DNA of 61,912 nucleotides from Nitrosomonadales bacterium (GTDB lineage Bacteria > Pseudomonadota > Gammaproteobacteria > Burkholderiales > Gallionellaceae), in the NCBI GenBank assembly GCA_947475825.1, contig CANJMS010000002.1:1-61912 (forward strand), given 5' to 3'. A model generated the notes under the pieces. That model saw nothing but the letters and a program-made list of their open reading frames with translations. It was not told the DNA's origin and did not search any database. Below are positions 1-61,912 of the stretch, in pieces. The translations under genes were made by a program, and so were the position numbers. Within the stretch, counting starts at the first letter, position 1. Every line of letters begins with the position of its first letter.

Positions 1-338
1 AAACGCAGCTCAAAACCCATGACTTCCTCTGCACTTAAATCGCGATGGCTATACGCTACTCAAAATCAACCCAAACTTCAATAGAATCAATGTAATTCTC
101 TAATGGCTTCCATTGGGAATTGTGCTCTATTGGAAAATCTCGGTTAAATGTGGGTATTGATAAGGGTCAAAACGATTGCGGCAAATTACGTTCTAGCGCA
201 TAACGTTTGAACTTAGCGGAAGGCTCAAGCGCAGATAATACCTTCCGCCCCACAAGCGCGCCCTGCCAGCTTATTCCGTCCTTTCCCCTGCCGGAAACAG
301 GATAACACCGCCATACCAGAAGCCGCTACGCGACCCAA
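1..338. other. decayed stretch, window edge
   Basis: No complete gene is visible. The minus strand is open over 56-166 and would encode about 36 residues ending IEVWVDFE and a TAG stop. It reads like the C-terminus of a lost protein and has no start codon or recognisable domain. The remaining bases show no gene, tRNA or strong hairpin. Confidence 0.3.
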
Positions 339-845
339 TCACTGATTAGCACGCACCAACCGCACATAGGCCGTGTCGTTACCGCTTTTGAGGTCAACAT
401 CGCCATCTCTGGAAAGAACGAACCAAGCGCGCGTGGGGGGCTTGCCAGCGCCGGGCGAGGCAGACCAAAACGAAGAGGACAACGGTGTAGCTGGAAAAGC
501 CGCCGGGTCGATCACAGGGTTGCCGCCGCTACTGTCGGCGATACTGGAAAGTTCCTTTATATTCGGCAAGCGCCAGTCGATTCCAGTGTCTTTGGTCTGG
601 GCTGCGGCGGTCTGGGCTGCGGCCTGCCCCAAGGCGGCCTCGTGGTTAAACTTGCTGGCAACACCAGCGCAGGTTGCACCATCCCAGTTCATACCCTCGG
701 CACAGCGCCGCCAGATCAGACCCGTTTTTTGATCGGTGACTTCGCTGCCATCGGCAGAAATAATATAGGGTTTGGCGGATGCTGCGACAGGCAGGATGCC
801 CAGCAGGCAAGTGAGAAATAGTGTGGCGAGTGGTGCAGTTTTCAT
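339..845 (-). CDS. secreted DUF1566 (Lcl C-terminal domain) protein
   Basis: A 168-residue protein. Residues 1-24 form a clear Sec signal peptide (basic MK start, hydrophobic LATLFLTCLLGILPV core, AxA-like cleavage near ASAKP), so it should be exported. The mature part has the DUF1566 pattern: VTDQKTGLIWRRC near the start, DWRLPNIKEL in the middle, FWSASP, and a final YVRLVR strand. Family members are periplasmic or surface proteins, some of them lectin-like or tied to adhesion; the ligand here is unknown. It lies 16 bp downstream of the truncated AbiU2-like gene on the same strand, and an AGAGGTAA-type ribosome site precedes the ATG. The family is confident; the role is not known. Confidence 0.75.
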   Translation of the reverse strand: MKTAPLATLFLTCLLGILPVAASAKPYIISADGSEVTDQKTGLIWRRCAEGMNWDGATCAGVASKFNHEAALGQAAAQTAAAQTKDTGIDWRLPNIKELSSIADSSGGNPVIDPAAFPATPLSSSFWSASPGAGKPPTRAWFVLSRDGDVDLKSGNDTAYVRLVRANQ

Positions 846-861
846 ACGGTTACCTCTTCTA

Positions 862-1119
862 TTATTGATGGTGCATTGAGGGATGCGCCAGTTCTCCCTT
901 TTCGTCGAACAGTTTGTCGCCCCAGAGCACTATGCTTGTGAAGAGCGCACCTTCAACAACGCCAAAAAATGCTGGGGCTTGATTGATAACTTCCAGCATG
1001 TCCAACTTGAGTTCTTGGATTTGCCGATAGACTGCAACGCAATCGCGGAAGCGATGAATCTCCTCGCGCAGATACTTACGATAGTCGGAAAAATGTTGTT
1101 CAAACTCTTCGCAGTGCAT
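862..1119 (-). pseudogene. truncated AbiU2-like HEPN protein (N-terminal part)
   Basis: An 85-residue product, EEFEQHFSDYRKYLREEIHRFRDC onward to LWGDKLFDEKGE. It resembles the N-terminal helical part of AbiU2/HEPN-like proteins, which are usually about 200 residues or more. Here the frame ends in an unrelated HPSMHHQ tail right before the DUF1566 gene, so the C-terminal two thirds appear lost by a deletion. AbiU2 relatives are linked to abortive infection. This short form is probably inactive, although a small expressed protein cannot be excluded from sequence alone. The family call rests on recalled similarity only. Confidence 0.5.
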
Positions 1120-1228
1120 AGATTAGGCCGACAAATGTAGATACGGTGGACGGTGAGCAGGGCTTCTTGGCAATGCGACCATTTTGCCACTTCCACCCAC
1201 CCATCCGGTGAGACGCGTTAAAACGCGA

Positions 1229-1939
1229 TCACTCCACCCTACCCGCATCTTGCTCCAGCAAGCTGCCCATTTCTTCCAGTGGCGGCAATTCTTGCAGCGA
1301 GCGCAAATTCAAATCATCTAAAAGTTGTTTGGTGGTGGCGAATAATTCCGGTTTGCCGGGCGTGTCGCGGGTGCCGATGACATCTATCCAACCTCGAGTC
1401 TCTAATGTTTTTAGCACTTGTGATGATACCGCTACACCGCGAATTTCTTCAATGTCGCCGCGTGTGACGGGCTGGCGGTAGGCGATGATGGCTAAGGTTT
1501 CCATCACGGCGCGTGAGTAGCGTGGTGGTTTTTGTGGGTTGAGTCGATCTAAATAAGGCTGCATTTCGGGGCGTGCACGAAAACGCCAACCATTGGCGAC
1601 ACGATTTAGTTCTATGCCGCTCGCTGCATATTTTTGCATCAGTTGTTCTAATAATTCTGTCAAAAAATTATTTTCTAATGGCAGGTCACTCAATTTTTTT
1701 AGTTCGGCTAAGGACAATGGCTCTTGCGAGGTGAGCAAGGCGGCTTCGAGTACGCGCAATATTTTTTCTCTCTCTAGCGGTGAAAAAATTGGAAAGAGTT
1801 CTGAAGATGTAGCAGGAGTTTGAAATGGCACGGCAGATTCTGTGGGAACAGTAACCTCTGCAACGATAGCAATTTCAGCATCCTTTACGGGCTGGGGAGA
1901 GTTATTCGGTGGTGTTGCCGCTTCGACTGGCTCGGACAT
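1229..1939 (-). CDS. scpB: segregation and condensation protein B
   Basis: A 236-residue ScpB, the winged-helix kleisin-associated subunit of the SMC-ScpA-ScpB condensin that compacts and segregates the chromosome. The conserved core begins near residue 53 (REKILRVLEAALLTS, then EPLSLAELKKL) and carries the family signature block RYSRAVMETLAIIAYRQPVTRGDIEEIRGV, followed by GWIDVIGTRDTPGKPELFATT. The first 50 residues are a Pro/Ala/Glu-rich, probably disordered extension. The start lies inside the end of scpA (38-bp overlap), so the two genes are very likely translated as a coupled pair. Confidence 0.93.
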   Translation of the reverse strand: MSEPVEAATPPNNSPQPVKDAEIAIVAEVTVPTESAVPFQTPATSSELFPIFSPLEREKILRVLEAALLTSQEPLSLAELKKLSDLPLENNFLTELLEQLMQKYAASGIELNRVANGWRFRARPEMQPYLDRLNPQKPPRYSRAVMETLAIIAYRQPVTRGDIEEIRGVAVSSQVLKTLETRGWIDVIGTRDTPGKPELFATTKQLLDDLNLRSLQELPPLEEMGSLLEQDAGRVE

Positions 1940-2729
1940 AGATGCTCCCCAATGTTTCAGATTGTGTGATTTCTACTAAAGACTCTTTGGCCAATTCCAG
2001 CACGGCGATGAAGGTGACAACCAGGTGCGCTAAACTTAATTGCGCGTTGTTGTTGCGATCATGAAATAAATTCGAAAAAGTTTCAAACTCACCATGTCGT
2101 AGCTGGCGCAATATGCGCGTCATTTGTTCGCGTACTGATAGTTCTTCACGGCGCACCACATGATGCGAATTGATTTTTGCACGCGCTAATAAGGTGAGCC
2201 AAGCCTGACGTAAATCTTCCACACTGACATTGGGCAGTCGCTGTATCACGGTCTGTTCGATCAGCACTTGCACTAATTCAAAATCACGACCCGCTTGCGG
2301 TAACTCATTTAATTTTTGTGCGGACAGCTTCATCTGTTCGTATTCCAGCAGACGGCGCATCAACTCAACACGAGGATCTTCTGCGCCATCATCAGAAATT
2401 TTGGTGGGGCGTGGCAGCAACATACGCGCTTTAATTTCGATCAACACCGCCGCCATAAGCAGATATTCTGCGGCTAATTCCAAACGGTTGCGCTGCATCA
2501 ACTCGATGTAATTCATATATTGCTGCGTTAATTGCGCCATGGGAATGTCGAGCACATCGAGGTTGTGTTTGCGAATTAAATACAGCAATAAATCCAGTGG
2601 CCCTTGAAAAGTTGCCAGCACTACTTCCAGCGCATCGGGCGGAATATATAAATCCAGCGGCATCTCCAGCAACGGCTCGCCGTAGATGTGGGCAACGGGT
2701 GGGGAGAGTGGGGGCGGGGATTGGGTCAT
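1902..2729 (-). CDS. scpA: segregation and condensation protein A (kleisin)
   Basis: A 275-residue ScpA, the kleisin that bridges SMC heads and binds ScpB. The typical N-terminal block is present (ATFQGPLDLLLYLIRKHNLDVLDIPM, then LTQQYMNYIELM), followed by EYLLMAAVLIEIKARMLLPRP and a C-terminal winged-helix region (FSNLFHDRNNNAQLSLAHLVVTFIAVLELAK). The first 33 residues are a Pro-rich extension, and a start at the later M in LLEMPLDL is possible. The ATG at 2729 lies just 3' of the small GDCCVxC gene, so transcription may come through that gene or from the repeat element beyond it. Confidence 0.93.
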   Translation of the reverse strand: MTQSPPPLSPPVAHIYGEPLLEMPLDLYIPPDALEVVLATFQGPLDLLLYLIRKHNLDVLDIPMAQLTQQYMNYIELMQRNRLELAAEYLLMAAVLIEIKARMLLPRPTKISDDGAEDPRVELMRRLLEYEQMKLSAQKLNELPQAGRDFELVQVLIEQTVIQRLPNVSVEDLRQAWLTLLARAKINSHHVVRREELSVREQMTRILRQLRHGEFETFSNLFHDRNNNAQLSLAHLVVTFIAVLELAKESLVEITQSETLGSIYVRASRSGNTTE

Positions 2730-2734
2730 GGTTT

Positions 2735-2938
2735 TTATTGCGTGCGCTGCACTTGAATAGAAGGGCAGGGCATAGAACCATAGGAGCAGAACACGCAGCA
2801 GTCGCCCGTTTTAGGGCGAAGCATGGTATGGCACGCGCTGCATTCGTAAAAAAATTGGCACGCATCAGTTGGCATGTTTTCTTCTTTAGCTGTGCCGCAG
2901 TGGGGGCAGGTGATCACGGATTGCAGTGTCACGTTCAT
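2735..2938 (-). CDS. GDCCVxC-type small cysteine protein
   Basis: A 67-residue cytosolic protein with two cysteine clusters: CPHCG near the N-terminus and CSAC followed by GDCCVFCSYGSMPCP near the C-terminus. The GDCCVxC motif defines a small family annotated as heavy-metal-associated; its biochemistry is unknown. The start was set at ATG 2938 (MNVTLQSVITCPHCG) because the family begins there. The frame also stays open upstream into a MITE-like repeat, which would give a 146-residue fusion. The repeat ends 9 bases before the ATG and has displaced any normal ribosome binding site, so expression of this copy is uncertain. Confidence 0.75.
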   Translation of the reverse strand: MNVTLQSVITCPHCGTAKEENMPTDACQFFYECSACHTMLRPKTGDCCVFCSYGSMPCPSIQVQRTQ

Positions 2939-2947
2939 ATTGATTAG

Positions 2948-3220
2948 GGAACCTCTGATTAAGTCCCGCATGGCCGCGCATTCGGCTTTGCGGAATGGGA
3001 TGCAAGAAAGGTGACGACGCGAATGGTTATTCCCTTCGCTAGGAACCTGACGCCGCAGACCGCCCGCAATGCCAATGCCCTTGTGGGATGCGACAAAAAT
3101 AGGCACTCGCTGTGTTGCGCTCCTTGGTATCGTAGAATAACTACGACCGGCGTCGCGCGCCTTGCGATCATCCATTTTTTGTCAGCAACGCGGTTCATGA
3201 TGGACTTAATCAGAGGTTCC
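2948..3220. mobile_element. MITE-like element, copy 1 (273 bp)
   Basis: A non-autonomous repeat with terminal inverted repeats GGAACCTCTGATTAAGTC, flanked on both sides by TTAG (2944-2947 and 3221-3224). Near-identical copies lie at 21368-21602 and 30556-30828. The TTAG duplication fits the YTAR target preference of some IS5-family elements, so an IS5-type transposase acting in trans is a reasonable inference; none is encoded here. The right-hand TTAG contains the TAA stop codon of trpS, so the insertion left trpS intact. The minus strand carries an open frame (HKGIGIAGGLRR, then MRDLIRGSL) that runs into the GDCCVxC gene. Confidence 0.85.
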
Positions 3221-4423
3221 TTAGCTGTAACTTAAGCCCATCGCATCGCGCACTTCGCGCATGGTTTCGCTGGCTAGCTTGCGCGCTTTTTCGCAGCCGT
3301 CGGAAACGATATTGCGGACTAATATCGGATCGTCCAGATACAGTTGGGCGCGTTCGCGCATGGGTTTTTGTTCTTCCAACACAGCGTTGATAACCGGCTG
3401 TTTGCAATCTAAGCAGCCGATGCCCGCGCTACGACAGCCTTTTTGCACCCACTGTTTGGTGTCGTCGTTAGAATACACTCGATGCAATTGCCACACTGGG
3501 CATTTGTCTGGATCGCCTTTGTCGGTGCGTTTGATGCGCGCGGGGTCGGTCGGCATGGTGCGAATTTTTTTGCTGACGCTGGCTTCGTCTTCGCGCAATG
3601 AGATGGTGTTGTTGTAAGACTTGGACATTTTTTGCCCATCTAAACCGTGCATTTTAGAGGCGTGAGTGAGCATGGCTTGTGGCTCGGATAGAATCATTTT
3701 GCCGCCGCCTTCGAGATAGCCGTACAGGCGTTCGCGATCGCCCATATTTAAACTTTGCTGCTCTTCCAATAATGATTTTGCCGATTGTAACGCTTCGTCA
3801 TCGCCATGCTCTTGATACCGTGTACGCAGTTCGTGATAGAGCTTGGCTTTTTTGCTGCCCAATTTTTTTACTGCTGATTCGGCTTTTTCTTCGAAGCCCA
3901 TCTCACGACCATAAATGTGATTAAAGCGTCGAGCGATGTTGCGTGTGAATTCAATGTGTGGCACTTGATCTTCGCCCACGGGCACTTGCGTGGCACGGTA
4001 AATTAAAATGTCCGCGCTTTGTAACAGCGGGTAGCCTAAAAATCCATAGGTGTTTAAATCTTTATCAGCTAATTTTTCTTGCTGATCTTTATAGGTCGGC
4101 ACACGTTCCAACCAGCCCAGCGGGGTAATCATGGACAGCAGCACGTGCAGCTCGGCATGTTCCGGCACTCTTGATTGTATAAATAATGTTGCGCGTACTG
4201 GGTCGATACCCGCTGCCAACCAATCTATCACCATGTCCCACACGCTTTGCTCGATGATTTGCGGCGTGTCGTAATGCGTGGTCAAGGCGTGCCAATCCGC
4301 CACAAAAAACAGGCACTCATATTCCTGCTGCATCTCCACCCAATTTTTTAACACGCCGTGATAATGGCCCAGGTGCAGGCTGCCAGTCGGACGCATTCCA
4401 GATAACACTCGATCAGTAAACAT
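3221..4423 (-). CDS. trpS: tryptophanyl-tRNA synthetase
   Basis: A 400-residue class I aminoacyl-tRNA synthetase that charges tRNA-Trp. It has the HIGH-like motif (TGSLHLGHYHG, residues 13-23) and the KMSKS motif (GQKMSKSYNN). It is longer than the 330-residue E. coli type, with a middle insertion (residues about 170-235: EEKAESAVKKLGSKKAKLYHEL onward) and a CLDCKQPV stretch near the C-terminus, as in the longer TrpRS forms of many proteobacteria. The final residues are GLSYS, followed by a TAA that lies in the target duplication of the adjacent repeat. The M50 protease gene is 18 bp upstream on the same strand. Confidence 0.95.
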   Translation of the reverse strand: MFTDRVLSGMRPTGSLHLGHYHGVLKNWVEMQQEYECLFFVADWHALTTHYDTPQIIEQSVWDMVIDWLAAGIDPVRATLFIQSRVPEHAELHVLLSMITPLGWLERVPTYKDQQEKLADKDLNTYGFLGYPLLQSADILIYRATQVPVGEDQVPHIEFTRNIARRFNHIYGREMGFEEKAESAVKKLGSKKAKLYHELRTRYQEHGDDEALQSAKSLLEEQQSLNMGDRERLYGYLEGGGKMILSEPQAMLTHASKMHGLDGQKMSKSYNNTISLREDEASVSKKIRTMPTDPARIKRTDKGDPDKCPVWQLHRVYSNDDTKQWVQKGCRSAGIGCLDCKQPVINAVLEEQKPMRERAQLYLDDPILVRNIVSDGCEKARKLASETMREVRDAMGLSYS

Positions 4424-4441
4424 AGTTAGTAAATATAAATT

Positions 4442-5083
4442 CTAGGATCCAAAAATTAAACGAATGACAGTGTATGAGGCATTAATAAACGGTTTTAATA
4501 TCCAACTTAATACCGGGGTAAAAGCCATGAAAATCAAAATAAACATACCATACGGTTCCAGCCGGGATAGTTGATAAGCTTGTTTATTCGGCAGCAGACT
4601 GACTGCCACGCGCCCGCCATCCAATGGCGGCAGCGGCAACATATTAAGCACCATCAGCACCACGTTAATCTGAATACCAATCTGAGCCATTTTTAACATC
4701 GGTTCGGCATACTCACCGCCGACCCCGGAAAATTTTGCCAGCAGCGCCCAACACAGTGCCATAAATAAATTGGAGACAGGACCTGCCACCGCCACCCACA
4801 ACATATCTTTTTTTGGATGACGTAGTGCGGCGAAGTTTACTGGTACAGGTTTCGCCCAGCCAAATAAAATTCCCCCTAACCACAGGGTCATGATAGGAAT
4901 GAGGATGGTGCCCACCGGATCAATATGGCGTATGGGATTGAGGCTGATGCGGCCTTGCTGGTACGCGGTCATGTCGCCGAAATGTTTGGCGACGTAGCCG
5001 TGCGCTGCCTCATGCAAGGTGATCGCAAATAAAATCGGGATGGCCGCAATGGCGATGGTTTGTATCAGATGTTCAATTGGCAT
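4442..5083 (-). CDS. site-2 protease family (M50) membrane protein
   Basis: A 213-residue integral membrane zinc metalloprotease. The HExxH-type motif HEAAHGY is at residues 24-30 in the first membrane segment, and the second metal-site motif MLPLPPLDGGR is at about 149-159. Several hydrophobic helices surround them (IQTIAIAAIPILFAITL; MLWVAVAGPVSNLFMALCWALL; FILIFMAFTPVLSWIL). There is no PDZ domain, so it belongs to the small group of stand-alone M50B proteases with unknown substrates. The gene lies between trpS and the Sua5/YciO gene on the same strand, 3 bp after the latter, consistent with one transcript. Confidence 0.88.
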   Translation of the reverse strand: MPIEHLIQTIAIAAIPILFAITLHEAAHGYVAKHFGDMTAYQQGRISLNPIRHIDPVGTILIPIMTLWLGGILFGWAKPVPVNFAALRHPKKDMLWVAVAGPVSNLFMALCWALLAKFSGVGGEYAEPMLKMAQIGIQINVVLMVLNMLPLPPLDGGRVAVSLLPNKQAYQLSRLEPYGMFILIFMAFTPVLSWILKPFINASYTVIRLIFGS

Positions 5084-5086
5084 GAA

Positions 5087-5716
5087 CTAATTCCCAAATA
5101 AAAAATGCGCCGTATCGCCGCGACCAGCGCGCACCAGAATCGGCATGTCGCGGGTTAAATCAATCACCGAGGTTGGCTCAGATGCCACGGCTCCGCCGTC
5201 AATAACCAAATCAACCTGCTGCTCCAGCAATACGCGAATCTGCTGGGCATCATTTAATGGCGATTCCTCGTTCGGCAAAATCATGGTGGAGCTGAGCAAA
5301 GGCTCTCCCAATTCCTCCAGCAAAGCCAGCGCGATGGCGTGATCGGGAATGCGTACACCAATCGTGCTGCGCTTGGGATGTTGTAGGCGTTTTGGAATTT
5401 CTTTAGTGGCCTGCAAAATAAAAGTATAACTGCCCGGCGTATTATGTTTCAACAAACGAAACTGCACATTATTGACCAGCGCATAATGCGATAGCTCGGA
5501 CAGATCGCGGCACACCAGCGTCATGTGGTGGTTATCATCTACCCCACGAATTTGGCGTATGCGCGCCACCGCATTTTTATCATCCAGATGACAGCCGATG
5601 GCATAGCAAGAATCCGTCGGATAAACGATTACCTTCCCATCGCGCACCATCTGCGCGGCTTGTTTAATTAAGCGCGCTTGCGGGTTACTAGAATTAATTA
5701 CGAAATATTGTGCCAT
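5087..5716 (-). CDS. Sua5/YciO/YrdC-family protein (L-threonylcarbamoyladenylate synthase type)
   Basis: A 209-residue protein of the YciO/Sua5 fold, which binds ATP, threonine and RNA-like ligands. TsaC/Sua5 members make threonylcarbamoyl-AMP for the t6A37 tRNA modification. Features: GKVIVYPTDSCYAIGC near residue 30, KRSTIGVRIPDH, LLSSTMILP, and a terminal PTSVIDLTRDMPILVRAGRGD. The overall pattern is closer to YciO than TsaC, so the synthase activity is not certain. The start at ATG 5716 (MAQYFVINSSN) was preferred over 5776, since the extra 20 residues are Pro/Thr-rich and atypical. It is followed closely by the M50 protease gene. Confidence 0.85.
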   Translation of the reverse strand: MAQYFVINSSNPQARLIKQAAQMVRDGKVIVYPTDSCYAIGCHLDDKNAVARIRQIRGVDDNHHMTLVCRDLSELSHYALVNNVQFRLLKHNTPGSYTFILQATKEIPKRLQHPKRSTIGVRIPDHAIALALLEELGEPLLSSTMILPNEESPLNDAQQIRVLLEQQVDLVIDGGAVASEPTSVIDLTRDMPILVRAGRGDTAHFLFGN

Positions 5717-5865
5717 GTGGCGGGTTGGGGGTGAGTGGTTTTGTGTAGATGGGGTTATGTTTCTAAGAGGCAACATTTTAACATCGAAGCCAGCTTGGTA
5801 TGGCTATCGTTATGTTCAGACCAGCCTGCGTTGAAATATGTGTTGCAAAGTTTGATTTTTTTTGG

Positions 5866-6714
5866 TTATTCCCACGCCTGCCACACAGGTACGCAATCCA
5901 GTGGAAAATCTGGTAAATGCCCTAAATCGCGATAGCTTTCACCGGGGCCGTGAAAGTCTGAGCCACAGGAGGCGAGTAAATTAAATTCGCGAGCGTAGCG
6001 TGCGAATTCTGCATATTGCTCGGGTGTGTGGCTGCCGCTGACTACTTCGATGCCACGTCCACCCAGATCATAAAATTCGCGAAGTAATTCACGCAAGGTT
6101 GGTTTGCCCATCGCTTTGCGTCCGGAGGTATAGCGTCCCGGGTGCGCCAATACCGCGACTCCGCCACTACCGACTATCCATTTTACTGCGTTTTCTAAAG
6201 CGGCCCATTGATGCGCGATGTAGCCTGGCTTGCCTTTAATTAAATAATTTTTGAACACACTGCGGACATCTTTGCTATAGCCGTGTTCCACTAAAAATCT
6301 TGCAAAATGAGTGCGACCGATAATTTCCGGATTGGCTGCATAGCGGTACGAGCCTTCCAGCGCGCCTGTGATACCGCTCTTGGCCAGCGATTGCGCCATG
6401 AGTTGTGCGCGGGTGCTGCGGCCTTTGCGGATTTCACGCAGGCCTGCCAATAAATCTTCGTTGGTGGGATCAATATGCAAACCAAGAATATGTAAAGTGT
6501 GGCTGCGCCAGCTCACCGATATTTCAACGCCGTTAATGAGTTGTATACCATGTTGCGCGGCGGCAGTGGCGGCTTCCGCTAGGCCAGAAATATCATCGTG
6601 GTCGGTAAGCGCGAGTACTTTTACATCGCGATCTGCGGCGCGCGCCACGAGTTCTGCCGGTGGCAATAGGCCATCGGAGACGGTGGAGTGGCAATGTAGA
6701 TCGTAATTGAGCAT
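5866..6714 (-). CDS. PHP-domain phosphoesterase (RNase AM / YciV-like)
   Basis: A 282-residue PHP-domain metal-dependent phosphoesterase. The metal-binding motifs are visible: DLHCHSTVSDG at residues 5-15, ALTDHDD at about 35-41, GVEIS, VAVLAHPGRY near residue 190, and a final CGSDFHGPGE. The E. coli relative (YciV, RNase AM) acts on 5' ends of small RNAs and 5S rRNA and on nucleotide 3',5'-bisphosphates; the same role is inferred here. It is often beside the YciO/Sua5 gene in proteobacteria, as it is here (89 bp apart), and it lies 4 bp after rnfH on the same strand. Confidence 0.9.
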   Translation of the reverse strand: MLNYDLHCHSTVSDGLLPPAELVARAADRDVKVLALTDHDDISGLAEAATAAAQHGIQLINGVEISVSWRSHTLHILGLHIDPTNEDLLAGLREIRKGRSTRAQLMAQSLAKSGITGALEGSYRYAANPEIIGRTHFARFLVEHGYSKDVRSVFKNYLIKGKPGYIAHQWAALENAVKWIVGSGGVAVLAHPGRYTSGRKAMGKPTLRELLREFYDLGGRGIEVVSGSHTPEQYAEFARYAREFNLLASCGSDFHGPGESYRDLGHLPDFPLDCVPVWQAWE

Positions 6715-6718
6715 ATTT

Positions 6719-7036
6719 TTAGACGGAGATTTCGCCCCCTCCTTTTTTTATGACCTTGCCAGCTTGTGTGCGCTGACGGCGAATTTCCTTTGGATCAGCC
6801 AGCAGCGGGCGATAAATTTCGATGCGATCCTGCTCGCGCAGAATGGTGTCTGGCTTAACCAGTTTGCCGAAGATGCCGAGTTTGTTTACAGCCAGATCAA
6901 TGGCCGGATATTTGTTTAATATGCCCGACATTTGAATTGCTGCGGTGACTGTGCAACCCACTGGCACTTGCATACGCAATAGAGTTTGTTCGTGTGGCAG
7001 TGCATAAACGATTTCAATGTTTAAACTTTCGCTCAT
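6719..7036 (-). CDS. rnfH: RnfH family ubiquitin-like protein
   Basis: A 105-residue RnfH/Ub-fold protein: NIEIVYALPHEQTLLRMQVPVG, ILNKYPAIDLAVNKLGIFGKLV and a C-terminal DRIEIYRPLLADPKEIRRQR, the family's most conserved part. The molecular role is unsettled; it is named after a link to rnf genes in Rhodobacter and commonly pairs with ratA. The start at ATG 7036 begins one base after the ratA stop; the alternative ATG at 7051 overlaps ratA. The tight spacing means coupled translation with ratA. Confidence 0.88.
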   Translation of the reverse strand: MSESLNIEIVYALPHEQTLLRMQVPVGCTVTAAIQMSGILNKYPAIDLAVNKLGIFGKLVKPDTILREQDRIEIYRPLLADPKEIRRQRTQAGKVIKKGGGEISV

Positions 7037-7037
7037 A

Positions 7038-7475
7038 TTATTTTGAGACATATATTTTTTCAGCTCGATGTACAAATGAATCCACAAAGCTGCTGGTGAT
7101 GTAATGAAAAATTGGCCCGAGTATTTTCTCCAACAAAACGTTCGAGAACTCGTAATGCATACGCAATTCGATTTTACACGCTGTGTCGGACAATGGGATG
7201 AAACGCCAATTTCCATCCAAATGTTTGAAGGGGCCGTCCAGCAGCGTTATATCGATGCTATGTGGAATATGACGCACATTCTGCGTGGTGAAACTTTGTT
7301 TGATGCGGTGGTAATCAATATACACGGTCGCATTCATGATTGCGCCGTCAACCGAATTAATTTTTGAACCTCCGCACCAAGGCAAAAATTGCGGGTATGC
7401 AGCCACGTCATCCACCAGCGCAAACATTTGTTCTGCGCTGTAAGGAACAAGTACTGATTTTTCAACGATTGCCAT
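7038..7475 (-). CDS. ratA: RatA-like START/coenzyme Q-binding family protein
   Basis: A 145-residue polyketide cyclase/START-fold protein (Coq10/RatA family). Conserved stretches: VEKSVLVPYSAEQMFALVDDVAAYPQFLPWCGGS at the N-terminus, GPFKHLDGNWRF in the middle, and FVDSFVHRAEKIY at the end. In E. coli RatA was described as a toxin that blocks 70S assembly, while Coq10 homologues carry ubiquinone; which applies here cannot be told from sequence. It is the first gene of the ratA-rnfH pair and diverges from smpB, a widely conserved arrangement. Confidence 0.88.
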   Translation of the reverse strand: MAIVEKSVLVPYSAEQMFALVDDVAAYPQFLPWCGGSKINSVDGAIMNATVYIDYHRIKQSFTTQNVRHIPHSIDITLLDGPFKHLDGNWRFIPLSDTACKIELRMHYEFSNVLLEKILGPIFHYITSSFVDSFVHRAEKIYVSK

Positions 7476-7500
7476 AACTAAATTTTTGAAGGTGAATTGA

Positions 7501-7686
7501 AAAAATGTTGATTAAGCTGTTAAGCGGGATGAAGTACAAGGCGCATGGTGCACAAAAACCGCAGTGTATGTAAATATACATGAGGATTTCGAGCGCCATG
7601 CTGACAATTCCGCATCCGGCATGCCGGATAGCGGATTACGTACCTTATAGTAATTCGCCCGCTTAACAGCTTAATCAGCGTTTTTT
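7501..7686. repeat. inverted-repeat element between ratA and smpB
   Basis: About 186 bp bounded by long inverted arms (7501-7528 and 7658-7686), which differ at only a few positions around the core TTGATTAAGCTGTTAAGCGGG. The interior has no open frame and contains further palindromic patches. It resembles a small non-autonomous element or a large REP-like structure. It fills the divergent promoter region of ratA and smpB, so it could affect both. No second copy was seen in this window. Confidence 0.6.
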
Positions 7687-7709
7687 AAAGCTGGTAGAAT
7701 AACCGACAT

Positions 7710-8159
7710 ATGATAATCGTCCAAAATAAAAAAGCATTCCACGACTACTTCATCGAAGATCGCTACGAAGCGGGGGTGATGCTGCAAGGCTGGGAAATAA
7801 AGGCTATTCGAGCAGGACGGGCTAATTTAAAAGAAGCCTATGTTACTTTAAAAGATGGGGCATTATTTTTATTTGGCGCGCACATCAGCCCCTTAACTTC
7901 GGCTTCAACGCACATCGTTCCCGATCCGATACGCACCCGCAAGCTGCTTTTACATGCTGCTGAAATTGATAAACTCATCACCAAAGTTCAGCGCGCGGGC
8001 TATACGTTGATGCCGTTAAATATGCATTTTAAAGGCTCGCTGGTTAAGCTGGAAATCGGCTTGGCTAAGGGTAAAAAAATGCATGACAAGCGAGAGTCAG
8101 AGCGCGAACGGGATGCGGTGATGGAGGCTAAGCAAGCCATGAAAAAATCGCGTCATTAA
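7710..8159 (+). CDS. smpB: SsrA-binding protein SmpB
   Basis: A 149-residue tmRNA-binding protein for trans-translation, the rescue of stalled ribosomes. The hallmarks are all present: [40 protein letters not shown] at the N-terminus, [17 protein letters not shown], then the basic [19 protein letters not shown] tail that inserts into the decoding site. Length is typical. It diverges from ratA-rnfH. No ssrA (tmRNA) gene was recognised nearby. Confidence 0.96.
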
Positions 8160-8284
8160 TTCCAGTGTGCAATTAAACCGATAACTTTGTCGCCATTGTC
8201 AGGTGCGCCTTGCTGTACTCAAATGTGCTAACTGCGTTGCGCCTTTCCTCGGCTTCGCGTTCTCGGCTCAATTGCTTTCTGGAA
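8160..8284. repeat. short palindromic repeat after smpB
   Basis: A 125-bp segment with imperfect terminal inverted repeats (TTCCAGTGTGCAATTAAACCGA against its complement near 8263-8284). It also contains the word ACTCAAATGT that recurs in the repeat at 20701-20886. It lies between the converging ends of smpB and hpnE and has no coding potential. Its fold may act as a bidirectional terminator. Confidence 0.5.
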
Positions 8285-8304
8285 TCATGGCTATTGAAAA
8301 CTTT

Positions 8305-9612
8305 TTAAGTTCTTGTAGGCAGTACTTCCTTCGCACATTTTATTCCACTCATCACTGCGCCCTCCAGCGTTGCCGGATAATCGCCTGCCGTGTAATCGCC
8401 AGTCAGCAATAAATTTTTAATGGCAGTGATATGGGGAGGGCGACTCAAATTTACTTCGCAGGAAAAAGTAGCGCGTTTTTCGGCGATCACTTTGAGCCAT
8501 AGTGGAGTTTCTGTAATGCTCAATTGCTCATGCAATTCTTGTATAACTTTTTGAGCAAGATTTTCCTGCGACAATTCTTGATGCAGTCCTTCAGCACTGA
8601 TGACAGCACCGATCAGCCCATGTTGCGCGGCGATTTGTCCTTTGTCGAACAGCCATTGTGTGTAGCATTGATCGAATCCCAGCATGGGTTGTGGCAGGCG
8701 CACATGTGCAGGATATTGCAGATAAACAGTGTAGATAGGCTGGTTTGGAATGGCGGAAATCTGCTGTGTGAGCGACGCTAGCTGTGGCATCGTTTGCAGC
8801 AAACGTGCAGCCGCAGTGGGAGAAGTCGCGCAAATAACATGGCTGAATAAATGCGTTTGCGGTGTGTTGCCATTGTTTGAGTTGACGGTTAATTCAATTG
8901 CTTGGTCACGAGGAATGATGGCCTTCACGCTGCATGAATCATGTAGCGAGCCACCGCGTTTCAAAATATATTCAGCAGCGCGATCTGGAAACAGCGCAGA
9001 AAAATTTAAGCGCGGTAGCAGCATGTCACTGTCAGCACGCGAGGTATTCAGGCTATCGCGCAGCACGTTTAATAGAATTTTGGCGGAGGCCAAATGCAAT
9101 GGTGTGTTAAGTGCTGAGATGCAGATAGGTTGCCACAGCAGGCTTATCAATTCATGATCTTGTTGATGGCTGACCAATAATTCAATAGCCGATATATCGC
9201 CGGGCAATGAAAATTGGATGTGGCGCATGGCGAGCATGAAGCGCGCAGCGGATATTTTTTGAGTAAAGGACAAACCTTGTGCTCTTATTAGTCCCAACAA
9301 AATATGCAGCGGGGCAGGCAGGGGAGAAGCCTTGAATGAAAATCGATGATGCAGGGTGAGTTGTAGCGGCAGGCGCAAAAAATCCTGCTCAATATTGCCG
9401 CCAACCTGCTCGATGAGCTGTAATGTGTGTCGATAACAACCGAGTAAAATATGCTGACCGTTATCGAGTTGGGTGTCGTTGTGCCACAAGCCACGCGCCC
9501 GTCCGCCTAGCTGTTTGCTGGTTTCAAAAACGGTGACGGGAATATTTTGTGCGGCGAGTGTCACGGCGGCAGCCATGCCAGAATACCCTGCACCGATGAT
9601 GGCTATGTTCAT
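8305..9612 (-). CDS. hpnE: hydroxysqualene dehydroxylase / squalene-associated FAD desaturase
   Basis: A 435-residue FAD-dependent amine-oxidase-fold enzyme. In the HpnCDE route it reduces hydroxysqualene to squalene, the precursor of hopanoids. The N-terminal dinucleotide-binding motif is plain (IAIIGAGYSGMAAAVTLAAQNIPVTVFE), followed by LGGRARG and DNGQHILLGCY. The C-terminal FAD-contact region is LLLTGDYTAGDYPATLEGAVMSG. It is the last gene of the hpnC-hpnD-hpnE cluster, 35 bp after hpnD. No squalene-hopene cyclase is in the window, so later hopanoid steps must be encoded elsewhere. Confidence 0.93.
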   Translation of the reverse strand: MNIAIIGAGYSGMAAAVTLAAQNIPVTVFETSKQLGGRARGLWHNDTQLDNGQHILLGCYRHTLQLIEQVGGNIEQDFLRLPLQLTLHHRFSFKASPLPAPLHILLGLIRAQGLSFTQKISAARFMLAMRHIQFSLPGDISAIELLVSHQQDHELISLLWQPICISALNTPLHLASAKILLNVLRDSLNTSRADSDMLLPRLNFSALFPDRAAEYILKRGGSLHDSCSVKAIIPRDQAIELTVNSNNGNTPQTHLFSHVICATSPTAAARLLQTMPQLASLTQQISAIPNQPIYTVYLQYPAHVRLPQPMLGFDQCYTQWLFDKGQIAAQHGLIGAVISAEGLHQELSQENLAQKVIQELHEQLSITETPLWLKVIAEKRATFSCEVNLSRPPHITAIKNLLLTGDYTAGDYPATLEGAVMSGIKCAKEVLPTRT

Positions 9613-9647
9613 GGAAATACTATTGCGCGTCGCATTGTTTTGTAAAA

Positions 9648-10481
9648 TTAGTTCTTAATCCACGTCATCCATGCCAGCCAAAGCTTTCGTAGTGGTGTGA
9701 GCGAGACGCGCTCTTTCAGTACGTGGCAGCCACTGGCGGAAATTTCTTCTAGAGTGGCATGATAAATTGCCGCCATGATTAATCCCGTGCGTTGCGCTTT
9801 GCGATCTACAACAGGGAGTTGAGCCAAGGCTTGCTTATAATAGTTTTGAGCGCGCTCAATTTGGAATTGCATGAGCTTATGGAAGGCTTCTGTTTCTTTT
9901 CCATCCAGAATGTCGTTGGTGTGTACACCAAATTTCGCCAACTCATCTTGTGGAATATAAATGCGACCGCGCCGCGCATCCTCGCCTACATCACGAATAA
10001 TATTGGTGAGCTGCAGCGCGATGCCCAGATCATGCGCGTACTTTAAAGTTTTACGGTCAGTGTAACCAAAAATTTCTGCAGCCAGTAAACCCACTACCGA
10101 TGCGACTCTATAACAGTACAGCTGCAGCGCTTTGAAATCGGCATATTGATTATTCTGTAAATCCATTTCCATGCCGTCAATAATTTCCAGAAAATGTTCT
10201 TGCAAAAAATTAAATTGTTTGACGACAGGAACCAAGGCGATGGCAACAGGGTGTTGTGGCTGCCCTGCATAAATTGCCGCGACTTGCACGCGCCACCAAG
10301 CCAGTGTGATTCGCGCAGCATTTTCATCAGAACATTCATCTACCACATCATCCACTTCGCGGCAAAACGCATACAGGGCAGTGATTGCGCGCCGTTTGTC
10401 GGGCGGCAAAAACATGAAGCTGTAGTAAAAGCTGGAGCCGCTTTTAGCAGCCTTGTCCTGGCAGTATTCGTCTGGCGTCAT
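9648..10481 (-). CDS. hpnD: presqualene diphosphate synthase
   Basis: A 277-residue trans-isoprenyl diphosphate synthase-fold enzyme that condenses two farnesyl diphosphates to presqualene diphosphate. The family start DEYCQDKAAKSGSSFYYSFMFLP is present. The first Asp-rich motif is CREVDDVVDECSDE, and the second is in ALQLTNIIRDVGEDARRGRIYIPQDEL. Length fits HpnD. It follows hpnC on the same strand; the 92-bp gap contains a weak member of the window's short palindromic repeat family. Confidence 0.93.
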   Translation of the reverse strand: MTPDEYCQDKAAKSGSSFYYSFMFLPPDKRRAITALYAFCREVDDVVDECSDENAARITLAWWRVQVAAIYAGQPQHPVAIALVPVVKQFNFLQEHFLEIIDGMEMDLQNNQYADFKALQLYCYRVASVVGLLAAEIFGYTDRKTLKYAHDLGIALQLTNIIRDVGEDARRGRIYIPQDELAKFGVHTNDILDGKETEAFHKLMQFQIERAQNYYKQALAQLPVVDRKAQRTGLIMAAIYHATLEEISASGCHVLKERVSLTPLRKLWLAWMTWIKN

Positions 10482-10573
10482 GATGTCAATTCCTATAAAA
10501 AACGATTACTGTGTTCGCCGCCTTGTGATCCATTTGTCGGAAGCTGGAGTAGCTTGGGAGTCAGTGCGAGTAT

Positions 10574-11383
10574 TTATTTGACCAGCGATTTCTTCAGCAT
10601 AATAACCCAATCCAGCGGACGCAAAACGGGACGACTGCGGTACATATCAAAATTCGCTGCTTCGAGTTTGTCGAGGATGCGATTTCCTCCCGCAATAATC
10701 AAACGCATTTCCAACCCGATACGACCCTTGAGGATATTTCCAAGCGGTGCGCCGCTGTTCATCATGTCGCGAGAACGTCGTACCTGAAATTGCATGAGTT
10801 GTTGCCACGATTCATCTACGCGGTGTTTAGCGATATGTGAAATGGAAACATGAAAACGTACCATTTCATCTTGCGGTAAATAAATGCGCCCGATAGCGAA
10901 ATCTTTTTCGATGTCCTGCCAAAAATTTATGAGTTGTAGCGCGCTACAAATAGCATTCGAGTAGGCTAGATTTTGTGGCGTGGCAGCCCCGTATAAATGC
11001 AGCAGTAATGCACCTACCGGGTTGGCCGAGCGCTTGCAATAATTTCGCAACTCATCAAAATTATCATAGGTTTTTTTGATGACATCCTGTGCGAAGGCAT
11101 CCAGCAAATCATGAAAAAGTTGCAGGGGTAAATGATGTTGATGCACGATTTCAGCCAGATCACGAAACAATGGCGTGCGTGGCGTTTTATCGGCAGCGAT
11201 GGCGTTGAGTTCTGCTCTGAAATCGGAAATATGCGCCAAGCGTTGGGTGTCGGTGAGCGTGCCTTCATCGGCAAAGTCATCTGCTTGGCGTGCAAAATTG
11301 TAAATAACTTCTACGGCGTGGCGTAGATGCCGTGGGAGCAAGATTGATGCAACTGGAAAATTTTCGTAGTGATCAACGGCCAT
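10574..11383 (-). CDS. hpnC: squalene synthase-like HpnC (hydroxysqualene synthase)
   Basis: A 269-residue member of the squalene/phytoene synthase fold. In the HpnCDE pathway it turns presqualene diphosphate into hydroxysqualene. Motifs: VDHYENFPVASILLPRHLR at the start (typical of HpnC), FARQADDFADEG as the first Asp-rich site, and ALQLINFWQDIEKDFAIGRIYLPQDE as the second. It is the first gene of the hpn cluster and sits 37 bp after prmB on the same strand, so it may share transcription with dapE-prmB. Confidence 0.92.
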   Translation of the reverse strand: MAVDHYENFPVASILLPRHLRHAVEVIYNFARQADDFADEGTLTDTQRLAHISDFRAELNAIAADKTPRTPLFRDLAEIVHQHHLPLQLFHDLLDAFAQDVIKKTYDNFDELRNYCKRSANPVGALLLHLYGAATPQNLAYSNAICSALQLINFWQDIEKDFAIGRIYLPQDEMVRFHVSISHIAKHRVDESWQQLMQFQVRRSRDMMNSGAPLGNILKGRIGLEMRLIIAGGNRILDKLEAANFDMYRSRPVLRPLDWVIMLKKSLVK

Positions 11384-11419
11384 TGGGACTATGTAATATC
11401 TGCTGATTTAAAAATTTGA

Positions 11420-13500
<2,081 letters not shown>

Positions 13501-13553
13501 TTACAGGTTGCGCGGGCTTGTAATACAAAACACCGCAAGGGTGGCTGGCAAAT

Positions 13554-14729
13554 TTATTTAAGATCGGCCACATCGATGTTAAGTGTGATGTTGCCGAAAT
13601 CAGCGGCGGTCTGTAAGGGCTGCGGTGTTGCAGGACTCGCGTTAGGATCATAAGCTTTCATTTTTGAAGTTTGTGAATAATCAACCAATGAGGAAAAATT
13701 GCTAGGAGAATCGGAGTGCAGCATCGCTTCTTCCTTGGTGATCTCCCCTTTTTTGTATAGGTGATATAGCGCTTGCTCAAAAGTCTGTGAGCCAGGAGAG
13801 ACGCTTTTTTCGATGGCCTCACGGATTTTTTCGATCTCATCATTCTTAATCAGATCGGAAATCAGCGTCGTGTTGAGCAAAATTTCCACGGCGGGAACTT
13901 GTTTGCCCTGCATATTACGCACCAGACGTTGTGAGATGACCGCGCGCAAGCACAGCGATAAATCCGCCAACACGGCTTTACGCGCATCATGCGAAAAGAA
14001 ATTCACAATACGATTCAGCGCATGGTAGCTATTGTTTGCGTGCAGTGTGGATAGACAAAGATGCCCTGCTTGAGCAAAGATCAGTGCTTGCTGCAAAGTA
14101 TCGCGGTTGCGAATTTCCCCGATCATCAACACATCCGGCGCTTCGCGCATGGCGCTGACTAGCGCGTTGCCATAGGATAATGTGTCCGTGCCGATTTCAC
14201 GCTGATTAACGATGGATTTATTATGCGTGAACAAATACTCAACCGGGTCTTCGATAGTTAGAATGTGGCCAGTGCTGGTGTTGTTGCGATATTGAAGCAT
14301 TGCCGCCAGACTGCTGGATTTGCCGGAACCAGTTGCACCCACCACCAAAATCAGGCCGCGCTTTTCCATGATGAGTTGCTTCAATATTCCAGGCAAGCGC
14401 AGGTCTTCAATGCTCGCAATATTATTGCGTATGTGGCGCAAAACAATCGCTAAGCTGTTGCGCTGGCGAAATATGTTAACGCGATAATTTCCTCCTATGG
14501 CAGGGTCGCGAAAGGGAAAATTCAGCTCCAATGTTTCCTCTAAAATTTTAGCTTGGCCGGGGGTCATTAATTCATAGGCGATACGTTCCACAGTCGCGAC
14601 ATCTATTCTCTGCGCGTTAACTGGCATGGTAACGCCATTAACTTTGATGTTGATCGGCGCGCCTGCTGAAATAAAAATATCGGAGGCAAGCTTTTCAACG
14701 GCTAGCTTTAACAGTGGTGTGATAAGCAT
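13554..14729 (-). CDS. pilU: type IV pilus twitching ATPase PilU
   Basis: A 391-residue PilT/PilU-family hexameric ATPase acting at the inner face of the pilus machine during retraction. Walker A is VVGATGSGKSSSL; the Asp box, Walker B and His box appear as ILTIEDPVEYLF, MIGEIRNRDTLQQALIFAQAGHLCLSTLHANN. The length and a long C-terminal tail (about residues 345-391, rich in Ser/Pro/Ala) point to PilU rather than the 344-residue PilT. No pilT is beside it here. It sits between dapE and an IS remnant that ends the shared strand block. Confidence 0.9.
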   Translation of the reverse strand: MLITPLLKLAVEKLASDIFISAGAPINIKVNGVTMPVNAQRIDVATVERIAYELMTPGQAKILEETLELNFPFRDPAIGGNYRVNIFRQRNSLAIVLRHIRNNIASIEDLRLPGILKQLIMEKRGLILVVGATGSGKSSSLAAMLQYRNNTSTGHILTIEDPVEYLFTHNKSIVNQREIGTDTLSYGNALVSAMREAPDVLMIGEIRNRDTLQQALIFAQAGHLCLSTLHANNSYHALNRIVNFFSHDARKAVLADLSLCLRAVISQRLVRNMQGKQVPAVEILLNTTLISDLIKNDEIEKIREAIEKSVSPGSQTFEQALYHLYKKGEITKEEAMLHSDSPSNFSSLVDYSQTSKMKAYDPNASPATPQPLQTAADFGNITLNIDVADLK

Positions 14730-14794
14730 GTATTGATTCTCCGCAGATTACCAATATTAAAAGATCAGGTTGGGTTTCTAAATTTAAATTACAT

Positions 14795-15836
14795 GAGCTT
14801 CTTGCAAAACTCCCCACCTGAGCTGAATTAACCACCGAACGGGGAGCGAAAAGAGGTAGAGATGGGCGACCATTGCTGGCAAGATGGAGGTTCTGAAAAC
14901 TACATCAACGCCCGATATGAATACTACGCAACGCAGTGGAATAATGCAACGCTGGTTTGTGATTCAACACGAACTGATGCCAGAATTACGGAACGAAGTG
15001 GCTGCATTGACACCGAAGCTTGAGCACGTGATCCACACGCTGGAATGGGTGCGTATCGAAGAATTTGCCAGGTCAACATGGGGCGGCTGCGGGCGGCCAG
15101 CGCATGATCGCGGGATGCTGGACAATGCCTTCGTTGCGAAGGCGGTGTTGGGGTGGCCTACTCCGGCGGGATTGATCAAACGCCGTGCTGTAGATCGGGT
15201 CTTAAGGCGCATTTGCGGATTCTCAATGTGGAAGAAACTGCCAGGCGAGTCGACCTTCTCGCGAGTGAGCGCGCTGCTTTCCAGCGCTTCGATGCAGGAC
15301 AGTCTGGCGGCGATACCGCTGTCCCTGATGACGGCGGAACGAGTAACAATCTGTTACGGTGATGGATGCAGCGTATTGCAGCGGCGTGTTGAGGGAACAC
15401 AGCCGTAATCTTGGGCATGTGCTGCTGATTGATCACAACCCGCGCCGTGGCGAGAAGATCGAATTTACGCCCAGCGAGACGTAGCGATACAAGGCGCGCA
15501 GCCAAGCGGAACGGACGAATGCGCGGCTAAAGGATGACTTCGGCGGCAGACATATCCGAGTCAGGGGAAATGCGAAGGTGATGTCGCACCTGATGTTCGG
15601 GGTGCTGGCGTTGACGAGGAATCAGCTTCTCAGATTGCTGACGTAAGTCCGACGGATGCAAGTGTCGAGATATGACAAACCGGCTTGGCCGGGGAATACA
15701 CTCGCCCTCAAGGGCTGGGAAATGCGGTAAATCTGAGGAATTGCCGCAAACAGGGGGAAGCGTAACTGTTCGATGCCGAAATTCGAGCATCAAATGTCAT
15801 TGCGCTTCGATTCGGAAATGGTTTTGCAAGAAGCTC
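14795..15836 (+). mobile_element. degenerate insertion sequence (IS5-like transposase)
   Basis: About 1,042 bp bounded by perfect 16-bp inverted ends GAGCTTCTTGCAAAAC (14795-14810 and 15821-15836). Between them lies a broken transposase gene. No clear target duplication was seen at the flanks. With its internal deletion the element cannot make an active transposase. It sits between pilU and the DUF883 cassette. Confidence 0.85.
14917..15646 (+). pseudogene. transposase pseudogene with internal deletion
   Basis: The N-terminal part (QRWFVIQHELMPELRNEVAAL, then AFVAKAVLGWPT and LRRICGFSMWKKLPGESTFSR) matches transposases of an IS5/IS1182-like group. It then jumps to SALLSSASMQDSLAAIPLSLMTAERV, which normally lies near the middle or end, so the catalytic central part is gone. 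Past a stop at 15408 the C-terminal signature continues in a shifted frame (LIDHNPRRGEKIEF, AERTNARLKDDFGGRHIRVRG, MSHLMFGVLAL). At least one deletion and one frameshift are needed to explain it. The family is assigned from memory of related proteins. Confidence 0.8.
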
Positions 15837-15858
15837 GCTTAACCAAAAGGAGAAAGTA

Positions 15859-16080
15859 ATGAACGCTATTAGAGCAATCGCATTCGCGCTGATTATAGCT
15901 GGCGCACTGGGTTTGGCGTACGGTGGATTTAGCTACACCAAGGAAACGCATGAGGCCAAATTGGATCCGATCGAGCTGTCGGTAACGGATAAGGAGAGGG
16001 TCAATATTCCGGTCTGGACGGGTATCGGAGCCATTATTATTGGCGGGGCGCTCCTTATTTTTGGCGGTATCAAGCGCTAA
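15859..16080 (+). CDS. small two-helix membrane protein
   Basis: A 73-residue protein with two hydrophobic helices (AIRAIAFALIIAGALGLAYGGF and WTGIGAIIIGGALLIFGG) linked by a charged segment of about 30 residues (YTKETHEAKLDPIELSVTDKERV). An AAGGAG ribosome site precedes the ATG at 15859. Similar small proteins occur beside DUF883/YqjE genes in betaproteobacteria, but no function is established. It is the first gene of a four-gene plus-strand cassette placed between two IS remnants. Membrane location is inferred. Confidence 0.7.
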   Translation: MNAIRAIAFALIIAGALGLAYGGFSYTKETHEAKLDPIELSVTDKERVNIPVWTGIGAIIIGGALLIFGGIKR

Positions 16081-16188
16081 TCTCCGCCTTATGTGCGCTA
16101 ACGCACAGCGCAACTTAAAATGAAAGACGATACTGCTTCTTCAAGACGTTCTTGAGAAATTATCGAACACATATAGGAGATGTCAATC

Positions 16189-16524
16189 ATGAAAAAAACA
16201 ACAATGGAAAAAACACTAGACGAATTCAATCGGACCAAAGGTAAAGTGGTCAACGATTTCAAGGCGATCGTCGACGATGCTGAGGCTTTGCTTCAAGCGA
16301 CGGCGCACGTGCCTGGGGAAGCTTTTGCCACAGAGCGCGCGAAATTTGCCGAAAAATTAAAGCACAGCAAGGCTCATTTGGCCGAGGCAGAGCACCACGT
16401 ATACGAAAAAGCCAAGCAAGCTGTTACGGTGACTGATGATTACGTACATGCCAATCCATGGACAGCAGTGGGTATCGGCGCCGTTGTTGGCACGCTTGTC
16501 GGCCTTTTGGTCGCTCGGCGTTGA
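16189..16524 (+). CDS. DUF883 (ElaB/YqjD/YgaM) ribosome-associated membrane protein
   Basis: A 111-residue protein with an amphipathic helical body (DEFNRTKGKVVNDFKAIVDDAEALLQA, then KHSKAHLAEAEHHVYEKAKQAV) and the DUF883 C-terminal membrane anchor NPWTAVGIGAVVGTLVGLLVARR. E. coli YqjD and ElaB tether ribosomes to the inner membrane in stationary phase; the same is plausible here. The ATG at 16189 fits an AGGAG site upstream better than the earlier ATG at 16180, which overlaps that site. It is followed by YqjE- and YqjK-like genes, the same order as E. coli yqjD-yqjE-yqjK. Confidence 0.88.
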   Translation: MKKTTMEKTLDEFNRTKGKVVNDFKAIVDDAEALLQATAHVPGEAFATERAKFAEKLKHSKAHLAEAEHHVYEKAKQAVTVTDDYVHANPWTAVGIGAVVGTLVGLLVARR

Positions 16525-16545
16525 TTTTTTATTGGAGATCGAACT

Positions 16546-16947
16546 GTGGAAAGTGACAGGGATTCTACCCGCGCAGCGCCAGGGGGCATATTCGATTCAG
16601 CCAAGCATCTGATTTCGAGTTTTATCGCGCACTTACAGACTCGGCTGGCGTTGTTCTCGACTGAGTTTGCGGAAGAAAAACTGCGGTTGACTACGCTTTT
16701 GTACAGCGCCTTAACGGCGCTGTTTCTCTTTTTTACGACGCTTATCCTCGCACTGTTGTTCGTCATCGCGGCCTATTGGGATACGCCTTATCGGCTGCAT
16801 GTCATCGGTGGACTCACCTTGTTGTTTTTGACTGGTGCTGGCATCGCCTTGGGCAGGGTGCGTGCCCAACTTCAGTCCAGGCCGCGTTTATTCGAGGCGA
16901 GCCTGGCCGAGCTGCATAAGGATCGACAGCAATTGGATTCGCAATGA
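16546..16947 (+). CDS. YqjE-like phage holin superfamily 6 membrane protein
   Basis: A 133-residue protein starting at GTG 16546, with a GGAGATCG ribosome site upstream. After a cytosolic N-terminus come two membrane helices (LYSALTALFLFFTTLILALLFVIAAYW and VIGGLTLLFLTGAGIALG), then a charged C-terminus (ASLAELHKDRQQLDSQ). This is the pattern of the YqjE/Actinobacterial holin-like family (phage holin superfamily 6), whose function is unknown. It overlaps the next gene by 4 bases, so the two are co-translated. It is probably part of a stress-responsive membrane cassette with DUF883. Confidence 0.8.
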   Translation: MESDRDSTRAAPGGIFDSAKHLISSFIAHLQTRLALFSTEFAEEKLRLTTLLYSALTALFLFFTTLILALLFVIAAYWDTPYRLHVIGGLTLLFLTGAGIALGRVRAQLQSRPRLFEASLAELHKDRQQLDSQ

Positions 16948-17228
16948 TGAATGCAAAGGCTGTCGCTTTGATGCACAAACGCAATGCGCTCGTCGCGCAA
17001 ATTGCCATCGAGCGTGTTGCGCTTGCGCAGCAAGGTGCTGCGTTGCGACCAGCCGTGCGGGTGATCGGTAAAGTTAGTGCGGGCATTCGCTATCTCAAAA
17101 GTCATCCTGGGATATTGCTGCTGCCCATTGCCACCCTGACACTGTGGCGTCCGAAGGGTTTGTGGGCTTTTGCGGTAAGTGGTTTAGGGTTGTGGCGATT
17201 AGTGCGGCGTGGATGGCTTCGACCATGA
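16944..17228 (+). CDS. YqjK-like protein
   Basis: A 94-residue protein. A basic, Ala-rich helical N-terminus (MHKRNALVAQIAIERVALAQQGAAL) is followed by one hydrophobic segment (HPGILLLPIATLTLW) and a short basic tail (RLVRRGWLRP). Position and composition match YqjK-like proteins found after yqjE. Its start codon lies in the last codons of the YqjE-like gene (ATGA overlap). Function is unknown. It ends the plus-strand cassette; the next 120 bp lead into an IS3 remnant. Confidence 0.65.
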   Translation: MMNAKAVALMHKRNALVAQIAIERVALAQQGAALRPAVRVIGKVSAGIRYLKSHPGILLLPIATLTLWRPKGLWAFAVSGLGLWRLVRRGWLRP

Positions 17229-17345
17229 CACAACGAAAATCCTTCACGTTATCGTCAACCATTCCTGGTTGACGCCGTTGTGAAAGCAGGACCAGAAGGC
17301 CGTCGCGAGACTGGAGTTTTTTATTTGACCACTCTACACGTTGGA

Positions 17346-17453
17346 TTTTACAATTGCCAGCGTCGGTATTCAGCGCTGGGCAATTTAGCACCGATAGATT
17401 ATGAAAATCAGTTTGCAGCAAAAAAACCTATCGAGGTGTCTGAAATTACTTGA
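17346..17453 (+). pseudogene. IS3-family transposase C-terminal remnant
   Basis: A plus-strand frame reads FYNCQRRYSALGNLAP, then IDYENQFAAKK and a TGA stop at 17451. This is the C-terminal signature of IS3-family OrfB integrase-type transposases (YNxxRRHSALGxxSPxxFE). Nothing of the rest of the gene remains, and the stop is followed by TGACCACTACAGGG, probably the old IS end. It lies at the right edge of the DUF883 cassette, opposite the other IS remnant. Confidence 0.75.
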
Positions 17454-17505
17454 CCACTACAGGGACATTGGGAATCATTGGGAATCATTGCCAGATTAAG
17501 TAAAA

Positions 17506-18327
17506 TTAAATGCCGCGCAGTAATTCATTAATACCCACTTTTGCACGGGTCTTGGCATCGACCTTTTTTACGATCACGGCACAATACAAGCTATAACTAC
17601 CATCTTTTGATGGCAGATTGCCCGATACCACGACCGATCCAGCAGGTACGCGACCATAATGCACCTCGCCCGTTTCGCGGTCATAAATTTTTGTGCTTTG
17701 CCCGATGTATACACCCATGGAAATCACTGCGCCTTCTTCGACGATCACGCCTTCCACAATTTCCGAGCGCGCACCGATGAAACAATTATCTTCAATGATT
17801 GTCGGATTGGCTTGCACAGGCTCTAGCACGCCGCCTATACCCACTCCGCCACTGAGGTGTACATTCTTGCCGATCTGCGCGCATGATCCTACAGTAGCCC
17901 AGGTATCCACCATTGTTCCGGTATCAACGTATGCGCCGATATTGACATAGGAGGGCATCAACACCACATTGGATGCGATGAAAGCACCGCGCCGCGCAGC
18001 CGCAGGTGGTACAACACGGAAGCCACCTTCACGAAAATCGCGTGAGTTGTAATCGGCAAACTTGGAGGGAACTTTATCGTAATAATTTGTGAAACCTCCT
18101 TTGATAAACGTATTGTCTTCAATGCGGAAAGATAGCAATACTGCTTTTTTCAACCACTGGTGTGTGACCCATTGCCCAGCAGTTTTTTCGGCGACACGTA
18201 GCGTGCCGTTATCCAATTGTGCGATGACAGTTTGGATGGCATCTTTTAATTTTGCATCAACGTTACGCGGATTAATATCTGCACGGTGTTCAAAGGCAGC
18301 TTCAATAATTTGTTGCACTTGTTCCAT
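17506..18327 (-). CDS. dapD: 2,3,4,5-tetrahydropyridine-2,6-dicarboxylate N-succinyltransferase
   Basis: A 273-residue left-handed beta-helix acyltransferase that succinylates tetrahydrodipicolinate in lysine/mAP synthesis. The N-terminal helical domain ([16 protein letters not shown]) is followed by the hexapeptide repeats ([51 protein letters not shown]) and the C-terminal [22 protein letters not shown]. The length is exactly that of the family. It lies 27 bp after dapC on the same strand, making a dapC-dapD pair. Confidence 0.96.
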
Positions 18328-18354
18328 GTTTGATTCCCAGTTAATTGATAATAA

Positions 18355-19560
18355 TTAAAGTTTTTTAGTAAATTCTGCAATGCGCTGCGCGGCATCGGTG
18401 CTTTCAGACAATGATGGAACCAGCGCAATGCGAACAAAATTCTTACCCGGATTTTCACCCCGCACTTCACGCGCTAAATAGCTGCCCGGTAAAGCGGTGA
18501 CATTATAGTCGCGATATAACTGTTGCGCGAAGAGGGTGTCGGAAATGGGCACGCTCTGCCACAGATAAAATCCGGCTTCCGGCAGTCGGACGCGCAATAC
18601 ATTATTTAAAATCTTCGACACCTGTATAAATTTTTCTGTATACAGTTTGCGATTTTCTTTGACGTGCGCCTCATCTTGCCAAGCTGCGATGCTGGCGGCC
18701 TGCACCGCTGGGTTCATGGCACAGCCGTGATAAGTGCGATATAGCATAAATTTTTGCAGCACGTTGGCATCCCCCGCTACAAAGCCGGATCGCATACCTG
18801 GCACATTCGAGCGTTTGGATAAACTGGAGAACATCACCAGATTTTTATAATCCGTGCGCCCCAGTATATGTGCGGCTTCCAGTGCGCCCAGCGGCGGCGT
18901 TTCAAAATATATCTCGGAATAACATTCGTCTGCAGCGATAATAAATCCATAGCGGTCTGACAGTTCAAACAGCGTCTTCCACTCAAATAATGTCATCACA
19001 TGGCCGTTGGGATTGCCCGGTGAGCAGACGTAAATCAGTTGGGTGCGCTGCCATATTTCTGGTGGCAGTTGCTCGTAATTCAGCACATGATCTGGGGCTG
19101 TGGTGTTGATGAAATAAGGCGTTGCACCAGCCAGCAGTGCCGCGCCTTTGTAAATTTGATAAAACGGATTAGGGCAGACCACTACGGGGTCGCCATTTTT
19201 TGTATTTGGACAACTGCGATCAATCACCGCCTGAGCAAAAGCAAACAGTGCTTCACGGCTACCGTTTACAGGAATAACCTCGGTCTTTGCATTTAATATG
19301 GGCAGTTCATAGCGTTGGCTAATCCATTGCGCGATGCAGTGTCGCAGGGCATCGCTACCCGCTGTTGTGGGATAATTTGCCAGCCCTGCCATGTTCGCGC
19401 ACAGGGCATCAATGATGAGTGGTGGCGTGGCATGTTTGGGTTCGCCTATCGAAAGATTGATCGGCTGGTAAGCAGCATTGGGTGTAACCTCGCCGAACAA
19501 AGTAGCCAACTTTTGAAAAGGGTAGGGTTGCAGGCGATCAAGATCAGGATTCATATTCAT
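18355..19560 (-). CDS. dapC: succinyldiaminopimelate transaminase
   Basis: A 401-residue class I PLP aminotransferase. It shows PTTAGSDALRHCIAQW, the NGSREALFAFAQ cofactor region, CSPGNPNGHVM, ADECYSEIYFE, and the Schiff-base Lys in FSSLSKRSNVPGMRSGF. The placement directly before dapD supports DapC (N-succinyl-LL-2,6-diaminopimelate:2-oxoglutarate aminotransferase) over other class I enzymes. The C-terminus (LPGSYLARE, NFVRIALVPS) is complete. The 257-bp upstream gap, shared with the divergent transporter, holds a repeat element that may carry or interrupt the promoter. Confidence 0.93.
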   Translation of the reverse strand: MNMNPDLDRLQPYPFQKLATLFGEVTPNAAYQPINLSIGEPKHATPPLIIDALCANMAGLANYPTTAGSDALRHCIAQWISQRYELPILNAKTEVIPVNGSREALFAFAQAVIDRSCPNTKNGDPVVVCPNPFYQIYKGAALLAGATPYFINTTAPDHVLNYEQLPPEIWQRTQLIYVCSPGNPNGHVMTLFEWKTLFELSDRYGFIIAADECYSEIYFETPPLGALEAAHILGRTDYKNLVMFSSLSKRSNVPGMRSGFVAGDANVLQKFMLYRTYHGCAMNPAVQAASIAAWQDEAHVKENRKLYTEKFIQVSKILNNVLRVRLPEAGFYLWQSVPISDTLFAQQLYRDYNVTALPGSYLAREVRGENPGKNFVRIALVPSLSESTDAAQRIAEFTKKL

Positions 19561-19631
19561 CTGGTTGGGGATTTATATTTGCGATTATTTTTTATGGGTT
19601 ATTCGCATTGTTAATTTGTATTGGTAGGGAA

Positions 19632-19790
19632 GGGATGCCTCAAAAAATTCAAATTGCTCAGCCAGACCAAATTGCTCAGCCAGACAAGGCGCGAACAAAA
19701 AATGGCGACGACGCATATGTTGATGTGTTAGGAGTCATTTTTTACAAGCAACACAGTATGGCAACGTAAGTTGAGTTTTTGGAGGTATCC
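19632..19790. repeat. inverted-repeat element upstream of DMT transporter
   Basis: About 159 bp with imperfect inverted ends (GGGATGCCTCAAAAA at 19632-19646; TTTTTGGAGGTATCC at 19776-19790). Inside, the 18-bp word CAAATTGCTCAGCCAGAC occurs twice in tandem (19650-19685). There is no open frame. It fills the divergent region between dapC and the transporter gene. It looks like a small non-autonomous repeat; no full second copy was seen here. Confidence 0.55.
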
Positions 19791-19817
19791 TACGGTTGAT
19801 TATAAAGGCGTACCCCC

Positions 19818-20714
19818 GTGGCATCAAAACAGAAAATTTTAGCTATAAGTGGATTGATAACTGGCTCATTGGTGTGGGGGCTGGTGTGGTATCCCTATCG
19901 CGTATTAAATGAGGCGGGCGTTTCCGGCGTACTGTCTGCATTTTTGAGCTACACCTTCGCCTTGTTGATTGGTTTATTCTTTACCGGCTCAGTGTGGCGA
20001 GAGTTGCGCGGATCGGGCTGGTGGGGCATCGCGTTGATGGTTAGCGCAGGCGGTGCAAATGTGGGTTATGTGCTGGCCGTGCTAAATGGCGAAGTCATGC
20101 GCGTGTTATTGCTATTTTATCTGGCACCTTTATGGACAGTCTTTTTATCGCGCTGGATGCTTGGTGAAAAGTTAAATTTTTATGGTTATGCTGTTGTTGC
20201 GCTTTCTTTGACGGGCGCATTCACCATGCTATGGAGTGGGGAGCGTGGCTTACCCTTGCCACAAAATTATGCTGAATGGATGGGGTTGACAGCGGGACTG
20301 TGCTTCGCCTGGCTAAATGTCACGGTACGGCGCACGCAACACTTAAGCGTCAACTTCAAAGCAGCCAGCGTGTGGCTGGGCACGGTTTTATTGACTGCGC
20401 CAGTGTTGCTATACATGGGTGGAATCGCCACGCAATTGCAAAGCATGTCCATTGAAACTTGGTTGTTACTGGCGCTGATTGGTGTAGTGCTGGGCGCAAC
20501 CAGTTTTATTGTGCAATACGGCGTGAGCCATTTACCTGCCAATCAAGCGATTATTTTGCTGCTATCCGAATTAGTTTTCGCGGCCATTGCCGCGTATTTT
20601 CTGGCGGGTGAAGAGATGAGCGTGCGCGAGTGGGTGGGTGCTGTACTTATTATTTCTGCCAGCTTGCTGTCGGGCAAGGTGTATACCGAGCAGCGAAGTT
20701 ATTCCAATTCCTGA
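19818..20714 (+). CDS. EamA/DMT-family transporter
   Basis: A 298-residue membrane protein with about ten hydrophobic helices in two EamA repeats, starting ISGLITGSLVWGLVWYPYRVLNEAGVSG and ending VREWVGAVLIISASLLSG. The conserved second-repeat region (LALIGVVLGATSFIVQYGVSHLPANQAIILLLSELVFAAIAAYFLAGE) is intact. DMT members export amino acids, nucleotides or other metabolites; the substrate here cannot be read from sequence. It stands alone on the plus strand between two repeats, with a start at GTG 19818. Confidence 0.88.
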   Translation: MASKQKILAISGLITGSLVWGLVWYPYRVLNEAGVSGVLSAFLSYTFALLIGLFFTGSVWRELRGSGWWGIALMVSAGGANVGYVLAVLNGEVMRVLLLFYLAPLWTVFLSRWMLGEKLNFYGYAVVALSLTGAFTMLWSGERGLPLPQNYAEWMGLTAGLCFAWLNVTVRRTQHLSVNFKAASVWLGTVLLTAPVLLYMGGIATQLQSMSIETWLLLALIGVVLGATSFIVQYGVSHLPANQAIILLLSELVFAAIAAYFLAGEEMSVREWVGAVLIISASLLSGKVYTEQRSYSNS

Positions 20715-20886
20715 TAAAAACGATCACAGTGTTGGCTTCGTTTTCGGCTCCTGAGTGAAACAACTAGCCATCCCACTAAGCAACCAAAAGACGGTTGCAA
20801 AATGGTTGGTTATAGCCGTACTCAAATGTACTGTTAGGAGCCTCATCCTTGCCGCCTTGTGCTCCTGTTTATCAGAAATTGGAATT
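20701..20886. repeat. long palindromic repeat after DMT transporter
   Basis: A 186-bp element whose ends are inverted copies (ATTCCAATTCCTGATAAAAA at the left; TTTATCAGAAATTGGAATT at the right). Both arms share words with the element at 25641-25727 (GATAAAA, CACAAGGCGGCAAGGATGAG, GATCGTTTTTATC), so the two are family members. A weaker relative lies near 10484-10551. The left arm overlaps the last codons of the transporter gene. It has no open frame. Confidence 0.6.
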
Positions 20887-20942
20887 AATAGAGCGCTTCT
20901 CATTCCATTTAATTTTTCTTACGTTGCGGTGAGGTGTGGCTG

Positions 20943-21350
20943 TCAACCCAGTACTGTTAATCCTGCTTCAGCAATTTGACCATCCTGCGCTGAGCGTACG
21001 CCACTGATTCCCAGCCCGCCGATGATTTGATTCCCACGTATGAGCGGAACTCCCCCTTCGGCAGGCAGCATGCCAGGCAGGACAAGATGATTCAATCGAC
21101 CCCCAGCGACAGCTTCCTCCATGGCTTTGGTCGGGCGTTTAAAGGCGACAGCCGCACGCGCTTTTTGCATGGCAATTTCAACACTGCCAAATTGGGTATC
21201 GTGGCTGCGCTGAAAATACAGCAGGTGTCCGCCATCATCCACAATCGCGATCACTACGCGCCACTCATTGCGGAGTGCTTCGGCTTGGGCTGCGGCAGCG
21301 ACGCGCTGGGCATCTTCGAGGGTGAGAATGGGTTTGCTGAGTGTCATCAT
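20943..21350 (-). CDS. GlcG/HbpS-like heme-degrading-domain protein
   Basis: A 135-residue single-domain protein of the GlcG/HbpS (DUF336) family: LTLEDAQRVAAAAQAEALRNEW at the start, VAIVDDGGHLLYFQRSHDTQFGSVEIAMQKARAAVAFKRPT in the middle, and GGVPLIRGNQIIGGLGISG near the end. HbpS binds heme, while GlcG is linked to glycolate use; the role here is unknown. No signal peptide is present. A copy of the MITE-like element ends 13 bases in front of its ATG, so its native promoter and ribosome site may have been replaced. Confidence 0.88.
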   Translation of the reverse strand: MMTLSKPILTLEDAQRVAAAAQAEALRNEWRVVIAIVDDGGHLLYFQRSHDTQFGSVEIAMQKARAAVAFKRPTKAMEEAVAGGRLNHLVLPGMLPAEGGVPLIRGNQIIGGLGISGVRSAQDGQIAEAGLTVLG

Positions 21351-21367
21351 GTTGAGTTTTCAGTTAG

Positions 21368-21602
21368 GGAACCTCTGATTAAGTCCCGCATGGCCGCGCA
21401 TTCGGCTTTGCGGGATGGAATGCAAGAAAGGTGACGACGCGAATGGTTATTCCCTTCGCTAGGAGCCTGACACCGCAGACCGCCCGCAATGCCTATGCCC
21501 TTGTGGGTTGCGACAAAAATGGGCACTCTCTGTGTTGTGCTCCTTGCGATCATCCATTTTTTGTCAGCAACGCGGTTCATGATGGACTTAATCAGAGGTT
21601 CC
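21368..21602. mobile_element. MITE-like element, copy 2 (235 bp)
   Basis: The same element as at 2948-3220, with GGAACCTCTGATTAAGTC inverted ends and TTAG on both sides (21364-21367 and 21603-21606). It lacks 38 bp present in the other copies (the part around GGTATCGTAGAATAACTACG), so it is an internal-deletion form. It lies between the GlcG-like gene and adk, 17 bp upstream of the former's ATG counting the flanking TTAG. Confidence 0.85.
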
Positions 21603-21623
21603 TTAGTAAGTTGGCGATAGAGA

Positions 21624-22295
<672 letters not shown>

Positions 22296-22304
22296 TTAAA
22301 GAGT

Positions 22305-23069
22305 TTAAATTTGGTTAAAGCGTTCGCGTGCAATTTGTAAATCCTGTTCTGTATCGACTCCGCTGGGTGGGGCGTCATCAGTAATGGTTACGCCAATTTT
22401 ATAGCCATGCCATAGTGCGCGTAATTGTTCTAACGCTTCTGTTTGTTCAATAGCGGCAGGCGGCAGTTGGCAAAAATCGCGCAAAAAACTGGCGCGGTAA
22501 GCATAGATGCCGATATGGCGTAGTACATTGTCCCCTTGTGGGACAGAGTGCGTAGTCGTTTTAGCATCGCGTGCAAAGGGAATCGCGGCACGGCTGAAAT
22601 ACAAAGCGTTGTAATGTTTGTCCAGCACCACTTTCACCACATTGGGATTGTTGATGACGGTGTCGTCATATATCGGATGACAAGCGGTGGCGATGGCGCA
22701 ATCTGGATGATCGTGCAGATGTTGTGCCACAGCGCGAATCAGCGCGGGCGGAATGAGCGGCTCATCGCCTTGCACGTTGACTACGATGGTATCGTCTGGC
22801 CATTTGAATTGTGCGGTAACCTCGGCAATGCGATCTGTGCCGCTGATGTGTTTGGGGTCGGTCATGCAGGCTTGGTAGCCGTGTATTTGCGCCGCTGTCA
22901 CGATACTGGGATGATCGGTAGCAATCCAGATTTCCTGCGCGCCACTTTTGCTGGCTTGCTCGGCTACTCGTATGACCATGGGCTTGCCCGCTATGGGCAA
23001 CAGTGCTTTGCCAGGTAAACGAGTGGAGGCAAGCCGTGCTGGGATCACTACATGAAAGCGGAGATTCAA
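22305..23069 (-). CDS. kdsB: 3-deoxy-manno-octulosonate cytidylyltransferase
   Basis: A 254-residue CMP-Kdo synthetase that activates Kdo for lipopolysaccharide. Signature: [49 protein letters not shown]. Around residues 175-190 the reading frame includes an insertion of about five residues, PQGDN, encoded by a CATTGTCCCCTTGTGGGAC palindrome, just before [10 protein letters not shown]. Homologues have a variable loop there, so the enzyme may tolerate it. The next gene upstream is the Trm112-like gene. Confidence 0.94.
22526..22545. repeat. in-frame palindrome, copy 1 (in kdsB)
   Basis: CATTGTCCCCTTGTGGGACA, a member of a five-copy family in this window (also 25780, 26514, 27194 and 55521). 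The core stem is CCCC/GGGG around TTGT. On the kdsB coding strand it is read VPQGDN. Confidence 0.8.
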
Positions 23070-23083
23070 AGTGAGCCTATTAT

Positions 23084-23275
23084 TTATTTAGGGAGCTTTT
23101 CAACTTCTTCAGCCGTCATCTGGCGCGCTTCATCCACCAGCATAACCGGGATGTCGTCTTTAATTGCAAAGGCCAGACGATCTGCTCGACAGATTAATTC
23201 CTGTTCAGCTTTGCGATAAACCAGCGAAGATTTGCATAGCGGGCACACTAGAATTTCAAGTAATTTGGCATCCAT
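23084..23275 (-). CDS. Trm112-like small zinc-ribbon-fold protein (YcaR type)
   Basis: A 63-residue protein of the Trm112/YcaR (UPF0434) family: [15 protein letters not shown] with a CxxC pair near the N-terminus, [19 protein letters not shown] near the end. In eukaryotes Trm112 activates methyltransferases; in bacteria the role is unclear, but the gene nearly always sits between lpxK and kdsB, exactly as here. Spacing is 6 bp from lpxK and 14 bp to kdsB, so it is one operon. The second cysteine pair of zinc forms is missing, which is usual for bacterial members. Confidence 0.92.
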
Positions 23276-23281
23276 GTCGGG

Positions 23282-24361
23282 TTATCCTTTTTGAATGGGA
23301 CGTGTTTTTTCTGCAGAACCTTTTTCTGCAGAAAAACTATTTCTGGATAAATTATTTCCAGATAAATTTTCTGGAGAGAGCTTACCCAGAATAAATTTGA
23401 TCAATGTCGGCGGCAAATGAGCGTCCACTCGTAGTACCCAGCAAATGTCGGTGGCAAACGGTGCACATTTTACCGCATCTTTTTCGGTCATCAAGATCGC
23501 TTCCGCACCTCTAAAATTAATATCTGCCGGCATAAACGGATGATGGTCAGGATACGGGTGGGTGCGTGCTTTCAGACCCAGTTCACGCAAATAATCGAAG
23601 AAGCGTTGTGGGGAGGCGATGCCCGCGACAGCATGATTATCCTTGTCGCGGAAGTCGGCGACCTTGGCGGTAATCTCAGGATTCCGCAAATTATAAAAAG
23701 TCTCACCACGCAATTTCATACTGTAGGCATCGCCTACATCTTCCACGCCGCCATGCAAGACGATGGCATCGACGCTATTCATGCGTGACGACGGCTCGCG
23801 TAGCGGCCCTGATGGCAGCAGCATACCGTTACCAAATGTACGCACACCATCTATCACCAAAATTTCAATATCGCGGCGCAATTGATAATGTTGCAAGCCG
23901 TCATCGCTCAGTATCACATTACATTCGGGATGCGCCTGCAATAGCGCGCGTCCAGCCGCCACGCGATTACGCCCTATCCAAACCGGACAAATTTTGCGCC
24001 GCGCCATGAGCGCGGGTTCGTCGCCCACCACCGCCGGATCGCTTTGTGCGTCGACTTTTTGCGGCATATTGGCCGAGCCGCCATAGCCGCGACTGATAAT
24101 GCCGGGTCGCCAACCGTTATCTATTAGTTTCTGTGCCAGCCACAGGGTTAAAGGAGTCTTGCCCGTACCGCCCACCGTGATATTGCCGATGATAATGACG
24201 GGTACGGGCAGCTTCTCACTTCTTAAAATTCCAAAGCGATAAAACAGTCTGCGCCCGATAGTTAGCATGCGAAAGACAAAACTGAAAGGACCAAGAAAAA
24301 GTTGTATCGGGGAAAGTTGATACCAATGCTCTTCGAGCCAACGACTGAATGTTTTTAACAT
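23282..24361 (-). CDS. lpxK: tetraacyldisaccharide 4'-kinase
   Basis: A 359-residue inner-membrane kinase that phosphorylates the lipid A precursor. Walker A is IIGNITVGGTGKTPLTLWLAQ; ISRGYGG, VGDEPALMARR and LSDDGLQHYQLRRDIEI are typical. Family members end close to the LPPTLIKFIL region. Here a tail of about 25 residues follows (residues about 335-359, Ser/Asn/Glu-rich: ENLSGNNLSRNSF), encoded by palindromic repeats at 23305-23385 containing TTTTTCTGCAGAA twice and TTTCTGGATAAATT. The tail is probably an acquired extension with no role in catalysis. Confidence 0.93.
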   Translation of the reverse strand: MLKTFSRWLEEHWYQLSPIQLFLGPFSFVFRMLTIGRRLFYRFGILRSEKLPVPVIIIGNITVGGTGKTPLTLWLAQKLIDNGWRPGIISRGYGGSANMPQKVDAQSDPAVVGDEPALMARRKICPVWIGRNRVAAGRALLQAHPECNVILSDDGLQHYQLRRDIEILVIDGVRTFGNGMLLPSGPLREPSSRMNSVDAIVLHGGVEDVGDAYSMKLRGETFYNLRNPEITAKVADFRDKDNHAVAGIASPQRFFDYLRELGLKARTHPYPDHHPFMPADINFRGAEAILMTEKDAVKCAPFATDICWVLRVDAHLPPTLIKFILGKLSPENLSGNNLSRNSFSAEKGSAEKTRPIQKG

Positions 24362-24371
24362 GTTGATAAAT

Positions 24372-24785
24372 TTATTTGCGACTTGTAGTAAATGTAATGC
24401 TGTTAAAACCAGCCTGACGTGCAGCTTCCATAATATTAATCACAGCTTGATGCGGTGTTTTGGCATCGGCGTTGATAATGATCATTGGATTTTTTTGATC
24501 GCCTGCGGCACGACGCAGTGCCTGGGAAAATTTTTCCACGCCACCAAAAACAATTCCAGAATCATTGATTGCATAATGTTCAATCGCATCAACTGAGACA
24601 TTAATTTTAACGGGTGGAATAGCGGATTGTTCACCGCTGGCTTGCGGCAATTTTATTTTCAGCGCGGAAAATTTTTCATAGGTAGTGGTTACCATCAGAA
24701 AAATAATGATGACTAAAAGTACATCAATCATTGGAATAAGGTTAATTTCAGGCTCTTCGTGGTCACGGCCTCGTTGAAAATTCAT
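24372..24785 (-). CDS. exbD: biopolymer transport protein ExbD/TolR family
   Basis: A 137-residue protein with a short cytosolic N-terminus (GRDHEEPEINLIPMIDVLLVIIIFLMVTTTY), which contains the single membrane helix and the conserved proton-path Asp in IDVLLV, followed by a periplasmic domain (NADAKTPHQAVINIMEAARQAGF). It works with ExbB as a proton-driven motor, energising TonB-type transport. It is 15 bp after exbB and just before lpxK, an arrangement common in betaproteobacteria. No tonB is nearby, so ExbD versus TolR rests on the lpxK context. Confidence 0.9.
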   Translation of the reverse strand: MNFQRGRDHEEPEINLIPMIDVLLVIIIFLMVTTTYEKFSALKIKLPQASGEQSAIPPVKINVSVDAIEHYAINDSGIVFGGVEKFSQALRRAAGDQKNPMIIINADAKTPHQAVINIMEAARQAGFNSITFTTSRK

Positions 24786-24800
24786 GATTTTAACCCTCGC

Positions 24801-25409
24801 TTAGCTACGGCGTGAACCGTGAATAATTTCCACCAACTTGATTGCCTGCTGCTCCATTTCGATGGCTAGATTATTTACCTGAGCGCGGAAGTGGCGATAG
24901 AAAATCATGCTGGGAATCGCCACAATCAAACCAAAAGCGGTGTTGTACAGCGCAATGGAAATGCCATGCGCCAGTGCGGCAGGCGCGCTCTCGGTGGCAC
25001 TTTGTGCGCCGAAAATTTCAATCATACCAACCATCGTGCCAAATAATCCCAGCAAGGGGCTGATCGAAGCAATGGTGCCGAGCGCGGTTAAAAAGCGCGA
25101 TAAATCATGCGCCACCACACGCCCTGTTTCCTCAATGGACTCCTTCATCACCTCGGGAGAGTTTTTCACATTCTTCAGTCCCGCCGCAAATATGCGTCCG
25201 AGCGGCGAGCCAGCCGCCAGCCGCGCCAGCATCTCATCGTTCACACCATGAGTGGTAATATCCTGTATCACGTTATCCAAGAGTTGTGCTGGTATAACTG
25301 TTCTGTAGCGTAGCGTGTACAGGCGTTCGCCAATAAGCCCTAAGGCAATAACTGATGCAATAAGCAAAAACCAGATCGGCCAACCAGCCGCTTCAATAAT
25401 GGCAAACAC
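24801..25409 (-). CDS. exbB: MotA/TolQ/ExbB proton channel family protein
   Basis: A 202-residue inner-membrane protein with three helices: IIEAAGWPIWFLLIASVIALGLIGERLY at the N-terminus, LTALGTIASISPLLGLFGTMVGMIEIFG (the proton-channel signature), and GISIALYNTAFGLIVAIPSMIFYRHF. Partner of the adjacent ExbD. It is the first gene of the minus-strand run towards adk. Its promoter should lie in the roughly 400-bp divergent gap shared with recJ. Confidence 0.92.
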   Translation of the reverse strand: MFAIIEAAGWPIWFLLIASVIALGLIGERLYTLRYRTVIPAQLLDNVIQDITTHGVNDEMLARLAAGSPLGRIFAAGLKNVKNSPEVMKESIEETGRVVAHDLSRFLTALGTIASISPLLGLFGTMVGMIEIFGAQSATESAPAALAHGISIALYNTAFGLIVAIPSMIFYRHFRAQVNNLAIEMEQQAIKLVEIIHGSRRS

Positions 25410-25640
25410 TATTTTTCTCCAAATTATCGGGATGTATTTTAAGGGTTAAGCTTGAAATTGAAATACGAATAATGTAACTGCTCATAGATATTTGGGCAAC
25501 ATGCCAAGTAACCGCCGCACATTGTACTGAGGAAACCCCTCGCTCACTAATAGTTTAGATTTCAATCAGGGAAATTTGACCTGTGCTTTCAATCAATCTG
25601 CTTTCAATCTAAAGAGTTCAGCGGGCTAAGCAGCGATCTC

Positions 25641-25727
25641 ATTCCAGTTTCCGATAAAAGGAGCACAAGGCGGCAAGGATGAGGCGACGAAGGTAACACA
25701 GTGATCGTTTTTATCGGGAATTGGAAT
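25641..25727. repeat. short palindromic repeat upstream of recJ
   Basis: An 87-bp element with inverted ends ATTCCAGTTTCCGATAAAA and TTTTTATCGGGAATTGGAAT. Its interior GCACAAGGCGGCAAGGATGAG matches the complement of part of the element at 20701-20886. It is a compact member of the same family. Confidence 0.6.
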
Positions 25728-25779
25728 CACAACCTGCCCATACCCTAACATACCAATCGTTTCTGCTAAACTGCCGTGT

Positions 25780-25799
25780 CATTGTCCCCTTGTGGGACA
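25780..25799. repeat. in-frame palindrome, copy 2 (recJ leader)
   Basis: CATTGTCCCCTTGTGGGACA, lying 18 bp before the preferred recJ ATG. If translation began at GTG 25776 it would be read in-frame as SLSPCGT. In this copy the orientation relative to the gene is opposite to the kdsB copy. Confidence 0.75.
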
Positions 25800-25817
25800 T
25801 TTTTTGCCGTAGCACCC

Positions 25818-27797
25818 ATGCCTGATATTGCATCACGCCCCCATTCCGCTACAACCGTAAATCAACTTATCGCAAGTGGAATGCAGCCTTTGCTAGCCCG
25901 TATTTATGCTGCTCGTGAAATTCTGGACATTGCACAATTAAATACGGCTCTGCTCGGTTTGCTACCTTACACGTTATTAAAAAATGCACAGGAAATGGCA
26001 GTCATACTGGCGGATGCCATTGCCACGCAACGTAAAATTCTAATCGTGGCAGATTATGATGCTGATGGTGCAACCGCATGTGCTGTGGGGCTGCGAGGCT
26101 TGCGCGCAATGGGCGCAAATGTGGCATTTATCGTTCCGAACCGGTTTGAATATGGCTATGGCCTTACCCCGGAAATCGTCCAGCTAGCGGCTGGCGTAGG
26201 CTGCGCGTCCAATCCAGATAAACCCGATTTTATTCTGACTGTCGACAACGGCATTTCCAGCGTGGAAGGTGTGGCAGAAGCCAATCGGCTGGATATAGAG
26301 GTGCTGATTACCGATCATCATTTGCCAGGGTGTACGCTGCCGGACGCGCGATGTATTGTGAATCCCAACCAAAATGGTTGCGCCTTCCCCAGTAAAAACC
26401 TGGCAGGTGTTGGCGTGATGTTTTATGTACTGCTGGCCTTGCGTGCCGAGTTGCGCGCACGCGGTCAATTTAATGAAGCGACGGTGTCAACTTCTCAAGC
26501 TCGCCAGAGCTTAGCCCCACAAGGGGACAATGAGAATTGCCTACACCCTCCGGGTGCGAGAACCCCTGTGAGGCCTTTGGTGGTGTCAACTCCGCCCAAC
26601 CGGAGGTTGGATGCGGATTGCCTACCTTTGGTGGTGTCAACTCCGCCCAACCGGAGGTTGGATGCGGATTGCCTACCTTTGGTGCAGCCTAATCTGGCCG
26701 AGCTATTGGACATCGTTGCGCTAGGCACGGTGGCAGATGTGGTGAAGCTGGATGAAAATAATCGCATACTGGTACAACAAGGTTTGCAACGCATTCGTGC
26801 GGGGCGAGCCTGTGCGGGCATTCAGGCATTGCTTGCCGTAGCACGCAAAGTCCCCAGCAAAACCAGCGCATATGAACTCGGTTTCGTGGTCGGCCCGCGC
26901 TTAAATGCTGCCGGGCGGTTGGATGACATGAGCTTGGGCATCCAATGTTTGACTACCGATGATTCCACGATAGCTGCCAAGATAGCCACCCAGCTGGATG
27001 CGCTCAATCACGAACGTCGCAGCATCGAGGCGGACATGCAACAAACAGCATTATTGGCCTTGGAGAATATTGATCCAACCGACCATTACAGTTTGACTTT
27101 ATTTGACCCAAGCTGGCATCAAGGCGTGATTGGCATCTTGGCATCGCGACTCAAGGATAAATATCATCGACCCACTATTATTTTTGCACGCTCGTCCCAC
27201 AAGGGGACAATGTCTGTGGGGGAGCTAGAAGGGGGGGAGCTAAAAAGGGGGGAGATAAAAGGTTCTGGTCGCAGCATTGCAGGACTGCACTTGCGTGATG
27301 CGCTGGATTTAATTGCCAAGCGCCATCCGCATCTACTGCAAAAATTTGGCGGCCATGCAATGGCGGCAGGGCTCAGTTTGCGTGAAGAACATTTCGCCGA
27401 GTTTCAGCAAGCGTTTGAAGCTGTTGTGCAAAGCCTGCTGCCATCTACCGCACTCCACAAAACGTTGGAGACAGATGGCGAATTAGCTCAAGCAGATTTT
27501 TCGCTGGACATCGTGCGCAGCCTGGAACAGCAAGTATGGGGACAAGGCTTTCCGCCGCCAACATTTAATAATATATTTACAGTCAAAAGCCAGCGCGTCG
27601 TCGGTGAAAAACATTTGAAACTCAAACTGGCGATGGGCTCGACTACATTCGATGCCATCTACTTTTTTAACATCGACCCCCTGCCGAAAAACATCCGCGC
27701 TGTATATAAATTATCAGCCAACGAATACAACGGCAACACCACAATACAACTCGTCATCGAACATTGGGAACACTGCAAGCCTAGCGAAGCACTATAA
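25818..27797 (+). CDS. recJ: single-stranded-DNA-specific exonuclease RecJ
   Basis: A 659-residue 5'-3' ssDNA exonuclease of the DHH family used in repair and recombination. DHH motifs: ILIVADYDADGATACAVGLRG, FILTVDNGISSVEG, VLITDHHLPG; the DHHA1 part holds GVGVMFYVLLALRAE and GFVVGPRLNAAGRLDDM, followed by the C-terminal KFGGHAMAAGLSL. ATG 25818 was preferred; GTG 25776 is also open. It carries two in-frame extra segments not expected in RecJ: about 60 residues (26490-26690) after ARGQFNEAT, and about 20 residues (27190-27255) before GSGRSIAGLHLRDALD. Both are made of palindromic repeats. The frame is uninterrupted, so activity may be kept. prfB starts 31 bp downstream. Confidence 0.93.
   Translation: MPDIASRPHSATTVNQLIASGMQPLLARIYAAREILDIAQLNTALLGLLPYTLLKNAQEMAVILADAIATQRKILIVADYDADGATACAVGLRGLRAMGANVAFIVPNRFEYGYGLTPEIVQLAAGVGCASNPDKPDFILTVDNGISSVEGVAEANRLDIEVLITDHHLPGCTLPDARCIVNPNQNGCAFPSKNLAGVGVMFYVLLALRAELRARGQFNEATVSTSQARQSLAPQGDNENCLHPPGARTPVRPLVVSTPPNRRLDADCLPLVVSTPPNRRLDADCLPLVQPNLAELLDIVALGTVADVVKLDENNRILVQQGLQRIRAGRACAGIQALLAVARKVPSKTSAYELGFVVGPRLNAAGRLDDMSLGIQCLTTDDSTIAAKIATQLDALNHERRSIEADMQQTALLALENIDPTDHYSLTLFDPSWHQGVIGILASRLKDKYHRPTIIFARSSHKGTMSVGELEGGELKRGEIKGSGRSIAGLHLRDALDLIAKRHPHLLQKFGGHAMAAGLSLREEHFAEFQQAFEAVVQSLLPSTALHKTLETDGELAQADFSLDIVRSLEQQVWGQGFPPPTFNNIFTVKSQRVVGEKHLKLKLAMGSTTFDAIYFFNIDPLPKNIRAVYKLSANEYNGNTTIQLVIEHWEHCKPSEAL
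26514..26532. repeat. in-frame palindrome, copy 3 (in recJ)
   Basis: GCCCCACAAGGGGACAATG, the complement orientation of the family word. It is read APQGDN within recJ, the same frame as the kdsB copy, and forms part of the larger insertion array. Confidence 0.8.
26575..26676 (+). repeat. 51-bp tandem repeat inside recJ
   Basis: Two exact 51-bp units (26575-26625 and 26626-26676) followed by the first bases of a third. Each encodes VVSTPPNRRLDADCLPL, in frame with recJ. The unit contains the hairpin CCAACCGGAGGTTGG. Just upstream another hairpin, CACCCTCCGGGTG, is also in-frame. The exact identity of the units implies a recent duplication. Confidence 0.9.
27194..27212. repeat. in-frame palindrome, copy 4 (in recJ)
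   Basis: GTCCCACAAGGGGACAATG, read SHKGTM, a different frame from copies 1 and 3. It is followed by a G-rich stretch giving GELEGGELKRGEIKG before the normal RecJ sequence resumes. Confidence 0.8.
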
Positions 27798-27828
27798 TGC
27801 GCGTCCAAAAACAGTGAAAGTAATCAGT

Positions 27829-28933
27829 ATGGAAGCCGAACAACTCAACGCCCTCTCCAATCAACTCAAAGATTTGCGTACTCGCACAAACGAATTACGG
27901 AGGTATCTTTGACTTTGATGCCAAGCAAGAACGCCTGAATGAAATTGTAATCCTCAGCGAAGACCCGGCCATCTGGCAGGACAGCAAACGCTCGCAGGAA
28001 CTCGGGCGCGAACGCAAAATCCTCGAAGGCATCGTCCTCACCCTCACCGAGCTGGACAGCAGCCTCAATGATGCAACCGAACTACTGGAAATGGCGCTGG
28101 CAGAAAATGACAGCGACAGCCTGCACAGCATCGCACAAGACACAGTGGTGATGGAAAAGCAAGTAGCGGACATGGAATTCCGCCGCATGTTCAACAATCC
28201 CATGGATGCCAACAACTGCTTCGTCGATATTCAATCCGGCAGTGGCGGCACTGAAGCGCAAGACTGGGCTTCCATGCTGTTGCGTATGTATTTGCGTTAT
28301 TGCGAACAAAAAGGATTCGGCGTGGAAGTGCTGGAACAATCCGATGGCGAAGTCGCAGGCATCAAAGGCGCGGTTTTCAAAGTCACGGGCGATTATGCCT
28401 ACGGCCATTTACGCACCGAATCGGGTGTGCACAGGTTGGTTAGAAAATCTCCATTCGATTCCGGCAACCGCCGCCACACCTCATTCTCCAGCGTGTTCGT
28501 TTATCCGGAAGTAGATGAGTCTATCGAGATTGACATCAACCCTGCCGACTTGCGCACCGACACCTATCGTGCCAGCGGCGCGGGTGGACAACACATCAAT
28601 AAAACCGATTCCGCCGTGCGTATCACCCACATTCCCACTGGTATCGTCGTGCAATGTCAAAGCGACCGCTCGCAACACCGTAACCGTGCCGAGGCCATGG
28701 CCATGCTGAAATCGCGCATGTACGAAGCCGAACTACGCAAACGCAACACCGAAAAACAAGCGCTGGAAGATAGCAAAACCGACATCGGCTGGGGACACCA
28801 AATTCGCTCCTACGTGCTGGATCAATCGCGCATCAAAGACCTGCGTACCAACATTGAAATCGGCAACACCCAAGGCGTGCTGGATGGCGATCTTGATCCA
28901 TTTATCAGCGCGAGTTTGAAGCAGGGGGTGTAG
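27829..28933 (+). CDS. prfB: peptide chain release factor 2 (programmed +1 frameshift)
   Basis: RF2 recognises UGA and UAA stops. The first 27 codons (27829-27909) end RRYL at an in-frame TGA (27910-27912). The sequence GGAGGTATCTTTGAC matches the classical autoregulatory +1 frameshift site, so the ribosome shifts to read GAC TTT GAT and continues to the stop at 28931-28933, giving about 367 residues. The anticodon-like SPF loop lies in [15 protein letters not shown]; the catalytic GGQ is in [19 protein letters not shown]. The gene follows recJ by 31 bp. In many proteobacteria lysS comes next; here it is 18 kb away. Confidence 0.95.
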
Positions 28934-29029
28934 GGAAATAACGGCTGTTGCTGGCAGCCAAGCCGTTAAACAACAATCTTCAAGTTGATCGACTATGCTT
29001 TATCCGAGATTTTTCATTAGAGACCCCAT

Positions 29030-29466
29030 CAGGGCGAATAAACCGGCGTAAATTTGGCGGGAAAATCTAATATTTTTGAGGCATCCCACAGGCCTTGCAT
29101 CCAGGCTCGCTGCTGCATCGCCGCCGCCATATTCAAGATCGGCTTTCGGTGGTGATGTAAGCCGCCTTGGCAAACAATTTGTAACGCAGGGTTCGCAGTG
29201 TGTGTTGCACCGTGTTGGAAGAGTTTTTTACCGCGCTGGTTTTGAGCAACACCTAGCGCAATAAACTCATCAGGTTATAGGCCAGCATCACCGTGTTGAG
29301 CGCCGCCTCGGTCGCCCAGAAGTCCCGCATATTGAAACTGTCCGCCGCGAAATCGTACTTGAGTTCCTTGATGCGGTTCTCGCAGTCGTCGCGTCCCCGG
29401 TAGATGCGCCAGATGACTTCCGCCGGCAAATCCAGATCGGTCACCAGTGCCGAGAACCGCCACTTG
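29030..29466 (-). pseudogene. IS1380-family transposase C-terminal remnant
   Basis: The minus strand reads [39 protein letters not shown], then [18 protein letters not shown], the conserved C-terminal part of IS1380-type transposases. A stop follows LMSLLR, after which the old sequence continues (TLRTLRYKLFAKAAYITTESR), with a frameshifted GLWDASK end. The upstream side is fused without a gap to an aminopeptidase N fragment (junction about 29466), so the N-terminal half is gone. It is the first piece of the accessory region after prfB. Confidence 0.8.
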
Positions 29467-29734
29467 CCGACCACCGCCTCGATATTGGCGTAATCGGTAT
29501 CGGTGGCGATGCTGGGGGTTGACCAACACATACTTGGTGTTGAAGATATTCAGGCTCTTGTTTTCCATCGCGCCCATGTTGAAGTCGCCCACCGCAACGA
29601 TCATGAACCGGTCCAGATCAAGCGCCAGCCCGTAGCGTTACTGTTCCAGCGGATGCTGTGCTTGAGCGATTCCATCGCATGCTGCGTCTTGTCCAGATTG
29701 CCCGGCTCCACCCACAGTTGCAGCAGCACGCGGC
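29467..29734 (-). pseudogene. pepN: aminopeptidase N fragment A (middle part)
   Basis: Reads LLQLWVEPGNLDKTQHAMES and LKHSIRWN, then after a frameshift [20 protein letters not shown] and [10 protein letters not shown]. These are central M1 aminopeptidase N sequences, including the GAMEN substrate-binding motif. The zinc motif HExxH that should follow is missing, since the frame runs into the IS1380 remnant right after IEAVVG. It is broken at both ends and frameshifted, so it is not functional. Two other pepN pieces lie at 31927-32957 and 35950-36444. Confidence 0.85.
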
Positions 29735-29900
29735 TCCCAACCGCTTCGGCATCGACTGGCGAAACGAGGGAGGAAGCCATCATGTGTTTTCCTTCCCCGG
29801 CGTGGAGGAGGATGTGTGTGTTCCGGCGCACCGGCCTATCAAGCCGGTGTATGTGCGCAATTTTGTGGCGCTGGTCGATAAAGCAAAGGCGTTGCAATAA
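29735..29900 (+). pseudogene. 5'-truncated HicA-like toxin
   Basis: The plus strand is open for NRFGIDWRNEGGSHHVFSFP, then PIKPVYVRNFVALVDKAKAL and a stop. GGSHHVF is the conserved HicA motif holding the catalytic His of this dsRNA-binding-fold mRNA interferase. The N-terminal strand and helix are missing because the sequence to the left is a pepN fragment on the other strand. The stop codon overlaps the start of the HicB-like gene (TAATG), the expected hicA-hicB order. Confidence 0.6.
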
Positions 29901-30297
29901 TGAGCGAAATTACTATCACGCATGTCGAACCGCCTTATCCGTTCGAGGCCTATACCCATGTAGTCGAGCCGTTGACGGAAGAAGACGGCGGAGGTTATCT
30001 GATCACCTTTCCCGATCTTCCGGGATGCATGTCAGATGGCGAAACCGAGAGAGAGGCCGTTCTCAATGCGCGCGATGCATTTTCCGCCTGGATGTCGGCG
30101 CGAGCCCATATCGGAAAACCCATCCCGAAACCGACACGACACGGTGAAAGCGCCGAGCCGGTGCGCCTGATGCAACGCCTGCCGCGCAGCCTCCATGCCA
30201 ACCTCGTGGCACGAGCCAAGGCCGAAGGTACATCGTAAATACGCTGGTGACAATGCTGCTGGCCGAAGGGCTGGGCAAGCGTGAGCATCGCGCCTGA
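29900..30297 (+). pseudogene. HicB-family antitoxin, frameshifted near the end
   Basis: A HicB-like antitoxin: YPFEAYTHVVEPLTEEDGGG, YLITFPDLPGCMSDGETERE, AVLNARDAFSAWM, then a DNA-binding-type tail with LMQRLPRSLHANLVARAKAEG. The frame stops at TAA near 30236. With one added base it continues VNTLVTMLLAEGLGKREHRA to TGA at 30295. This looks like a one-base deletion removing the end of the ribbon-helix-helix/HTH domain. With the toxin also truncated, the pair is probably dead. Confidence 0.7.
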
Positions 30298-30555
30298 TGC
30301 ATCGAATAGGTCGAATACTGGGGTCTCAATACTGTTCATGACCCCTAGACCTGACCCAATACTGTTCGACGGTTCGAGGCTACATCTAGGTTCACTTGCG
30401 TTACGGCCTGCATCTCTGTCGTAAGGAACTCACGACCCCCGATTACTCGAACGCCGCTCCTTCGTGCTACCAAGGCGTATGGACAATTCCTTGGGCGGGA
30501 CTTTAACCCGCTAGTTAAATTACTGTTACTGCGAACGCATGACCCTATTGATTAG
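30298..30555. other. decayed intergenic stretch
   Basis: About 258 bp without a gene. It contains a short direct repeat around CAATACTG/GTTC (30315-30372: TCAATACTGTTC and CCAATACTGTTCGA) and then a GC-balanced block with small hairpins (GGCGGGACTTTAACCCGCT). It may be mobile-element debris, but nothing is recognised. Confidence 0.35.
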
Positions 30556-30828
30556 GGAACCTCTGATTAAGTCCCGCATGGTCGCGCATTCGGCTTTGCG
30601 GGATGGGATGCAAGAAAGGTGACGACGCGAATGGTTATTCCCTTCGCTAGGAGCCTGACGCCGCAGACCGCCCGCAATGCCTATGCCCTTGTGGGTTGCG
30701 ATAAAAACGGGCACTCGCTGTGTTGCGCTCCTTGGTATCGTAGAATAACTACGACCGGCGTCGCGCGCCTTGCGATCATCCATTTTTTGTCAGCAACGCG
30801 GTTCATGATAGACTTAATCAGAGGTTCC
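30556..30828. mobile_element. MITE-like element, copy 3 (273 bp)
   Basis: The full-length form of the element also at 2948 and 21368, with GGAACCTCTGATTAAGTC inverted ends and TTAG on both sides (30552-30555 and 30829-30832). It lies in the accessory region, 17 bp beyond the stop of the J-domain-like gene. Confidence 0.85.
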
Positions 30829-30845
30829 TTAGGCTTCGGCATGGA

Positions 30846-31382
30846 TCACTGAGTCACCGCACGCATCCTGTCAATTTTCTCGATAACAGCCTGATAGAGA
30901 TCATGGTCGGAATCGGGGTTGTTGCGGTCTGGATGATGGGCACTACGGATCTTTTTCAGTTTGGTCAGATCGTCGGGCAGGTCATGTACCTTGGTCACCC
31001 GATCACCGTTTTTTTCCATCACGCGCTGAAGCTCAGCCTCTACGCCTGCACGTGTGTCATATAACGTCTTGCTGCCAAGACGCCAACCATCCTGGTTTTT
31101 GCGTGGGGATAGCTTTTCCTTACCATCAAACCAGATCCATTTGCCGGTATCGGCATCCTGTTCAAAATGAACGGTGGTGATGGCGTAGGTGTATTCGGGC
31201 GGCTCGATCTTCCTGGCGAACAGCTTGATGATCTTGCCGACAGTTCCCACCGTCGCAAGGTAATACGCGCCAGCCTCATGCGGGCAGAACATGCTGCTGG
31301 GCGTTGCTTCAGGCTTGCTGTCGTTACTTGACGAATTCATTGCAGCCATGCGGCTGAGTGCTTTGCGTTGTGCGTTAGTCAC
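30846..31382 (-). CDS. hypothetical protein with C-terminal J-domain-like HPD motif
   Basis: A 178-residue protein not recognised as a whole. Residues 1-30 are polar and low in complexity. The middle (MFCPHEAGAYYLATVGTVGKIIKLF, then YTYAITTVHFEQDADTGKWIWF) is beta-rich and mentions a CPHE segment. The C-terminal 60 residues have LTKLKKIRSAHHPDRNNPDSDHDLYQAVIEKIDRMR, with the HPD tripeptide and basic-helix pattern of a J domain, so it may dock to DnaK-type chaperones. The first J-domain helix is only partly visible. An AGGAG-type site precedes the ATG. No partner gene is adjacent. Confidence 0.5.
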   Translation of the reverse strand: MTNAQRKALSRMAAMNSSSNDSKPEATPSSMFCPHEAGAYYLATVGTVGKIIKLFARKIEPPEYTYAITTVHFEQDADTGKWIWFDGKEKLSPRKNQDGWRLGSKTLYDTRAGVEAELQRVMEKNGDRVTKVHDLPDDLTKLKKIRSAHHPDRNNPDSDHDLYQAVIEKIDRMRAVTQ

Positions 31383-31556
31383 TGGTATTGCTCCTTATAT
31401 TTGTTGAAACCCACTGGAATCACCCCTAGCTGAAGGGATCACCTGCTGGACTCCTGGACTGCCAAAACAGCTTCGAAACGATCATGTCTTGCGCCCGAGT
31501 CGTTGTTGAACTCATCATCGCCGGCGGTCAGGGACTGATCCGCTCAAACAAACAAA

Positions 31557-31578
31557 AGGCCACCTCGAAAGATGGCCT
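31557..31578 (-). terminator. possible rho-independent terminator
   Basis: The stem AGGCCA/TGGCCT is followed, on the minus strand, by TTTGTTTGTTTG. It could stop transcripts coming leftward from the pepN relic before the J-domain-like gene. The T-run is imperfect. Confidence 0.4.
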
Positions 31579-31777
31579 GATTGCTTGCTATGTCTGGCTC
31601 CCCGAGCAGGCTGCGAATCTACGACCGACGAATCAACGGTCGTATTTCTAGGCCACCACTGGGGAGACAATCAATTAAATCAATAAAATCAGTTGCATAA
31701 TTATACAGCACATTACCGAATCTAGCCAAGCTACCAAGTAGGGTGGGCACAACGTGCCCACACACTACGACCGGGCT

Positions 31778-31838
31778 TTTGTAGGAGCACGCCCTGCGTG
31801 CGAACACTCTGCTCGCACGCAGGGCGTGCTCCTACAAA
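31778..31838. repeat. perfect 26-bp inverted repeat (REP-like)
   Basis: Two exact inverted 26-base arms (31778-31803 and 31813-31838) around a 9-base loop; the arm begins TTTGTAGGAGCACGCCCTGC. This is the form of REP-type units in proteobacteria. No REP-associated tyrosine transposase was found in the window. Confidence 0.75.
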
Positions 31839-31926
31839 CTTCAACTACGGCATTTAGGGTTATGCCGCAGCAAGGTTGCCGCCCTCACCCCAACGTCCCA
31901 GATCCCAAAGTCCGGCCCACTACCTC

Positions 31927-32957
31927 CTACACATCCTTGGATAAGCCTTTGGCCGCGGCTACTTTCTGCAACGCAGCCTGTATCTGTTGTTTCAGCGCGG
32001 GCTGGTATTTTTTCCAGTGATCCAGCGTGCGTACCAGACGTGTGGCCAGCTGCGGATTGAGCTTGTTCAGCGCGATCACCTGTTCTGTCCAGAACGCATA
32101 GCCGCTGCCATCCGCCGCATGGAACTGTGACGGATTGCCGTTGCAGAAACTGAAGATCAGGCTGCGTGCGCGGTTGGGATTTTTCAGCGTGAATGCGGGA
32201 TGGGTCATCAGCTTGCGCACCGCTTTTACATCGGCATGCATCGCCACCGCCTGCAGGCTGAACCATTTGTCGACCACCAGCGCCTCGTTTTTGAAATCCT
32301 GATAGAAGTTTTTCAATGGCTGTTGTGCCGTTTTGCTGCCGGTGTTTACCAGGTACACCAGCTTGCCTGCCACCAGCGCAAACAGATAAGAAGGTTTCTT
32401 GAACGGGTCTTCCCACTTGGCATAGTGGCGGCCTAATGGCAGGTCTCCCTGTTCGATCAGGTTGCCATTGGATAGCAACACCGGATAGCTTTTCTTGTCG
32501 CCGCGCAGCATCACGGTGTATTTCGCCATCACGTTCGGGCGATCGGGAAACCAGGTGATCTTGCGGAAACCTTCGGCCTCGCATTGGGTAAAGTAGTGCC
32601 GTTGGAGACATACAGACCCATCATCGAGGTGTTCTTCTCGGGCTCAACCAGTGTCTCGATCTCCAGCGTGATCTCGTCCGGTGCGTTGGCGATGCGCAAT
32701 TTTCCGTCTGCTATTGAGTAACCCTAGGCATTTTTTCCGAGCGTCATGCCGTTCATGCGCAAAGCCACCAGCTTCACACCGTCGCCCAGCAACTCCACAT
32801 CCTTGTTGGGCGATGCGCTATTGCGCTGCAGGGTGATGCGCGTGGACACACGGGTTGCTACAGGGTCGAGATCAAAACCCATTTCAACGGTGTTCACCCA
32901 GTACGCCGGGGCAGTGTAGTCTTTGCGATGGATGGTGACGGGTGGTTGCTGGGTCAT
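31927..32957 (-). pseudogene. pepN: aminopeptidase N fragment B (N- and C-terminal parts joined)
   Basis: Begins at the true N-terminus (MTQQPPVTIHRKDYTAPAYW), hits a stop after MTLGKNA where about a dozen codons are missing, continues [20 protein letters not shown], and needs a frameshift near YVSNGT. It then reads [20 protein letters not shown] as far as LVAGKLVY and jumps in-frame to the C-terminus ([20 protein letters not shown] onward). Roughly the central half of the 880-residue enzyme, including GAMEN and HExxH, is deleted. It is a clear pseudogene, near-identical over its first part to fragment C. Confidence 0.88.
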
Positions 32958-33187
32958 GTGCGGAAGGGCTTGCGGGTGTTGGGAGGATTGGATTTTAACA
33001 GGGGCGGTTTTTTTATTCGTGCCCTGTCCGGGATTGCTTTTGTTGTACCCCGAGTTGCACCGATCAATCGAGACTGCCCCCATCCATTGCTATTGATTGG
33101 GCATTACGTACTCAATTCTGAAGTTCAATCGCACTCAACACTAATGCGATGCTGAGCTAAACCCATCAACTAATCTCTCTGGCAGAC

Positions 33188-33688
33188 TTACGGTTTGCGG
33201 CGTTTGGAGGGCAGGTGCTGTTTGCCCTGCACCAGATCCTTGGTCGGAATCCAGTTGGTCTTCGTCTTGGGTTTGTCGGTCTGCACGTTCTTGCCCTGGT
33301 GGTTGTATTCAGCCGCCTTGTAGCTTTGAATCGCCGCCAGCAGCTGCTCCTGGGTGACCCGAATGCTTGGGTGTTTGACCTTGGCATCAAAGTCGGTGAG
33401 CTGTTGCTTGAGGTGCGCCAGCCGGGTGGCACTGTCATCCTTGGCTCTCAGTCCCGTCATCATCGCCTGCGCCACGGCAGAGAGGGTATAGCCACCCTCT
33501 GCCTCGGCGATCAGACCACAAACGCTCATGCGGGCAAACGCGTCCACCAGTTTGGACTTGGCCGAAATCTCGCTGTGCCGGGACATGGCCAGCGCGGTGA
33601 TGATCTCGTCCAGCGCAGCCGGGCGACGCTTGGCTGCAACGGTGAGGGACAACAGCAGGGCGGCATCATCGTCGTGAACGGGGTACAT
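33188..33688 (-). CDS. hypothetical protein, winged-helix-like
   Basis: A 166-residue soluble protein not recognised. The first 95 residues are helical with a winged-helix feel (ALDEIITALAMSRHSEISAKSKLVDAFARMSVCGLI, then EGGYTLSAVAQAMM). A middle helical part follows (DSATRLAHLKQQLTDFDAKV), and the tail is basic and disordered (TKDLVQGKQHLPSKRRKP). The basic tail and possible winged helix suggest nucleic acid binding, an inference only. It stands alone in the accessory region. Confidence 0.55.
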   Translation of the reverse strand: MYPVHDDDAALLLSLTVAAKRRPAALDEIITALAMSRHSEISAKSKLVDAFARMSVCGLIAEAEGGYTLSAVAQAMMTGLRAKDDSATRLAHLKQQLTDFDAKVKHPSIRVTQEQLLAAIQSYKAAEYNHQGKNVQTDKPKTKTNWIPTKDLVQGKQHLPSKRRKP

Positions 33689-34048
33689 GGTGAACCTTTA
33701 CAAAGTTAGCGTGCGTCCGGGACGGACTTGAGGGCGAGAGTGTAATGGATGCGTGCCGGTTAAGGCGGAAAACCGGCAGCCTTTGCCACAGTTTCCATGG
33801 CCTGCCGCGGGTGATGGCTGATGCGGCGCAGCGGTTTCAGCAGCACTTCGGCTTCCTCGTGTTGGTGCTCAATATGTGGTTACCGAAATTTAAACGGCTC
33901 GGCAGCGTATCGTTTTTTTTATACGCGACGCCGCCCCTTTAATGCCGAGTGGGTGAGGAGGGATTCAAAGCGGGTTTGGAAATGATCGCGGAAAAGTGAT
34001 GCGGAATTTAACTCAAGCTTTGCCTTGGTATGGTGTGGCGGAAAAGAG
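33689..34048. other. intergenic stretch without recognised gene
   Basis: 360 bp. A plus-strand open frame (33745-33942) has no ribosome site and no family resemblance. A GCCGGTTAAGGCGGAAAACCGGC hairpin lies at about 33754-33776. Nothing else is seen. Confidence 0.35.
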
Positions 34049-34070
34049 AAAACCCGGCATTGCCGGGCTT
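34049..34070 (-). terminator. rho-independent terminator after small His/Lys-rich gene
   Basis: On the minus strand, AAGCCCGGCAATGCCGGGTTTT is a strong 7-bp GC stem with a T-rich tail, 34 bases beyond the stop of the 45-residue gene. Confidence 0.75.
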
Positions 34071-34103
34071 ACTCATCGCCTCTGCAGAGGCCTCAACGAT
34101 CAC

Positions 34104-34241
34104 TCAATGAGTGTTCGCAGGCGTGATGAACGGCTGCACATCGTGATGATGTTTCTTCTCGTGTTTCGCCATCCGCTTTTCCTTGGGTGTCATCAACGGC
34201 TTCTTCTTGCTGTCTTTATGCGTGTTGTGAGATTCTGGCAT
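34104..34241 (-). CDS. 45-residue His/Lys-rich small protein
   Basis: The short frame reads MPESHNTHKDSKKKPLMTPK, then EKRMAKHEKKHHHDVQPF and ITPANTH. Support that it is real: an AAGGAG ribosome site 8 bases before the ATG, and a strong terminator right after the stop. It is highly charged, with clusters KKK, KHEKKHHH and many His, so it may bind metal, nucleic acid or acidic surfaces. It is not recognised as a known family. No neighbour gives a clue. Confidence 0.55.
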   Translation of the reverse strand: MPESHNTHKDSKKKPLMTPKEKRMAKHEKKHHHDVQPFITPANTH

Positions 34242-34473
34242 GATCGGACTCCTTATAGTGATTAAGGGAAGAGCTGCGATTTCATCCTACTCCGATAGTT
34301 CGTCTTTGTCTGAAGATGTTCTTGGCTGGCTCGTACCCATGATGGACTGCCCATCATGCAGCAGCTTCCATCAGAGATATTTCGATGCTGCCCCCATATC
34401 ACCTGCGCGAAACACGTAGCGCAATCGAGGATCAACTTGAACTCATGATGCCGATTGCGGCGTAATTAAATTG

Positions 34474-34499
34474 AAGGCGGCCGATTGGTCGCCTTTTTA
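34474..34499 (+). terminator. rho-independent terminator
   Basis: AAGGCGGCCGATTGGTCGCC followed by TTTTTA. It directly follows a TAA that ends a 16-residue open tail, suggesting the end of a removed plus-strand gene. Confidence 0.55.
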
Positions 34500-34536
34500 T
34501 TCGTGGACTGTCCCCGATTGTTCGCTGAAAAGAAAT

Positions 34537-34560
34537 AGCCCGGCAATACCGGGCTTTTTT
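34537..34560 (+). terminator. rho-independent terminator
   Basis: AGCCCGGCAATACCGGGCT followed by TTTTT. The stem is nearly the same as that of the terminator at 34049-34070. Confidence 0.65.
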
Positions 34561-34731
34561 CATGGAAAGTATTTCGATGCTGACCCCGTTAGCTCGGACC
34601 CCGTTAGCTCGACTTCAAAATATTTCGACTACAGTACCTTTGGCTAATCATCGGGCTCTGCCCCAATGCGATTTTCGAAAGCGATTGCGATGCTGACCTT
34701 TTAATTTCCGCAAGGTATCATCCGGCTACTT

Positions 34732-35604
34732 ATGAAAACTCCCAAAAGAATCGAGCCACTGATCGAAGACGGCCTCGTCGACGAGGTCATGCGCCAGCTG
34801 ATGAGCGGCAAGGAAGCCAAGGTTTACGTCGTCCGCTGCGGCGACGAGATACGCTGCGCCAAGGTCTACAAAGAGGCCGACCAGCGCAGTTTTCGCCAGA
34901 GCGTGGACTATACCGAAGGCCGCAAGGTAAAGAACAGCCGCCGCGCCCGTGCGATAGAAAAGGGCACCAAGTATGGCCGCAAGGCGCAGGAAGAAGCCTG
35001 GCAAAGCTCCGAGGTGGATGCCTTGTACCGGCTCGCCGCCGCCGGCGTGCGCGTGCCCACGCCGTACAATTTTCTCGAAGGTGTGCTGCTGATGGAACTG
35101 GTCACCGGCGACGACGGATCAGCCGCACCCCGCCTCAACGATCTGGCGCTCACGCCCGAAGTGGCCCGCGAGTACCACCGCTTTTTGATTACACAAGTCG
35201 TGCGCATGTTGTGCGCCGGGATCGTGCATGGCGACCTGTCCGAATTCAACATCCTGCTCGGCAGCGACGGGCCCGTCATCATCGACCTGCCACAGGCCGT
35301 CGACGCGGCAGGCAACAACAACGCCTTCAAGATGCTCGAGCGCGATGTAAACAACTTGGCCACCTACTTCGGTCAATTCGCCCCCGAACTGCTGGCCACC
35401 GACTACGGCATCGAGATATGGACGCTCTACCAGAGCGGCACGTTGCACCCCGAAAGCCCGCTGACCGGGCGTTTCGAGCGCAACGAAAAACCGGCTGATC
35501 TGGTCAGCGTGATGCGCGAGATCAACGACACGCTCAAGGAAGAAGAAGCGCGAAAACTTCATTTGCAGCAGCAGCTGGAAAGAAAGAAAAACAGACTGGG
35601 TTAA
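34732..35604 (+). CDS. RIO-type serine/threonine protein kinase
   Basis: A 290-residue cytosolic kinase of the RIO1-like group. The nucleotide loop and lysine are in MSGKEAKVYVVRCGDEIRCAKVYKE (residues 25-48). The RIO flexible-loop region is SFRQSVDYTEGRKVKNSRRARAIEKGTKYGRK. The catalytic loop is IVHGDLSEFNILL and the metal-binding Asp is in VIIDLPQAV. A charged C-terminal helix follows (LKEEEARKLHLQQQLERKKNRL). Bacterial RIO kinases have unknown targets; the archaeal and eukaryotic ones act in ribosome assembly. It is intact, GC-richer than the core genes, and stands between pepN relics, so it was probably acquired with the island. Confidence 0.9.
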   Translation: MKTPKRIEPLIEDGLVDEVMRQLMSGKEAKVYVVRCGDEIRCAKVYKEADQRSFRQSVDYTEGRKVKNSRRARAIEKGTKYGRKAQEEAWQSSEVDALYRLAAAGVRVPTPYNFLEGVLLMELVTGDDGSAAPRLNDLALTPEVAREYHRFLITQVVRMLCAGIVHGDLSEFNILLGSDGPVIIDLPQAVDAAGNNNAFKMLERDVNNLATYFGQFAPELLATDYGIEIWTLYQSGTLHPESPLTGRFERNEKPADLVSVMREINDTLKEEEARKLHLQQQLERKKNRLG

Positions 35605-35949
35605 CGGCTTCTCGTAACCCGGCATAGCCAGTGTGGAAAAAACAATCCCGCTTCACTCTTGCCCGCGATGCGCCTGTTGAGCACACTCTCCTCACAGCTG
35701 CAACTCACGCGCGACGCTCAAGGCGGCTGGCTGCCACATGCACTTAATGCCGCTTGTCCTGATACCGCCACATCAGAGCTGGAGATCATCAAAGGCGTGG
35801 TCACCCGCAAGAAGAGGCTGGGGGATAGGAAGTTGGTTAAATAATATGGGGCGGGGGCGGTGACTCGCATCATCGGGAAACCGTGGTCTGTCATCGATTG
35901 TTATTTTGCAGCTAGAAAACCTATTGCGATGCTGACCCCTTTGACTGTT

Positions 35950-36444
35950 GCATCACGGTGTATTTCGCCATCACGTCCGGGCGATCGGGAAACCAGGTGA
36001 TCTTGCGGAAACCTTCGGCCTCGCATTGGGTGAAGTAGTGCCGTTGGAGACAAACAGACCCATCATCGAGGTATTCTTCTCGGGCTGAACCAGTGTCTCG
36101 ATCTCCAGCGTGATCTCGTCCGGTGCGTTGGCGATGCGCAATTTCCCGTCTGCTATTGAGTAGCCGAACTTGTTATTTTTACCCGGGTTATTTTTATTCG
36201 CATCACCTTTGCGGAGCGTCTTGCCGTTCATGCGCAAGGCCACCAGTTTGGCGCCGTCGCCCAGCAGTTCCACATCCTTATTGGGCGATGCGCTATTGCG
36301 CTGCAGCGTGATGCGCGTGGACACATGCGTTGCCGCAGGGTCGAGATCGAAACCCATTTCAACGGTGTTCACCCAATAGGCCGGGGCAGTGTAGTCTTTG
36401 CGATGGATGGTGACGTGTGGATTTTGGTTTGATTTCGGGGTCAT
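35950..36444 (-). pseudogene. pepN: aminopeptidase N fragment C (N-terminal part)
   Basis: Starts MTPKSNQNPHVTIHRKDYTA and reads intact through [20 protein letters not shown] and [17 protein letters not shown]. It then needs a frameshift and ends abruptly within MAKYTVM at 35950. Only about 155 of some 880 residues remain, and no catalytic motif. It is almost identical in sequence to the start of fragment B, but keeps the KGDANKNNPGK segment that B has lost, so the two are separate copies. Confidence 0.85.
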
Positions 36445-36644
36445 GAGCGGCGGGTCAGGAGGGAGTGAGAAGAATCAAATTCTAACATTGTCGTCTCTGG
36501 CAGCCTGTCTGCTTGAATCGATGGAGTCCGAGCCTATTGATTCGCAAATGATTTTGGATCGTACGCGTGAGGTGTTTAGAATGAAGGTCCAGTCTTTTCA
36601 GAAAAACGTGGTCTGTTCCTATTAATATTTTCCAATTCCGTTGG

Positions 36645-37220
36645 TCATGGCGGTGCGTTGAGCCTGCATTGCAAAGCCATTTCGTAAGCCGTCTCGAAGT
36701 GCGGAGCGAGAGGACGCTCCATTGCTTGATGCTGCATGATGACAATGGGCTTGTCTGAATCCACAAGACGCCCTTTGAAGACCAGCCAAGAAAAAAGGTG
36801 TGACGTAGTCTGGGTCAGGGTGTGCCCAGAGCTTTCGGCAAGCTTGCGAGCCTTCATGTCATCGGTAAGGACTGCTTGTCCGATCTTCATCGCGAAGGCA
36901 ATGGACGATAGCTCTCCCTTGCCGAGTCGCTTTCGGCTTTCAAGAATTTTGATGGCTTGCAAGTCGCCAATGTCACAAGAGTGGGCGGCGAAACCACCAC
37001 GGGCTTGTTCTTGATAGAGGTGACGCATGAGCTCGGCCTCAGCATTGGTCTGCGATTTTCGTGGCTTGATGAGGCATTCGTAGCGCACGAAGCTGGTGAT
37101 ACAGAACTCGCAGCGCGCATCTTTGGCTGCGGCGTGTAGCCGGGCCGACGACAGCACGTTCCACACCGAGCAGGTGTCAGCAACATTGATCAAGTGGAAC
37201 TGCGATGGGTCAATGGCCAT
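36645..37220 (-). CDS. PIN-domain-like protein coupled to ImmA/IrrE gene
   Basis: A 191-residue protein with the acidic residues of a PIN nuclease: the first Asp in INVADTCSVWN, Glu in VRYECLIKP, Glu in RLGKGELSSIAFA and Asp in AVLTDDMKARKLA. PIN proteins cleave RNA with Mg2+ and are common as toxins. The ATG at 37220 lies inside the last codons of the XRE/ImmA gene (11-base overlap), so the two are co-translated. A frame from 37265 is also open but less likely. The pairing with a protease-regulator suggests that the upstream protein controls this nuclease. The exact subfamily is not recognised. Confidence 0.7.
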   Translation of the reverse strand: MAIDPSQFHLINVADTCSVWNVLSSARLHAAAKDARCEFCITSFVRYECLIKPRKSQTNAEAELMRHLYQEQARGGFAAHSCDIGDLQAIKILESRKRLGKGELSSIAFAMKIGQAVLTDDMKARKLAESSGHTLTQTTSHLFSWLVFKGRLVDSDKPIVIMQHQAMERPLAPHFETAYEMALQCRLNAPP

Positions 37221-38352
37221 GGAGCTTCTGGCCGTAGATGCTCGCAAGTTCAGCAAGCTCTCCATGGCTACACAAAAGCGCTTCGGCTAACCGACCCATA
37301 CTGATTACACCGGCGCTGTAACCTTCAAAGCATAAGCTTACATAGAAGTCTGAAAGGCCGAGCTCCAAGAGGTGGGCTTTGCGTTGGCGCTGCGTAGCAT
37401 TGAGGCTCTCGGGTAACTCGGGATCGATCTTTGCCTCGTGCGGTACGCGCAAGTGTCTGATGCGATCATAGGCGGTCTTGTCAATGAGCTTAGCCTCTTT
37501 GAGTGCAATGGCGAAGGCAATGCAACTTACGCGCAACTCGTTGGCCCATCGTAGCGAGTCAGCATCCGTCCACTGAGATGGTGATGGAAGCTTTGACAAG
37601 AAGGCCGGAGGCATCAGAAAGCACGATGCGAAGCGATTGGCGCGAAGCTCCAATAAGTCCCCTGCACTGGTGCCTTCGAAACTAACGCTCGCGCCTTGCG
37701 CTGAGTCGAATATTGCATGTGCCATTTCGTGCGCCGCGCTGAATCTCTGGCGATATATGTCCTCACTGTGGTTTACCAGTGCGCATTTGCCGGCAATCGG
37801 ATGCATGATGAAGAGGTCTGAAATGTTGGAGTTCCCCAATTTACGGCGGAAGATATGGACGCCAACACTTCGAAATTCGGCGTAGACATCACGCGGTACA
37901 GCGTGGTCCTCGTGCCCAAGAACGCCCCGTAGCCGTGCAGCAGCGGCCTCGCCGTGGCCCTTGTAGTAGTCGCCAGTCGGGACAAAAGAAAAGTCCTTGG
38001 GCGGACATCCAAGCTCGCGCATCAGGAAGTCTTCCGTCTCGCAAAGGTAGAGAAAATCTTGAATGGCCCGGCGATCTTCCTTGGTGAAGTCTTCGCCGTG
38101 AGCGCGGTAGAGCGTCTCTGTTTGCTCGAACGGTGCGACCTGCTCGTTGGAGATGAAAAACTTAAAGTCGCAGCGGAAGTGATCCGCCAAGATCAGCACC
38201 TCGTCACCAGTGGGTTCGGACTGCCCAGCTTCGATGGAGATCAGTCGCGCAGCATCAATACCGGTCGAAGATGCGACGTCGGCGATGGACTCTTTGAGCT
38301 GACCGCGATATTTGGAAAGCTTGGAGCCTAGGATTTGCAAGTCGATAGCCAT
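37210..38352 (-). CDS. XRE-family regulator with ImmA/IrrE metallopeptidase domain
   Basis: A 380-residue protein. Residues 5-60 form an XRE-type helix-turn-helix (LGSKLSKYRGQLKESIADVASSTGIDAARLISIEAGQSEPTGDEV). The ImmA/IrrE zinc protease motif HEMAHAIFD is near residue 210, followed by ELRANRFASCFLMP with the third metal ligand. ImmA-type proteases cleave repressors to switch genes on in response to damage or infection. The ATG at 38352 begins MAIDLQILGSKLS. The PIN gene overlaps its 3' end, and the truncated AAA ATPase starts divergently 182 bp away, so the intervening region probably holds the operator. Confidence 0.85.
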   Translation of the reverse strand: MAIDLQILGSKLSKYRGQLKESIADVASSTGIDAARLISIEAGQSEPTGDEVLILADHFRCDFKFFISNEQVAPFEQTETLYRAHGEDFTKEDRRAIQDFLYLCETEDFLMRELGCPPKDFSFVPTGDYYKGHGEAAAARLRGVLGHEDHAVPRDVYAEFRSVGVHIFRRKLGNSNISDLFIMHPIAGKCALVNHSEDIYRQRFSAAHEMAHAIFDSAQGASVSFEGTSAGDLLELRANRFASCFLMPPAFLSKLPSPSQWTDADSLRWANELRVSCIAFAIALKEAKLIDKTAYDRIRHLRVPHEAKIDPELPESLNATQRQRKAHLLELGLSDFYVSLCFEGYSAGVISMGRLAEALLCSHGELAELASIYGQKLHGH

Positions 38353-38534
38353 CAATAACAATCATAGCAGGGCTCATGCCGCTTATGGATCAATTTTCAC
38401 GGCGCTAGGGTCGGAAGCGAGAGGATACAGTCAAGAATATTTTCGTGTAGCAACTATAATTCCGCTTAATTCTGTAAGCTTGCTGGTATCGGTATGTTCA
38501 AATTAACAATGAATGCGACGTCAGGAGGACAAGG

Positions 38535-39152
38535 ATGACATCCGCTTTGCACGACTTTCAGCAATTCGTGAACTGGCTTCACGTCCCGGCCCGGGGTGCG
38601 TCAGAAGACGTTCGGCGTTTCGCAAATATCGTCTTGGCGAATTTCGCGACTCTTGCCGCGAGCTCGCTACAACACAGCCAGCGGTCGACCGTACTTGCGG
38701 AATTAGCTCGCCGGATGCTACCCACGACGGACCAGGGCCCACCCGCACCAAATCCGACGGTGGCCGTTGGAGCATGGGTCTGGCGGAACTTGCGGCATTT
38801 GACCGTGGGTCCGTTCCGAGGATTCCGCAACGCCGAGCCATTTGATCTACAAAAGCGGATTGTCATGTTCTATGGCCCCAACGGCAGCGGGAAGACGAGC
38901 CTGTGCGAAGCGTTGGAGTTCGCATTGCTTGGAGCTGTCGATGAAGGGGAGATGAAACGGATCGCAGCCGACCGTTACCTCTCCAATGTCCATGAGCGAC
39001 GCTTTACTACGCCCACCTTGATTGCATCGGATCAAGGGAACCAACCAATCTCTGTCGTCGCTGACGCCGACACATATCGTTTTTGCTTTGTCGAAAAGAA
39101 CCGTATCGACGCGTTCTCACGGATCGCCGCAAAGCCTGCGGATACATGGTGA
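38535..39152 (+). pseudogene. truncated SMC/RecF-like AAA ATPase
   Basis: A 205-residue N-terminal piece. After about 90 helical residues comes an ABC/SMC-type head: LRHLTVGPFRGFRNAEPFDL, then Walker A in IVMFYGPNGSGKTSLCEALEFALLG. This is the layout of large AAA-13/RecN-like ATPases found in defence and repair. The frame ends at ISRIAAKPADTW with TGA, well before any Walker B or signature motif, so at least two thirds are missing. GGAGG precedes the ATG at a good distance. The junction is followed by about 400 bp of debris. It was probably the partner or neighbour of the divergent PIN/ImmA pair. Confidence 0.7.
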
Positions 39153-39551
39153 ACGAATAACGACAAATCTATTTGAGTTCTGGCTGAAATCAATTCCACT
39201 ACTTACTGAGTATAAAGATGAAACAAAGTCCCTTTACATTCCAACAGGTGCTCGCAATTAGGCACAATTACTTTTCCAATTTGGAAAACTGGAGTGCACT
39301 AAATTACATGGGGACGGTGCCTTATTCTTTTAGATTAATTGGGCTCCGTCCCCATATCATCACTTGGCAACATCGAACCACGGTTTTCGGTTTTCGGTTT
39401 GCGGTATCCTATCCGGGCAAGAAACTTGGCAACTTCAGCATAGCGCTCAGCGTTTCACCCTGGGCAATCTAGCAATGACACGGAGGCCTCTTGCGATCAC
39501 TGTTTTTTTCTTTGGCTTTTTCTGTGGCTTTGGGTTTTTGGTCATGCATCC
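39153..39551. other. debris after truncated ATPase
   Basis: About 400 bp without a complete gene. The plus strand is briefly open (39150-39261: RITTNLFEFWLKSIPLL and more) and may be the tail of a lost gene. An inverted repeat lies at 39308-39355. The remainder shows nothing. Confidence 0.35.
39308..39355. repeat. inverted repeat ATGGGGACGG/CCGTCCCCAT
   Basis: Ten-base perfect arms around 28 bases. GGGGACGG hairpins of this kind occur as ends of small REP/Y1-transposase-linked repeats in proteobacteria; that link is an inference. Confidence 0.5.
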
Positions 39552-40404
39552 ATGAGTAGTGTCAGCACAACAATCGATCCGCCGGTTCAACGCGATGCTT
39601 CTGTCATTGCGGTGATCGGCCTGGCGCATGGCACATCGCATTTCTTCCATCTGTTGTTTCCGCCGCTGTTTCCGTGGCTGATGCCGGCTTTCGGTCTTGA
39701 TTTCTCGGGGATCGGTCTTACTGTGACGGTCTTTTTTGTGGTCTCCGGTATCGGACAGGCGCTGGCGGGATTTGCCGTGGATCGATTCGGGCCCCTGCGG
39801 GTGCTGTTGTTCGGCATGAGCTGTTTCTTGATCGCCGGTCTGTGGCTGGGGTTGCTTGCGCATACACTGGGCGATCTGCTTGCGGTTGCCGCGTTGGCGG
39901 GGCTGGGCAATAGCGTGTTGCATCCGGCCGATTTCACCGTCCTGAATCACAAGGTCGCGGAAGCCCACTTGGGTCATGCGTTCTCGGTCCACGGCATCTC
40001 GGGCAATCTCGGATGGGCGCTGGCGCCTGTGTTCCTGACCGGCATTGCGACACTGGCGGGGTGGCAGATGGCGGCGGTTGCCGCCGGGTTGATGGCGCTC
40101 CCTGCGCTGGCAGCACTCTGGCTGTTTCGCCACCAGCTCGAAATAACGCCCACTGCCGCCACTGCGGGTGCGCCGGTGCATGGCACGTTCTCGTTTCTTG
40201 GTGTCGGCGCGGTGTGGCTGTGTTTTGGCTTTTTCTTGATGACATCTGCTGCATTCGGTACCTTGCAGAATTTTGGCACGCCGATATTGCAGCAACTTTA
40301 CGGCTTGTCCCTGGGTACCGCGGCCAGCGCAATTTCCGTCTTTCTGCTGGCAGCCGCTTTTGGCATTCTGGTTGGCGGATTCGTCGCCACGCGCCACCAG
40401 CAGG
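39552..40404 (+). pseudogene. MFS transporter (fosmidomycin-resistance-like), 3'-truncated
   Basis: About 285 residues of a major facilitator with eight or nine helices: VIGLAHGTSHFFHLLFPPLFPWLMPAFGLDFSGIGLTV, the A-motif-like GFAVDRFGPLRVLL, and LGNSVLHPADFTVLNHKV. This pattern is close to the Fsr/YfkF-like group. After VATRHQQDRI the frame runs into an IS21 remnant on the opposite strand, and the last three or four helices are lost; the open frame continues meaninglessly to 40550. It is unlikely to be functional. Confidence 0.75.
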
Positions 40405-40711
40405 ACCGCATCGGCAAGCTCTGCTGGCAGCGGCCAGGACAAGCCGGACATTGCAAAACGGCGCAGATAGTCGGTGACCGATGGCCTGGATACCTGAGTG
40501 CTCATGGAGATCTGCCGTACCGACAGATCAAGTTCAAACTTCAGACGTAGTACTTCTCTGATTTTACGCATCGACAACTTCTCCATATCCGTCCCTTGCT
40601 CCGAAAAAAGGACGAGTGGTAGGTGAATATTATCTTGCGGCGCTCCCTGACAGGGGTGGCAGAATGCGCGTGGACTGGGTGGCAGAATGCGCGTGGAATA
40701 CGCAAGTCATA
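40404..40711 (-). mobile_element. IS21-family end with istA 5' fragment
   Basis: The minus strand begins MRKIREVLRLKFELDLSVRQ, then VSRPSVTDYLRRFAMSGLSW and PLPAE, the N-terminal HTH of IS21 IstA; it breaks off at about 40404 inside the MFS gene. Upstream of its ATG the typical multiple terminal repeats are seen: GGGTGGCAGAATGCGCGTGG twice (40654-40674 and 40677-40697). Only one end of the element remains. It directly precedes hsdS, where hsdM would be expected. Confidence 0.8.
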
Positions 40712-40743
40712 ACTCAGAATATTCGGCTTCTTACAGGTGAAGA

Positions 40744-42054
40744 ATGATTAACTGGAACGAATATCGCTTTGGTGAATTGGTGGAGTTTCCGCCCAAGATT
40801 GGTTTGAAAAAGGGAGAGGAATATCCATTTATAGAGATGGATGTGATTAATCCAAAAAGCCGATACGTTGAAAATACACAGCGTAGAAAATTTGAGAATT
40901 CCAGTTGTTCTAAATTTGCTAATGGAGATGTTTTATTAGCGCGCATTACGCCGTGTTTGGAAAATGGGAAAATTGCGCAAGTCAGGACAGCAAATAATGA
41001 AAGTGGTTTTGGCTCAACTGATTTTTTTGTTTTTCGTGCGAAGGACAAACTCTTAGATCAGAATTTTTTGTTCTATTTGGCAAAATGTGATTTGGTTTGG
41101 AAAAATGCAATTAATAGCATGGTCGGAGCAAGTGGAAGGCAGCGAGCAGATGCTTCTTTTCTGAAAAAGATCAAATTAAGAGTTCCAGGCTTAGCTGCCC
41201 AAAGAAAAATTGCTGCAATCCTTACCGCTTGTGACGATCTAATTGAAAACAACCGGCAGCGCGTCGCATTACTGGAAAATCAGGCCGAGGAAATATACAG
41301 AGAATGGTTTGTTCGCCAGCGCTTTCCTGGCCACAAACAGGTGAAGTTCGTAAAAGGGGTGCCAGAACAGTGGACAGTAAAAAAATTTAGCGAAATCGTT
41401 GAGTACTACATTGGTGGAGGTTGGGGCGAAGATGACCAATCAACGACTTTCAGCGAGGCAGCTTTTGTTATTCGTGGAACGGATATTCCTGATATTCAGG
41501 CTGGAGAATTCGAGGATTGTCCATATCGCTTTCACAAGCCATCAAACTTGAAATCCCGGACGCTGCAATCAGGCGATTTTGTTTTTGAAGTTTCAGGTGT
41601 AAGCACGAATCAACTGCTGGGTAGGAACGTTTTCATAACAGAGCACTTGCTGAAATACTTCAATGCGCCAGTAATAGCCGCAAGTTTTTGCAAACAGATA
41701 CGCTTCCGTCGAGAATTGGTTTCTCCGTACTTCATGAAATATTTTATGAAGCTTTATTACGACTGCGATTTGGTTGGGATTTATCAGATTCAGTCAACGG
41801 GTATAAGCAATTACCAATTCGAAAGCTTTCTAAAATATCAAACAATCGTCCTGCCACCAGACGAATTGCAGAAAAAGTTTGAAGACATAGTTAAGCCGAT
41901 TATTGAAATGCGAGACGGCATCAGCTTGGCGAATATCGAGCTACGAAAAACACGCAACATGCTTCTCCCGCGCCTCATTTCCGGCAAACTTTCCGTCGAA
42001 AACCTCGACATCCAGTTCCCACCCGGCATGGCGGAGGCCGCTCATGCAGCCTGA
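40744..42054 (+). CDS. hsdS: type I restriction enzyme specificity subunit
   Basis: A 436-residue HsdS that would set the DNA target of a type I restriction-modification complex. It has two target-recognition domains: residues 1-150 (YRFGELVEFPPKIGLKKGEEYPFIEMDV) and about 205-385 (WTVKKFSEIVEYYIGGGWG). Conserved helical spacers follow each: LAAQRKIAAILTACDDLIENNRQRVALLENQAEEIYREWF and IEMRDGISLANIELRKTRNMLLPRLISGKLSV. An AGGTGAAG site precedes the ATG. It is AT-richer than the downstream genes. The hsdM gene normally before it is absent; an IS21 remnant is there instead. Confidence 0.92.
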   Translation: MINWNEYRFGELVEFPPKIGLKKGEEYPFIEMDVINPKSRYVENTQRRKFENSSCSKFANGDVLLARITPCLENGKIAQVRTANNESGFGSTDFFVFRAKDKLLDQNFLFYLAKCDLVWKNAINSMVGASGRQRADASFLKKIKLRVPGLAAQRKIAAILTACDDLIENNRQRVALLENQAEEIYREWFVRQRFPGHKQVKFVKGVPEQWTVKKFSEIVEYYIGGGWGEDDQSTTFSEAAFVIRGTDIPDIQAGEFEDCPYRFHKPSNLKSRTLQSGDFVFEVSGVSTNQLLGRNVFITEHLLKYFNAPVIAASFCKQIRFRRELVSPYFMKYFMKLYYDCDLVGIYQIQSTGISNYQFESFLKYQTIVLPPDELQKKFEDIVKPIIEMRDGISLANIELRKTRNMLLPRLISGKLSVENLDIQFPPGMAEAAHAA

Positions 42055-42058
42055 GCTG

Positions 42059-42481
42059 TTACAGCGCCCAAGGATTAAACACCTGCGGGTACAACGCGAA
42101 ATCCTGCACATTGCGGGTGACCACGGTGAGGCCGTGGCATTGGGCGGTGGCCATGAGCAGGCCGTCCATCACCGGCATGGGTTGTCCGGCCAGTTCGGTG
42201 TGCGCGGCGATTTGCGCCCAGACGTGGAGCGCGGCGGCATCGAGCGGCAGGATGCGTCCGGCAAAGCGTTGTTCCACCTTGCCCAGCCAGGCGGTAAGTT
42301 TCTGGCTGCGGCGCGGGTCGGCTTTGCGCAATTTAAGGATGCCTTTTTCAATTTCTCCCAGCGTGATGACGCTGATGAACAGGCTGGCTTCGTCCTGCTC
42401 GTCCAGCCAGGCGATCACTTTCGGCGCGGGCGCTTTTTTGGCGTATTCGGACAAGGCGCAGGTATCCAGCAGCCAGCTCAT
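42059..42481 (-). CDS. PIN-domain toxin (VapC/FitB-like)
   Basis: A 140-residue PIN nuclease: WLLDTCALSEYAKK (first Asp), VITLGEIEKGILKL (Glu), MPVMDGLLMATAQCHGLTVVTRNVQDF (last Asp residues). It is a type II toxin expected to cleave RNA. The start overlaps the antitoxin stop by 4 bases. The pair lies between hsdS and hsdR on the opposite strand, only 4 bases past the hsdS stop, so it interrupts an otherwise co-directional restriction operon. Confidence 0.9.
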   Translation of the reverse strand: MSWLLDTCALSEYAKKAPAPKVIAWLDEQDEASLFISVITLGEIEKGILKLRKADPRRSQKLTAWLGKVEQRFAGRILPLDAAALHVWAQIAAHTELAGQPMPVMDGLLMATAQCHGLTVVTRNVQDFALYPQVFNPWAL

Positions 42482-42729
42482 AGCTCAACGTCGCGCCCGG
42501 TGTCGCGGCTGCGGGAAATGTCCAGGTCTTCGGCTGCGAGGTCGGGACGCAGCAGCGCGCTGGAGAGCTTGGTGCGGTGGCGGGTTAGCCGTGCGTACTC
42601 TTCCGCCGAAACAACTACCGCCGTGGGCTTGCCGTGGACGGTGACCGTTTGGGCATCGCCGCCCGCTGCCCTCTTGATAAGCTGGCTGAAGTTGCCCTTC
42701 GCTTCTTGCAGTTGCCATTCGCTGTGCAT
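42478..42729 (-). CDS. Phd/YefM-type antitoxin
   Basis: An 83-residue antitoxin of the Phd/YefM group: WQLQEAKGNFSQLIKRAAGGDAQTVTVHGKPTAVVVSAEEYARL, the N-terminal DNA-binding and dimer domain, then a flexible C-terminal part (LSSALLRPDLAAEDLDISRSRD) that should wrap the PIN toxin. It is translationally coupled to the toxin. An inverted repeat at 42752-42783 upstream is the likely operator, and hsdR starts on its other side. Confidence 0.9.
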   Translation of the reverse strand: MHSEWQLQEAKGNFSQLIKRAAGGDAQTVTVHGKPTAVVVSAEEYARLTRHRTKLSSALLRPDLAAEDLDISRSRDTGRDVEL

Positions 42730-42751
42730 GATAACCTCCGTTATTCCTGGC

Positions 42752-42783
42752 GTTAATTCTGGCCAGACTGGGCAGAATTTAAC
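42752..42783. promoter_or_regulatory. probable toxin-antitoxin operator, shared with hsdR
   Basis: An imperfect inverted repeat, GTTAATTCTG (42752-42761) against CAGAATTTAAC (42773-42783), lies in the 74-bp gap between the divergent antitoxin and hsdR starts. Phd/YefM antitoxins bind such palindromes to repress their own operon. Binding here would also affect hsdR. Confidence 0.5.
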
Positions 42784-42803
42784 ACAAAGCTTGCGGGTTG
42801 GCT

Positions 42804-45800
42804 ATGCCTAACTTTATTTCCGAAGATCAGATCGAGCAAGCGTTGGTGCAGAAGCTCCAGCATCTGCACGGCTTCGACGCGCTCGACTGCTACACAGCTG
42901 ATGCGGAAGATTTGAACGACGGCTCAAACCGAGCCAACAAGCGCGATGTGATTCTGGTGGAGCGGGTGCGGGAAGCCGCCATCCGTCTGAACCCGGACAT
43001 CCCAACTACAGCCATTGAGGATGCGCTGGATAAGTTGCTCGACCGTCGGCAGGCAATGACGCTGATCGCCGCGAATCGGGAAATTTATAGCCTGTTGCGC
43101 GACGGCATCCCGGTGGAATTCGACAACGCGCAGGGCGTGCGGCAGCAGGAGTTGGTGCGGCTGCTGGATTTCAACGAGCCAAGCAACAACCGCTATCTGG
43201 CCGTCACCCAGCTCTGGATCAAGGGCGAGCGCGGCTTCCGCCGCCCGGATGTATTGCTCTACGTCAACGGCATACCGCTGGTGTTTATCGAGCTGAAAAA
43301 CTCGAACGTGAAGTTGCGCAATGCCTACGACGACAACCTGACGAATTACAAGGCTGAAATTCCGCAGCTTTTCCTGACCAACGCCTTTTGCGTGCTGTCC
43401 AACGCCATCGAAACCAAGGTGGGCAGCATCACGGCGGAGTGGGAGCATTTCTTCAACTGGCTGCGCGCGGATGACGAGAAGCAGAAGATCGACCGCGCCG
43501 CGATACGCGAGCAGGGCATCAGTCTGGAAGGTGTGATCGAAGGTTTACTACCAAGGCAGAGGCTGCTGGACTACGTGGAGAATTTCATTCTCTACTACAA
43601 GGATAGTTCGAAGATCATCGCGCAGAACCACCAGTTCATCGGCGTGAACCGGGCGTATGAAGCCTTCCTCAAGCGCGAGGAGTTAGCGGGCAAGCTCGGT
43701 GTGTTCTGGCACACGCAGGGCTCGGGCAAGAGTTTCTCGATGATTTTTTATGCGCGCAAAATCTTCCGCAAACAGACCGGCAATTTCACCTTTGTGGTGG
43801 TGACTGATCGCGACGATCTGGACGGGCAGATTTATCGTAATTTCTTGAACACCCGCACGGTCAGCGAGGCCGAGGCCGCGCAGCCCAAGAACAGCGAGGA
43901 GATGCGCAAATTCTTAGGCCAAAACAAGCGGCTGGTGTTCACCTTGATCCAGAAATTCCGCTGGGACAAAGGCAGGGAGTATCCCGAGCTATCGCCGCGC
44001 AACGACATCATCGTGATCGTGGACGAGGCGCACCGCACGCAATACAAGTCGCTGGCGGAGAACATGCGCAAGGGTTTGCCCAGGGCGAACTATCTGGCTT
44101 TCACTGGCACGCCGCTGCTGGGGCGCGAGCGCAAAACCAATGCGTGGTTTGGCGGTTACGTTTCGGAATACAACTTCCAGCAGTCGATGGACGATGGCGC
44201 GACGGTGCCGCTGTTTTACGAAAAGCGCGTGCCGGAGGTGTTGATCCAGAACGAAGGATTGAGCGAGGAATTCTACGAAATTCTTGAAAACGAGAATCTG
44301 GATGAGGCGCAGCAGGCCAAGCTGGAGCGACGTTTTTCCAAAGAGGTTGAGGTCATCAAGCGCGACGACCGGTTGGAGAAGATCGCGCGGGACATCGTCT
44401 ATCACTTCCCCCGGCGCGGCTATCTGGGCAAAGGGCTGTTTGGGGCGGTGGACAAGTTTACCGCCGTGAAAATGTACGACAAGGTGCAGGATCAATGGAA
44501 GGCCGCCTTGAAGGAGCTGGTCGGGCGTATCAGTAAAACGACCAACGACATTGAGAAGCGGCGGCTGAAGAAGATTGTAGAGTACATGCGCTCGGTGGAA
44601 ATGGCTGTGGTGGTCAGTGAAGATGCGGACGAAGAGGCGAGGTTCACCGCACAGGGGCTGGATATCAAACCGCACCGCGCACGCATGAACAAGTTGGATG
44701 CGAACGGACACGACATCGAATACAACTTCAAAGACCCGGAGAGTCCGCTCCAATTGGTGTTCGTGTGCGCCATGTGGCTGACGGGCTTTGACGCACCCAC
44801 GCTTTCGACGCTGTATCTCGACAAGCCGATGCAGGGTCATACCCTGATGCAGACCATCGCGCGCGCGAACCGCGTCACCTCGTGGAAGATCAACGGGGTG
44901 GAGAAGCGCAACGGCGAGATCGTGGATTACTACAACGTATTCCGTAACATGAAGCTGGCGCTGAAAGACTACGCACAGGGCGGCGATGAGATTGATCCGC
45001 CAGTGAAGGAGAAGGCGGAATTGTTCCGATTGCTGGACGATGCGATTGAGCAAGGCCTGGCGTTCTGCCACGAAAAAGAAGTTGCGCTGCGCGAAGTGCT
45101 GGGCAGCGACGATGTGTTCGAAAAACTTGGTCGCTTTAATATCTTTGCCAATGCTTTGCTGGCGAACGATGAATGGCGCAAGGGTTTTAATGTATACGAG
45201 AACACTATTTCGTCGCTGTATGAGGCGTGCAAGCCGGAGATCATGGGACGCGGCAAGCAAAGCAGAGTGCGCGAGGTGGCAGTGTTTCAATATCTGCGCG
45301 GAGTGATTGACAGCCTCATCGAGCAGAAGGACATCGACGCGATTAGCCTGAAAATTGCCGAGTTGCTAGATGAGAGCGTGGTGGTAAACGACGCGGAGGC
45401 TTTCAAGGCACGGCAATACAACGCGGAATATCAGATCATCCAGAAGGGCAAAGTCTGGGACTTGAGCAAGATCAACTTCGACAAGCTGCGCGAAGAATTT
45501 AAGGAGGCTACTTACAAGAACATTGAAATCACTGACCTGCGCGCTTTCCTGCAACACAAGCTGGAGTTGATGCTGCAACAGAATGCGACGCGTAGCGACT
45601 TTGCGCAGCGGTTGCAACAGATTATCGACGCCTACAATTCTGGCGGCTCATCCACCGAAAATTCTTATGAAGAGCTGATAAAGTTCACCGAAGATTTGCG
45701 CGCAGAGGAAGAGCGGCATATCCGTGAGGGGCTGACGGAAGACGAGTTGGAGCTGTTCGACCTGCTGAAGAAAGACAAGATGACGCAAGAGGAGACGCAG

Positions 45801-46040
45801 AAGGTGAGGCTCGCAGCTAAGTCTCTGCTGCGTCGTTTGCTGGAAGAGCAGCCCAAGGTGCTGGTGCAGGACTGGTACAAGGATACGCAAACCAAGAAGA
45901 TGGTGCGCTCTGCTGTCGAGAAAGTGCTGGACAGCAACCTGCCGGAAAGCTACGACCGCGTGCTATTCAGGGAGAAATGCGACAACGTGTTTTACCTGAT
46001 GCTCGACTATGCGAATCATGGCAGGAAGTGGGCGGCGTGA
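42804..46040 (+). CDS. hsdR: type I restriction enzyme motor/nuclease subunit
   Basis: A 1,078-residue HsdR. The N-terminal nuclease domain has FRRPDVLLYVNGIPLVFIELKNSN (PD-ExK type). The translocase follows with Walker A in FWHTQGSGKSFSMIFYARK, VVTDRDDLDGQIY, the DEAH box IVDEAHRTQY, LAFTGTPLLG, and the second RecA lobe (MWLTGFDAPTLSTLYLDKPMQGHTLMQTIARANRV). The C-terminal helical part binds HsdM and HsdS. The ATG at 42804 was chosen over TTG 42798. It looks complete, but without HsdM in the window it can only work if the methylase is encoded elsewhere. Confidence 0.94.
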   Translation: MPNFISEDQIEQALVQKLQHLHGFDALDCYTADAEDLNDGSNRANKRDVILVERVREAAIRLNPDIPTTAIEDALDKLLDRRQAMTLIAANREIYSLLRDGIPVEFDNAQGVRQQELVRLLDFNEPSNNRYLAVTQLWIKGERGFRRPDVLLYVNGIPLVFIELKNSNVKLRNAYDDNLTNYKAEIPQLFLTNAFCVLSNAIETKVGSITAEWEHFFNWLRADDEKQKIDRAAIREQGISLEGVIEGLLPRQRLLDYVENFILYYKDSSKIIAQNHQFIGVNRAYEAFLKREELAGKLGVFWHTQGSGKSFSMIFYARKIFRKQTGNFTFVVVTDRDDLDGQIYRNFLNTRTVSEAEAAQPKNSEEMRKFLGQNKRLVFTLIQKFRWDKGREYPELSPRNDIIVIVDEAHRTQYKSLAENMRKGLPRANYLAFTGTPLLGRERKTNAWFGGYVSEYNFQQSMDDGATVPLFYEKRVPEVLIQNEGLSEEFYEILENENLDEAQQAKLERRFSKEVEVIKRDDRLEKIARDIVYHFPRRGYLGKGLFGAVDKFTAVKMYDKVQDQWKAALKELVGRISKTTNDIEKRRLKKIVEYMRSVEMAVVVSEDADEEARFTAQGLDIKPHRARMNKLDANGHDIEYNFKDPESPLQLVFVCAMWLTGFDAPTLSTLYLDKPMQGHTLMQTIARANRVTSWKINGVEKRNGEIVDYYNVFRNMKLALKDYAQGGDEIDPPVKEKAELFRLLDDAIEQGLAFCHEKEVALREVLGSDDVFEKLGRFNIFANALLANDEWRKGFNVYENTISSLYEACKPEIMGRGKQSRVREVAVFQYLRGVIDSLIEQKDIDAISLKIAELLDESVVVNDAEAFKARQYNAEYQIIQKGKVWDLSKINFDKLREEFKEATYKNIEITDLRAFLQHKLELMLQQNATRSDFAQRLQQIIDAYNSGGSSTENSYEELIKFTEDLRAEEERHIREGLTEDELELFDLLKKDKMTQEETQKVRLAAKSLLRRLLEEQPKVLVQDWYKDTQTKKMVRSAVEKVLDSNLPESYDRVLFREKCDNVFYLMLDYANHGRKWAA

Positions 46041-46104
46041 CGGCGCGAAAGGGGAGTGGGAGACATCTCTTCCATAGATATGTAATGTGCAAGTATAAAA
46101 TTAT

Positions 46105-46134
46105 TTGTGACACATTTTTTAAATTGTGTCACAA
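46105..46134. promoter_or_regulatory. palindromic operator upstream of toxin-antitoxin pair
   Basis: A perfect inverted repeat, TTGTGACACA (46105-46114) and TGTGTCACAA (46125-46134), separated by 10 AT-only bases, 36 bp before the antitoxin ATG. It is the probable binding site of the antitoxin for autoregulation. Confidence 0.7.
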
Positions 46135-46169
46135 TGCAAACCGTAAAATAAATTTATCAGGAGAGCCTC

Positions 46170-46484
46170 ATGAGAGCGAGCAAAGCGAGTGCTGGTGAAA
46201 CTAAAAACTTGAGCGCGGCCAAATCCGCCAGCGTTGGCGGGGTCAGAACCTTGGGCGTTCGTGAAATGCGCGCAGGTTATGATGTTTTGCATAAGGCATT
46301 AGAGCAGGGCGGCGAAGTGCTGTTGACGCACCACGGCAAACCGTTTGCGCGCGTTTTGCCGCTGGAGTCGGTGGCTGCGCCAAAACGAAAAGTGCGCTCG
46401 TTGGCCGCTTTCCGCGCCACGATGCCTTTCCAGGAAATCCCTAGTGAAGTGTTGATCAGGGAAGACCGTGACGCACGAGACTAA
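46170..46484 (+). CDS. Phd/YefM-like antitoxin
   Basis: A 104-residue protein. After a polar N-terminal extension (ASKASAGETKNLSAAKSASVGG) comes a Phd-like domain: RTLGVREMRAGYDVLHKALEQGGEVLLTHHGKPFARVLPLE. A basic and flexible tail with FRATMPFQEIPSEVLIREDRD follows, probably the toxin-binding part. An AGGAG-type site precedes the ATG. It is 12 bp upstream of the PIN toxin gene and has a strong palindromic operator in front. Confidence 0.85.
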   Translation: MRASKASAGETKNLSAAKSASVGGVRTLGVREMRAGYDVLHKALEQGGEVLLTHHGKPFARVLPLESVAAPKRKVRSLAAFRATMPFQEIPSEVLIREDRDARD

Positions 46485-46496
46485 GTAATTTATTGC

Positions 46497-46928
46497 ATGA
46501 TTTATCTCGACACCAGCGCGTTGCTGAAACGCTACGTTCCCGAAGCCAACAGCGATATTTTTGACAACTATTTTGTGGGTAGTGCGCCATTTTTGATCAG
46601 CCAGTTGGTCTTGGTCGAACTCCGCTGTACGTTGGCACGCAAACGACGCAACAAAGAGATTGCAGCGGGGCGAGAAAAGGCCGCCATGGGCGAGGTACGC
46701 ACAGACATTCAAGATGGCCTCCTCGTCATTTCATCGGTTGCGGATACACATTTCTCCGAAGCACTGCATTTGATGGATGCTTTGCCAAAATTTCCGCTGC
46801 GCAGCCTGGATGCGATTCATTTGGCGATTGCCAATTCCCATCAAACACACGAGATCGCCACAGCGGATAATATTTTTCGGCAAGCGGCACAAGCTCTCCA
46901 AATAAAGGTTGCCTATTTCGGCACATAA
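46497..46928 (+). CDS. PIN-domain toxin (VapC-like)
   Basis: A 143-residue PIN ribonuclease: MIYLDTSALLKRYVPEANSD (Asp and the LDTSALLKRY motif), ISQLVLVELRCTLARKRR (Glu), FPLRSLDAIHLAIANSHQ (Asp), EIATADNIFRQAA (Asp). It forms a toxin-antitoxin pair with the gene before it. It ends 39 bp before lysS, at the right border of the accessory region, so it may help keep the region in place by addiction. Confidence 0.92.
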   Translation: MIYLDTSALLKRYVPEANSDIFDNYFVGSAPFLISQLVLVELRCTLARKRRNKEIAAGREKAAMGEVRTDIQDGLLVISSVADTHFSEALHLMDALPKFPLRSLDAIHLAIANSHQTHEIATADNIFRQAAQALQIKVAYFGT

Positions 46929-46967
46929 TTTTTATCTCTAATTTTAACTATCCCAGACCGAGTTTCC

Positions 46968-48470
46968 ATGACTGATCAAATCAACCCATCTCAAGACGAC
47001 AACCAGATTATCGCCGAGCGGCGCACTAAGCTCACTGCGCTGCGCGCACAAGGCATCGCATTCCCCAATGATTTTGAGCGCAAGCATTTGGCGGCAGATT
47101 TACACGCTGAGTTTGGTGAAAAAACTACCGAGGAATTAAGCGCGATGGCGGTGAATGTCGCCGTGGCTGGGCGCATGATGTTTAAGCGCGTGATGGGTAA
47201 GGCCAGCTTTGCCAGCGTGCAGGATATGAGTGGTCGCATTCAACTGTACATCAGCAATGATGATACTGGCGTGGCGACGCATGATGCATTTAAGCACCAT
47301 GATGTAGGCGATATTTTTGGCGCAATTGGAGTGCTTTTCAAAACCAAGACAGGCGAGCTTTCAGTGCGCGTCTCGCAACTTAGATTATTGACTAAGGCTT
47401 TGCGTCCCTTGCCAGAAAAATTTCACGGCCTCACCGATCAAGAGCAAAAGTATCGGCAGCGCCATGTCGATCTCATCACCAACGAAACGACGCGCAATAC
47501 TTTTATTGTTCGCTCAAAAGTTATTCAGGCGATACGCGAATTTTTTATGCGCCACAATTATTTGGAAGTGGAAACGCCGATGATGCATCCCATTCCGGGA
47601 GGTGCATCGGCGCGGCCTTTTAAGACGCATCACAATGCGTTGGATATGCAGCTTTACCTGCGTATTGCGCCGGAGCTTTATCTAAAGCGCTTGGTGGTGG
47701 GCGGCTTCGAGAAGGTGTTTGAGATCAATCGCAACTTTCGCAATGAGGGATTATCGACGCGGCATAATCCAGAATTCACCATGATTGAATTTTACGAGGC
47801 GTATCGGAATTATCATCATCTGATGGACTTCACCGAGAAATTATTTGCTGAAGTCGCGCAAAAAGTTTTGGGCTCTACAGTGATTAGTTATCAGGGACGC
47901 GAGTTGGATTTGTGCAAACCCTTTCATCGTTTGACCATCAATCAAGCCATACAAAAATATCATCCACAATTCTCTGATGCGCAGTTAAATGATCGCGACT
48001 TTATTCTCAAAACTTTGCAGGATCTCAAGGCCAAATATCGTCCTAATGATGGCTTGGGCGGAATGCAGTTGGCATTGTTTGAAGAGCTCACCGAGCATCA
48101 ATTATTCGAGCCTACATTTATTATAGACTACCCTGCAGAATCTTCTCCCTTGGCTCGTCGCAGCGACAGTCGCCCCGAAATCACCGAGCGTTTTGAACTG
48201 TTCATCGTCGGGCGTGAAATCGCGAATGGCTTCTCGGAATTGAATGATCCAGAAGATCAGGAAGCACGCTTTGATGCACAGGTAGCTGAAAAAGAAGCGG
48301 GCGATGAAGAGGCCATGTTCAAAGATAACGATTACATCCGTGCACTCGAATACGGCTTGCCACCGACAGCAGGCGAGGGTATTGGCATTGATCGTCTAGT
48401 GATGTTGCTGACGGATAGTGCCTCCATACGCGATGTGATTTTATTTCCGCACATGCGGCCAGAGGCATAA
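46968..48470 (+). CDS. lysS: lysyl-tRNA synthetase (class II)
   Basis: A 500-residue class II LysRS. It has an N-terminal OB-fold anticodon domain ([30 protein letters not shown]) and the catalytic core with motif 1 ([28 protein letters not shown]), motif 2 ([33 protein letters not shown]) and motif 3 ([14 protein letters not shown]). The length is typical. In many proteobacteria it is the third gene of recJ-prfB-lysS; here an 18-kb accessory region intervenes and its former promoter is presumably replaced. rmuC starts 32 bp downstream. Confidence 0.96.
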
Positions 48471-48502
48471 AGCGCACTCACCTAAATTTATAGAGAACTC
48501 CC

Positions 48503-49825
48503 ATGCTGGAAATCCTGTTAATCGTCGCCGTGATAGTGCTGGTGCTGGTGATTGCAATTATTGTTATGCAATATAGGCTAACCGCACAAACCGCGCAGGT
48601 GCTGGAGCATCAGCATCGTGCCATGCTGCTTGATTTGCACGATGGCTTGAATAAATTGGGCGACCGATTAAGTGCTTCGTCGCAAGATGCCGCAGAGCGT
48701 TTGCGTGTTTCCGTGGCGCAAGAATTGAATGCCACACGCGATGCCATGCAAGCGTTGCAATTAGCTCAAACCGAAAATCTGGCACAAACGCGCAACCAGG
48801 TTCTGGAAAAATTGCACCAGACATTGGCCGAACAAGGCAAAGCCGGACAAACGTTAATTCAAGACACCATGCGTCATGCCACGCAGCAACTCACCACCAG
48901 TATCGACATGTTGACTAAATCTGTGGATGGTCGCTTGGAACAAATCGGCGGCAAGGTCAGTGAACGATTGGATGAAGGCTTCAAAAAAACCAATGAAACT
49001 TTTGTCAGTGTGATGTCGCGTCTGGCGACGATTGATGAGGCGCAAAAAAAGATTGATGGCCTCACGACCAACATGGTTAGCTTGCAGGAATTGTTGGGTG
49101 ACAAGCGTTCACGCGGCGCGTTTGGTGAGGTGCAGTTAGAAGGCTTAGTGCGTAATCTGCTGCCCGAAGTAGCGTTTGAATTTCAATATACTTTTTCCAA
49201 CGGCACGCGGGTGGACTGTGTGCTTAAGCTGCCGGAACCGACTGGACTGATCGCGGTGGATTCCAAATTTCCATTGGAAAATTACGAGGGCATGTTTGCC
49301 GAAGGTGCGGATCGCACCAGTCCTGCGCTGTTTAAGGCTGGCGTAAAACGCCATGTGGACGACATTGCCAGCAAATATATTATCCCAGGCGAAACCAGCG
49401 ATGGCGCAGTAATGTTTATTCCGGCGGAAGCAGTGTTTGCTGAGATACACGCGCATCATCGTGATCTGGTGGAATACGCGCAGAAGCGGCGGGTATGGAT
49501 TGTTTCTCCGACTACGCTCATGGCCGTATTAAACACTGCCCGTGCAGTGTTGAAAGACACCGAAACACGCAAACAGGTACACATCATTCAAGATGAGTTA
49601 GGCAAGTTGGGCAAAGATTTTTCGCGCTTTGATGAGCGCATGAAAAAGCTTGCCGACCACATTCGCCAGGCCAGTAAAGATGTGGAGGAAGTGCATATCA
49701 GTAGCAAAAAAATTACTGATAGATTTGCGAAAATCGAGCGCGTTGATTTAGAGCAACCATCTACACTGCCTGATGAAGGTGGCGATCAGGATGCAGGTGA
49801 TGTGCCTGTCATACGGAAAGCATAG
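48503..49825 (+). CDS. rmuC: DNA recombination protein RmuC
   Basis: A 440-residue protein with an N-terminal membrane helix (EILLIVAVIVLVLVIAIIVMQY), a long coiled coil (residues about 35-190), and the RmuC nuclease-like domain: LGDKRSRGAFGEVQLEGLVRNLLPEVAFEFQYTFSNGTRVDCVLKLP, then IAVDSKFPLENY and VMFIPAEAVFAEIH. RmuC limits inversions at short inverted repeats in E. coli. That is of interest in a genome so rich in palindromes, though no direct link is shown. It lies in the lysS-rmuC-nadE run. Confidence 0.93.
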   Translation: MLEILLIVAVIVLVLVIAIIVMQYRLTAQTAQVLEHQHRAMLLDLHDGLNKLGDRLSASSQDAAERLRVSVAQELNATRDAMQALQLAQTENLAQTRNQVLEKLHQTLAEQGKAGQTLIQDTMRHATQQLTTSIDMLTKSVDGRLEQIGGKVSERLDEGFKKTNETFVSVMSRLATIDEAQKKIDGLTTNMVSLQELLGDKRSRGAFGEVQLEGLVRNLLPEVAFEFQYTFSNGTRVDCVLKLPEPTGLIAVDSKFPLENYEGMFAEGADRTSPALFKAGVKRHVDDIASKYIIPGETSDGAVMFIPAEAVFAEIHAHHRDLVEYAQKRRVWIVSPTTLMAVLNTARAVLKDTETRKQVHIIQDELGKLGKDFSRFDERMKKLADHIRQASKDVEEVHISSKKITDRFAKIERVDLEQPSTLPDEGGDQDAGDVPVIRKA

Positions 49826-49836
49826 GCTGAAAAAAA

Positions 49837-51477
49837 ATGAAAATCGCCCTCGCTCAAATCAATTGCACCTTGGGTGACCTCGTTGGTAACGCCGCTAAAA
49901 TTATTGTTTACAGCGAACGTGCCAAGCAAGCTGGAGCGAGTCTGTTACTCACGCCGGAAATGAGTTTGTGTGGTTATCAGCCAGAAGATTTACTGTTGCG
50001 CGACGGTTTTTACCAGGCTTGTAAATCGGCCTTGCATGAATTGGCCAAAAAAATAAATGGAATCACCGTTGTGGTAGGGCATCCGCATATCGAAGGGGGC
50101 AAGCGCTATAACGCCGCATCGGTGCTGCGCGATGGAAAAATTCTCGCCATGTATTGCAAACACAGTTTGCCTAACTACAGCGTGTTTGATGAAGAGCGTT
50201 ATTTTGCGCGTGGGAAATTACCGTGCGTGTTTGAAGTCGATGGCATCCAATTCGCGCTGAATATCTGCGCGGACATCTGGCAACCGCACACTGCCATGCA
50301 GGCCAAGAAAGCGGGCGCGCAAGTGCTGTTAGTGTTGAACGCCTCGCCGTATCACCTCGACAAACAAACTGCGCGTTATGAAATTATTCGCCAGCGCATT
50401 CGAGAAACAGGCTTGTCTATCGCCTATGTCAACATGGTGGGCGGGCAGGATGAGCTGGTATTCGATGGCGCTTCCTTTGCCATGAATGCAACGGGGGCCA
50501 TGAATGCAGAGGGCGCGTTGACGCATCAATTTTCAGCATTTGTAGAAACGCTGGGGTTACTTGAATTGAGTGCTGGAAAGTTTATTGCTGGGGAGCAAGT
50601 GCCTGCGCTCACACCAGAAGCCGACATTTATCGCGCGCTGTGTTTGGGCGTGCATGACTACATCACAAAAAATAACTTTCCCGGCGTGTTGTTGGGATTA
50701 TCCGGCGGCATAGATTCTGCGCTCACGCTGGCGATTGCAGTCGATGCCTTGGGTGCAGATCGCGTACATGCAGTGATGATGCCGTCACCTTATACCGCTC
50801 AGATTAGTCTGGATGATGCGCGGGAAATGGCTGCCACGCTCGGTGTGCGCTATGACGAACTGGATATTAAACCTGCACTGGATGCGCATCTTGCCACATT
50901 GCACCAGCAATTTAAAAATAGCGTAACCGACACCACCGAAGAAAATTTACAAGCGCGCATACGCGGCAATTTACTGATGGCGCTGTCTAATAAATTTGGC
51001 GCGCTGGTGCTGACTACCGGTAATAAATCTGAAATCGCGGTGGGTTACTGCACGCTGTATGGCGACATGGCTGGCGGCTTTGCGGTGCTGAAAGATGTCA
51101 GCAAAACATGGGTGGTGCGTCTGTCTAATTATCGCAACACATTAGGTTATCGCAATACCTTGGGCCACGTTATTCCGCAGCGCATCATCTCACGCCCGCC
51201 CAGCGCGGAATTAAAGCCTGACCAAACCGATCAGGACAGCTTGCCGCCTTACAATATTCTCGATGGCATCATGGAATGTTATGTTGAACAAAATCTCAGT
51301 ATTGCAGAAATTGTTAGGCGCGGTTTTGCCGAAGCGGATGTACGGCGTGTCGTTACCTTAATTCGTAGCAGCGAATATAAGCGTCGCCAATCACCAGTTG
51401 GCGTACGCGTGACCGATCGCAGTTTTGGCAAGGATTGGCGCTACCCGATTACGGTGCGCTATCAGGATAACTTTTAG
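49837..51477 (+). CDS. nadE: glutamine-dependent NAD+ synthetase
   Basis: A 546-residue two-domain enzyme. The N-terminal nitrilase-type glutaminase has the catalytic Glu in LLTPEMSLCGYQPEDLL, Lys in MYCKHSLPNYSVFDEERYF, and Cys in FALNICADIWQP. The C-terminal synthetase has the P-loop LGLSGGIDSALTLAIAVDALG and TGNKSEIAVGYCTLYGDMAGG. Odd feature: RNTLGYRNTLG near residue 430 is an 18-bp tandem duplication (TATCGCAACACATTAGGT, then a copy differing at 3 bases) before VIPQRIISRPPSAEL; relatives have one unit. It starts 11 bp after rmuC. Confidence 0.94.
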   Translation: MKIALAQINCTLGDLVGNAAKIIVYSERAKQAGASLLLTPEMSLCGYQPEDLLLRDGFYQACKSALHELAKKINGITVVVGHPHIEGGKRYNAASVLRDGKILAMYCKHSLPNYSVFDEERYFARGKLPCVFEVDGIQFALNICADIWQPHTAMQAKKAGAQVLLVLNASPYHLDKQTARYEIIRQRIRETGLSIAYVNMVGGQDELVFDGASFAMNATGAMNAEGALTHQFSAFVETLGLLELSAGKFIAGEQVPALTPEADIYRALCLGVHDYITKNNFPGVLLGLSGGIDSALTLAIAVDALGADRVHAVMMPSPYTAQISLDDAREMAATLGVRYDELDIKPALDAHLATLHQQFKNSVTDTTEENLQARIRGNLLMALSNKFGALVLTTGNKSEIAVGYCTLYGDMAGGFAVLKDVSKTWVVRLSNYRNTLGYRNTLGHVIPQRIISRPPSAELKPDQTDQDSLPPYNILDGIMECYVEQNLSIAEIVRRGFAEADVRRVVTLIRSSEYKRRQSPVGVRVTDRSFGKDWRYPITVRYQDNF

Positions 51478-51491
51478 TGTGTGAGGTTGAA

Positions 51492-51575
51492 ATGAAGCTG
51501 CGTGTCTTGATTTTAGGTTATGGCGGGATGGGACATGCGATGGAATTTCTGCTGGCGAAAATGCAGGATGCCTGA
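51492..51575 (+). pseudogene. N-terminal remnant of a Rossmann-fold dehydrogenase (GpsA-like)
   Basis: A 27-residue frame, MKLRVLILGYGGMGHAMEFL onward, then TGA; a few more codons in another frame (PELEIALLV) follow. GYGxMGHAMEFLL is the beginning of a group of NAD(P)-dependent glycerol-3-phosphate dehydrogenase-like proteins found after nadE in some betaproteobacteria. The rest is gone. A proper ribosome site (GAGGTTGAA) is still in front. The family assignment is tentative. Confidence 0.5.
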
Positions 51576-51604
51576 ATTGGAAATCGCGCTGCTGGTTTAG
51601 AATG

Positions 51605-52519
51605 TTATCTGTTGGCCTCGTGCTTACTGTTCAGCCATTGCCGTGCTGCATCTATCAACTCGCTTGCCGTTAATCCAATCGGTCCAATACCATTCTTCAC
51701 CAACTCATCGGCAGCGTGTCCATGAGCATAAACGGCCAACAGCAGGGCATCTCTGGCGATGAGACCTTGTGCGATCAATGCGGCAATCATGCCTGTTAAC
51801 ACATCCCCCGTGCCAGCACTGGCCAGACCCGGATTGCCGCTGGTATTAATTAAATATTCGCCTGACGGCATCATGCAAATGCTGCCCGCGCCTTTCAGCA
51901 CTACATAGCTATTGAATTGTTGTGCGAGCGATTGTGCAGCTGCGATGCGATCATCTTGCACGCTTGATATGCTGACACCTAACGACCGCGCTGCTTCACC
52001 TGGATGTGGCGTGAGCAGGGTAGGGTAGTTATCAGATCGCTGTTGCAAAATTTCAGCCAGCTCGGGATAGGTGGCAATGAGATTTAAGGCATCAGCATCC
52101 AGCACCAGCGGTGCGGCGTATTCCAATGCTCGCTGGAGCAAAAAATAAGCATCGGGTGTGTTGCCCAAACCGGGGCCTGCCACCAGCACGCTCAAATTAA
52201 ATTTAAATAATTCATTCGGAGAATGCAGCATGAGTTCAGGTTGCTGTAGATCAACGGTTGGGGAGTGTTGCGCTAACAGGCCGACATATACTCGTCCCGC
52301 ACCAAACTTCAACGCGGCGCGTGCAGCCAGAAAAGCCGCACCCACCATGCCATCTGCGCCACCCAAAACACCCACGCTGCCGTAATTCCCTTTGTGGCTA
52401 TCAGCCGAACGAGGTGCGGGTATTAACGAGGTAGCGTAGGTTTCATCCAGTACCTGCCCACGAGGTTGCAGCAATGTCGGTGCATCTAAATTCGGAGCAG
52501 CCAGATGAGAGGTGTGCAT
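51605..52519 (-). CDS. nnrD: ADP-dependent NAD(P)HX dehydratase
   Basis: A 304-residue ribokinase-like enzyme (YjeF C-terminal domain) that repairs hydrated NAD(P)H. Motifs: GSVGVLGGADGMVGAAFLAARAALKFGAGRVYVG, LVAGPGLGNTPDAY, PLVLDADALNL, LLTPHPGEAARSLG, and the catalytic GNPGLASAGTGDVLTGMIAALIAQG. The N-terminal epimerase domain (NnrE) of the usual bifunctional protein is absent; it must be separate or missing. It converges with nadE, a pleasing NAD context although on opposite strands. Confidence 0.92.
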   Translation of the reverse strand: MHTSHLAAPNLDAPTLLQPRGQVLDETYATSLIPAPRSADSHKGNYGSVGVLGGADGMVGAAFLAARAALKFGAGRVYVGLLAQHSPTVDLQQPELMLHSPNELFKFNLSVLVAGPGLGNTPDAYFLLQRALEYAAPLVLDADALNLIATYPELAEILQQRSDNYPTLLTPHPGEAARSLGVSISSVQDDRIAAAQSLAQQFNSYVVLKGAGSICMMPSGEYLINTSGNPGLASAGTGDVLTGMIAALIAQGLIARDALLLAVYAHGHAADELVKNGIGPIGLTASELIDAARQWLNSKHEANR

Positions 52520-52630
52520 GATTAAGAGGGTGGCGGGTAATGATTAAATCCTGCTATGGGTAGAATACATAATAGCCGCTTTGCTAATGTTACGTTTTTT
52601 ATCCGCTCATACTTGGTGTGGGGAAGTGGT

Positions 52631-53869
52631 TTACATCTGCCCCTGATCTTGATCGTGGCTGTGTTTTTTATATATCACACCCATGATGCCAGACAGTAAT
52701 AAACCAAATATGGTGATGATGGCGTAGATGCTGAAATCCAGCTTATTCATCAATGCGAATAAACCAAGCATGACGAAGATGCTGAGATTTTCGTTGAAAT
52801 TTTGTACGGCGATGGATCTGCCCGCACCCATCAGAATGTGGCCGCGATGTTGTAACAGCGCATTCATGGGCACAACAAAGTAGCCGGCCATCGCGCCAAT
52901 GACGATGAGCAGACCAATGGCAAGTATGGAATTGGTGATGGGGATCATCATTAATACGCCCACGCCCATGGCGATGCCGACTGGCAACACACGCACGGCA
53001 GATTCCAATTTGACATAGCGGGCTGCCAAGACAGAGCCAATGGCAATGCCGATCGCAACCCAGGCAGTGAGATATGCGGCGCGGCCTAAATCATATTGCA
53101 AGGCGACGGCTGCCCAAGCCAGTACGATGAGGCGCAATGTTGCGCCTGCTCCCCAGAATAGAGTGGTGACTGCGAGCGATACTTGTCCGAGCGGATCTTT
53201 CCACAATAATTTAAAGCAGTGCCAGAAATTGGTGACTAAAAATATCGGGCTGCGACTGATAGGTATGTGATCGATGGGGACACGCGGGATGCCCAAGTTG
53301 AATAACGCCGCTGTTATATATATGAAAAATATGATGGCGATTGCCAGCATGGGCGCGGTGGTAATGCCTGTTTCTATCATAGGCACATCCCATAAATTCA
53401 GCAGCGTGCTGGATACTGTAGGGTTGACTAACACGCCGCCGATCACTGCGCCTAAAACAATAGCAGCCACAGTTAAACCTTCCATCCAGCCATTAGCCGA
53501 TACTAGCTGATTAAACGGTAGATACTCGGTGAGAATGCCGTATTTGGCGGGGGAATACATCGCCGCACCAAAACCTGCGATGCCGAAAGCGATGAGCGGG
53601 CTGACCCCAACCAGCATGGCAATGCATCCGACCATTTTGATAGTGTTGCTGATGAACATGACGCGACCCTTGGGCAACGAGTCGGCAAACGCACCTACAA
53701 AAGGAGCCAATATAATATATGAGGCGACAAAAGCCTGTTGTAACACAGGGATGTGCCAGTCGGGAGCCAACATCTCTTTTAGCAGGGCGATTGCAGCAAA
53801 AAGCAGGGCGTTGTCTGCGAGCGCGGAAAAAAATTGCGCCGCAAGAATAATCTTAAAACCTCGATTCAT
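52631..53869 (-). CDS. lplT: lysophospholipid transporter LplT
   Basis: A 412-residue MFS membrane protein with about 12 helices, starting GFKIILAAQFFSALADNALLFAAIALLKEM, the LplT signature. YIILAPFVGAFADSLPKGRVMFISNTIKMVG and PAKYGILTEYLPFNQLVSANGWMEG follow. LplT flips lysophosphatidylethanolamine inward for re-acylation. The acyltransferase Aas, often adjacent, is not here. It lies 111 bp beyond the nnrD start on the same strand and diverges from alr. Confidence 0.93.
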   Translation of the reverse strand: MNRGFKIILAAQFFSALADNALLFAAIALLKEMLAPDWHIPVLQQAFVASYIILAPFVGAFADSLPKGRVMFISNTIKMVGCIAMLVGVSPLIAFGIAGFGAAMYSPAKYGILTEYLPFNQLVSANGWMEGLTVAAIVLGAVIGGVLVNPTVSSTLLNLWDVPMIETGITTAPMLAIAIIFFIYITAALFNLGIPRVPIDHIPISRSPIFLVTNFWHCFKLLWKDPLGQVSLAVTTLFWGAGATLRLIVLAWAAVALQYDLGRAAYLTAWVAIGIAIGSVLAARYVKLESAVRVLPVGIAMGVGVLMMIPITNSILAIGLLIVIGAMAGYFVVPMNALLQHRGHILMGAGRSIAVQNFNENLSIFVMLGLFALMNKLDFSIYAIITIFGLLLSGIMGVIYKKHSHDQDQGQM

Positions 53870-54008
53870 GCAGCGGATTGGGTATTGTTTCAGGAATCGT
53901 TTTATATCATGAAAATTCGATTTACATCATAATAAATCCAGTTTATATCGCGAAAATAAACTTCAGATGCCTGCTATTATTCGCAACATTAAAAACGTCT
54001 AATGATCA

Positions 54009-55079
54009 TTGAGTATGTCCCGCCCCATTCGATCTAAAATTAATCTTAGTGCGCTGCAATATAATTTACGTCTAGCCAGGCGCTTGACCAGTGCGCGTAT
54101 TATGGCGGTTATTAAAGCCGAAGCGTATGGGCATGGCCTATTGCATAGCGCGGATGCACTGGACGATGCAGATGGCTTTGCTTTACTTGAATTAAGAGAT
54201 GCAGTGAGTTTGCGCGAGGCTGGATTCCGCCAGACAATTTTATTGTTGGAGGGTTTTTTTTCGGTGGATGAGTTGCCGCGCATGGCTGAATATGAAATCG
54301 CCAGCGTCATACACAGCCCGCAGCAGATTGCCATGCTGGATGCTTACCCGCGCCGCGCCGCATTGGATGTGTGGCTCAAGGTGAATACTGGCATGAATCG
54401 TCTAGGCTTTGTCGCGCATGAATTATCTGTGGCGATGGAAAAACTCAAAGCGCATCCAGCAGTGCGCGACATCACACTGATGACTCATTTTTCTCATGCC
54501 GATGAAGCGACAGGTGTAACCGCGCAGATGGAAAAATTTAATCAACAAGTCGCCCCCTATCGATTAGCGCGATCATTAGCAAATTCGGCAGCGTTACTGC
54601 GCTACCCGGCAACCCACGCCGATTGGGTGCGTCCTGGCATTATGCTATACGGTTCATCTCCCTTTCCAGAAGTCAGCGCGCAACAACTGGGCTTGCAGCC
54701 AGTGATGACGTTGCAGAGTGAAATTATTGCGGTGCGTGATTTGGAAGCAGGGGAGTCAATCAGTTATGGCGGGTTGTTTAGTGCCAAATATCCCATGCGT
54801 ATCGGCGTAGTGGCCTGTGGCTATGCAGATGGTTATCCACGCCACGCGCCGAGTGGTACGCCAATTCTGGTAGATGGACGGCGCACCCGTATTTTAGGGC
54901 GCATTACGATGGATATGCTGTGTATAGATTTAAGTGCACACGCTGCTGCCAAGGTGGGCAGCACAGTGACGCTGTGGGGGGAAGGGTTGCCTGTGGAAGA
55001 AGTTGCGCAAGCGGCAGGTACGATCAGCTATGAATTGCTATGCGCGATGGCCAGGCGAGTGCCCATCATAGCCAGATAA
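54009..55079 (+). CDS. alr: alanine racemase
   Basis: A 356-residue PLP-dependent racemase making D-alanine for peptidoglycan. The PLP lysine is in IMAVIKAEAYGHGLLHSADAL; KVNTGMNRLGF, TLMTHFSHADE, VRPGIMLYGSSPF and the catalytic Tyr in SYGGLFSAKYPMRIGVVACGYADGYPRH are all present. The length is typical. The lplT-alr divergent pair is common in betaproteobacteria. The start is at GTG/ATG 54009 within TATGTCC-type context (MSMSRPIRSKINLSALQYNL); the ATG at 54015 is equally possible. Confidence 0.94.
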   Translation: MSMSRPIRSKINLSALQYNLRLARRLTSARIMAVIKAEAYGHGLLHSADALDDADGFALLELRDAVSLREAGFRQTILLLEGFFSVDELPRMAEYEIASVIHSPQQIAMLDAYPRRAALDVWLKVNTGMNRLGFVAHELSVAMEKLKAHPAVRDITLMTHFSHADEATGVTAQMEKFNQQVAPYRLARSLANSAALLRYPATHADWVRPGIMLYGSSPFPEVSAQQLGLQPVMTLQSEIIAVRDLEAGESISYGGLFSAKYPMRIGVVACGYADGYPRHAPSGTPILVDGRRTRILGRITMDMLCIDLSAHAAAKVGSTVTLWGEGLPVEEVAQAAGTISYELLCAMARRVPIIAR

Positions 55080-55138
55080 CCAGTCATAGCCAGATAAAAT
55101 TTAGTAGCAGAAATCTTTACTAAGGCCTCTCTAACAAT

Positions 55139-56143
55139 TCAAAGTTTTAATAAATGCTGCACATGTTCGCGCTCTTCCAGCAATTCCTGATAGCTTTCCT
55201 GCATGTGTTTTTTCCCTGCCTCGCTTATGACCAAACCTTGCACGATGTGGTATTGCCCATTGCTGCATGTCACAGGAAAACCATATACCACACCTTCGGG
55301 AATGCCGTAGCTGCCATCAGAAGGTACGCTCATGGTGACCCAGTCATCGGGGCGGGTGTCCAATACCCAATCGTGCATATGAGCAATGGCCGAGTTAGCC
55401 GCGCTAGCTGCGCTGGATAGACCCCGCGCTTCAATCACTGCTGCACCGCGCTTTTGCACGATGGGAATAAATTCATTATCAATCCAAGTGTGATCTTGCA
55501 ACATGTCCAGCACACGTTTGCATTGTCCCCTTGTGGGGCCATGTACTTCACAGTGCGACAAATCCGGATATTGGGTGCCAGAATGATTGCCCCACACCAC
55601 CATTTTCCTAACGTCCTGCACTGGCCGATTTAATTTTTTCGCAATTTGCGCAATGGCACGATTGTGATCCAGCCGCGTCATCGAACTGAAATTTTTAGGA
55701 TTAATGTTGGGTGCGTTATGCATGGCGATCAGCGCATTGGTGTTGGCCGGATTACCCACTACCAGTACTTTTACATTGGGCGAGGCGACTTCATTCATCA
55801 CCTTGCCTTGCTCAGAAAAAATTCCCGCGTTGGCGGTGATCAGGTCTTTGCGTTCCATCCCCTTGCTGCGCGGTCGCGCGCCCACCATCAAAATAACTTC
55901 CGCATCGCGAAACGCAACTTTAGGATCGTCCGTAATAATGACTTGTTGCAGCAGTGGAAAAACGCAATCTTCCAACTCCATCGCCACGCCGAGTAGTGTG
56001 GTTTGAGCTTGCGGGACATCGAGTAGTTGTAGCACAACAGGCTGATCACGTCCCAACATGCCACCGTTAGCGATGCGAAATAGTAGGCTGTACCCAATCT
56101 GACCGGCAGCACCTGTAATAGCAATACGGATAGGGGCTTTTAT
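55139..56143 (-). CDS. mdh: malate dehydrogenase, non-canonical start codon
   Basis: A TCA-cycle NAD-dependent malate dehydrogenase of about 334 residues. The Rossmann motif [60 protein letters not shown] and the catalytic His in [17 protein letters not shown] are present. No ATG, GTG or TTG lies between an in-frame TAG and the Rossmann motif. AAAGGAG is followed after 7 bases by ATA AAA GCC CCT, where relatives have ATG AAA. The first ATG (codon for M in GGMLGRDQ) would delete the NAD-binding loop. The frame also has an 8-residue in-frame insertion (GPTRGQCK) from a palindromic repeat at 55521. Either it starts at ATA/ATT or it is inactive. Confidence 0.85.
55521..55540. repeat. in-frame palindrome, copy 5 (in mdh)
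   Basis: CATTGTCCCCTTGTGGGGCC; on the mdh coding strand it is read GPTRGQC, the third possible frame of the family. It lies in a loop between CEVHG and KRVLDML where homologues are shorter. Confidence 0.8.
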
Positions 56144-56268
56144 AGTAATCTCCTTTGAAATGGCAATCTACAGCGAGGTTTTGAAGGAGGCATTCTGCCA
56201 GTGTTCGGCTGACATGCAAAGGGGTGTGTTCTGCAGATAAGTCATGCAAAAACATTGTTTATAGAAGA

Positions 56269-56320
56269 TGGTGCCCCTGAACACGAATCGAACGTGTGAC
56301 CTACCCCTTAGGAGGGGGTC
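56269..56320 (-). other. tRNA-Arg(CCT) 3' fragment, attachment site
   Basis: On the minus strand the anticodon arm ACCCC-CTCCTAA-GGGGT (anticodon CCT) is followed by a T arm, ACACG-TTCGATT-CGTGT, and CAGGGGCACCA. The D arm and 5' acceptor strand are absent, and one extra T sits between T stem and acceptor. This is what remains when an element integrates into the 3' end of a tRNA gene. The integrase gene begins 160 bp to the right. The complete tRNA-Arg should be at the other end of the element, outside the window. Confidence 0.75.
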
Positions 56321-56480
56321 ATTTTAAGTATTTCCATCTGTTGATTGCCATTCATAAAAAACACTATAGATATAATAAAACAATTACATATAGAGTAATA
56401 TCATATTATTTGTGTTGATAGGTATTCCGGGATATTGATATAATCTGCCTACACAGCGCCTACACGGAAAGGTGGACAGC

Positions 56481-57827
56481 ATGAAACGGGAAAACTTTAC
56501 AGCGGCACGGGTTGACGGGTTCAAATGTCAGCCGGGTAAAAAGCAGAGCATCTATGGGGATGGAAAAACACCGGGGCTGGGGTTGCGTGTTACTGCGACC
56601 GGAGCCAAGTCCTACATATTCGAAACAAAACTAAACAATAAAACCATCCGCATGACCATAGGCGACCCGCGCAACTGGGCTATAGGGGATGCGCAAGCCG
56701 AAGCCTCACGCCTCAAGGTAATGACCGACCAAGGCATGGACCCGCGCCAAGTGATAGCCGCTGCCGCCGCCACCAAGAAAGCCGAAGCCGACGCCCTGAT
56801 TGCCAAGGAAGCCAGCGAATCGGTAACCGTTGCTGATGCGTGGCAAGTCTATATAGCTGACCGTAGCGCATCCATGAAAGACGGTAAGCCGGAATGGGGT
56901 GAAAGACACAAAGCGCACCACGCTTATTTTGTGCAAGCTGGTGGAGAAAAGCGCACCCGTGGCCGTCGCCCCGGCGAACCAAATAAAACCCGCCCCGGTA
57001 TTCTGGTGCCGCTGATGACCATGCGCCTTGCTGCCCTTGACGCAATTGCCATTGAGTCATGGTTGAAAAAGGAAGTCGCCCAAGCCCCGACCTCTGCCGC
57101 TAAAGCATTCCGCTTCTTGCGCACCTTCCTAACATGGTGTGCCAAACATGAAACCTACAGTGCCGCCGTTCAAGCTGGTGCGTGTCAGGCCGATGATGTA
57201 AAAAAGATGGTGCCCAAACCCAAAACCAAGCCAAACGACTGCCTGCGCCGGGCGCAAATCAAGCCGTGGTTTGAAGCCGTGCAAAAGATTGGCAATCCGG
57301 TAATCGCCGCCTATTTGCAGGGCTTGCTATTAACCGGTGCGCGCCGCAACGAGTTGGCCACACTACGCTGGGCTGATGTGGATTTTCAGTGGAAGAGTTT
57401 GACCATCCGCGACAAGGTGGAAGGGGAGCGCACTATTCCGCTGACCCCTTATCTGGAGCATTTAATCTCATGGTTACCGCGCCGTAATGAGTTTGTTTTC
57501 AGTAGCCCCACCGCCGCATCAAGAAGGCTTGAAGAGCCGCGCAATCCACACAACAAGGCACTTGCCGCCGCCGCACTTCCTGCACTGTCCCTGCATGGTT
57601 TGCGCCGTTCCTTTGGCACCTTGTCAGAGTGGGTGGAAGTCCCTGCCGGAATTGTTGCGCAGATTATGGGACACAAACCCAGCGCGATAGCTGAAAAGCA
57701 TTACATACAACGGGAACTCGACTTGCTGCACATGTGGCACGTAAAAATTGAAGCGTGGATATTAGAGCAGGCTGAAATCAAGTTTGTGCCAGTGCAAGCG
57801 GGTTTACGGGTGGTGCAAAAGCAATAA
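56481..57827 (+). CDS. tyrosine integrase (P4-type, DUF4102 N-terminus)
   Basis: A 448-residue site-specific recombinase. The N-terminal arm domain shows KQSIYGDGKTPGLGLRVTATGAKSYIFE and RMTIGDPRNWAIGDAQAEASRLKVM, typical of tRNA-targeting integrases. The catalytic domain carries R in LTGARRNELATLRW, HxxR in LHGLRRSFGTL, H in IMGHKPSAIAEKHYI and the Tyr nucleophile in the same stretch. The GTG at 56472 is an alternative start. It adjoins the tRNA-Arg fragment and points into the element, so it is very likely the enzyme that integrated it. Confidence 0.93.
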   Translation: MKRENFTAARVDGFKCQPGKKQSIYGDGKTPGLGLRVTATGAKSYIFETKLNNKTIRMTIGDPRNWAIGDAQAEASRLKVMTDQGMDPRQVIAAAAATKKAEADALIAKEASESVTVADAWQVYIADRSASMKDGKPEWGERHKAHHAYFVQAGGEKRTRGRRPGEPNKTRPGILVPLMTMRLAALDAIAIESWLKKEVAQAPTSAAKAFRFLRTFLTWCAKHETYSAAVQAGACQADDVKKMVPKPKTKPNDCLRRAQIKPWFEAVQKIGNPVIAAYLQGLLLTGARRNELATLRWADVDFQWKSLTIRDKVEGERTIPLTPYLEHLISWLPRRNEFVFSSPTAASRRLEEPRNPHNKALAAAALPALSLHGLRRSFGTLSEWVEVPAGIVAQIMGHKPSAIAEKHYIQRELDLLHMWHVKIEAWILEQAEIKFVPVQAGLRVVQKQ

Positions 57828-57878
57828 TAAAAGTAACTACAAATATCAATTGACTTCAACAATAAACGTAACTACTCT
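57826..57878 (+). promoter_or_regulatory. brnTA promoter with direct repeats
   Basis: TTGACT (57850-57855), a 17-base spacer and TACTCT (57873-57878) make a good sigma-70 promoter ending 6 bases before the brnT ATG, so the leader is very short or the start site lies beside the ATG. Two direct repeats, AATAAAAGTAACTAC (57826-57840) and AATAAACGTAACTAC (57861-57875), 35 bp apart, overlap it and are probable BrnA operator sites. Confidence 0.55.
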
Positions 57879-57883
57879 AATGC

Positions 57884-58153
57884 ATGAAAGTAATTTTCGA
57901 CGAAGCCAAGGATGTCCTGAATAAAATCAAACATGGCTTGTCGTTGACCGAAGCTACAAAGCTGGAATGGGAAGACGCATTGATATGGCAGGACACCCTC
58001 CGCGATTATGGCGAAGCACGCATGATTGCATTGGGTGCGGTTGGTGAGCGGCTGTATTGCGTGGTTTATGTTGACCGTGAAGATGTGCGGCGAATAATCA
58101 GCTTACGCAAGACCAATAACAGGGAGAAAAAACTTTATGTATCTAACAACTAA
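57884..58153 (+). CDS. brnT: BrnT-family toxin
   Basis: An 89-residue ribonuclease toxin of the BrnT family: IFDEAKDVLNKIKHGLSLTEATKLEWEDALIWQD, then EARMIALGAVGERLYCVVYVDREDVRRIISLRKTNNREKKLY, with the characteristic ISLRKxNxRExxxY end. It overlaps brnA by 17 bases, so the two are co-translated. Toxin-first order is normal for brnTA. It sits just inside the integrative element and may stabilise it. Confidence 0.93.
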   Translation: MKVIFDEAKDVLNKIKHGLSLTEATKLEWEDALIWQDTLRDYGEARMIALGAVGERLYCVVYVDREDVRRIISLRKTNNREKKLYVSNN

Positions 58154-58418
58154 ATCCGGTAAAAAAATCCTGCTCAATACGCCTGAAGAAGATGCACAGA
58201 TTACTGCTGCTGCTTTGTCCGACCCCGACAATCTGCCACTAACTGATGCAGAGCTAAAACAATTTAGACCAATGCGCGGAAGACCACTAGGCAGCGGAAA
58301 AAAAGAGCAGGTAACGCTGCGGCTGGATGCGGAAATTCTGGATAAATTCAAGTCCACTGGCAACGGCTGGCAAACCCGCATCAATGACGTGCTAAGGAAT
58401 TGGGCGAAACGTCACTGA
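58137..58418 (+). CDS. brnA: BrnA-family antitoxin
   Basis: A 93-residue antitoxin with the BrnA C-terminal ribbon-helix-helix: RPLGSGKKEQVTLRLDAEILDKFKSTGNGWQTRINDVLRNWAK. The N-terminal half (TPEEDAQITAAALSDPDNLPLTDAELKQF) is the toxin-binding part. BrnA represses brnTA, probably through the direct repeats at 57826-57875. Confidence 0.93.
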   Translation: MYLTTKSGKKILLNTPEEDAQITAAALSDPDNLPLTDAELKQFRPMRGRPLGSGKKEQVTLRLDAEILDKFKSTGNGWQTRINDVLRNWAKRH

Positions 58419-58523
58419 CAGAGTTTACCCCCGCCTAGTTTTAGCGGACGAAAAGCCGGACACTTTCACTGGCCTGACGGGGGTTCCTTATTTTGAAAGC
58501 GTATTTTGAAAGGAATGCGAACA

Positions 58524-59183
58524 ATGAACAGAATCCAGTTAGCGCAATTGCGGGATGTTGCAATCGAACACCTACCCGCTGCACAGGAAAAACGTGCGAT
58601 GCTCAAGAAACATTGGGCAAGCGAAACAACATACAGCAATAGCCTATATCTCACTGCATTAATGACCTTGGGGCAAGCTGGAGCAACAGCCGCCGAGATA
58701 GCCGCCGCGCAACTGCTTGAGGCACTAGGGATGTGGGTAAGTTACGACCCAAACTCCCCCGAACTGAAAGAGTTTGACCCCAAAGACCTGCGCGAACTTG
58801 CCATAAGAAATATTGGGGATGCCGTCAGTACACTGGGCAAAGTAACAGGCCGGGATATGGCGCACCTGATGCCTGCTAACGCACCCGCCGCGAAGGTGGA
58901 AGCCGGGGGAATCACAAGCTCAAGTGGTGGTGATTGGAAAGCGCAAGCCCGTGAGATTGCTGATGAGTGTTTTGACCATGACACAAATGCAACCCCAACT
59001 GTCCGCGATTCACTTGCTACTAAAGACACCCTTGGAGATATTACTGGTGGTTACTGTTTCCGCGTCATGGGGCTGATGCAGGAACGTGGCATAAAGGGGC
59101 CGCGTGGAATTATCACTAACCCCGCAACTATAATGCGCGAAGCATTGCAAGGGAAGTTATGGTGGGCAAATAAAAAAAAGTGA
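58524..59183 (+). CDS. hypothetical protein of integrative element
   Basis: A 219-residue soluble, mostly helical protein not recognised. The N-terminal half has SETTYSNSLYLTALMTLGQAGATAAEIAAAQLLEALGMW. The middle is Ala/Gly-rich (NAPAAKVEAGGITSSSGGDW) and the C-terminal part has AREIADECFDHDTNATPTVRDSLA, MGLMQERGIKGPRGIITNPATIMREALQGKLWW. The ending is the kind seen in phage or plasmid DNA-binding proteins, a guess only. ATG 58524 has an AAAGGA site upstream. A terminator follows at 59253-59287. Confidence 0.6.
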   Translation: MNRIQLAQLRDVAIEHLPAAQEKRAMLKKHWASETTYSNSLYLTALMTLGQAGATAAEIAAAQLLEALGMWVSYDPNSPELKEFDPKDLRELAIRNIGDAVSTLGKVTGRDMAHLMPANAPAAKVEAGGITSSSGGDWKAQAREIADECFDHDTNATPTVRDSLATKDTLGDITGGYCFRVMGLMQERGIKGPRGIITNPATIMREALQGKLWWANKKK

Positions 59184-59252
59184 GAGTGGGGAACGTGGGA
59201 AAAATGGGGAACGTATAAAAAGACATTTCCCCAGTATTGAATAAAGTTGATT

Positions 59253-59287
59253 AAAGCCCGAAGCCATATAGGTTTGCGGGCTTTTTT
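59253..59287 (+). terminator. rho-independent terminator
   Basis: AAAGCCCG (59253-59260) pairs with CGGGCTTTTTT (59277-59287), giving a GC stem with a T-run. It ends transcription after the 219-residue gene. The 60 bases before it carry GGGGAACGT twice. Confidence 0.75.
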
Positions 59288-59369
59288 ATTTGTTGTTGGT
59301 GGGGAATTTCCCCAGGACTTAAATACATTTCTAGAAATTCCAGATTCGCTGGAATGGACGGAGAAAAAA

Positions 59370-59597
59370 ATGAGTGAATTACCCGCAACTTCCGCCGCAC
59401 ACTTCCCACCACTGGAGCAGGTAACACGCCCCACGGTTCCCACTGACCAAGCCGCGTATTACCTGAATAGACAGCCTCAAACGCTTCGTGCGTGGGCGTG
59501 TTTGGAAAATGGGGCATTAAGACCTCTCAGAATTTCAGGGCGTTTAGCATGGAAAATTGCTGAGATTAAAGTCTTGCTGGAAGGCGGAGCTGTATGA
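59370..59597 (+). CDS. small helix-turn-helix protein (excisionase/MerR-like)
   Basis: A 75-residue protein: PTVPTDQAAYYLNRQPQTLRAWACLENGALRPLRISGRLAWKIAEIKVLL. This is the winged-helix pattern of AlpA/excisionase-type or MerR-like DNA-binding proteins that control excision or replication genes. The ATG at 59370 is preceded by GACGGAGAA. Its stop overlaps the next start (ATGA), so it opens a tightly packed operon of four genes ending in the replication protein. Confidence 0.75.
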   Translation: MSELPATSAAHFPPLEQVTRPTVPTDQAAYYLNRQPQTLRAWACLENGALRPLRISGRLAWKIAEIKVLLEGGAV

Positions 59598-59779
59598 ATA
59601 AGCCCGCAGAGCAACTTGCCACAAACTTATTAATGGCTGCCATATCTGCACTGGGCGCGGAAGGTTCGACAACTTCACCAATAGACCGCAAGCGACTATT
59701 TGATGCCGTGGTTGCCATTGAAAATGCGTGCGTTATTGACGGAAAATTCAAGTGGAAAAATGCGTGGTGCACAAAATGA
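59594..59779 (+). CDS. small hypothetical protein
   Basis: A 61-residue protein (EQLATNLLMAAISALGAEGS, DRKRLFDAVVAIENACVIDGKF) with no recognised domain. It overlaps its neighbours at both ends by 4 bases (ATGA), strong evidence that it is translated. Its position before a primase-helicase suggests a role in replication or copy control. Confidence 0.6.
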   Translation: MNKPAEQLATNLLMAAISALGAEGSTTSPIDRKRLFDAVVAIENACVIDGKFKWKNAWCTK

Positions 59780-59883
59780 CCCGCGCCACTATTGTTATAA
59801 GCCGGATCATGGCGGTGGTGCATCCAGACTATGTGCTATTGGCCGCGCTGATTTGCCTGCTGTTGTGGGGTGCGCCATGGTGA
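59776..59883 (+). CDS. 35-residue single-helix membrane peptide
   Basis: MTRATIVISRIMAVVHPDYV, then LLAALICLLLWGAPW: a basic start and one strongly hydrophobic segment. The start overlaps the previous stop (ATGA), and its own stop lies 4 bases into the next gene (ATGGTGA). It may be a true small membrane protein, or mainly a coupling leader for the replication gene; the sequence cannot decide. Confidence 0.45.
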   Translation: MTRATIVISRIMAVVHPDYVLLAALICLLLWGAPW

Positions 59884-61841
59884 ACCAAATCGAACGCGCT
59901 GCGGATGCACTTCACCACCTGGATGCAGGGTGCGCCCGTGATGAGTGGGTACGTGCTGGCATGGCCGCGAAGTCTGCCGGATTAGGGTTTGATGACTTCA
60001 ACAACTGGAGCGCATCCGCCGGGAATTATTCCGGTGAAAATGAATGCCGCACTGTTTGGAAATCGTTTGCAGAATCGGGAGCGGTGACACCTGCAACACT
60101 TTTCGGAATGGCATTCGCACAAGGCTGGAAAGACCCCGCCAAAACACGCACCAAGCCGATAAATGGAAGCCTTCCCAGCCAACCACTTGCCCATGAAAAA
60201 ATAAACGGCCACAAGCCCGTTAACCAAGCCGCAAGTGCAAATGCTGTTGCTGTTTGGGAGCGGTGCATACCTGCGACACCTGCCGAAGCATACATTGACC
60301 GCAAACGAGGCAAGCCGGACGGGTTAAGAGTTTATCCGGCAAGTGCCGAGCCGCTGATTATCGCTGGTGAAAATGTAACAGGCTATCTGGTGGTGCCATG
60401 CTGGTGCGGTGACCAATTGCAAACGCTGCAATTCATTCCGCCGGACAAAGGGAAAAAATTAAATCTTCCGGGCGCACAACTCAATTCTGGATTTTTTACC
60501 GTGGGCGAGATAACCGACCGAGTTTATATATGCGAAGGAATCGGGACAGCGTGGGCGTGTAACACTGCATCGGGAGCCGCCGCCGTGGTTTGTTTTGGTG
60601 CTGGCAATATGTCCAAGGTGGCCAAGTCACTGCGCGACAAATACCCTGCCGCCCGTTTGGTGATAGTGCCTGAACGTGGCAAGGAAGCCGATGCCGAAAA
60701 GATAGCCGCTGATGTTGCTGGCCAGTGGGCAGCGATGCCCACCGACAAGCCTTCAAATTACGATGCAAATGATTATCTAAAGGATAACGACCCCGCTGCA
60801 TTAGCCGCCCTGCTGGAACGCGCTACAGAGCCGCCTATCAACTACCCCTTAAGCGTGGCATTCGCTGATGAACTCACAAACGAATTTACGCCGCCGGATG
60901 AAATTGTGGAGGGTGTATTAACTGCTGGCGATGGGAGCATTCTTTATGGTGACAGCAATTCAGGAAAAACATTTTTAGTTATTGATATGGCGTGCGCTGT
61001 TGCGCGTGGTGTGCCATGGATGGGGAAACAGACAGAGCCGGGGCTTGTGATTTATCTGGCCGCAGAATCGCCCGCATCGGTGCGCAGTCGCATTCAAGCC
61101 TATCAGCGACACCATGGAGTTAAGGTTCCGAACTTCGCCATTGTGCAAAGCCCTATAGACCTGTTTGACGGGGATGCTGACACCGACAAGCTGATTCAAT
61201 TGGTGAAGCAAATCGAGCAGCAAAAGGGGCAACTGGCACGCTTGATAATTGGTGACACGCTGGCACGCCTATCCGCTGGTGCGAATGAAAACGCCGGGCA
61301 GGATATGGGGTTAGTGGTGCGAAGGTTTGACCGCATCCGTACAGAATGTGAAGCGCACTTTTTGTTGATACACCATAGCGGAAAAAATGCCGCTGCCGGG
61401 GCGCGTGGGTGGAGTGGCGTGCGGGCTGCTGTTGATACTGAAATCGAAGTGACCGATTCACCTGCTGGGAAGTGTGCAGAAATCACAAAGCAACGCGACC
61501 TAAGCACCAAGGGCGACCGCATCGGGTTCAAACTTCATGTTGTGACGCTAGGCTTGACCAAGTGGAAAACCCCCGCCACAAGCTGCGTGGTGATGCCTGC
61601 TGATGCACCAGAAAAACAATCCGGGAAGCGTATCAGTGAGGTGGGCGGTGCGATTGTTGAAATGCTGCGCACCAAAGGGGCGGGCGTTAAAAAGAAAGAT
61701 GTAGTCGCGCACTTCGCCGAAAGATATGTGAGTAGTGCTGTTTACCGCGAACTTAAAAAGCTGGTGGAAGGCGGGCAGGTTAAAGAGTTGATGGGCGTGG
61801 TTAGTGCCGAAATTAGCGAGGTGCGAAATGGTGCGAATTAG
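59877..61841 (+). CDS. PriCT/toprim-like/AAA replication protein (primase-helicase)
   Basis: A 654-residue protein. Residues about 1-80 are a PriCT-2-like helical domain (IERAADALHHLDAGCARDEWVRAGMAAKSAG). About 140-310 is a toprim-like DNA primase region (AYIDRKRGKPDGLRV, FIPPDKGKKLNLPGAQL, VYICEGIGTAWACNTASGAAAVVCFGAGNM). About 340-560 is a RepA-like AAA ATPase with Walker A ILYGDSNSGKTFLVIDMACAVARG, Walker B-like LARLIIGDTLARLSAG and HFLLIHHSGKN, RGWSGVRAAVDTEIEV. A C-terminal winged helix follows. It would replicate the excised element. The real start is ATG 59877 (MVNQIERAAD), coupled to the small gene before it. Confidence 0.88.
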   Translation: MVNQIERAADALHHLDAGCARDEWVRAGMAAKSAGLGFDDFNNWSASAGNYSGENECRTVWKSFAESGAVTPATLFGMAFAQGWKDPAKTRTKPINGSLPSQPLAHEKINGHKPVNQAASANAVAVWERCIPATPAEAYIDRKRGKPDGLRVYPASAEPLIIAGENVTGYLVVPCWCGDQLQTLQFIPPDKGKKLNLPGAQLNSGFFTVGEITDRVYICEGIGTAWACNTASGAAAVVCFGAGNMSKVAKSLRDKYPAARLVIVPERGKEADAEKIAADVAGQWAAMPTDKPSNYDANDYLKDNDPAALAALLERATEPPINYPLSVAFADELTNEFTPPDEIVEGVLTAGDGSILYGDSNSGKTFLVIDMACAVARGVPWMGKQTEPGLVIYLAAESPASVRSRIQAYQRHHGVKVPNFAIVQSPIDLFDGDADTDKLIQLVKQIEQQKGQLARLIIGDTLARLSAGANENAGQDMGLVVRRFDRIRTECEAHFLLIHHSGKNAAAGARGWSGVRAAVDTEIEVTDSPAGKCAEITKQRDLSTKGDRIGFKLHVVTLGLTKWKTPATSCVVMPADAPEKQSGKRISEVGGAIVEMLRTKGAGVKKKDVVAHFAERYVSSAVYRELKKLVEGGQVKELMGVVSAEISEVRNGAN

Positions 61842-61912
61842 TGCTAAACACCTATCTGCACCCGAGGTTAGTTTAGTGCCAATTGGTGCCAAACCCTATA
61901 GGGTGGCACCAA
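61806..61912. repeat. GGTGC/GTGCCAA repeats at window edge
   Basis: Words GGTGCGAA, AGTGCTAAA, AGTGCCAATT, GGTGCCAAA and GGTGGCACC recur within 90 bases at and after the end of the replication gene. This could be the start of an iteron-type origin of the integrative element, but the window ends here. Confidence 0.35.

Follow-up and report, generated by a model that had tools for sequence, protein, structure and literature searches.

An 18-bp hairpin-forming repeat as a very probable mobile element of one Gallionellaceae clade

In the window, by which we mean the whole analyzed stretch of 61,912 nucleotides from a member of the Gallionellaceae, five copies of a short palindromic repeat were found where 0.01 were expected (100 dinucleotide shuffles), and comparison with a sister genome of the same genus leads us to regard the unit, CATTGTCCCCTTGTGGGR, very probably as a non-autonomous, hairpin-forming 18-bp mobile element that is active in one Gallionellaceae clade. 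That the element has moved is shown by comparing filled and empty sites in the two genomes and not by direct observation of an event. It ranks among the smallest mobile elements for which the states before and after insertion can be compared directly, and it occupies hundreds of places across the two related genomes. Mobile elements below 30 bp belong to the most poorly understood, and whether and how something of this size moves is hard to establish from repeats in a single genome. Here, a pair of genomes that differ by about 8% in the DNA flanking shared copies yields dozens of sites that are filled in one and exactly empty in the other, a target motif, orientation, self-insertion and a filter at the protein level together. 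The insertions amount to an experiment of nature in which housekeeping enzymes are mutagenized six residues at a time, and a search for the responsible enzyme is feasible because the split between carriers and non-carriers is sharp within one genus.

The repeat, its copies and its host genes

An earlier note on this DNA had given the repeat a size of 19–20 bp. The unit is in fact 18 bp long, and the following base belongs to the host DNA, being C or T at 148 of 149 solo sites. It has the ends CATT and GGGR, is six codons long and can be read through in every frame without an internal stop. The hairpin formed by the 18-mer itself is weak (−4.6 kcal/mol, z = −1.2), the longer stem drawing on host bases; the positions at which variation is seen are R, which is A or G, and the adjoining host base Y, which is C or T, the core being too constant to reveal compensatory changes. 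All five places named in the note carry the repeat, the word printed there being exact at 22526 (plus strand), 25780 (plus) and 27194 (minus), and the copies at 26514 (minus) and 55521 (plus) reading ...GGGGC, with one mismatch. The copies and their surroundings are as follows.

22305..23069, minus strand: host gene kdsB (Pfam: cytidylyltransferase, which fits KdsB)
22526..22543, plus strand: copy 1, antisense in kdsB, reads VPQGDN; length-neutral compared with relatives; the sister's orthologous copy has R = G
25776..27797, plus strand: host gene recJ (Pfam: DHH, DHHA1, RecJ_OB); coordinates are those of the listed open reading frame, whose actual start is probably near 25818
25780..25797, plus strand: copy 2, 5' of the likely recJ start (ATG near 25818)
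26484..26684, plus strand: composite recJ insertion with copy 3 in a larger repeat, plus a 51-bp tandem unit (26574-26624, 26625-26675); borders approximate, from protein alignment
26515..26532, minus strand: copy 3 (R = G), in recJ, reads APQGDN; within a 67-residue insertion that relatives lack
27195..27212, minus strand: copy 4, in recJ, reads SHKGTM; contig L048 is without these 18 bp
27201..27248, plus strand: 16-residue recJ insertion, placed by protein alignment, overlapping copy 4; border approximate
55139..56059, minus strand: host gene mdh for malate dehydrogenase (Pfam: lactate/malate dehydrogenase domains); the open frame runs further 5' (342 codons)
55521..55538, plus strand: copy 5 (R = G), in mdh, reads PTRGQC; clean six-residue insertion

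As had been claimed, three frames of the genes are used and the readings VPQGDN in KdsB and APQGDN and SHKGTM in RecJ are in frame; the Mdh reading had to be corrected to PTRGQC, and all four in-gene copies turned out to be antisense to the host gene while jointly covering its three frames. The remaining copy, at 25780, probably does lie in the recJ leader, upstream of an ATG at about 25818 that is the likely start and aligns with the first methionine of the homologues. The Mdh insertion is common to the window's genome and its sister and absent from 16 of 16 other sequences of the genus in which this site is represented (an additional, incomplete sequence does not include it); an AlphaFold model of Mdh was unusable (mean pLDDT 42). 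The two RecJ copies are located within longer insertions of 67 and 16 residues, both of which are absent in the genes of 16 out of 16 relatives. The sister's own recJ was not found, and contig L048 contains a copy with the same flanks as copy 3. No net length is added by the copy in KdsB, where VPQGDN aligns with LPENLT and similar residues in relatives. The proposal that a palindromic element has been inserted into conserved proteins with the frame preserved is upheld for Mdh and RecJ and is not supported for KdsB.

When the genome and its relatives were searched at up to three mismatches, 114 copies were found in the window's genome (G000, a draft of 97.8% completeness) and 287 in the sister (G004, a draft that is a metagenome bin), and 17 further genomes of the genus were at control level, with 21 copies in total, all with three mismatches, against 24 in controls. 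Carriers are thus two of 19 genomes of the genus, and in an order-wide sample one of 399 genomes was positive, namely the window's own. Exact CATTGTCCCCTTGTGGGRC occurs 68 times genome-wide and not once in the reversed control. Most copies are solo (64 of 75 and 108 of 132 in the two carriers). Other abundant short families were not detected in the 454 and 473 kb examined, where no other 14-mer occurred in at least 12 contexts, and viral contigs gave no exact match of CATTGTCCCCTTGTGGGRY. Anaerolineae contain a sparse set of resembling hairpins that have TCCCCTTGTGGGA but different 5' ends; part of them form 18-bp tandems, and they hint at a wider kind. A 15-mer search in Chloroflexi returned 29 matches versus 8 in the control, 14 of 298 genomes having one, and one match is located within a sequence that by eye resembles an RNase P RNA gene; we do not accept these matches as family members and retain them as a lead.

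Of the 207 copies examined in the two genomes together, where a shared copy counts once for each genome, 142 lie in open reading frames of at least 120 codons (chosen by length without regard to homology), which is below the coding density of 0.87. The earlier note had held that copies no more frequent in genes than by chance would speak against its idea. We do not take the deficit to refute insertion because insertion requires that genes tolerate the element, not that they are preferred, and genes are indeed tolerated, not preferred, as insertion sites. Many host proteins would survive an insertion because the unit is six codons long and has no internal stops; ten named hosts include Fmt-, LeuRS-, MutL-, UvrD- and RsmB-type proteins. 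The six frames of 123 independent in-gene copies are used 54/24/13/12/11/9 times, and the PQGDN reading accounts for 54 copies where the intergenic motif would predict 34 (p = 1.6e-4), an excess beyond the effect of the motif. Of the readings, hydrophilic PQGDN seems to be the one that selection retains most often, and IVPLW the one retained least.

Filled and empty sites, target motif and self-insertion

Among 99 copies with a comparable stretch in the other genome, 38 face an exact absence of 18 bp (6 of 35 and 32 of 64). A set of 42 joined-flank sites held at least two false sites (tandems present in both genomes), two tandems that were counted twice and some poor alignments, and a strict recount was therefore made, for which we demanded a gap without interruption, agreement at 15 or more of the 20 bases on each side and a match at least 80% identical and at least 150 long, and merged neighbors. 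It gave 34 distinct filled/empty places, with the copy in the sister at 29 and in the window's genome at five, the sister DNA compared having mostly been chosen for containing copies. Empty sites show no target duplication. We also considered a 17-bp unit with a one-base duplication and rejected it: the borders at the 42 joined-flank sites are CATTG..R at 21, as favors the 18-mer, shifted by one base at two, neither at three and ambiguous at 16.

The target motif, W^YRNNG, is already present in uninserted DNA. It was derived from 149 independent solo sites, is similar at 58 intergenic sites and in its fuller, loose form reads about H-A-T-Y-W ^ Y-R-N-T-G, with entry between W and Y. In the 42 uninserted sequences, position −1 is never C, +1 is C or T in 41 cases and +5 is G in 31. 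Pairing of CATTG with the flank averages 3.25 of five positions, compared to 1.5-2.2 in shifted frames, and fails at +3. Insertions occur in either orientation, at both genic and intergenic sites.

The element also enters its own copies, either as a tandem at the copy edge or in the loop, CATTGTCCCCT^TGTGGG, with 5 and 9 exact nested forms and 2 and 6 head-to-tail pairs at 18 bp in the two carriers. At five of the 28 shared copies the sister carries an additional 18 bp, and one nested copy in G004 is missing at the orthologous copy in G000. Shared copies exhibit a single change in 476 core bases as opposed to 260 in 3,247 flank bases (8%), a conservation that is inflated because these copies were selected with one exact partner (38 core changes would be expected, or 19 when changes can be visible in the partner alone); R differs in six of the 28, with five A/G and one A/C. 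Repeated self-insertion and subsequent collapse of 18-bp tandems may rewrite old copies, which would explain a kept core together with a changing R. Alternatively, sequence constraint or a shared recent burst could account for the constancy of the core.

Possible modes of movement and alternative explanations

The moving form would be a single-stranded hairpin of DNA or RNA, the 5' end of which, CATTG, would match the target YRNNG either through base pairing or because one recognition sequence recurs in both, and the enzyme would act in trans. No mobilizing enzyme was identified; Y1 transposases and reverse transcriptases gave no candidate common to the carriers. A larger parent element with the same ends was sought and discarded for the carrier DNA examined, in which the half-sites found were nested copies, belonged to a CCCCCTGTGGG subfamily, were part of a 287-bp repeat or looked chance-like. 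Tentatively, a fuller picture may be drawn of a self-rewriting 18-nt mobile hairpin that carries its target guide CATTG, employs machinery unlike REP/RAYT, is tolerated in genes by virtue of its six codons and lack of stops in any frame, and has its copies kept identical by self-insertion and collapse.

Movement as single-stranded DNA through a Y1 (HUH) transposase, in the manner of a REP-like or IS200/IS605-like element, would agree with the hairpin, the lack of target duplication and a flank motif like the element's own end, and two Y1_Tnp matches are present in the sister, one being RAYT-type by eye. However, the stretches around both of these genes show other palindromes and none of the 18-mer family: the RAYT-type gene is adjoined by GTGCGAAT..ATTCGCAC palindromes, and a variant 18-mer copy lies about 5 kb from the Y1 gene region on the same contig. 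Neither a CGTC nor a GTAG tag was found at the unit ends or in the flanks of 149 solo copies. The 97.8% complete draft of the window's genome has no Y1_Tnp match, yet its copies number 114 and include five for which the sister has an empty site. Because assemblies often lose insertion sequences that are repeated, absence from the draft is no proof; on balance, we consider this route unlikely. Slightly less credit still is given to an RNA intermediate, that is, an 18-nt hairpin RNA joined to target nucleic acid and copied back by reverse transcriptase. R and the adjacent host Y vary such that U-A/U-G and G-C/G-U pairs are kept, with one G at Y among 149 sites as the exception, but the pattern at Y is equally a plain target preference. 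RNA intermediates have reportedly been proposed for cyanobacterial small dispersed repeats. On the other hand, 10 of the 19 genomes of the genus, carriers and non-carriers alike, contain RVT_1 matches, and the carriers' reverse transcriptase genes differ, with RT_VI (G000) and AbiP2 (G004) as best models.

Explanations that do not involve mobility fare worse. A protein-binding, uptake or methylation signal maintained by selection would account for the almost constant core of shared copies and for the repeat being the sole over-represented short family in the 454 and 473 kb examined, but it is very improbable in view of exact 18-bp presence or absence, self-insertion, a target motif outside the repeat and occurrence in two of 19 genomes. 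As both genomes are drafts and the sister is a metagenome bin, an assembly or adapter artefact also comes to mind; orthologous copies in two assemblies, the same-flank copy in a third contig (L048), the target motif and the in-gene frame bias render its probability negligible.

Comparison with known systems

The mobile 18-bp element that we favor had been likened in the earlier note to Rickettsia palindromic elements (RPE), which have been described as palindromes inserted in frame into numerous conserved genes for proteins (PMC2229807, PMC10969869). It works alike, keeping the frame in Mdh, RecJ and the listed hosts, the KdsB copy excepted. It is not a member because size and tag differ: exact presence and absence define 18 bp, not the 105-150 bp spanned by the sizes in these excerpts (105-146 bp, PMC2229807; about 150 bp, PMC10969869), and it lacks the CGTC tag ascribed to REP-like RPE-4 and RPE-6 in passages of PMC3733652; the host is also another one. 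Intragenic REPs are reported there too (PMC3733652), from more than one species and often within genes for the synthesis or repair of DNA. The 18-mer resembles REPs as a short high-copy hairpin and likewise resides in repair-type genes (MutL-, UvrD- and RecJ-type), but whereas REPs are 20-40 bp, tagged, mostly intergenic and often dimers, it is 18 bp long, untagged, mostly solitary and mostly in open reading frames, differing from REPs and REPINs alike. A RAYT gene flanked by the repeat, as for RAYT-moved REPs, was not found in the drafts (G000 without Y1_Tnp match, the G004 gene beside other palindromes). Bacterial MITEs are described in parts of PMC2229807 and PMC10969869 as non-autonomous and high in copy number, some being fused in frame. 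The 18-mer differs from them in that it is far shorter, has neither transposon-type terminal inverted repeats nor target duplication, and no longer parent bearing its ends was found in the DNA examined. Among the matches listed from open-licence literature, no such element was described in Gallionella or Gallionellaceae.

In kind, the 18-mer is closest to the small dispersed repeats (SDR) of cyanobacteria. SDR are dispersed repeats of roughly 20-30 nt with recent mobility and compensatory changes that support an RNA fold. The cyanobacterial families described by Elhai et al. in Genome Res. in 2008 reportedly measure 21-27 nt, are hairpin-like and apparently mobile, and some are self-nested. 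The 18-mer shares with these repeats the small size, at 18 nt slightly below 21-27, dispersal with recent mobility, and insertion into its own copies, nested and in tandem. It differs in that it belongs to another phylum, has another sequence, keeps the frame and has about two thirds of the examined copies in genes. Its target is also a different one, W^YRNNG as compared with HIP1, between nucleotides 3 and 4 of which SDR5 is precisely inserted according to excerpts of PMC4390886.

Copies, unit and target of the element

The palindromic word occurs five times in the window, as had been claimed; three copies match the printed 19-mer exactly and two carry one mismatch. In the genome of the window (G000; 2.21 Mb, 119 contigs), CATTGTCCCCTTGTGGGRC has 68 exact matches, versus none in a reversed control, the 17-mer TTGTCCCCTTGTGGGRY is present in 95 copies, and tolerance of up to three mismatches yields 114 copies versus one in the control. 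Among 61 genomes searched, G000 included, the single further carrier is a metagenome bin of the same genus, G004, with 186 copies (287 at up to three mismatches). Seventeen other genomes of the genus gave 21 matches in total, every one with three mismatches, versus 24 in the control, and an order-wide sample of 399 genomes, to which G004 did not belong, contained the element in the window's own genome only. Copy-level analyses drew on 845 kb of G000, with 75 exact copies, and on 487 kb of G004, with 132; most of the G004 DNA had been chosen because it contained copies.

The unit of the element is 18 bp. Head-to-tail pairs at 18-bp spacing are present twice in G000 and six times in G004, and the exact nested form CATTGTCCCCT-18-mer-TGTGGG five and nine times. 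A comparable stretch was available in the examined G004 DNA for 35 of the 75 G000 copies: 28 are present there, five of these with a further 18 bp, six lack exactly 18 bp and one behaves otherwise. Conversely, 64 of 131 tested G004 copies had a comparable stretch in the examined G000 DNA (23 present, 32 missing exactly 18 bp, 9 other). A strict recount of the 18-bp absences, which demanded an unbroken gap, close flanks and a match at least 80% identical and at least 150 long, merged neighbours and discarded two absences for excess divergence, left 34 distinct events, 5 for G000 and 29 for G004 copies. A search with joined flanks retrieved 42 gap-free, uninserted sites; these include at least two false ones, where both genomes have the tandem, as well as two tandems counted twice and some poor alignments. 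No target duplication is visible in these 42 sites; their borders agree with CATTG..R (R, A or G) in 21 cases, are ambiguous in 16, shifted by one base in 2 and neither in 3.

At 149 independent solitary sites, the element is preceded by A (103), T (44) or G (2) and followed by C (129), T (19) or G (1), and the fifth base after it is G in 103; the pattern at 58 intergenic sites is similar. In the 42 uninserted sequences, C is never found at −1, C or T occupies +1 in 41 and G occupies +5 in 31. The motif thus already exists in uninserted sequences, and the target preference therefore precedes insertion. YRNTG in the flank is similar to CATTG, with which the element itself begins, and the two can also pair (at 3.25 of 5 positions versus 1.5–2.2 in shifted frames); position +3 fits neither likeness nor pairing well. 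R depends on the preceding base (after A, 68 A and 35 G; after T, 12 A and 32 G; p = 2e-5), which may reflect two subfamilies that differ slightly in target preference.

Across the 28 shared copies, a single base of the 17-bp core has changed out of 476, compared with 260 out of 3,247 in the flanks; R differs in six copies (five A/G, one A/C). Shared copies were selected with one partner exact, and the expected number of core changes is therefore perhaps 19 rather than 38; the single change observed is far below even the lower figure. There are two readings: constraint acts on the sequence itself, or the copies are rewritten. We consider it unlikely that each base would be constrained within proteins that are not related to one another; if a copy received an insertion of the element and one tandem unit were then lost, copies would be rewritten and R shuffled.

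Residence in genes

The earlier note had looked to an excess of copies within genes over chance, and the opposite was found: reading frames of at least 120 codons span 0.87 of the examined DNA and contain only 56 of 75 (G000) and 86 of 132 (G004) copies. Its statement that insertion keeps the frame without stops holds, the 18-mer being stop-free in all six frames on direct reading; in the PTRGQ frame, a T preceding the element creates TGA at the border. The 123 in-gene copies left after exclusion of orthologous duplicates are read as PQGDN (54), LSPCG (24), HKGTM (13), PTRGQ (12), HCPLVG (11) and IVPLW (9), versus 34, 22, 12, 16, 14 and 25 expected from the intergenic target motif on coding DNA (p = 3e-4 overall; p = 1.6e-4 for PQGDN). 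The target motif accounts for part of this bias, and the remainder appears to reflect selection at the level of the encoded peptide. Pfam searches on ten host proteins identified, among others, formyltransferase, leucyl-tRNA synthetase, aminotransferase, MutL, RsmB and UvrD.

Among the window's own copies, PTRGQC in Mdh is a clean insertion common to both carriers and absent from the 16 other sequences covering the site, as well as from the best-matching solved malate dehydrogenase. In RecJ, two copies lie within longer insertions that all 16 relatives' genes in the alignment lack (17 rows, one gene being entered twice): copy 26514 lies within 67 additional residues (68 versus one relative), which also contain a tandem 51-bp unit, and copy 27194 within 16. 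Copy 25780 is located in the recJ leader. The search did not find recJ of G004 and gave short repeat matches only. Contig L048, binned as Flavobacteriales, is probably a misbinned third Gallionellaceae strain, judging by 86% identity to the window across 3.2 kb around recJ; the 18 bp of copy 27194 are absent from this contig, and a copy is present at the 26514 position. Insertion into KdsB was not upheld: the motif adds no net length; it occupies a variable loop, and most relatives have this loop at the same length. In another genome of the genus (G012, contig L321), the loop carries another insertion, about 19 residues long.

Neighboring repeats and candidate movers

Further features of the window are as follows.

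2938-3224, 21358-21644 and 30546-30832: 287-bp repeat with 28-bp terminal inverted repeats TAGGGAACCTCTGATTAAGTCC
26467-26514 and 26574-26675: larger dispersed repeat set, also on contigs L244, L136, L104, L081 and others
30396-30513, minus strand: match to group II intron D1-D4 RNA
32508-32952 and 35950-36427: blocks of about 216 and 220 bp, both duplicated (97% and 90% alike)
58428-58499: match to int-alpA RNA, perhaps indicating a prophage or integrative element nearby

The larger set, a 51-bp unit CCTTTGGTGGTGTCAACTCC..GGATTGCCTA plus GTGTCAACTTCTCAAGCTCGCCAGAGCTTA, adjoins or encloses 18-mers and lies in recJ and inside the reading frames of leucyl-tRNA synthetase (L244) and UvrD (L136). 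For the 287-bp repeat, a probable MITE, the examined G000 DNA has 12 matches exceeding 150 bp and G004 three diverged ones.

Y1 transposases gave no match in the draft G000 assembly and two in G004, one of which adjoins other palindromes. Both carriers have a single reverse transcriptase gene region, and the two differ in kind: RT_VI-like in G000 (L234 9993-11018; retron type VI-like, with about 39 internal residues that are, by eye, tandemly duplicated) and AbiP2-like in G004 (adjoining a transposase that by eye is of RAYT type and has palindromes GTGCGAAT..ATTCGCAC; L235 5304-7466). Neither class yields a mover shared by and specific to the carriers. None of the viral contigs searched contains the word.

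Similar hairpins and known systems

A scan of the genome collection gave, among 80 of 82 stretches listed, besides G004 single matches in Chloroflexi (at least five records) and, likewise among the matches listed, in a cyanobacterium, a methanogen, an actinomycete, a Defluviitaleaceae bin and a Flavobacteriales bin. In these ten genomes listed besides G004, a 13-mer core has 24 matches in eight genomes, 21 of them in the five Chloroflexi, some in 18-bp tandem. Among 298 genomes from the class of one Chloroflexi record, 14 have matches (29 in total versus 8 in the control). Sparse TCCCCTTGTGGGA hairpins with other 5′ ends (e.g., ATATCA), some in 18-bp tandem, occur in Anaerolineae (L158, L146, L159, L279, L292 and others). 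We regard the Chloroflexi hairpins as no more than a lead to a possible kinship with the 18-bp element.

On sequence comparison, the 18-bp element is very probably mobile and, in the open-licence literature searched, is apparently undescribed; its host, its size and its degree of residence in genes are new. It is similar in effect to the Rickettsia palindromic elements with which it had been likened, but the tests for membership speak against placing it among them. Closest in kind are presumably the cyanobacterial small dispersed repeats, which reportedly combine small size and dispersal with recent mobility and insertion into copies of themselves, as the element does.
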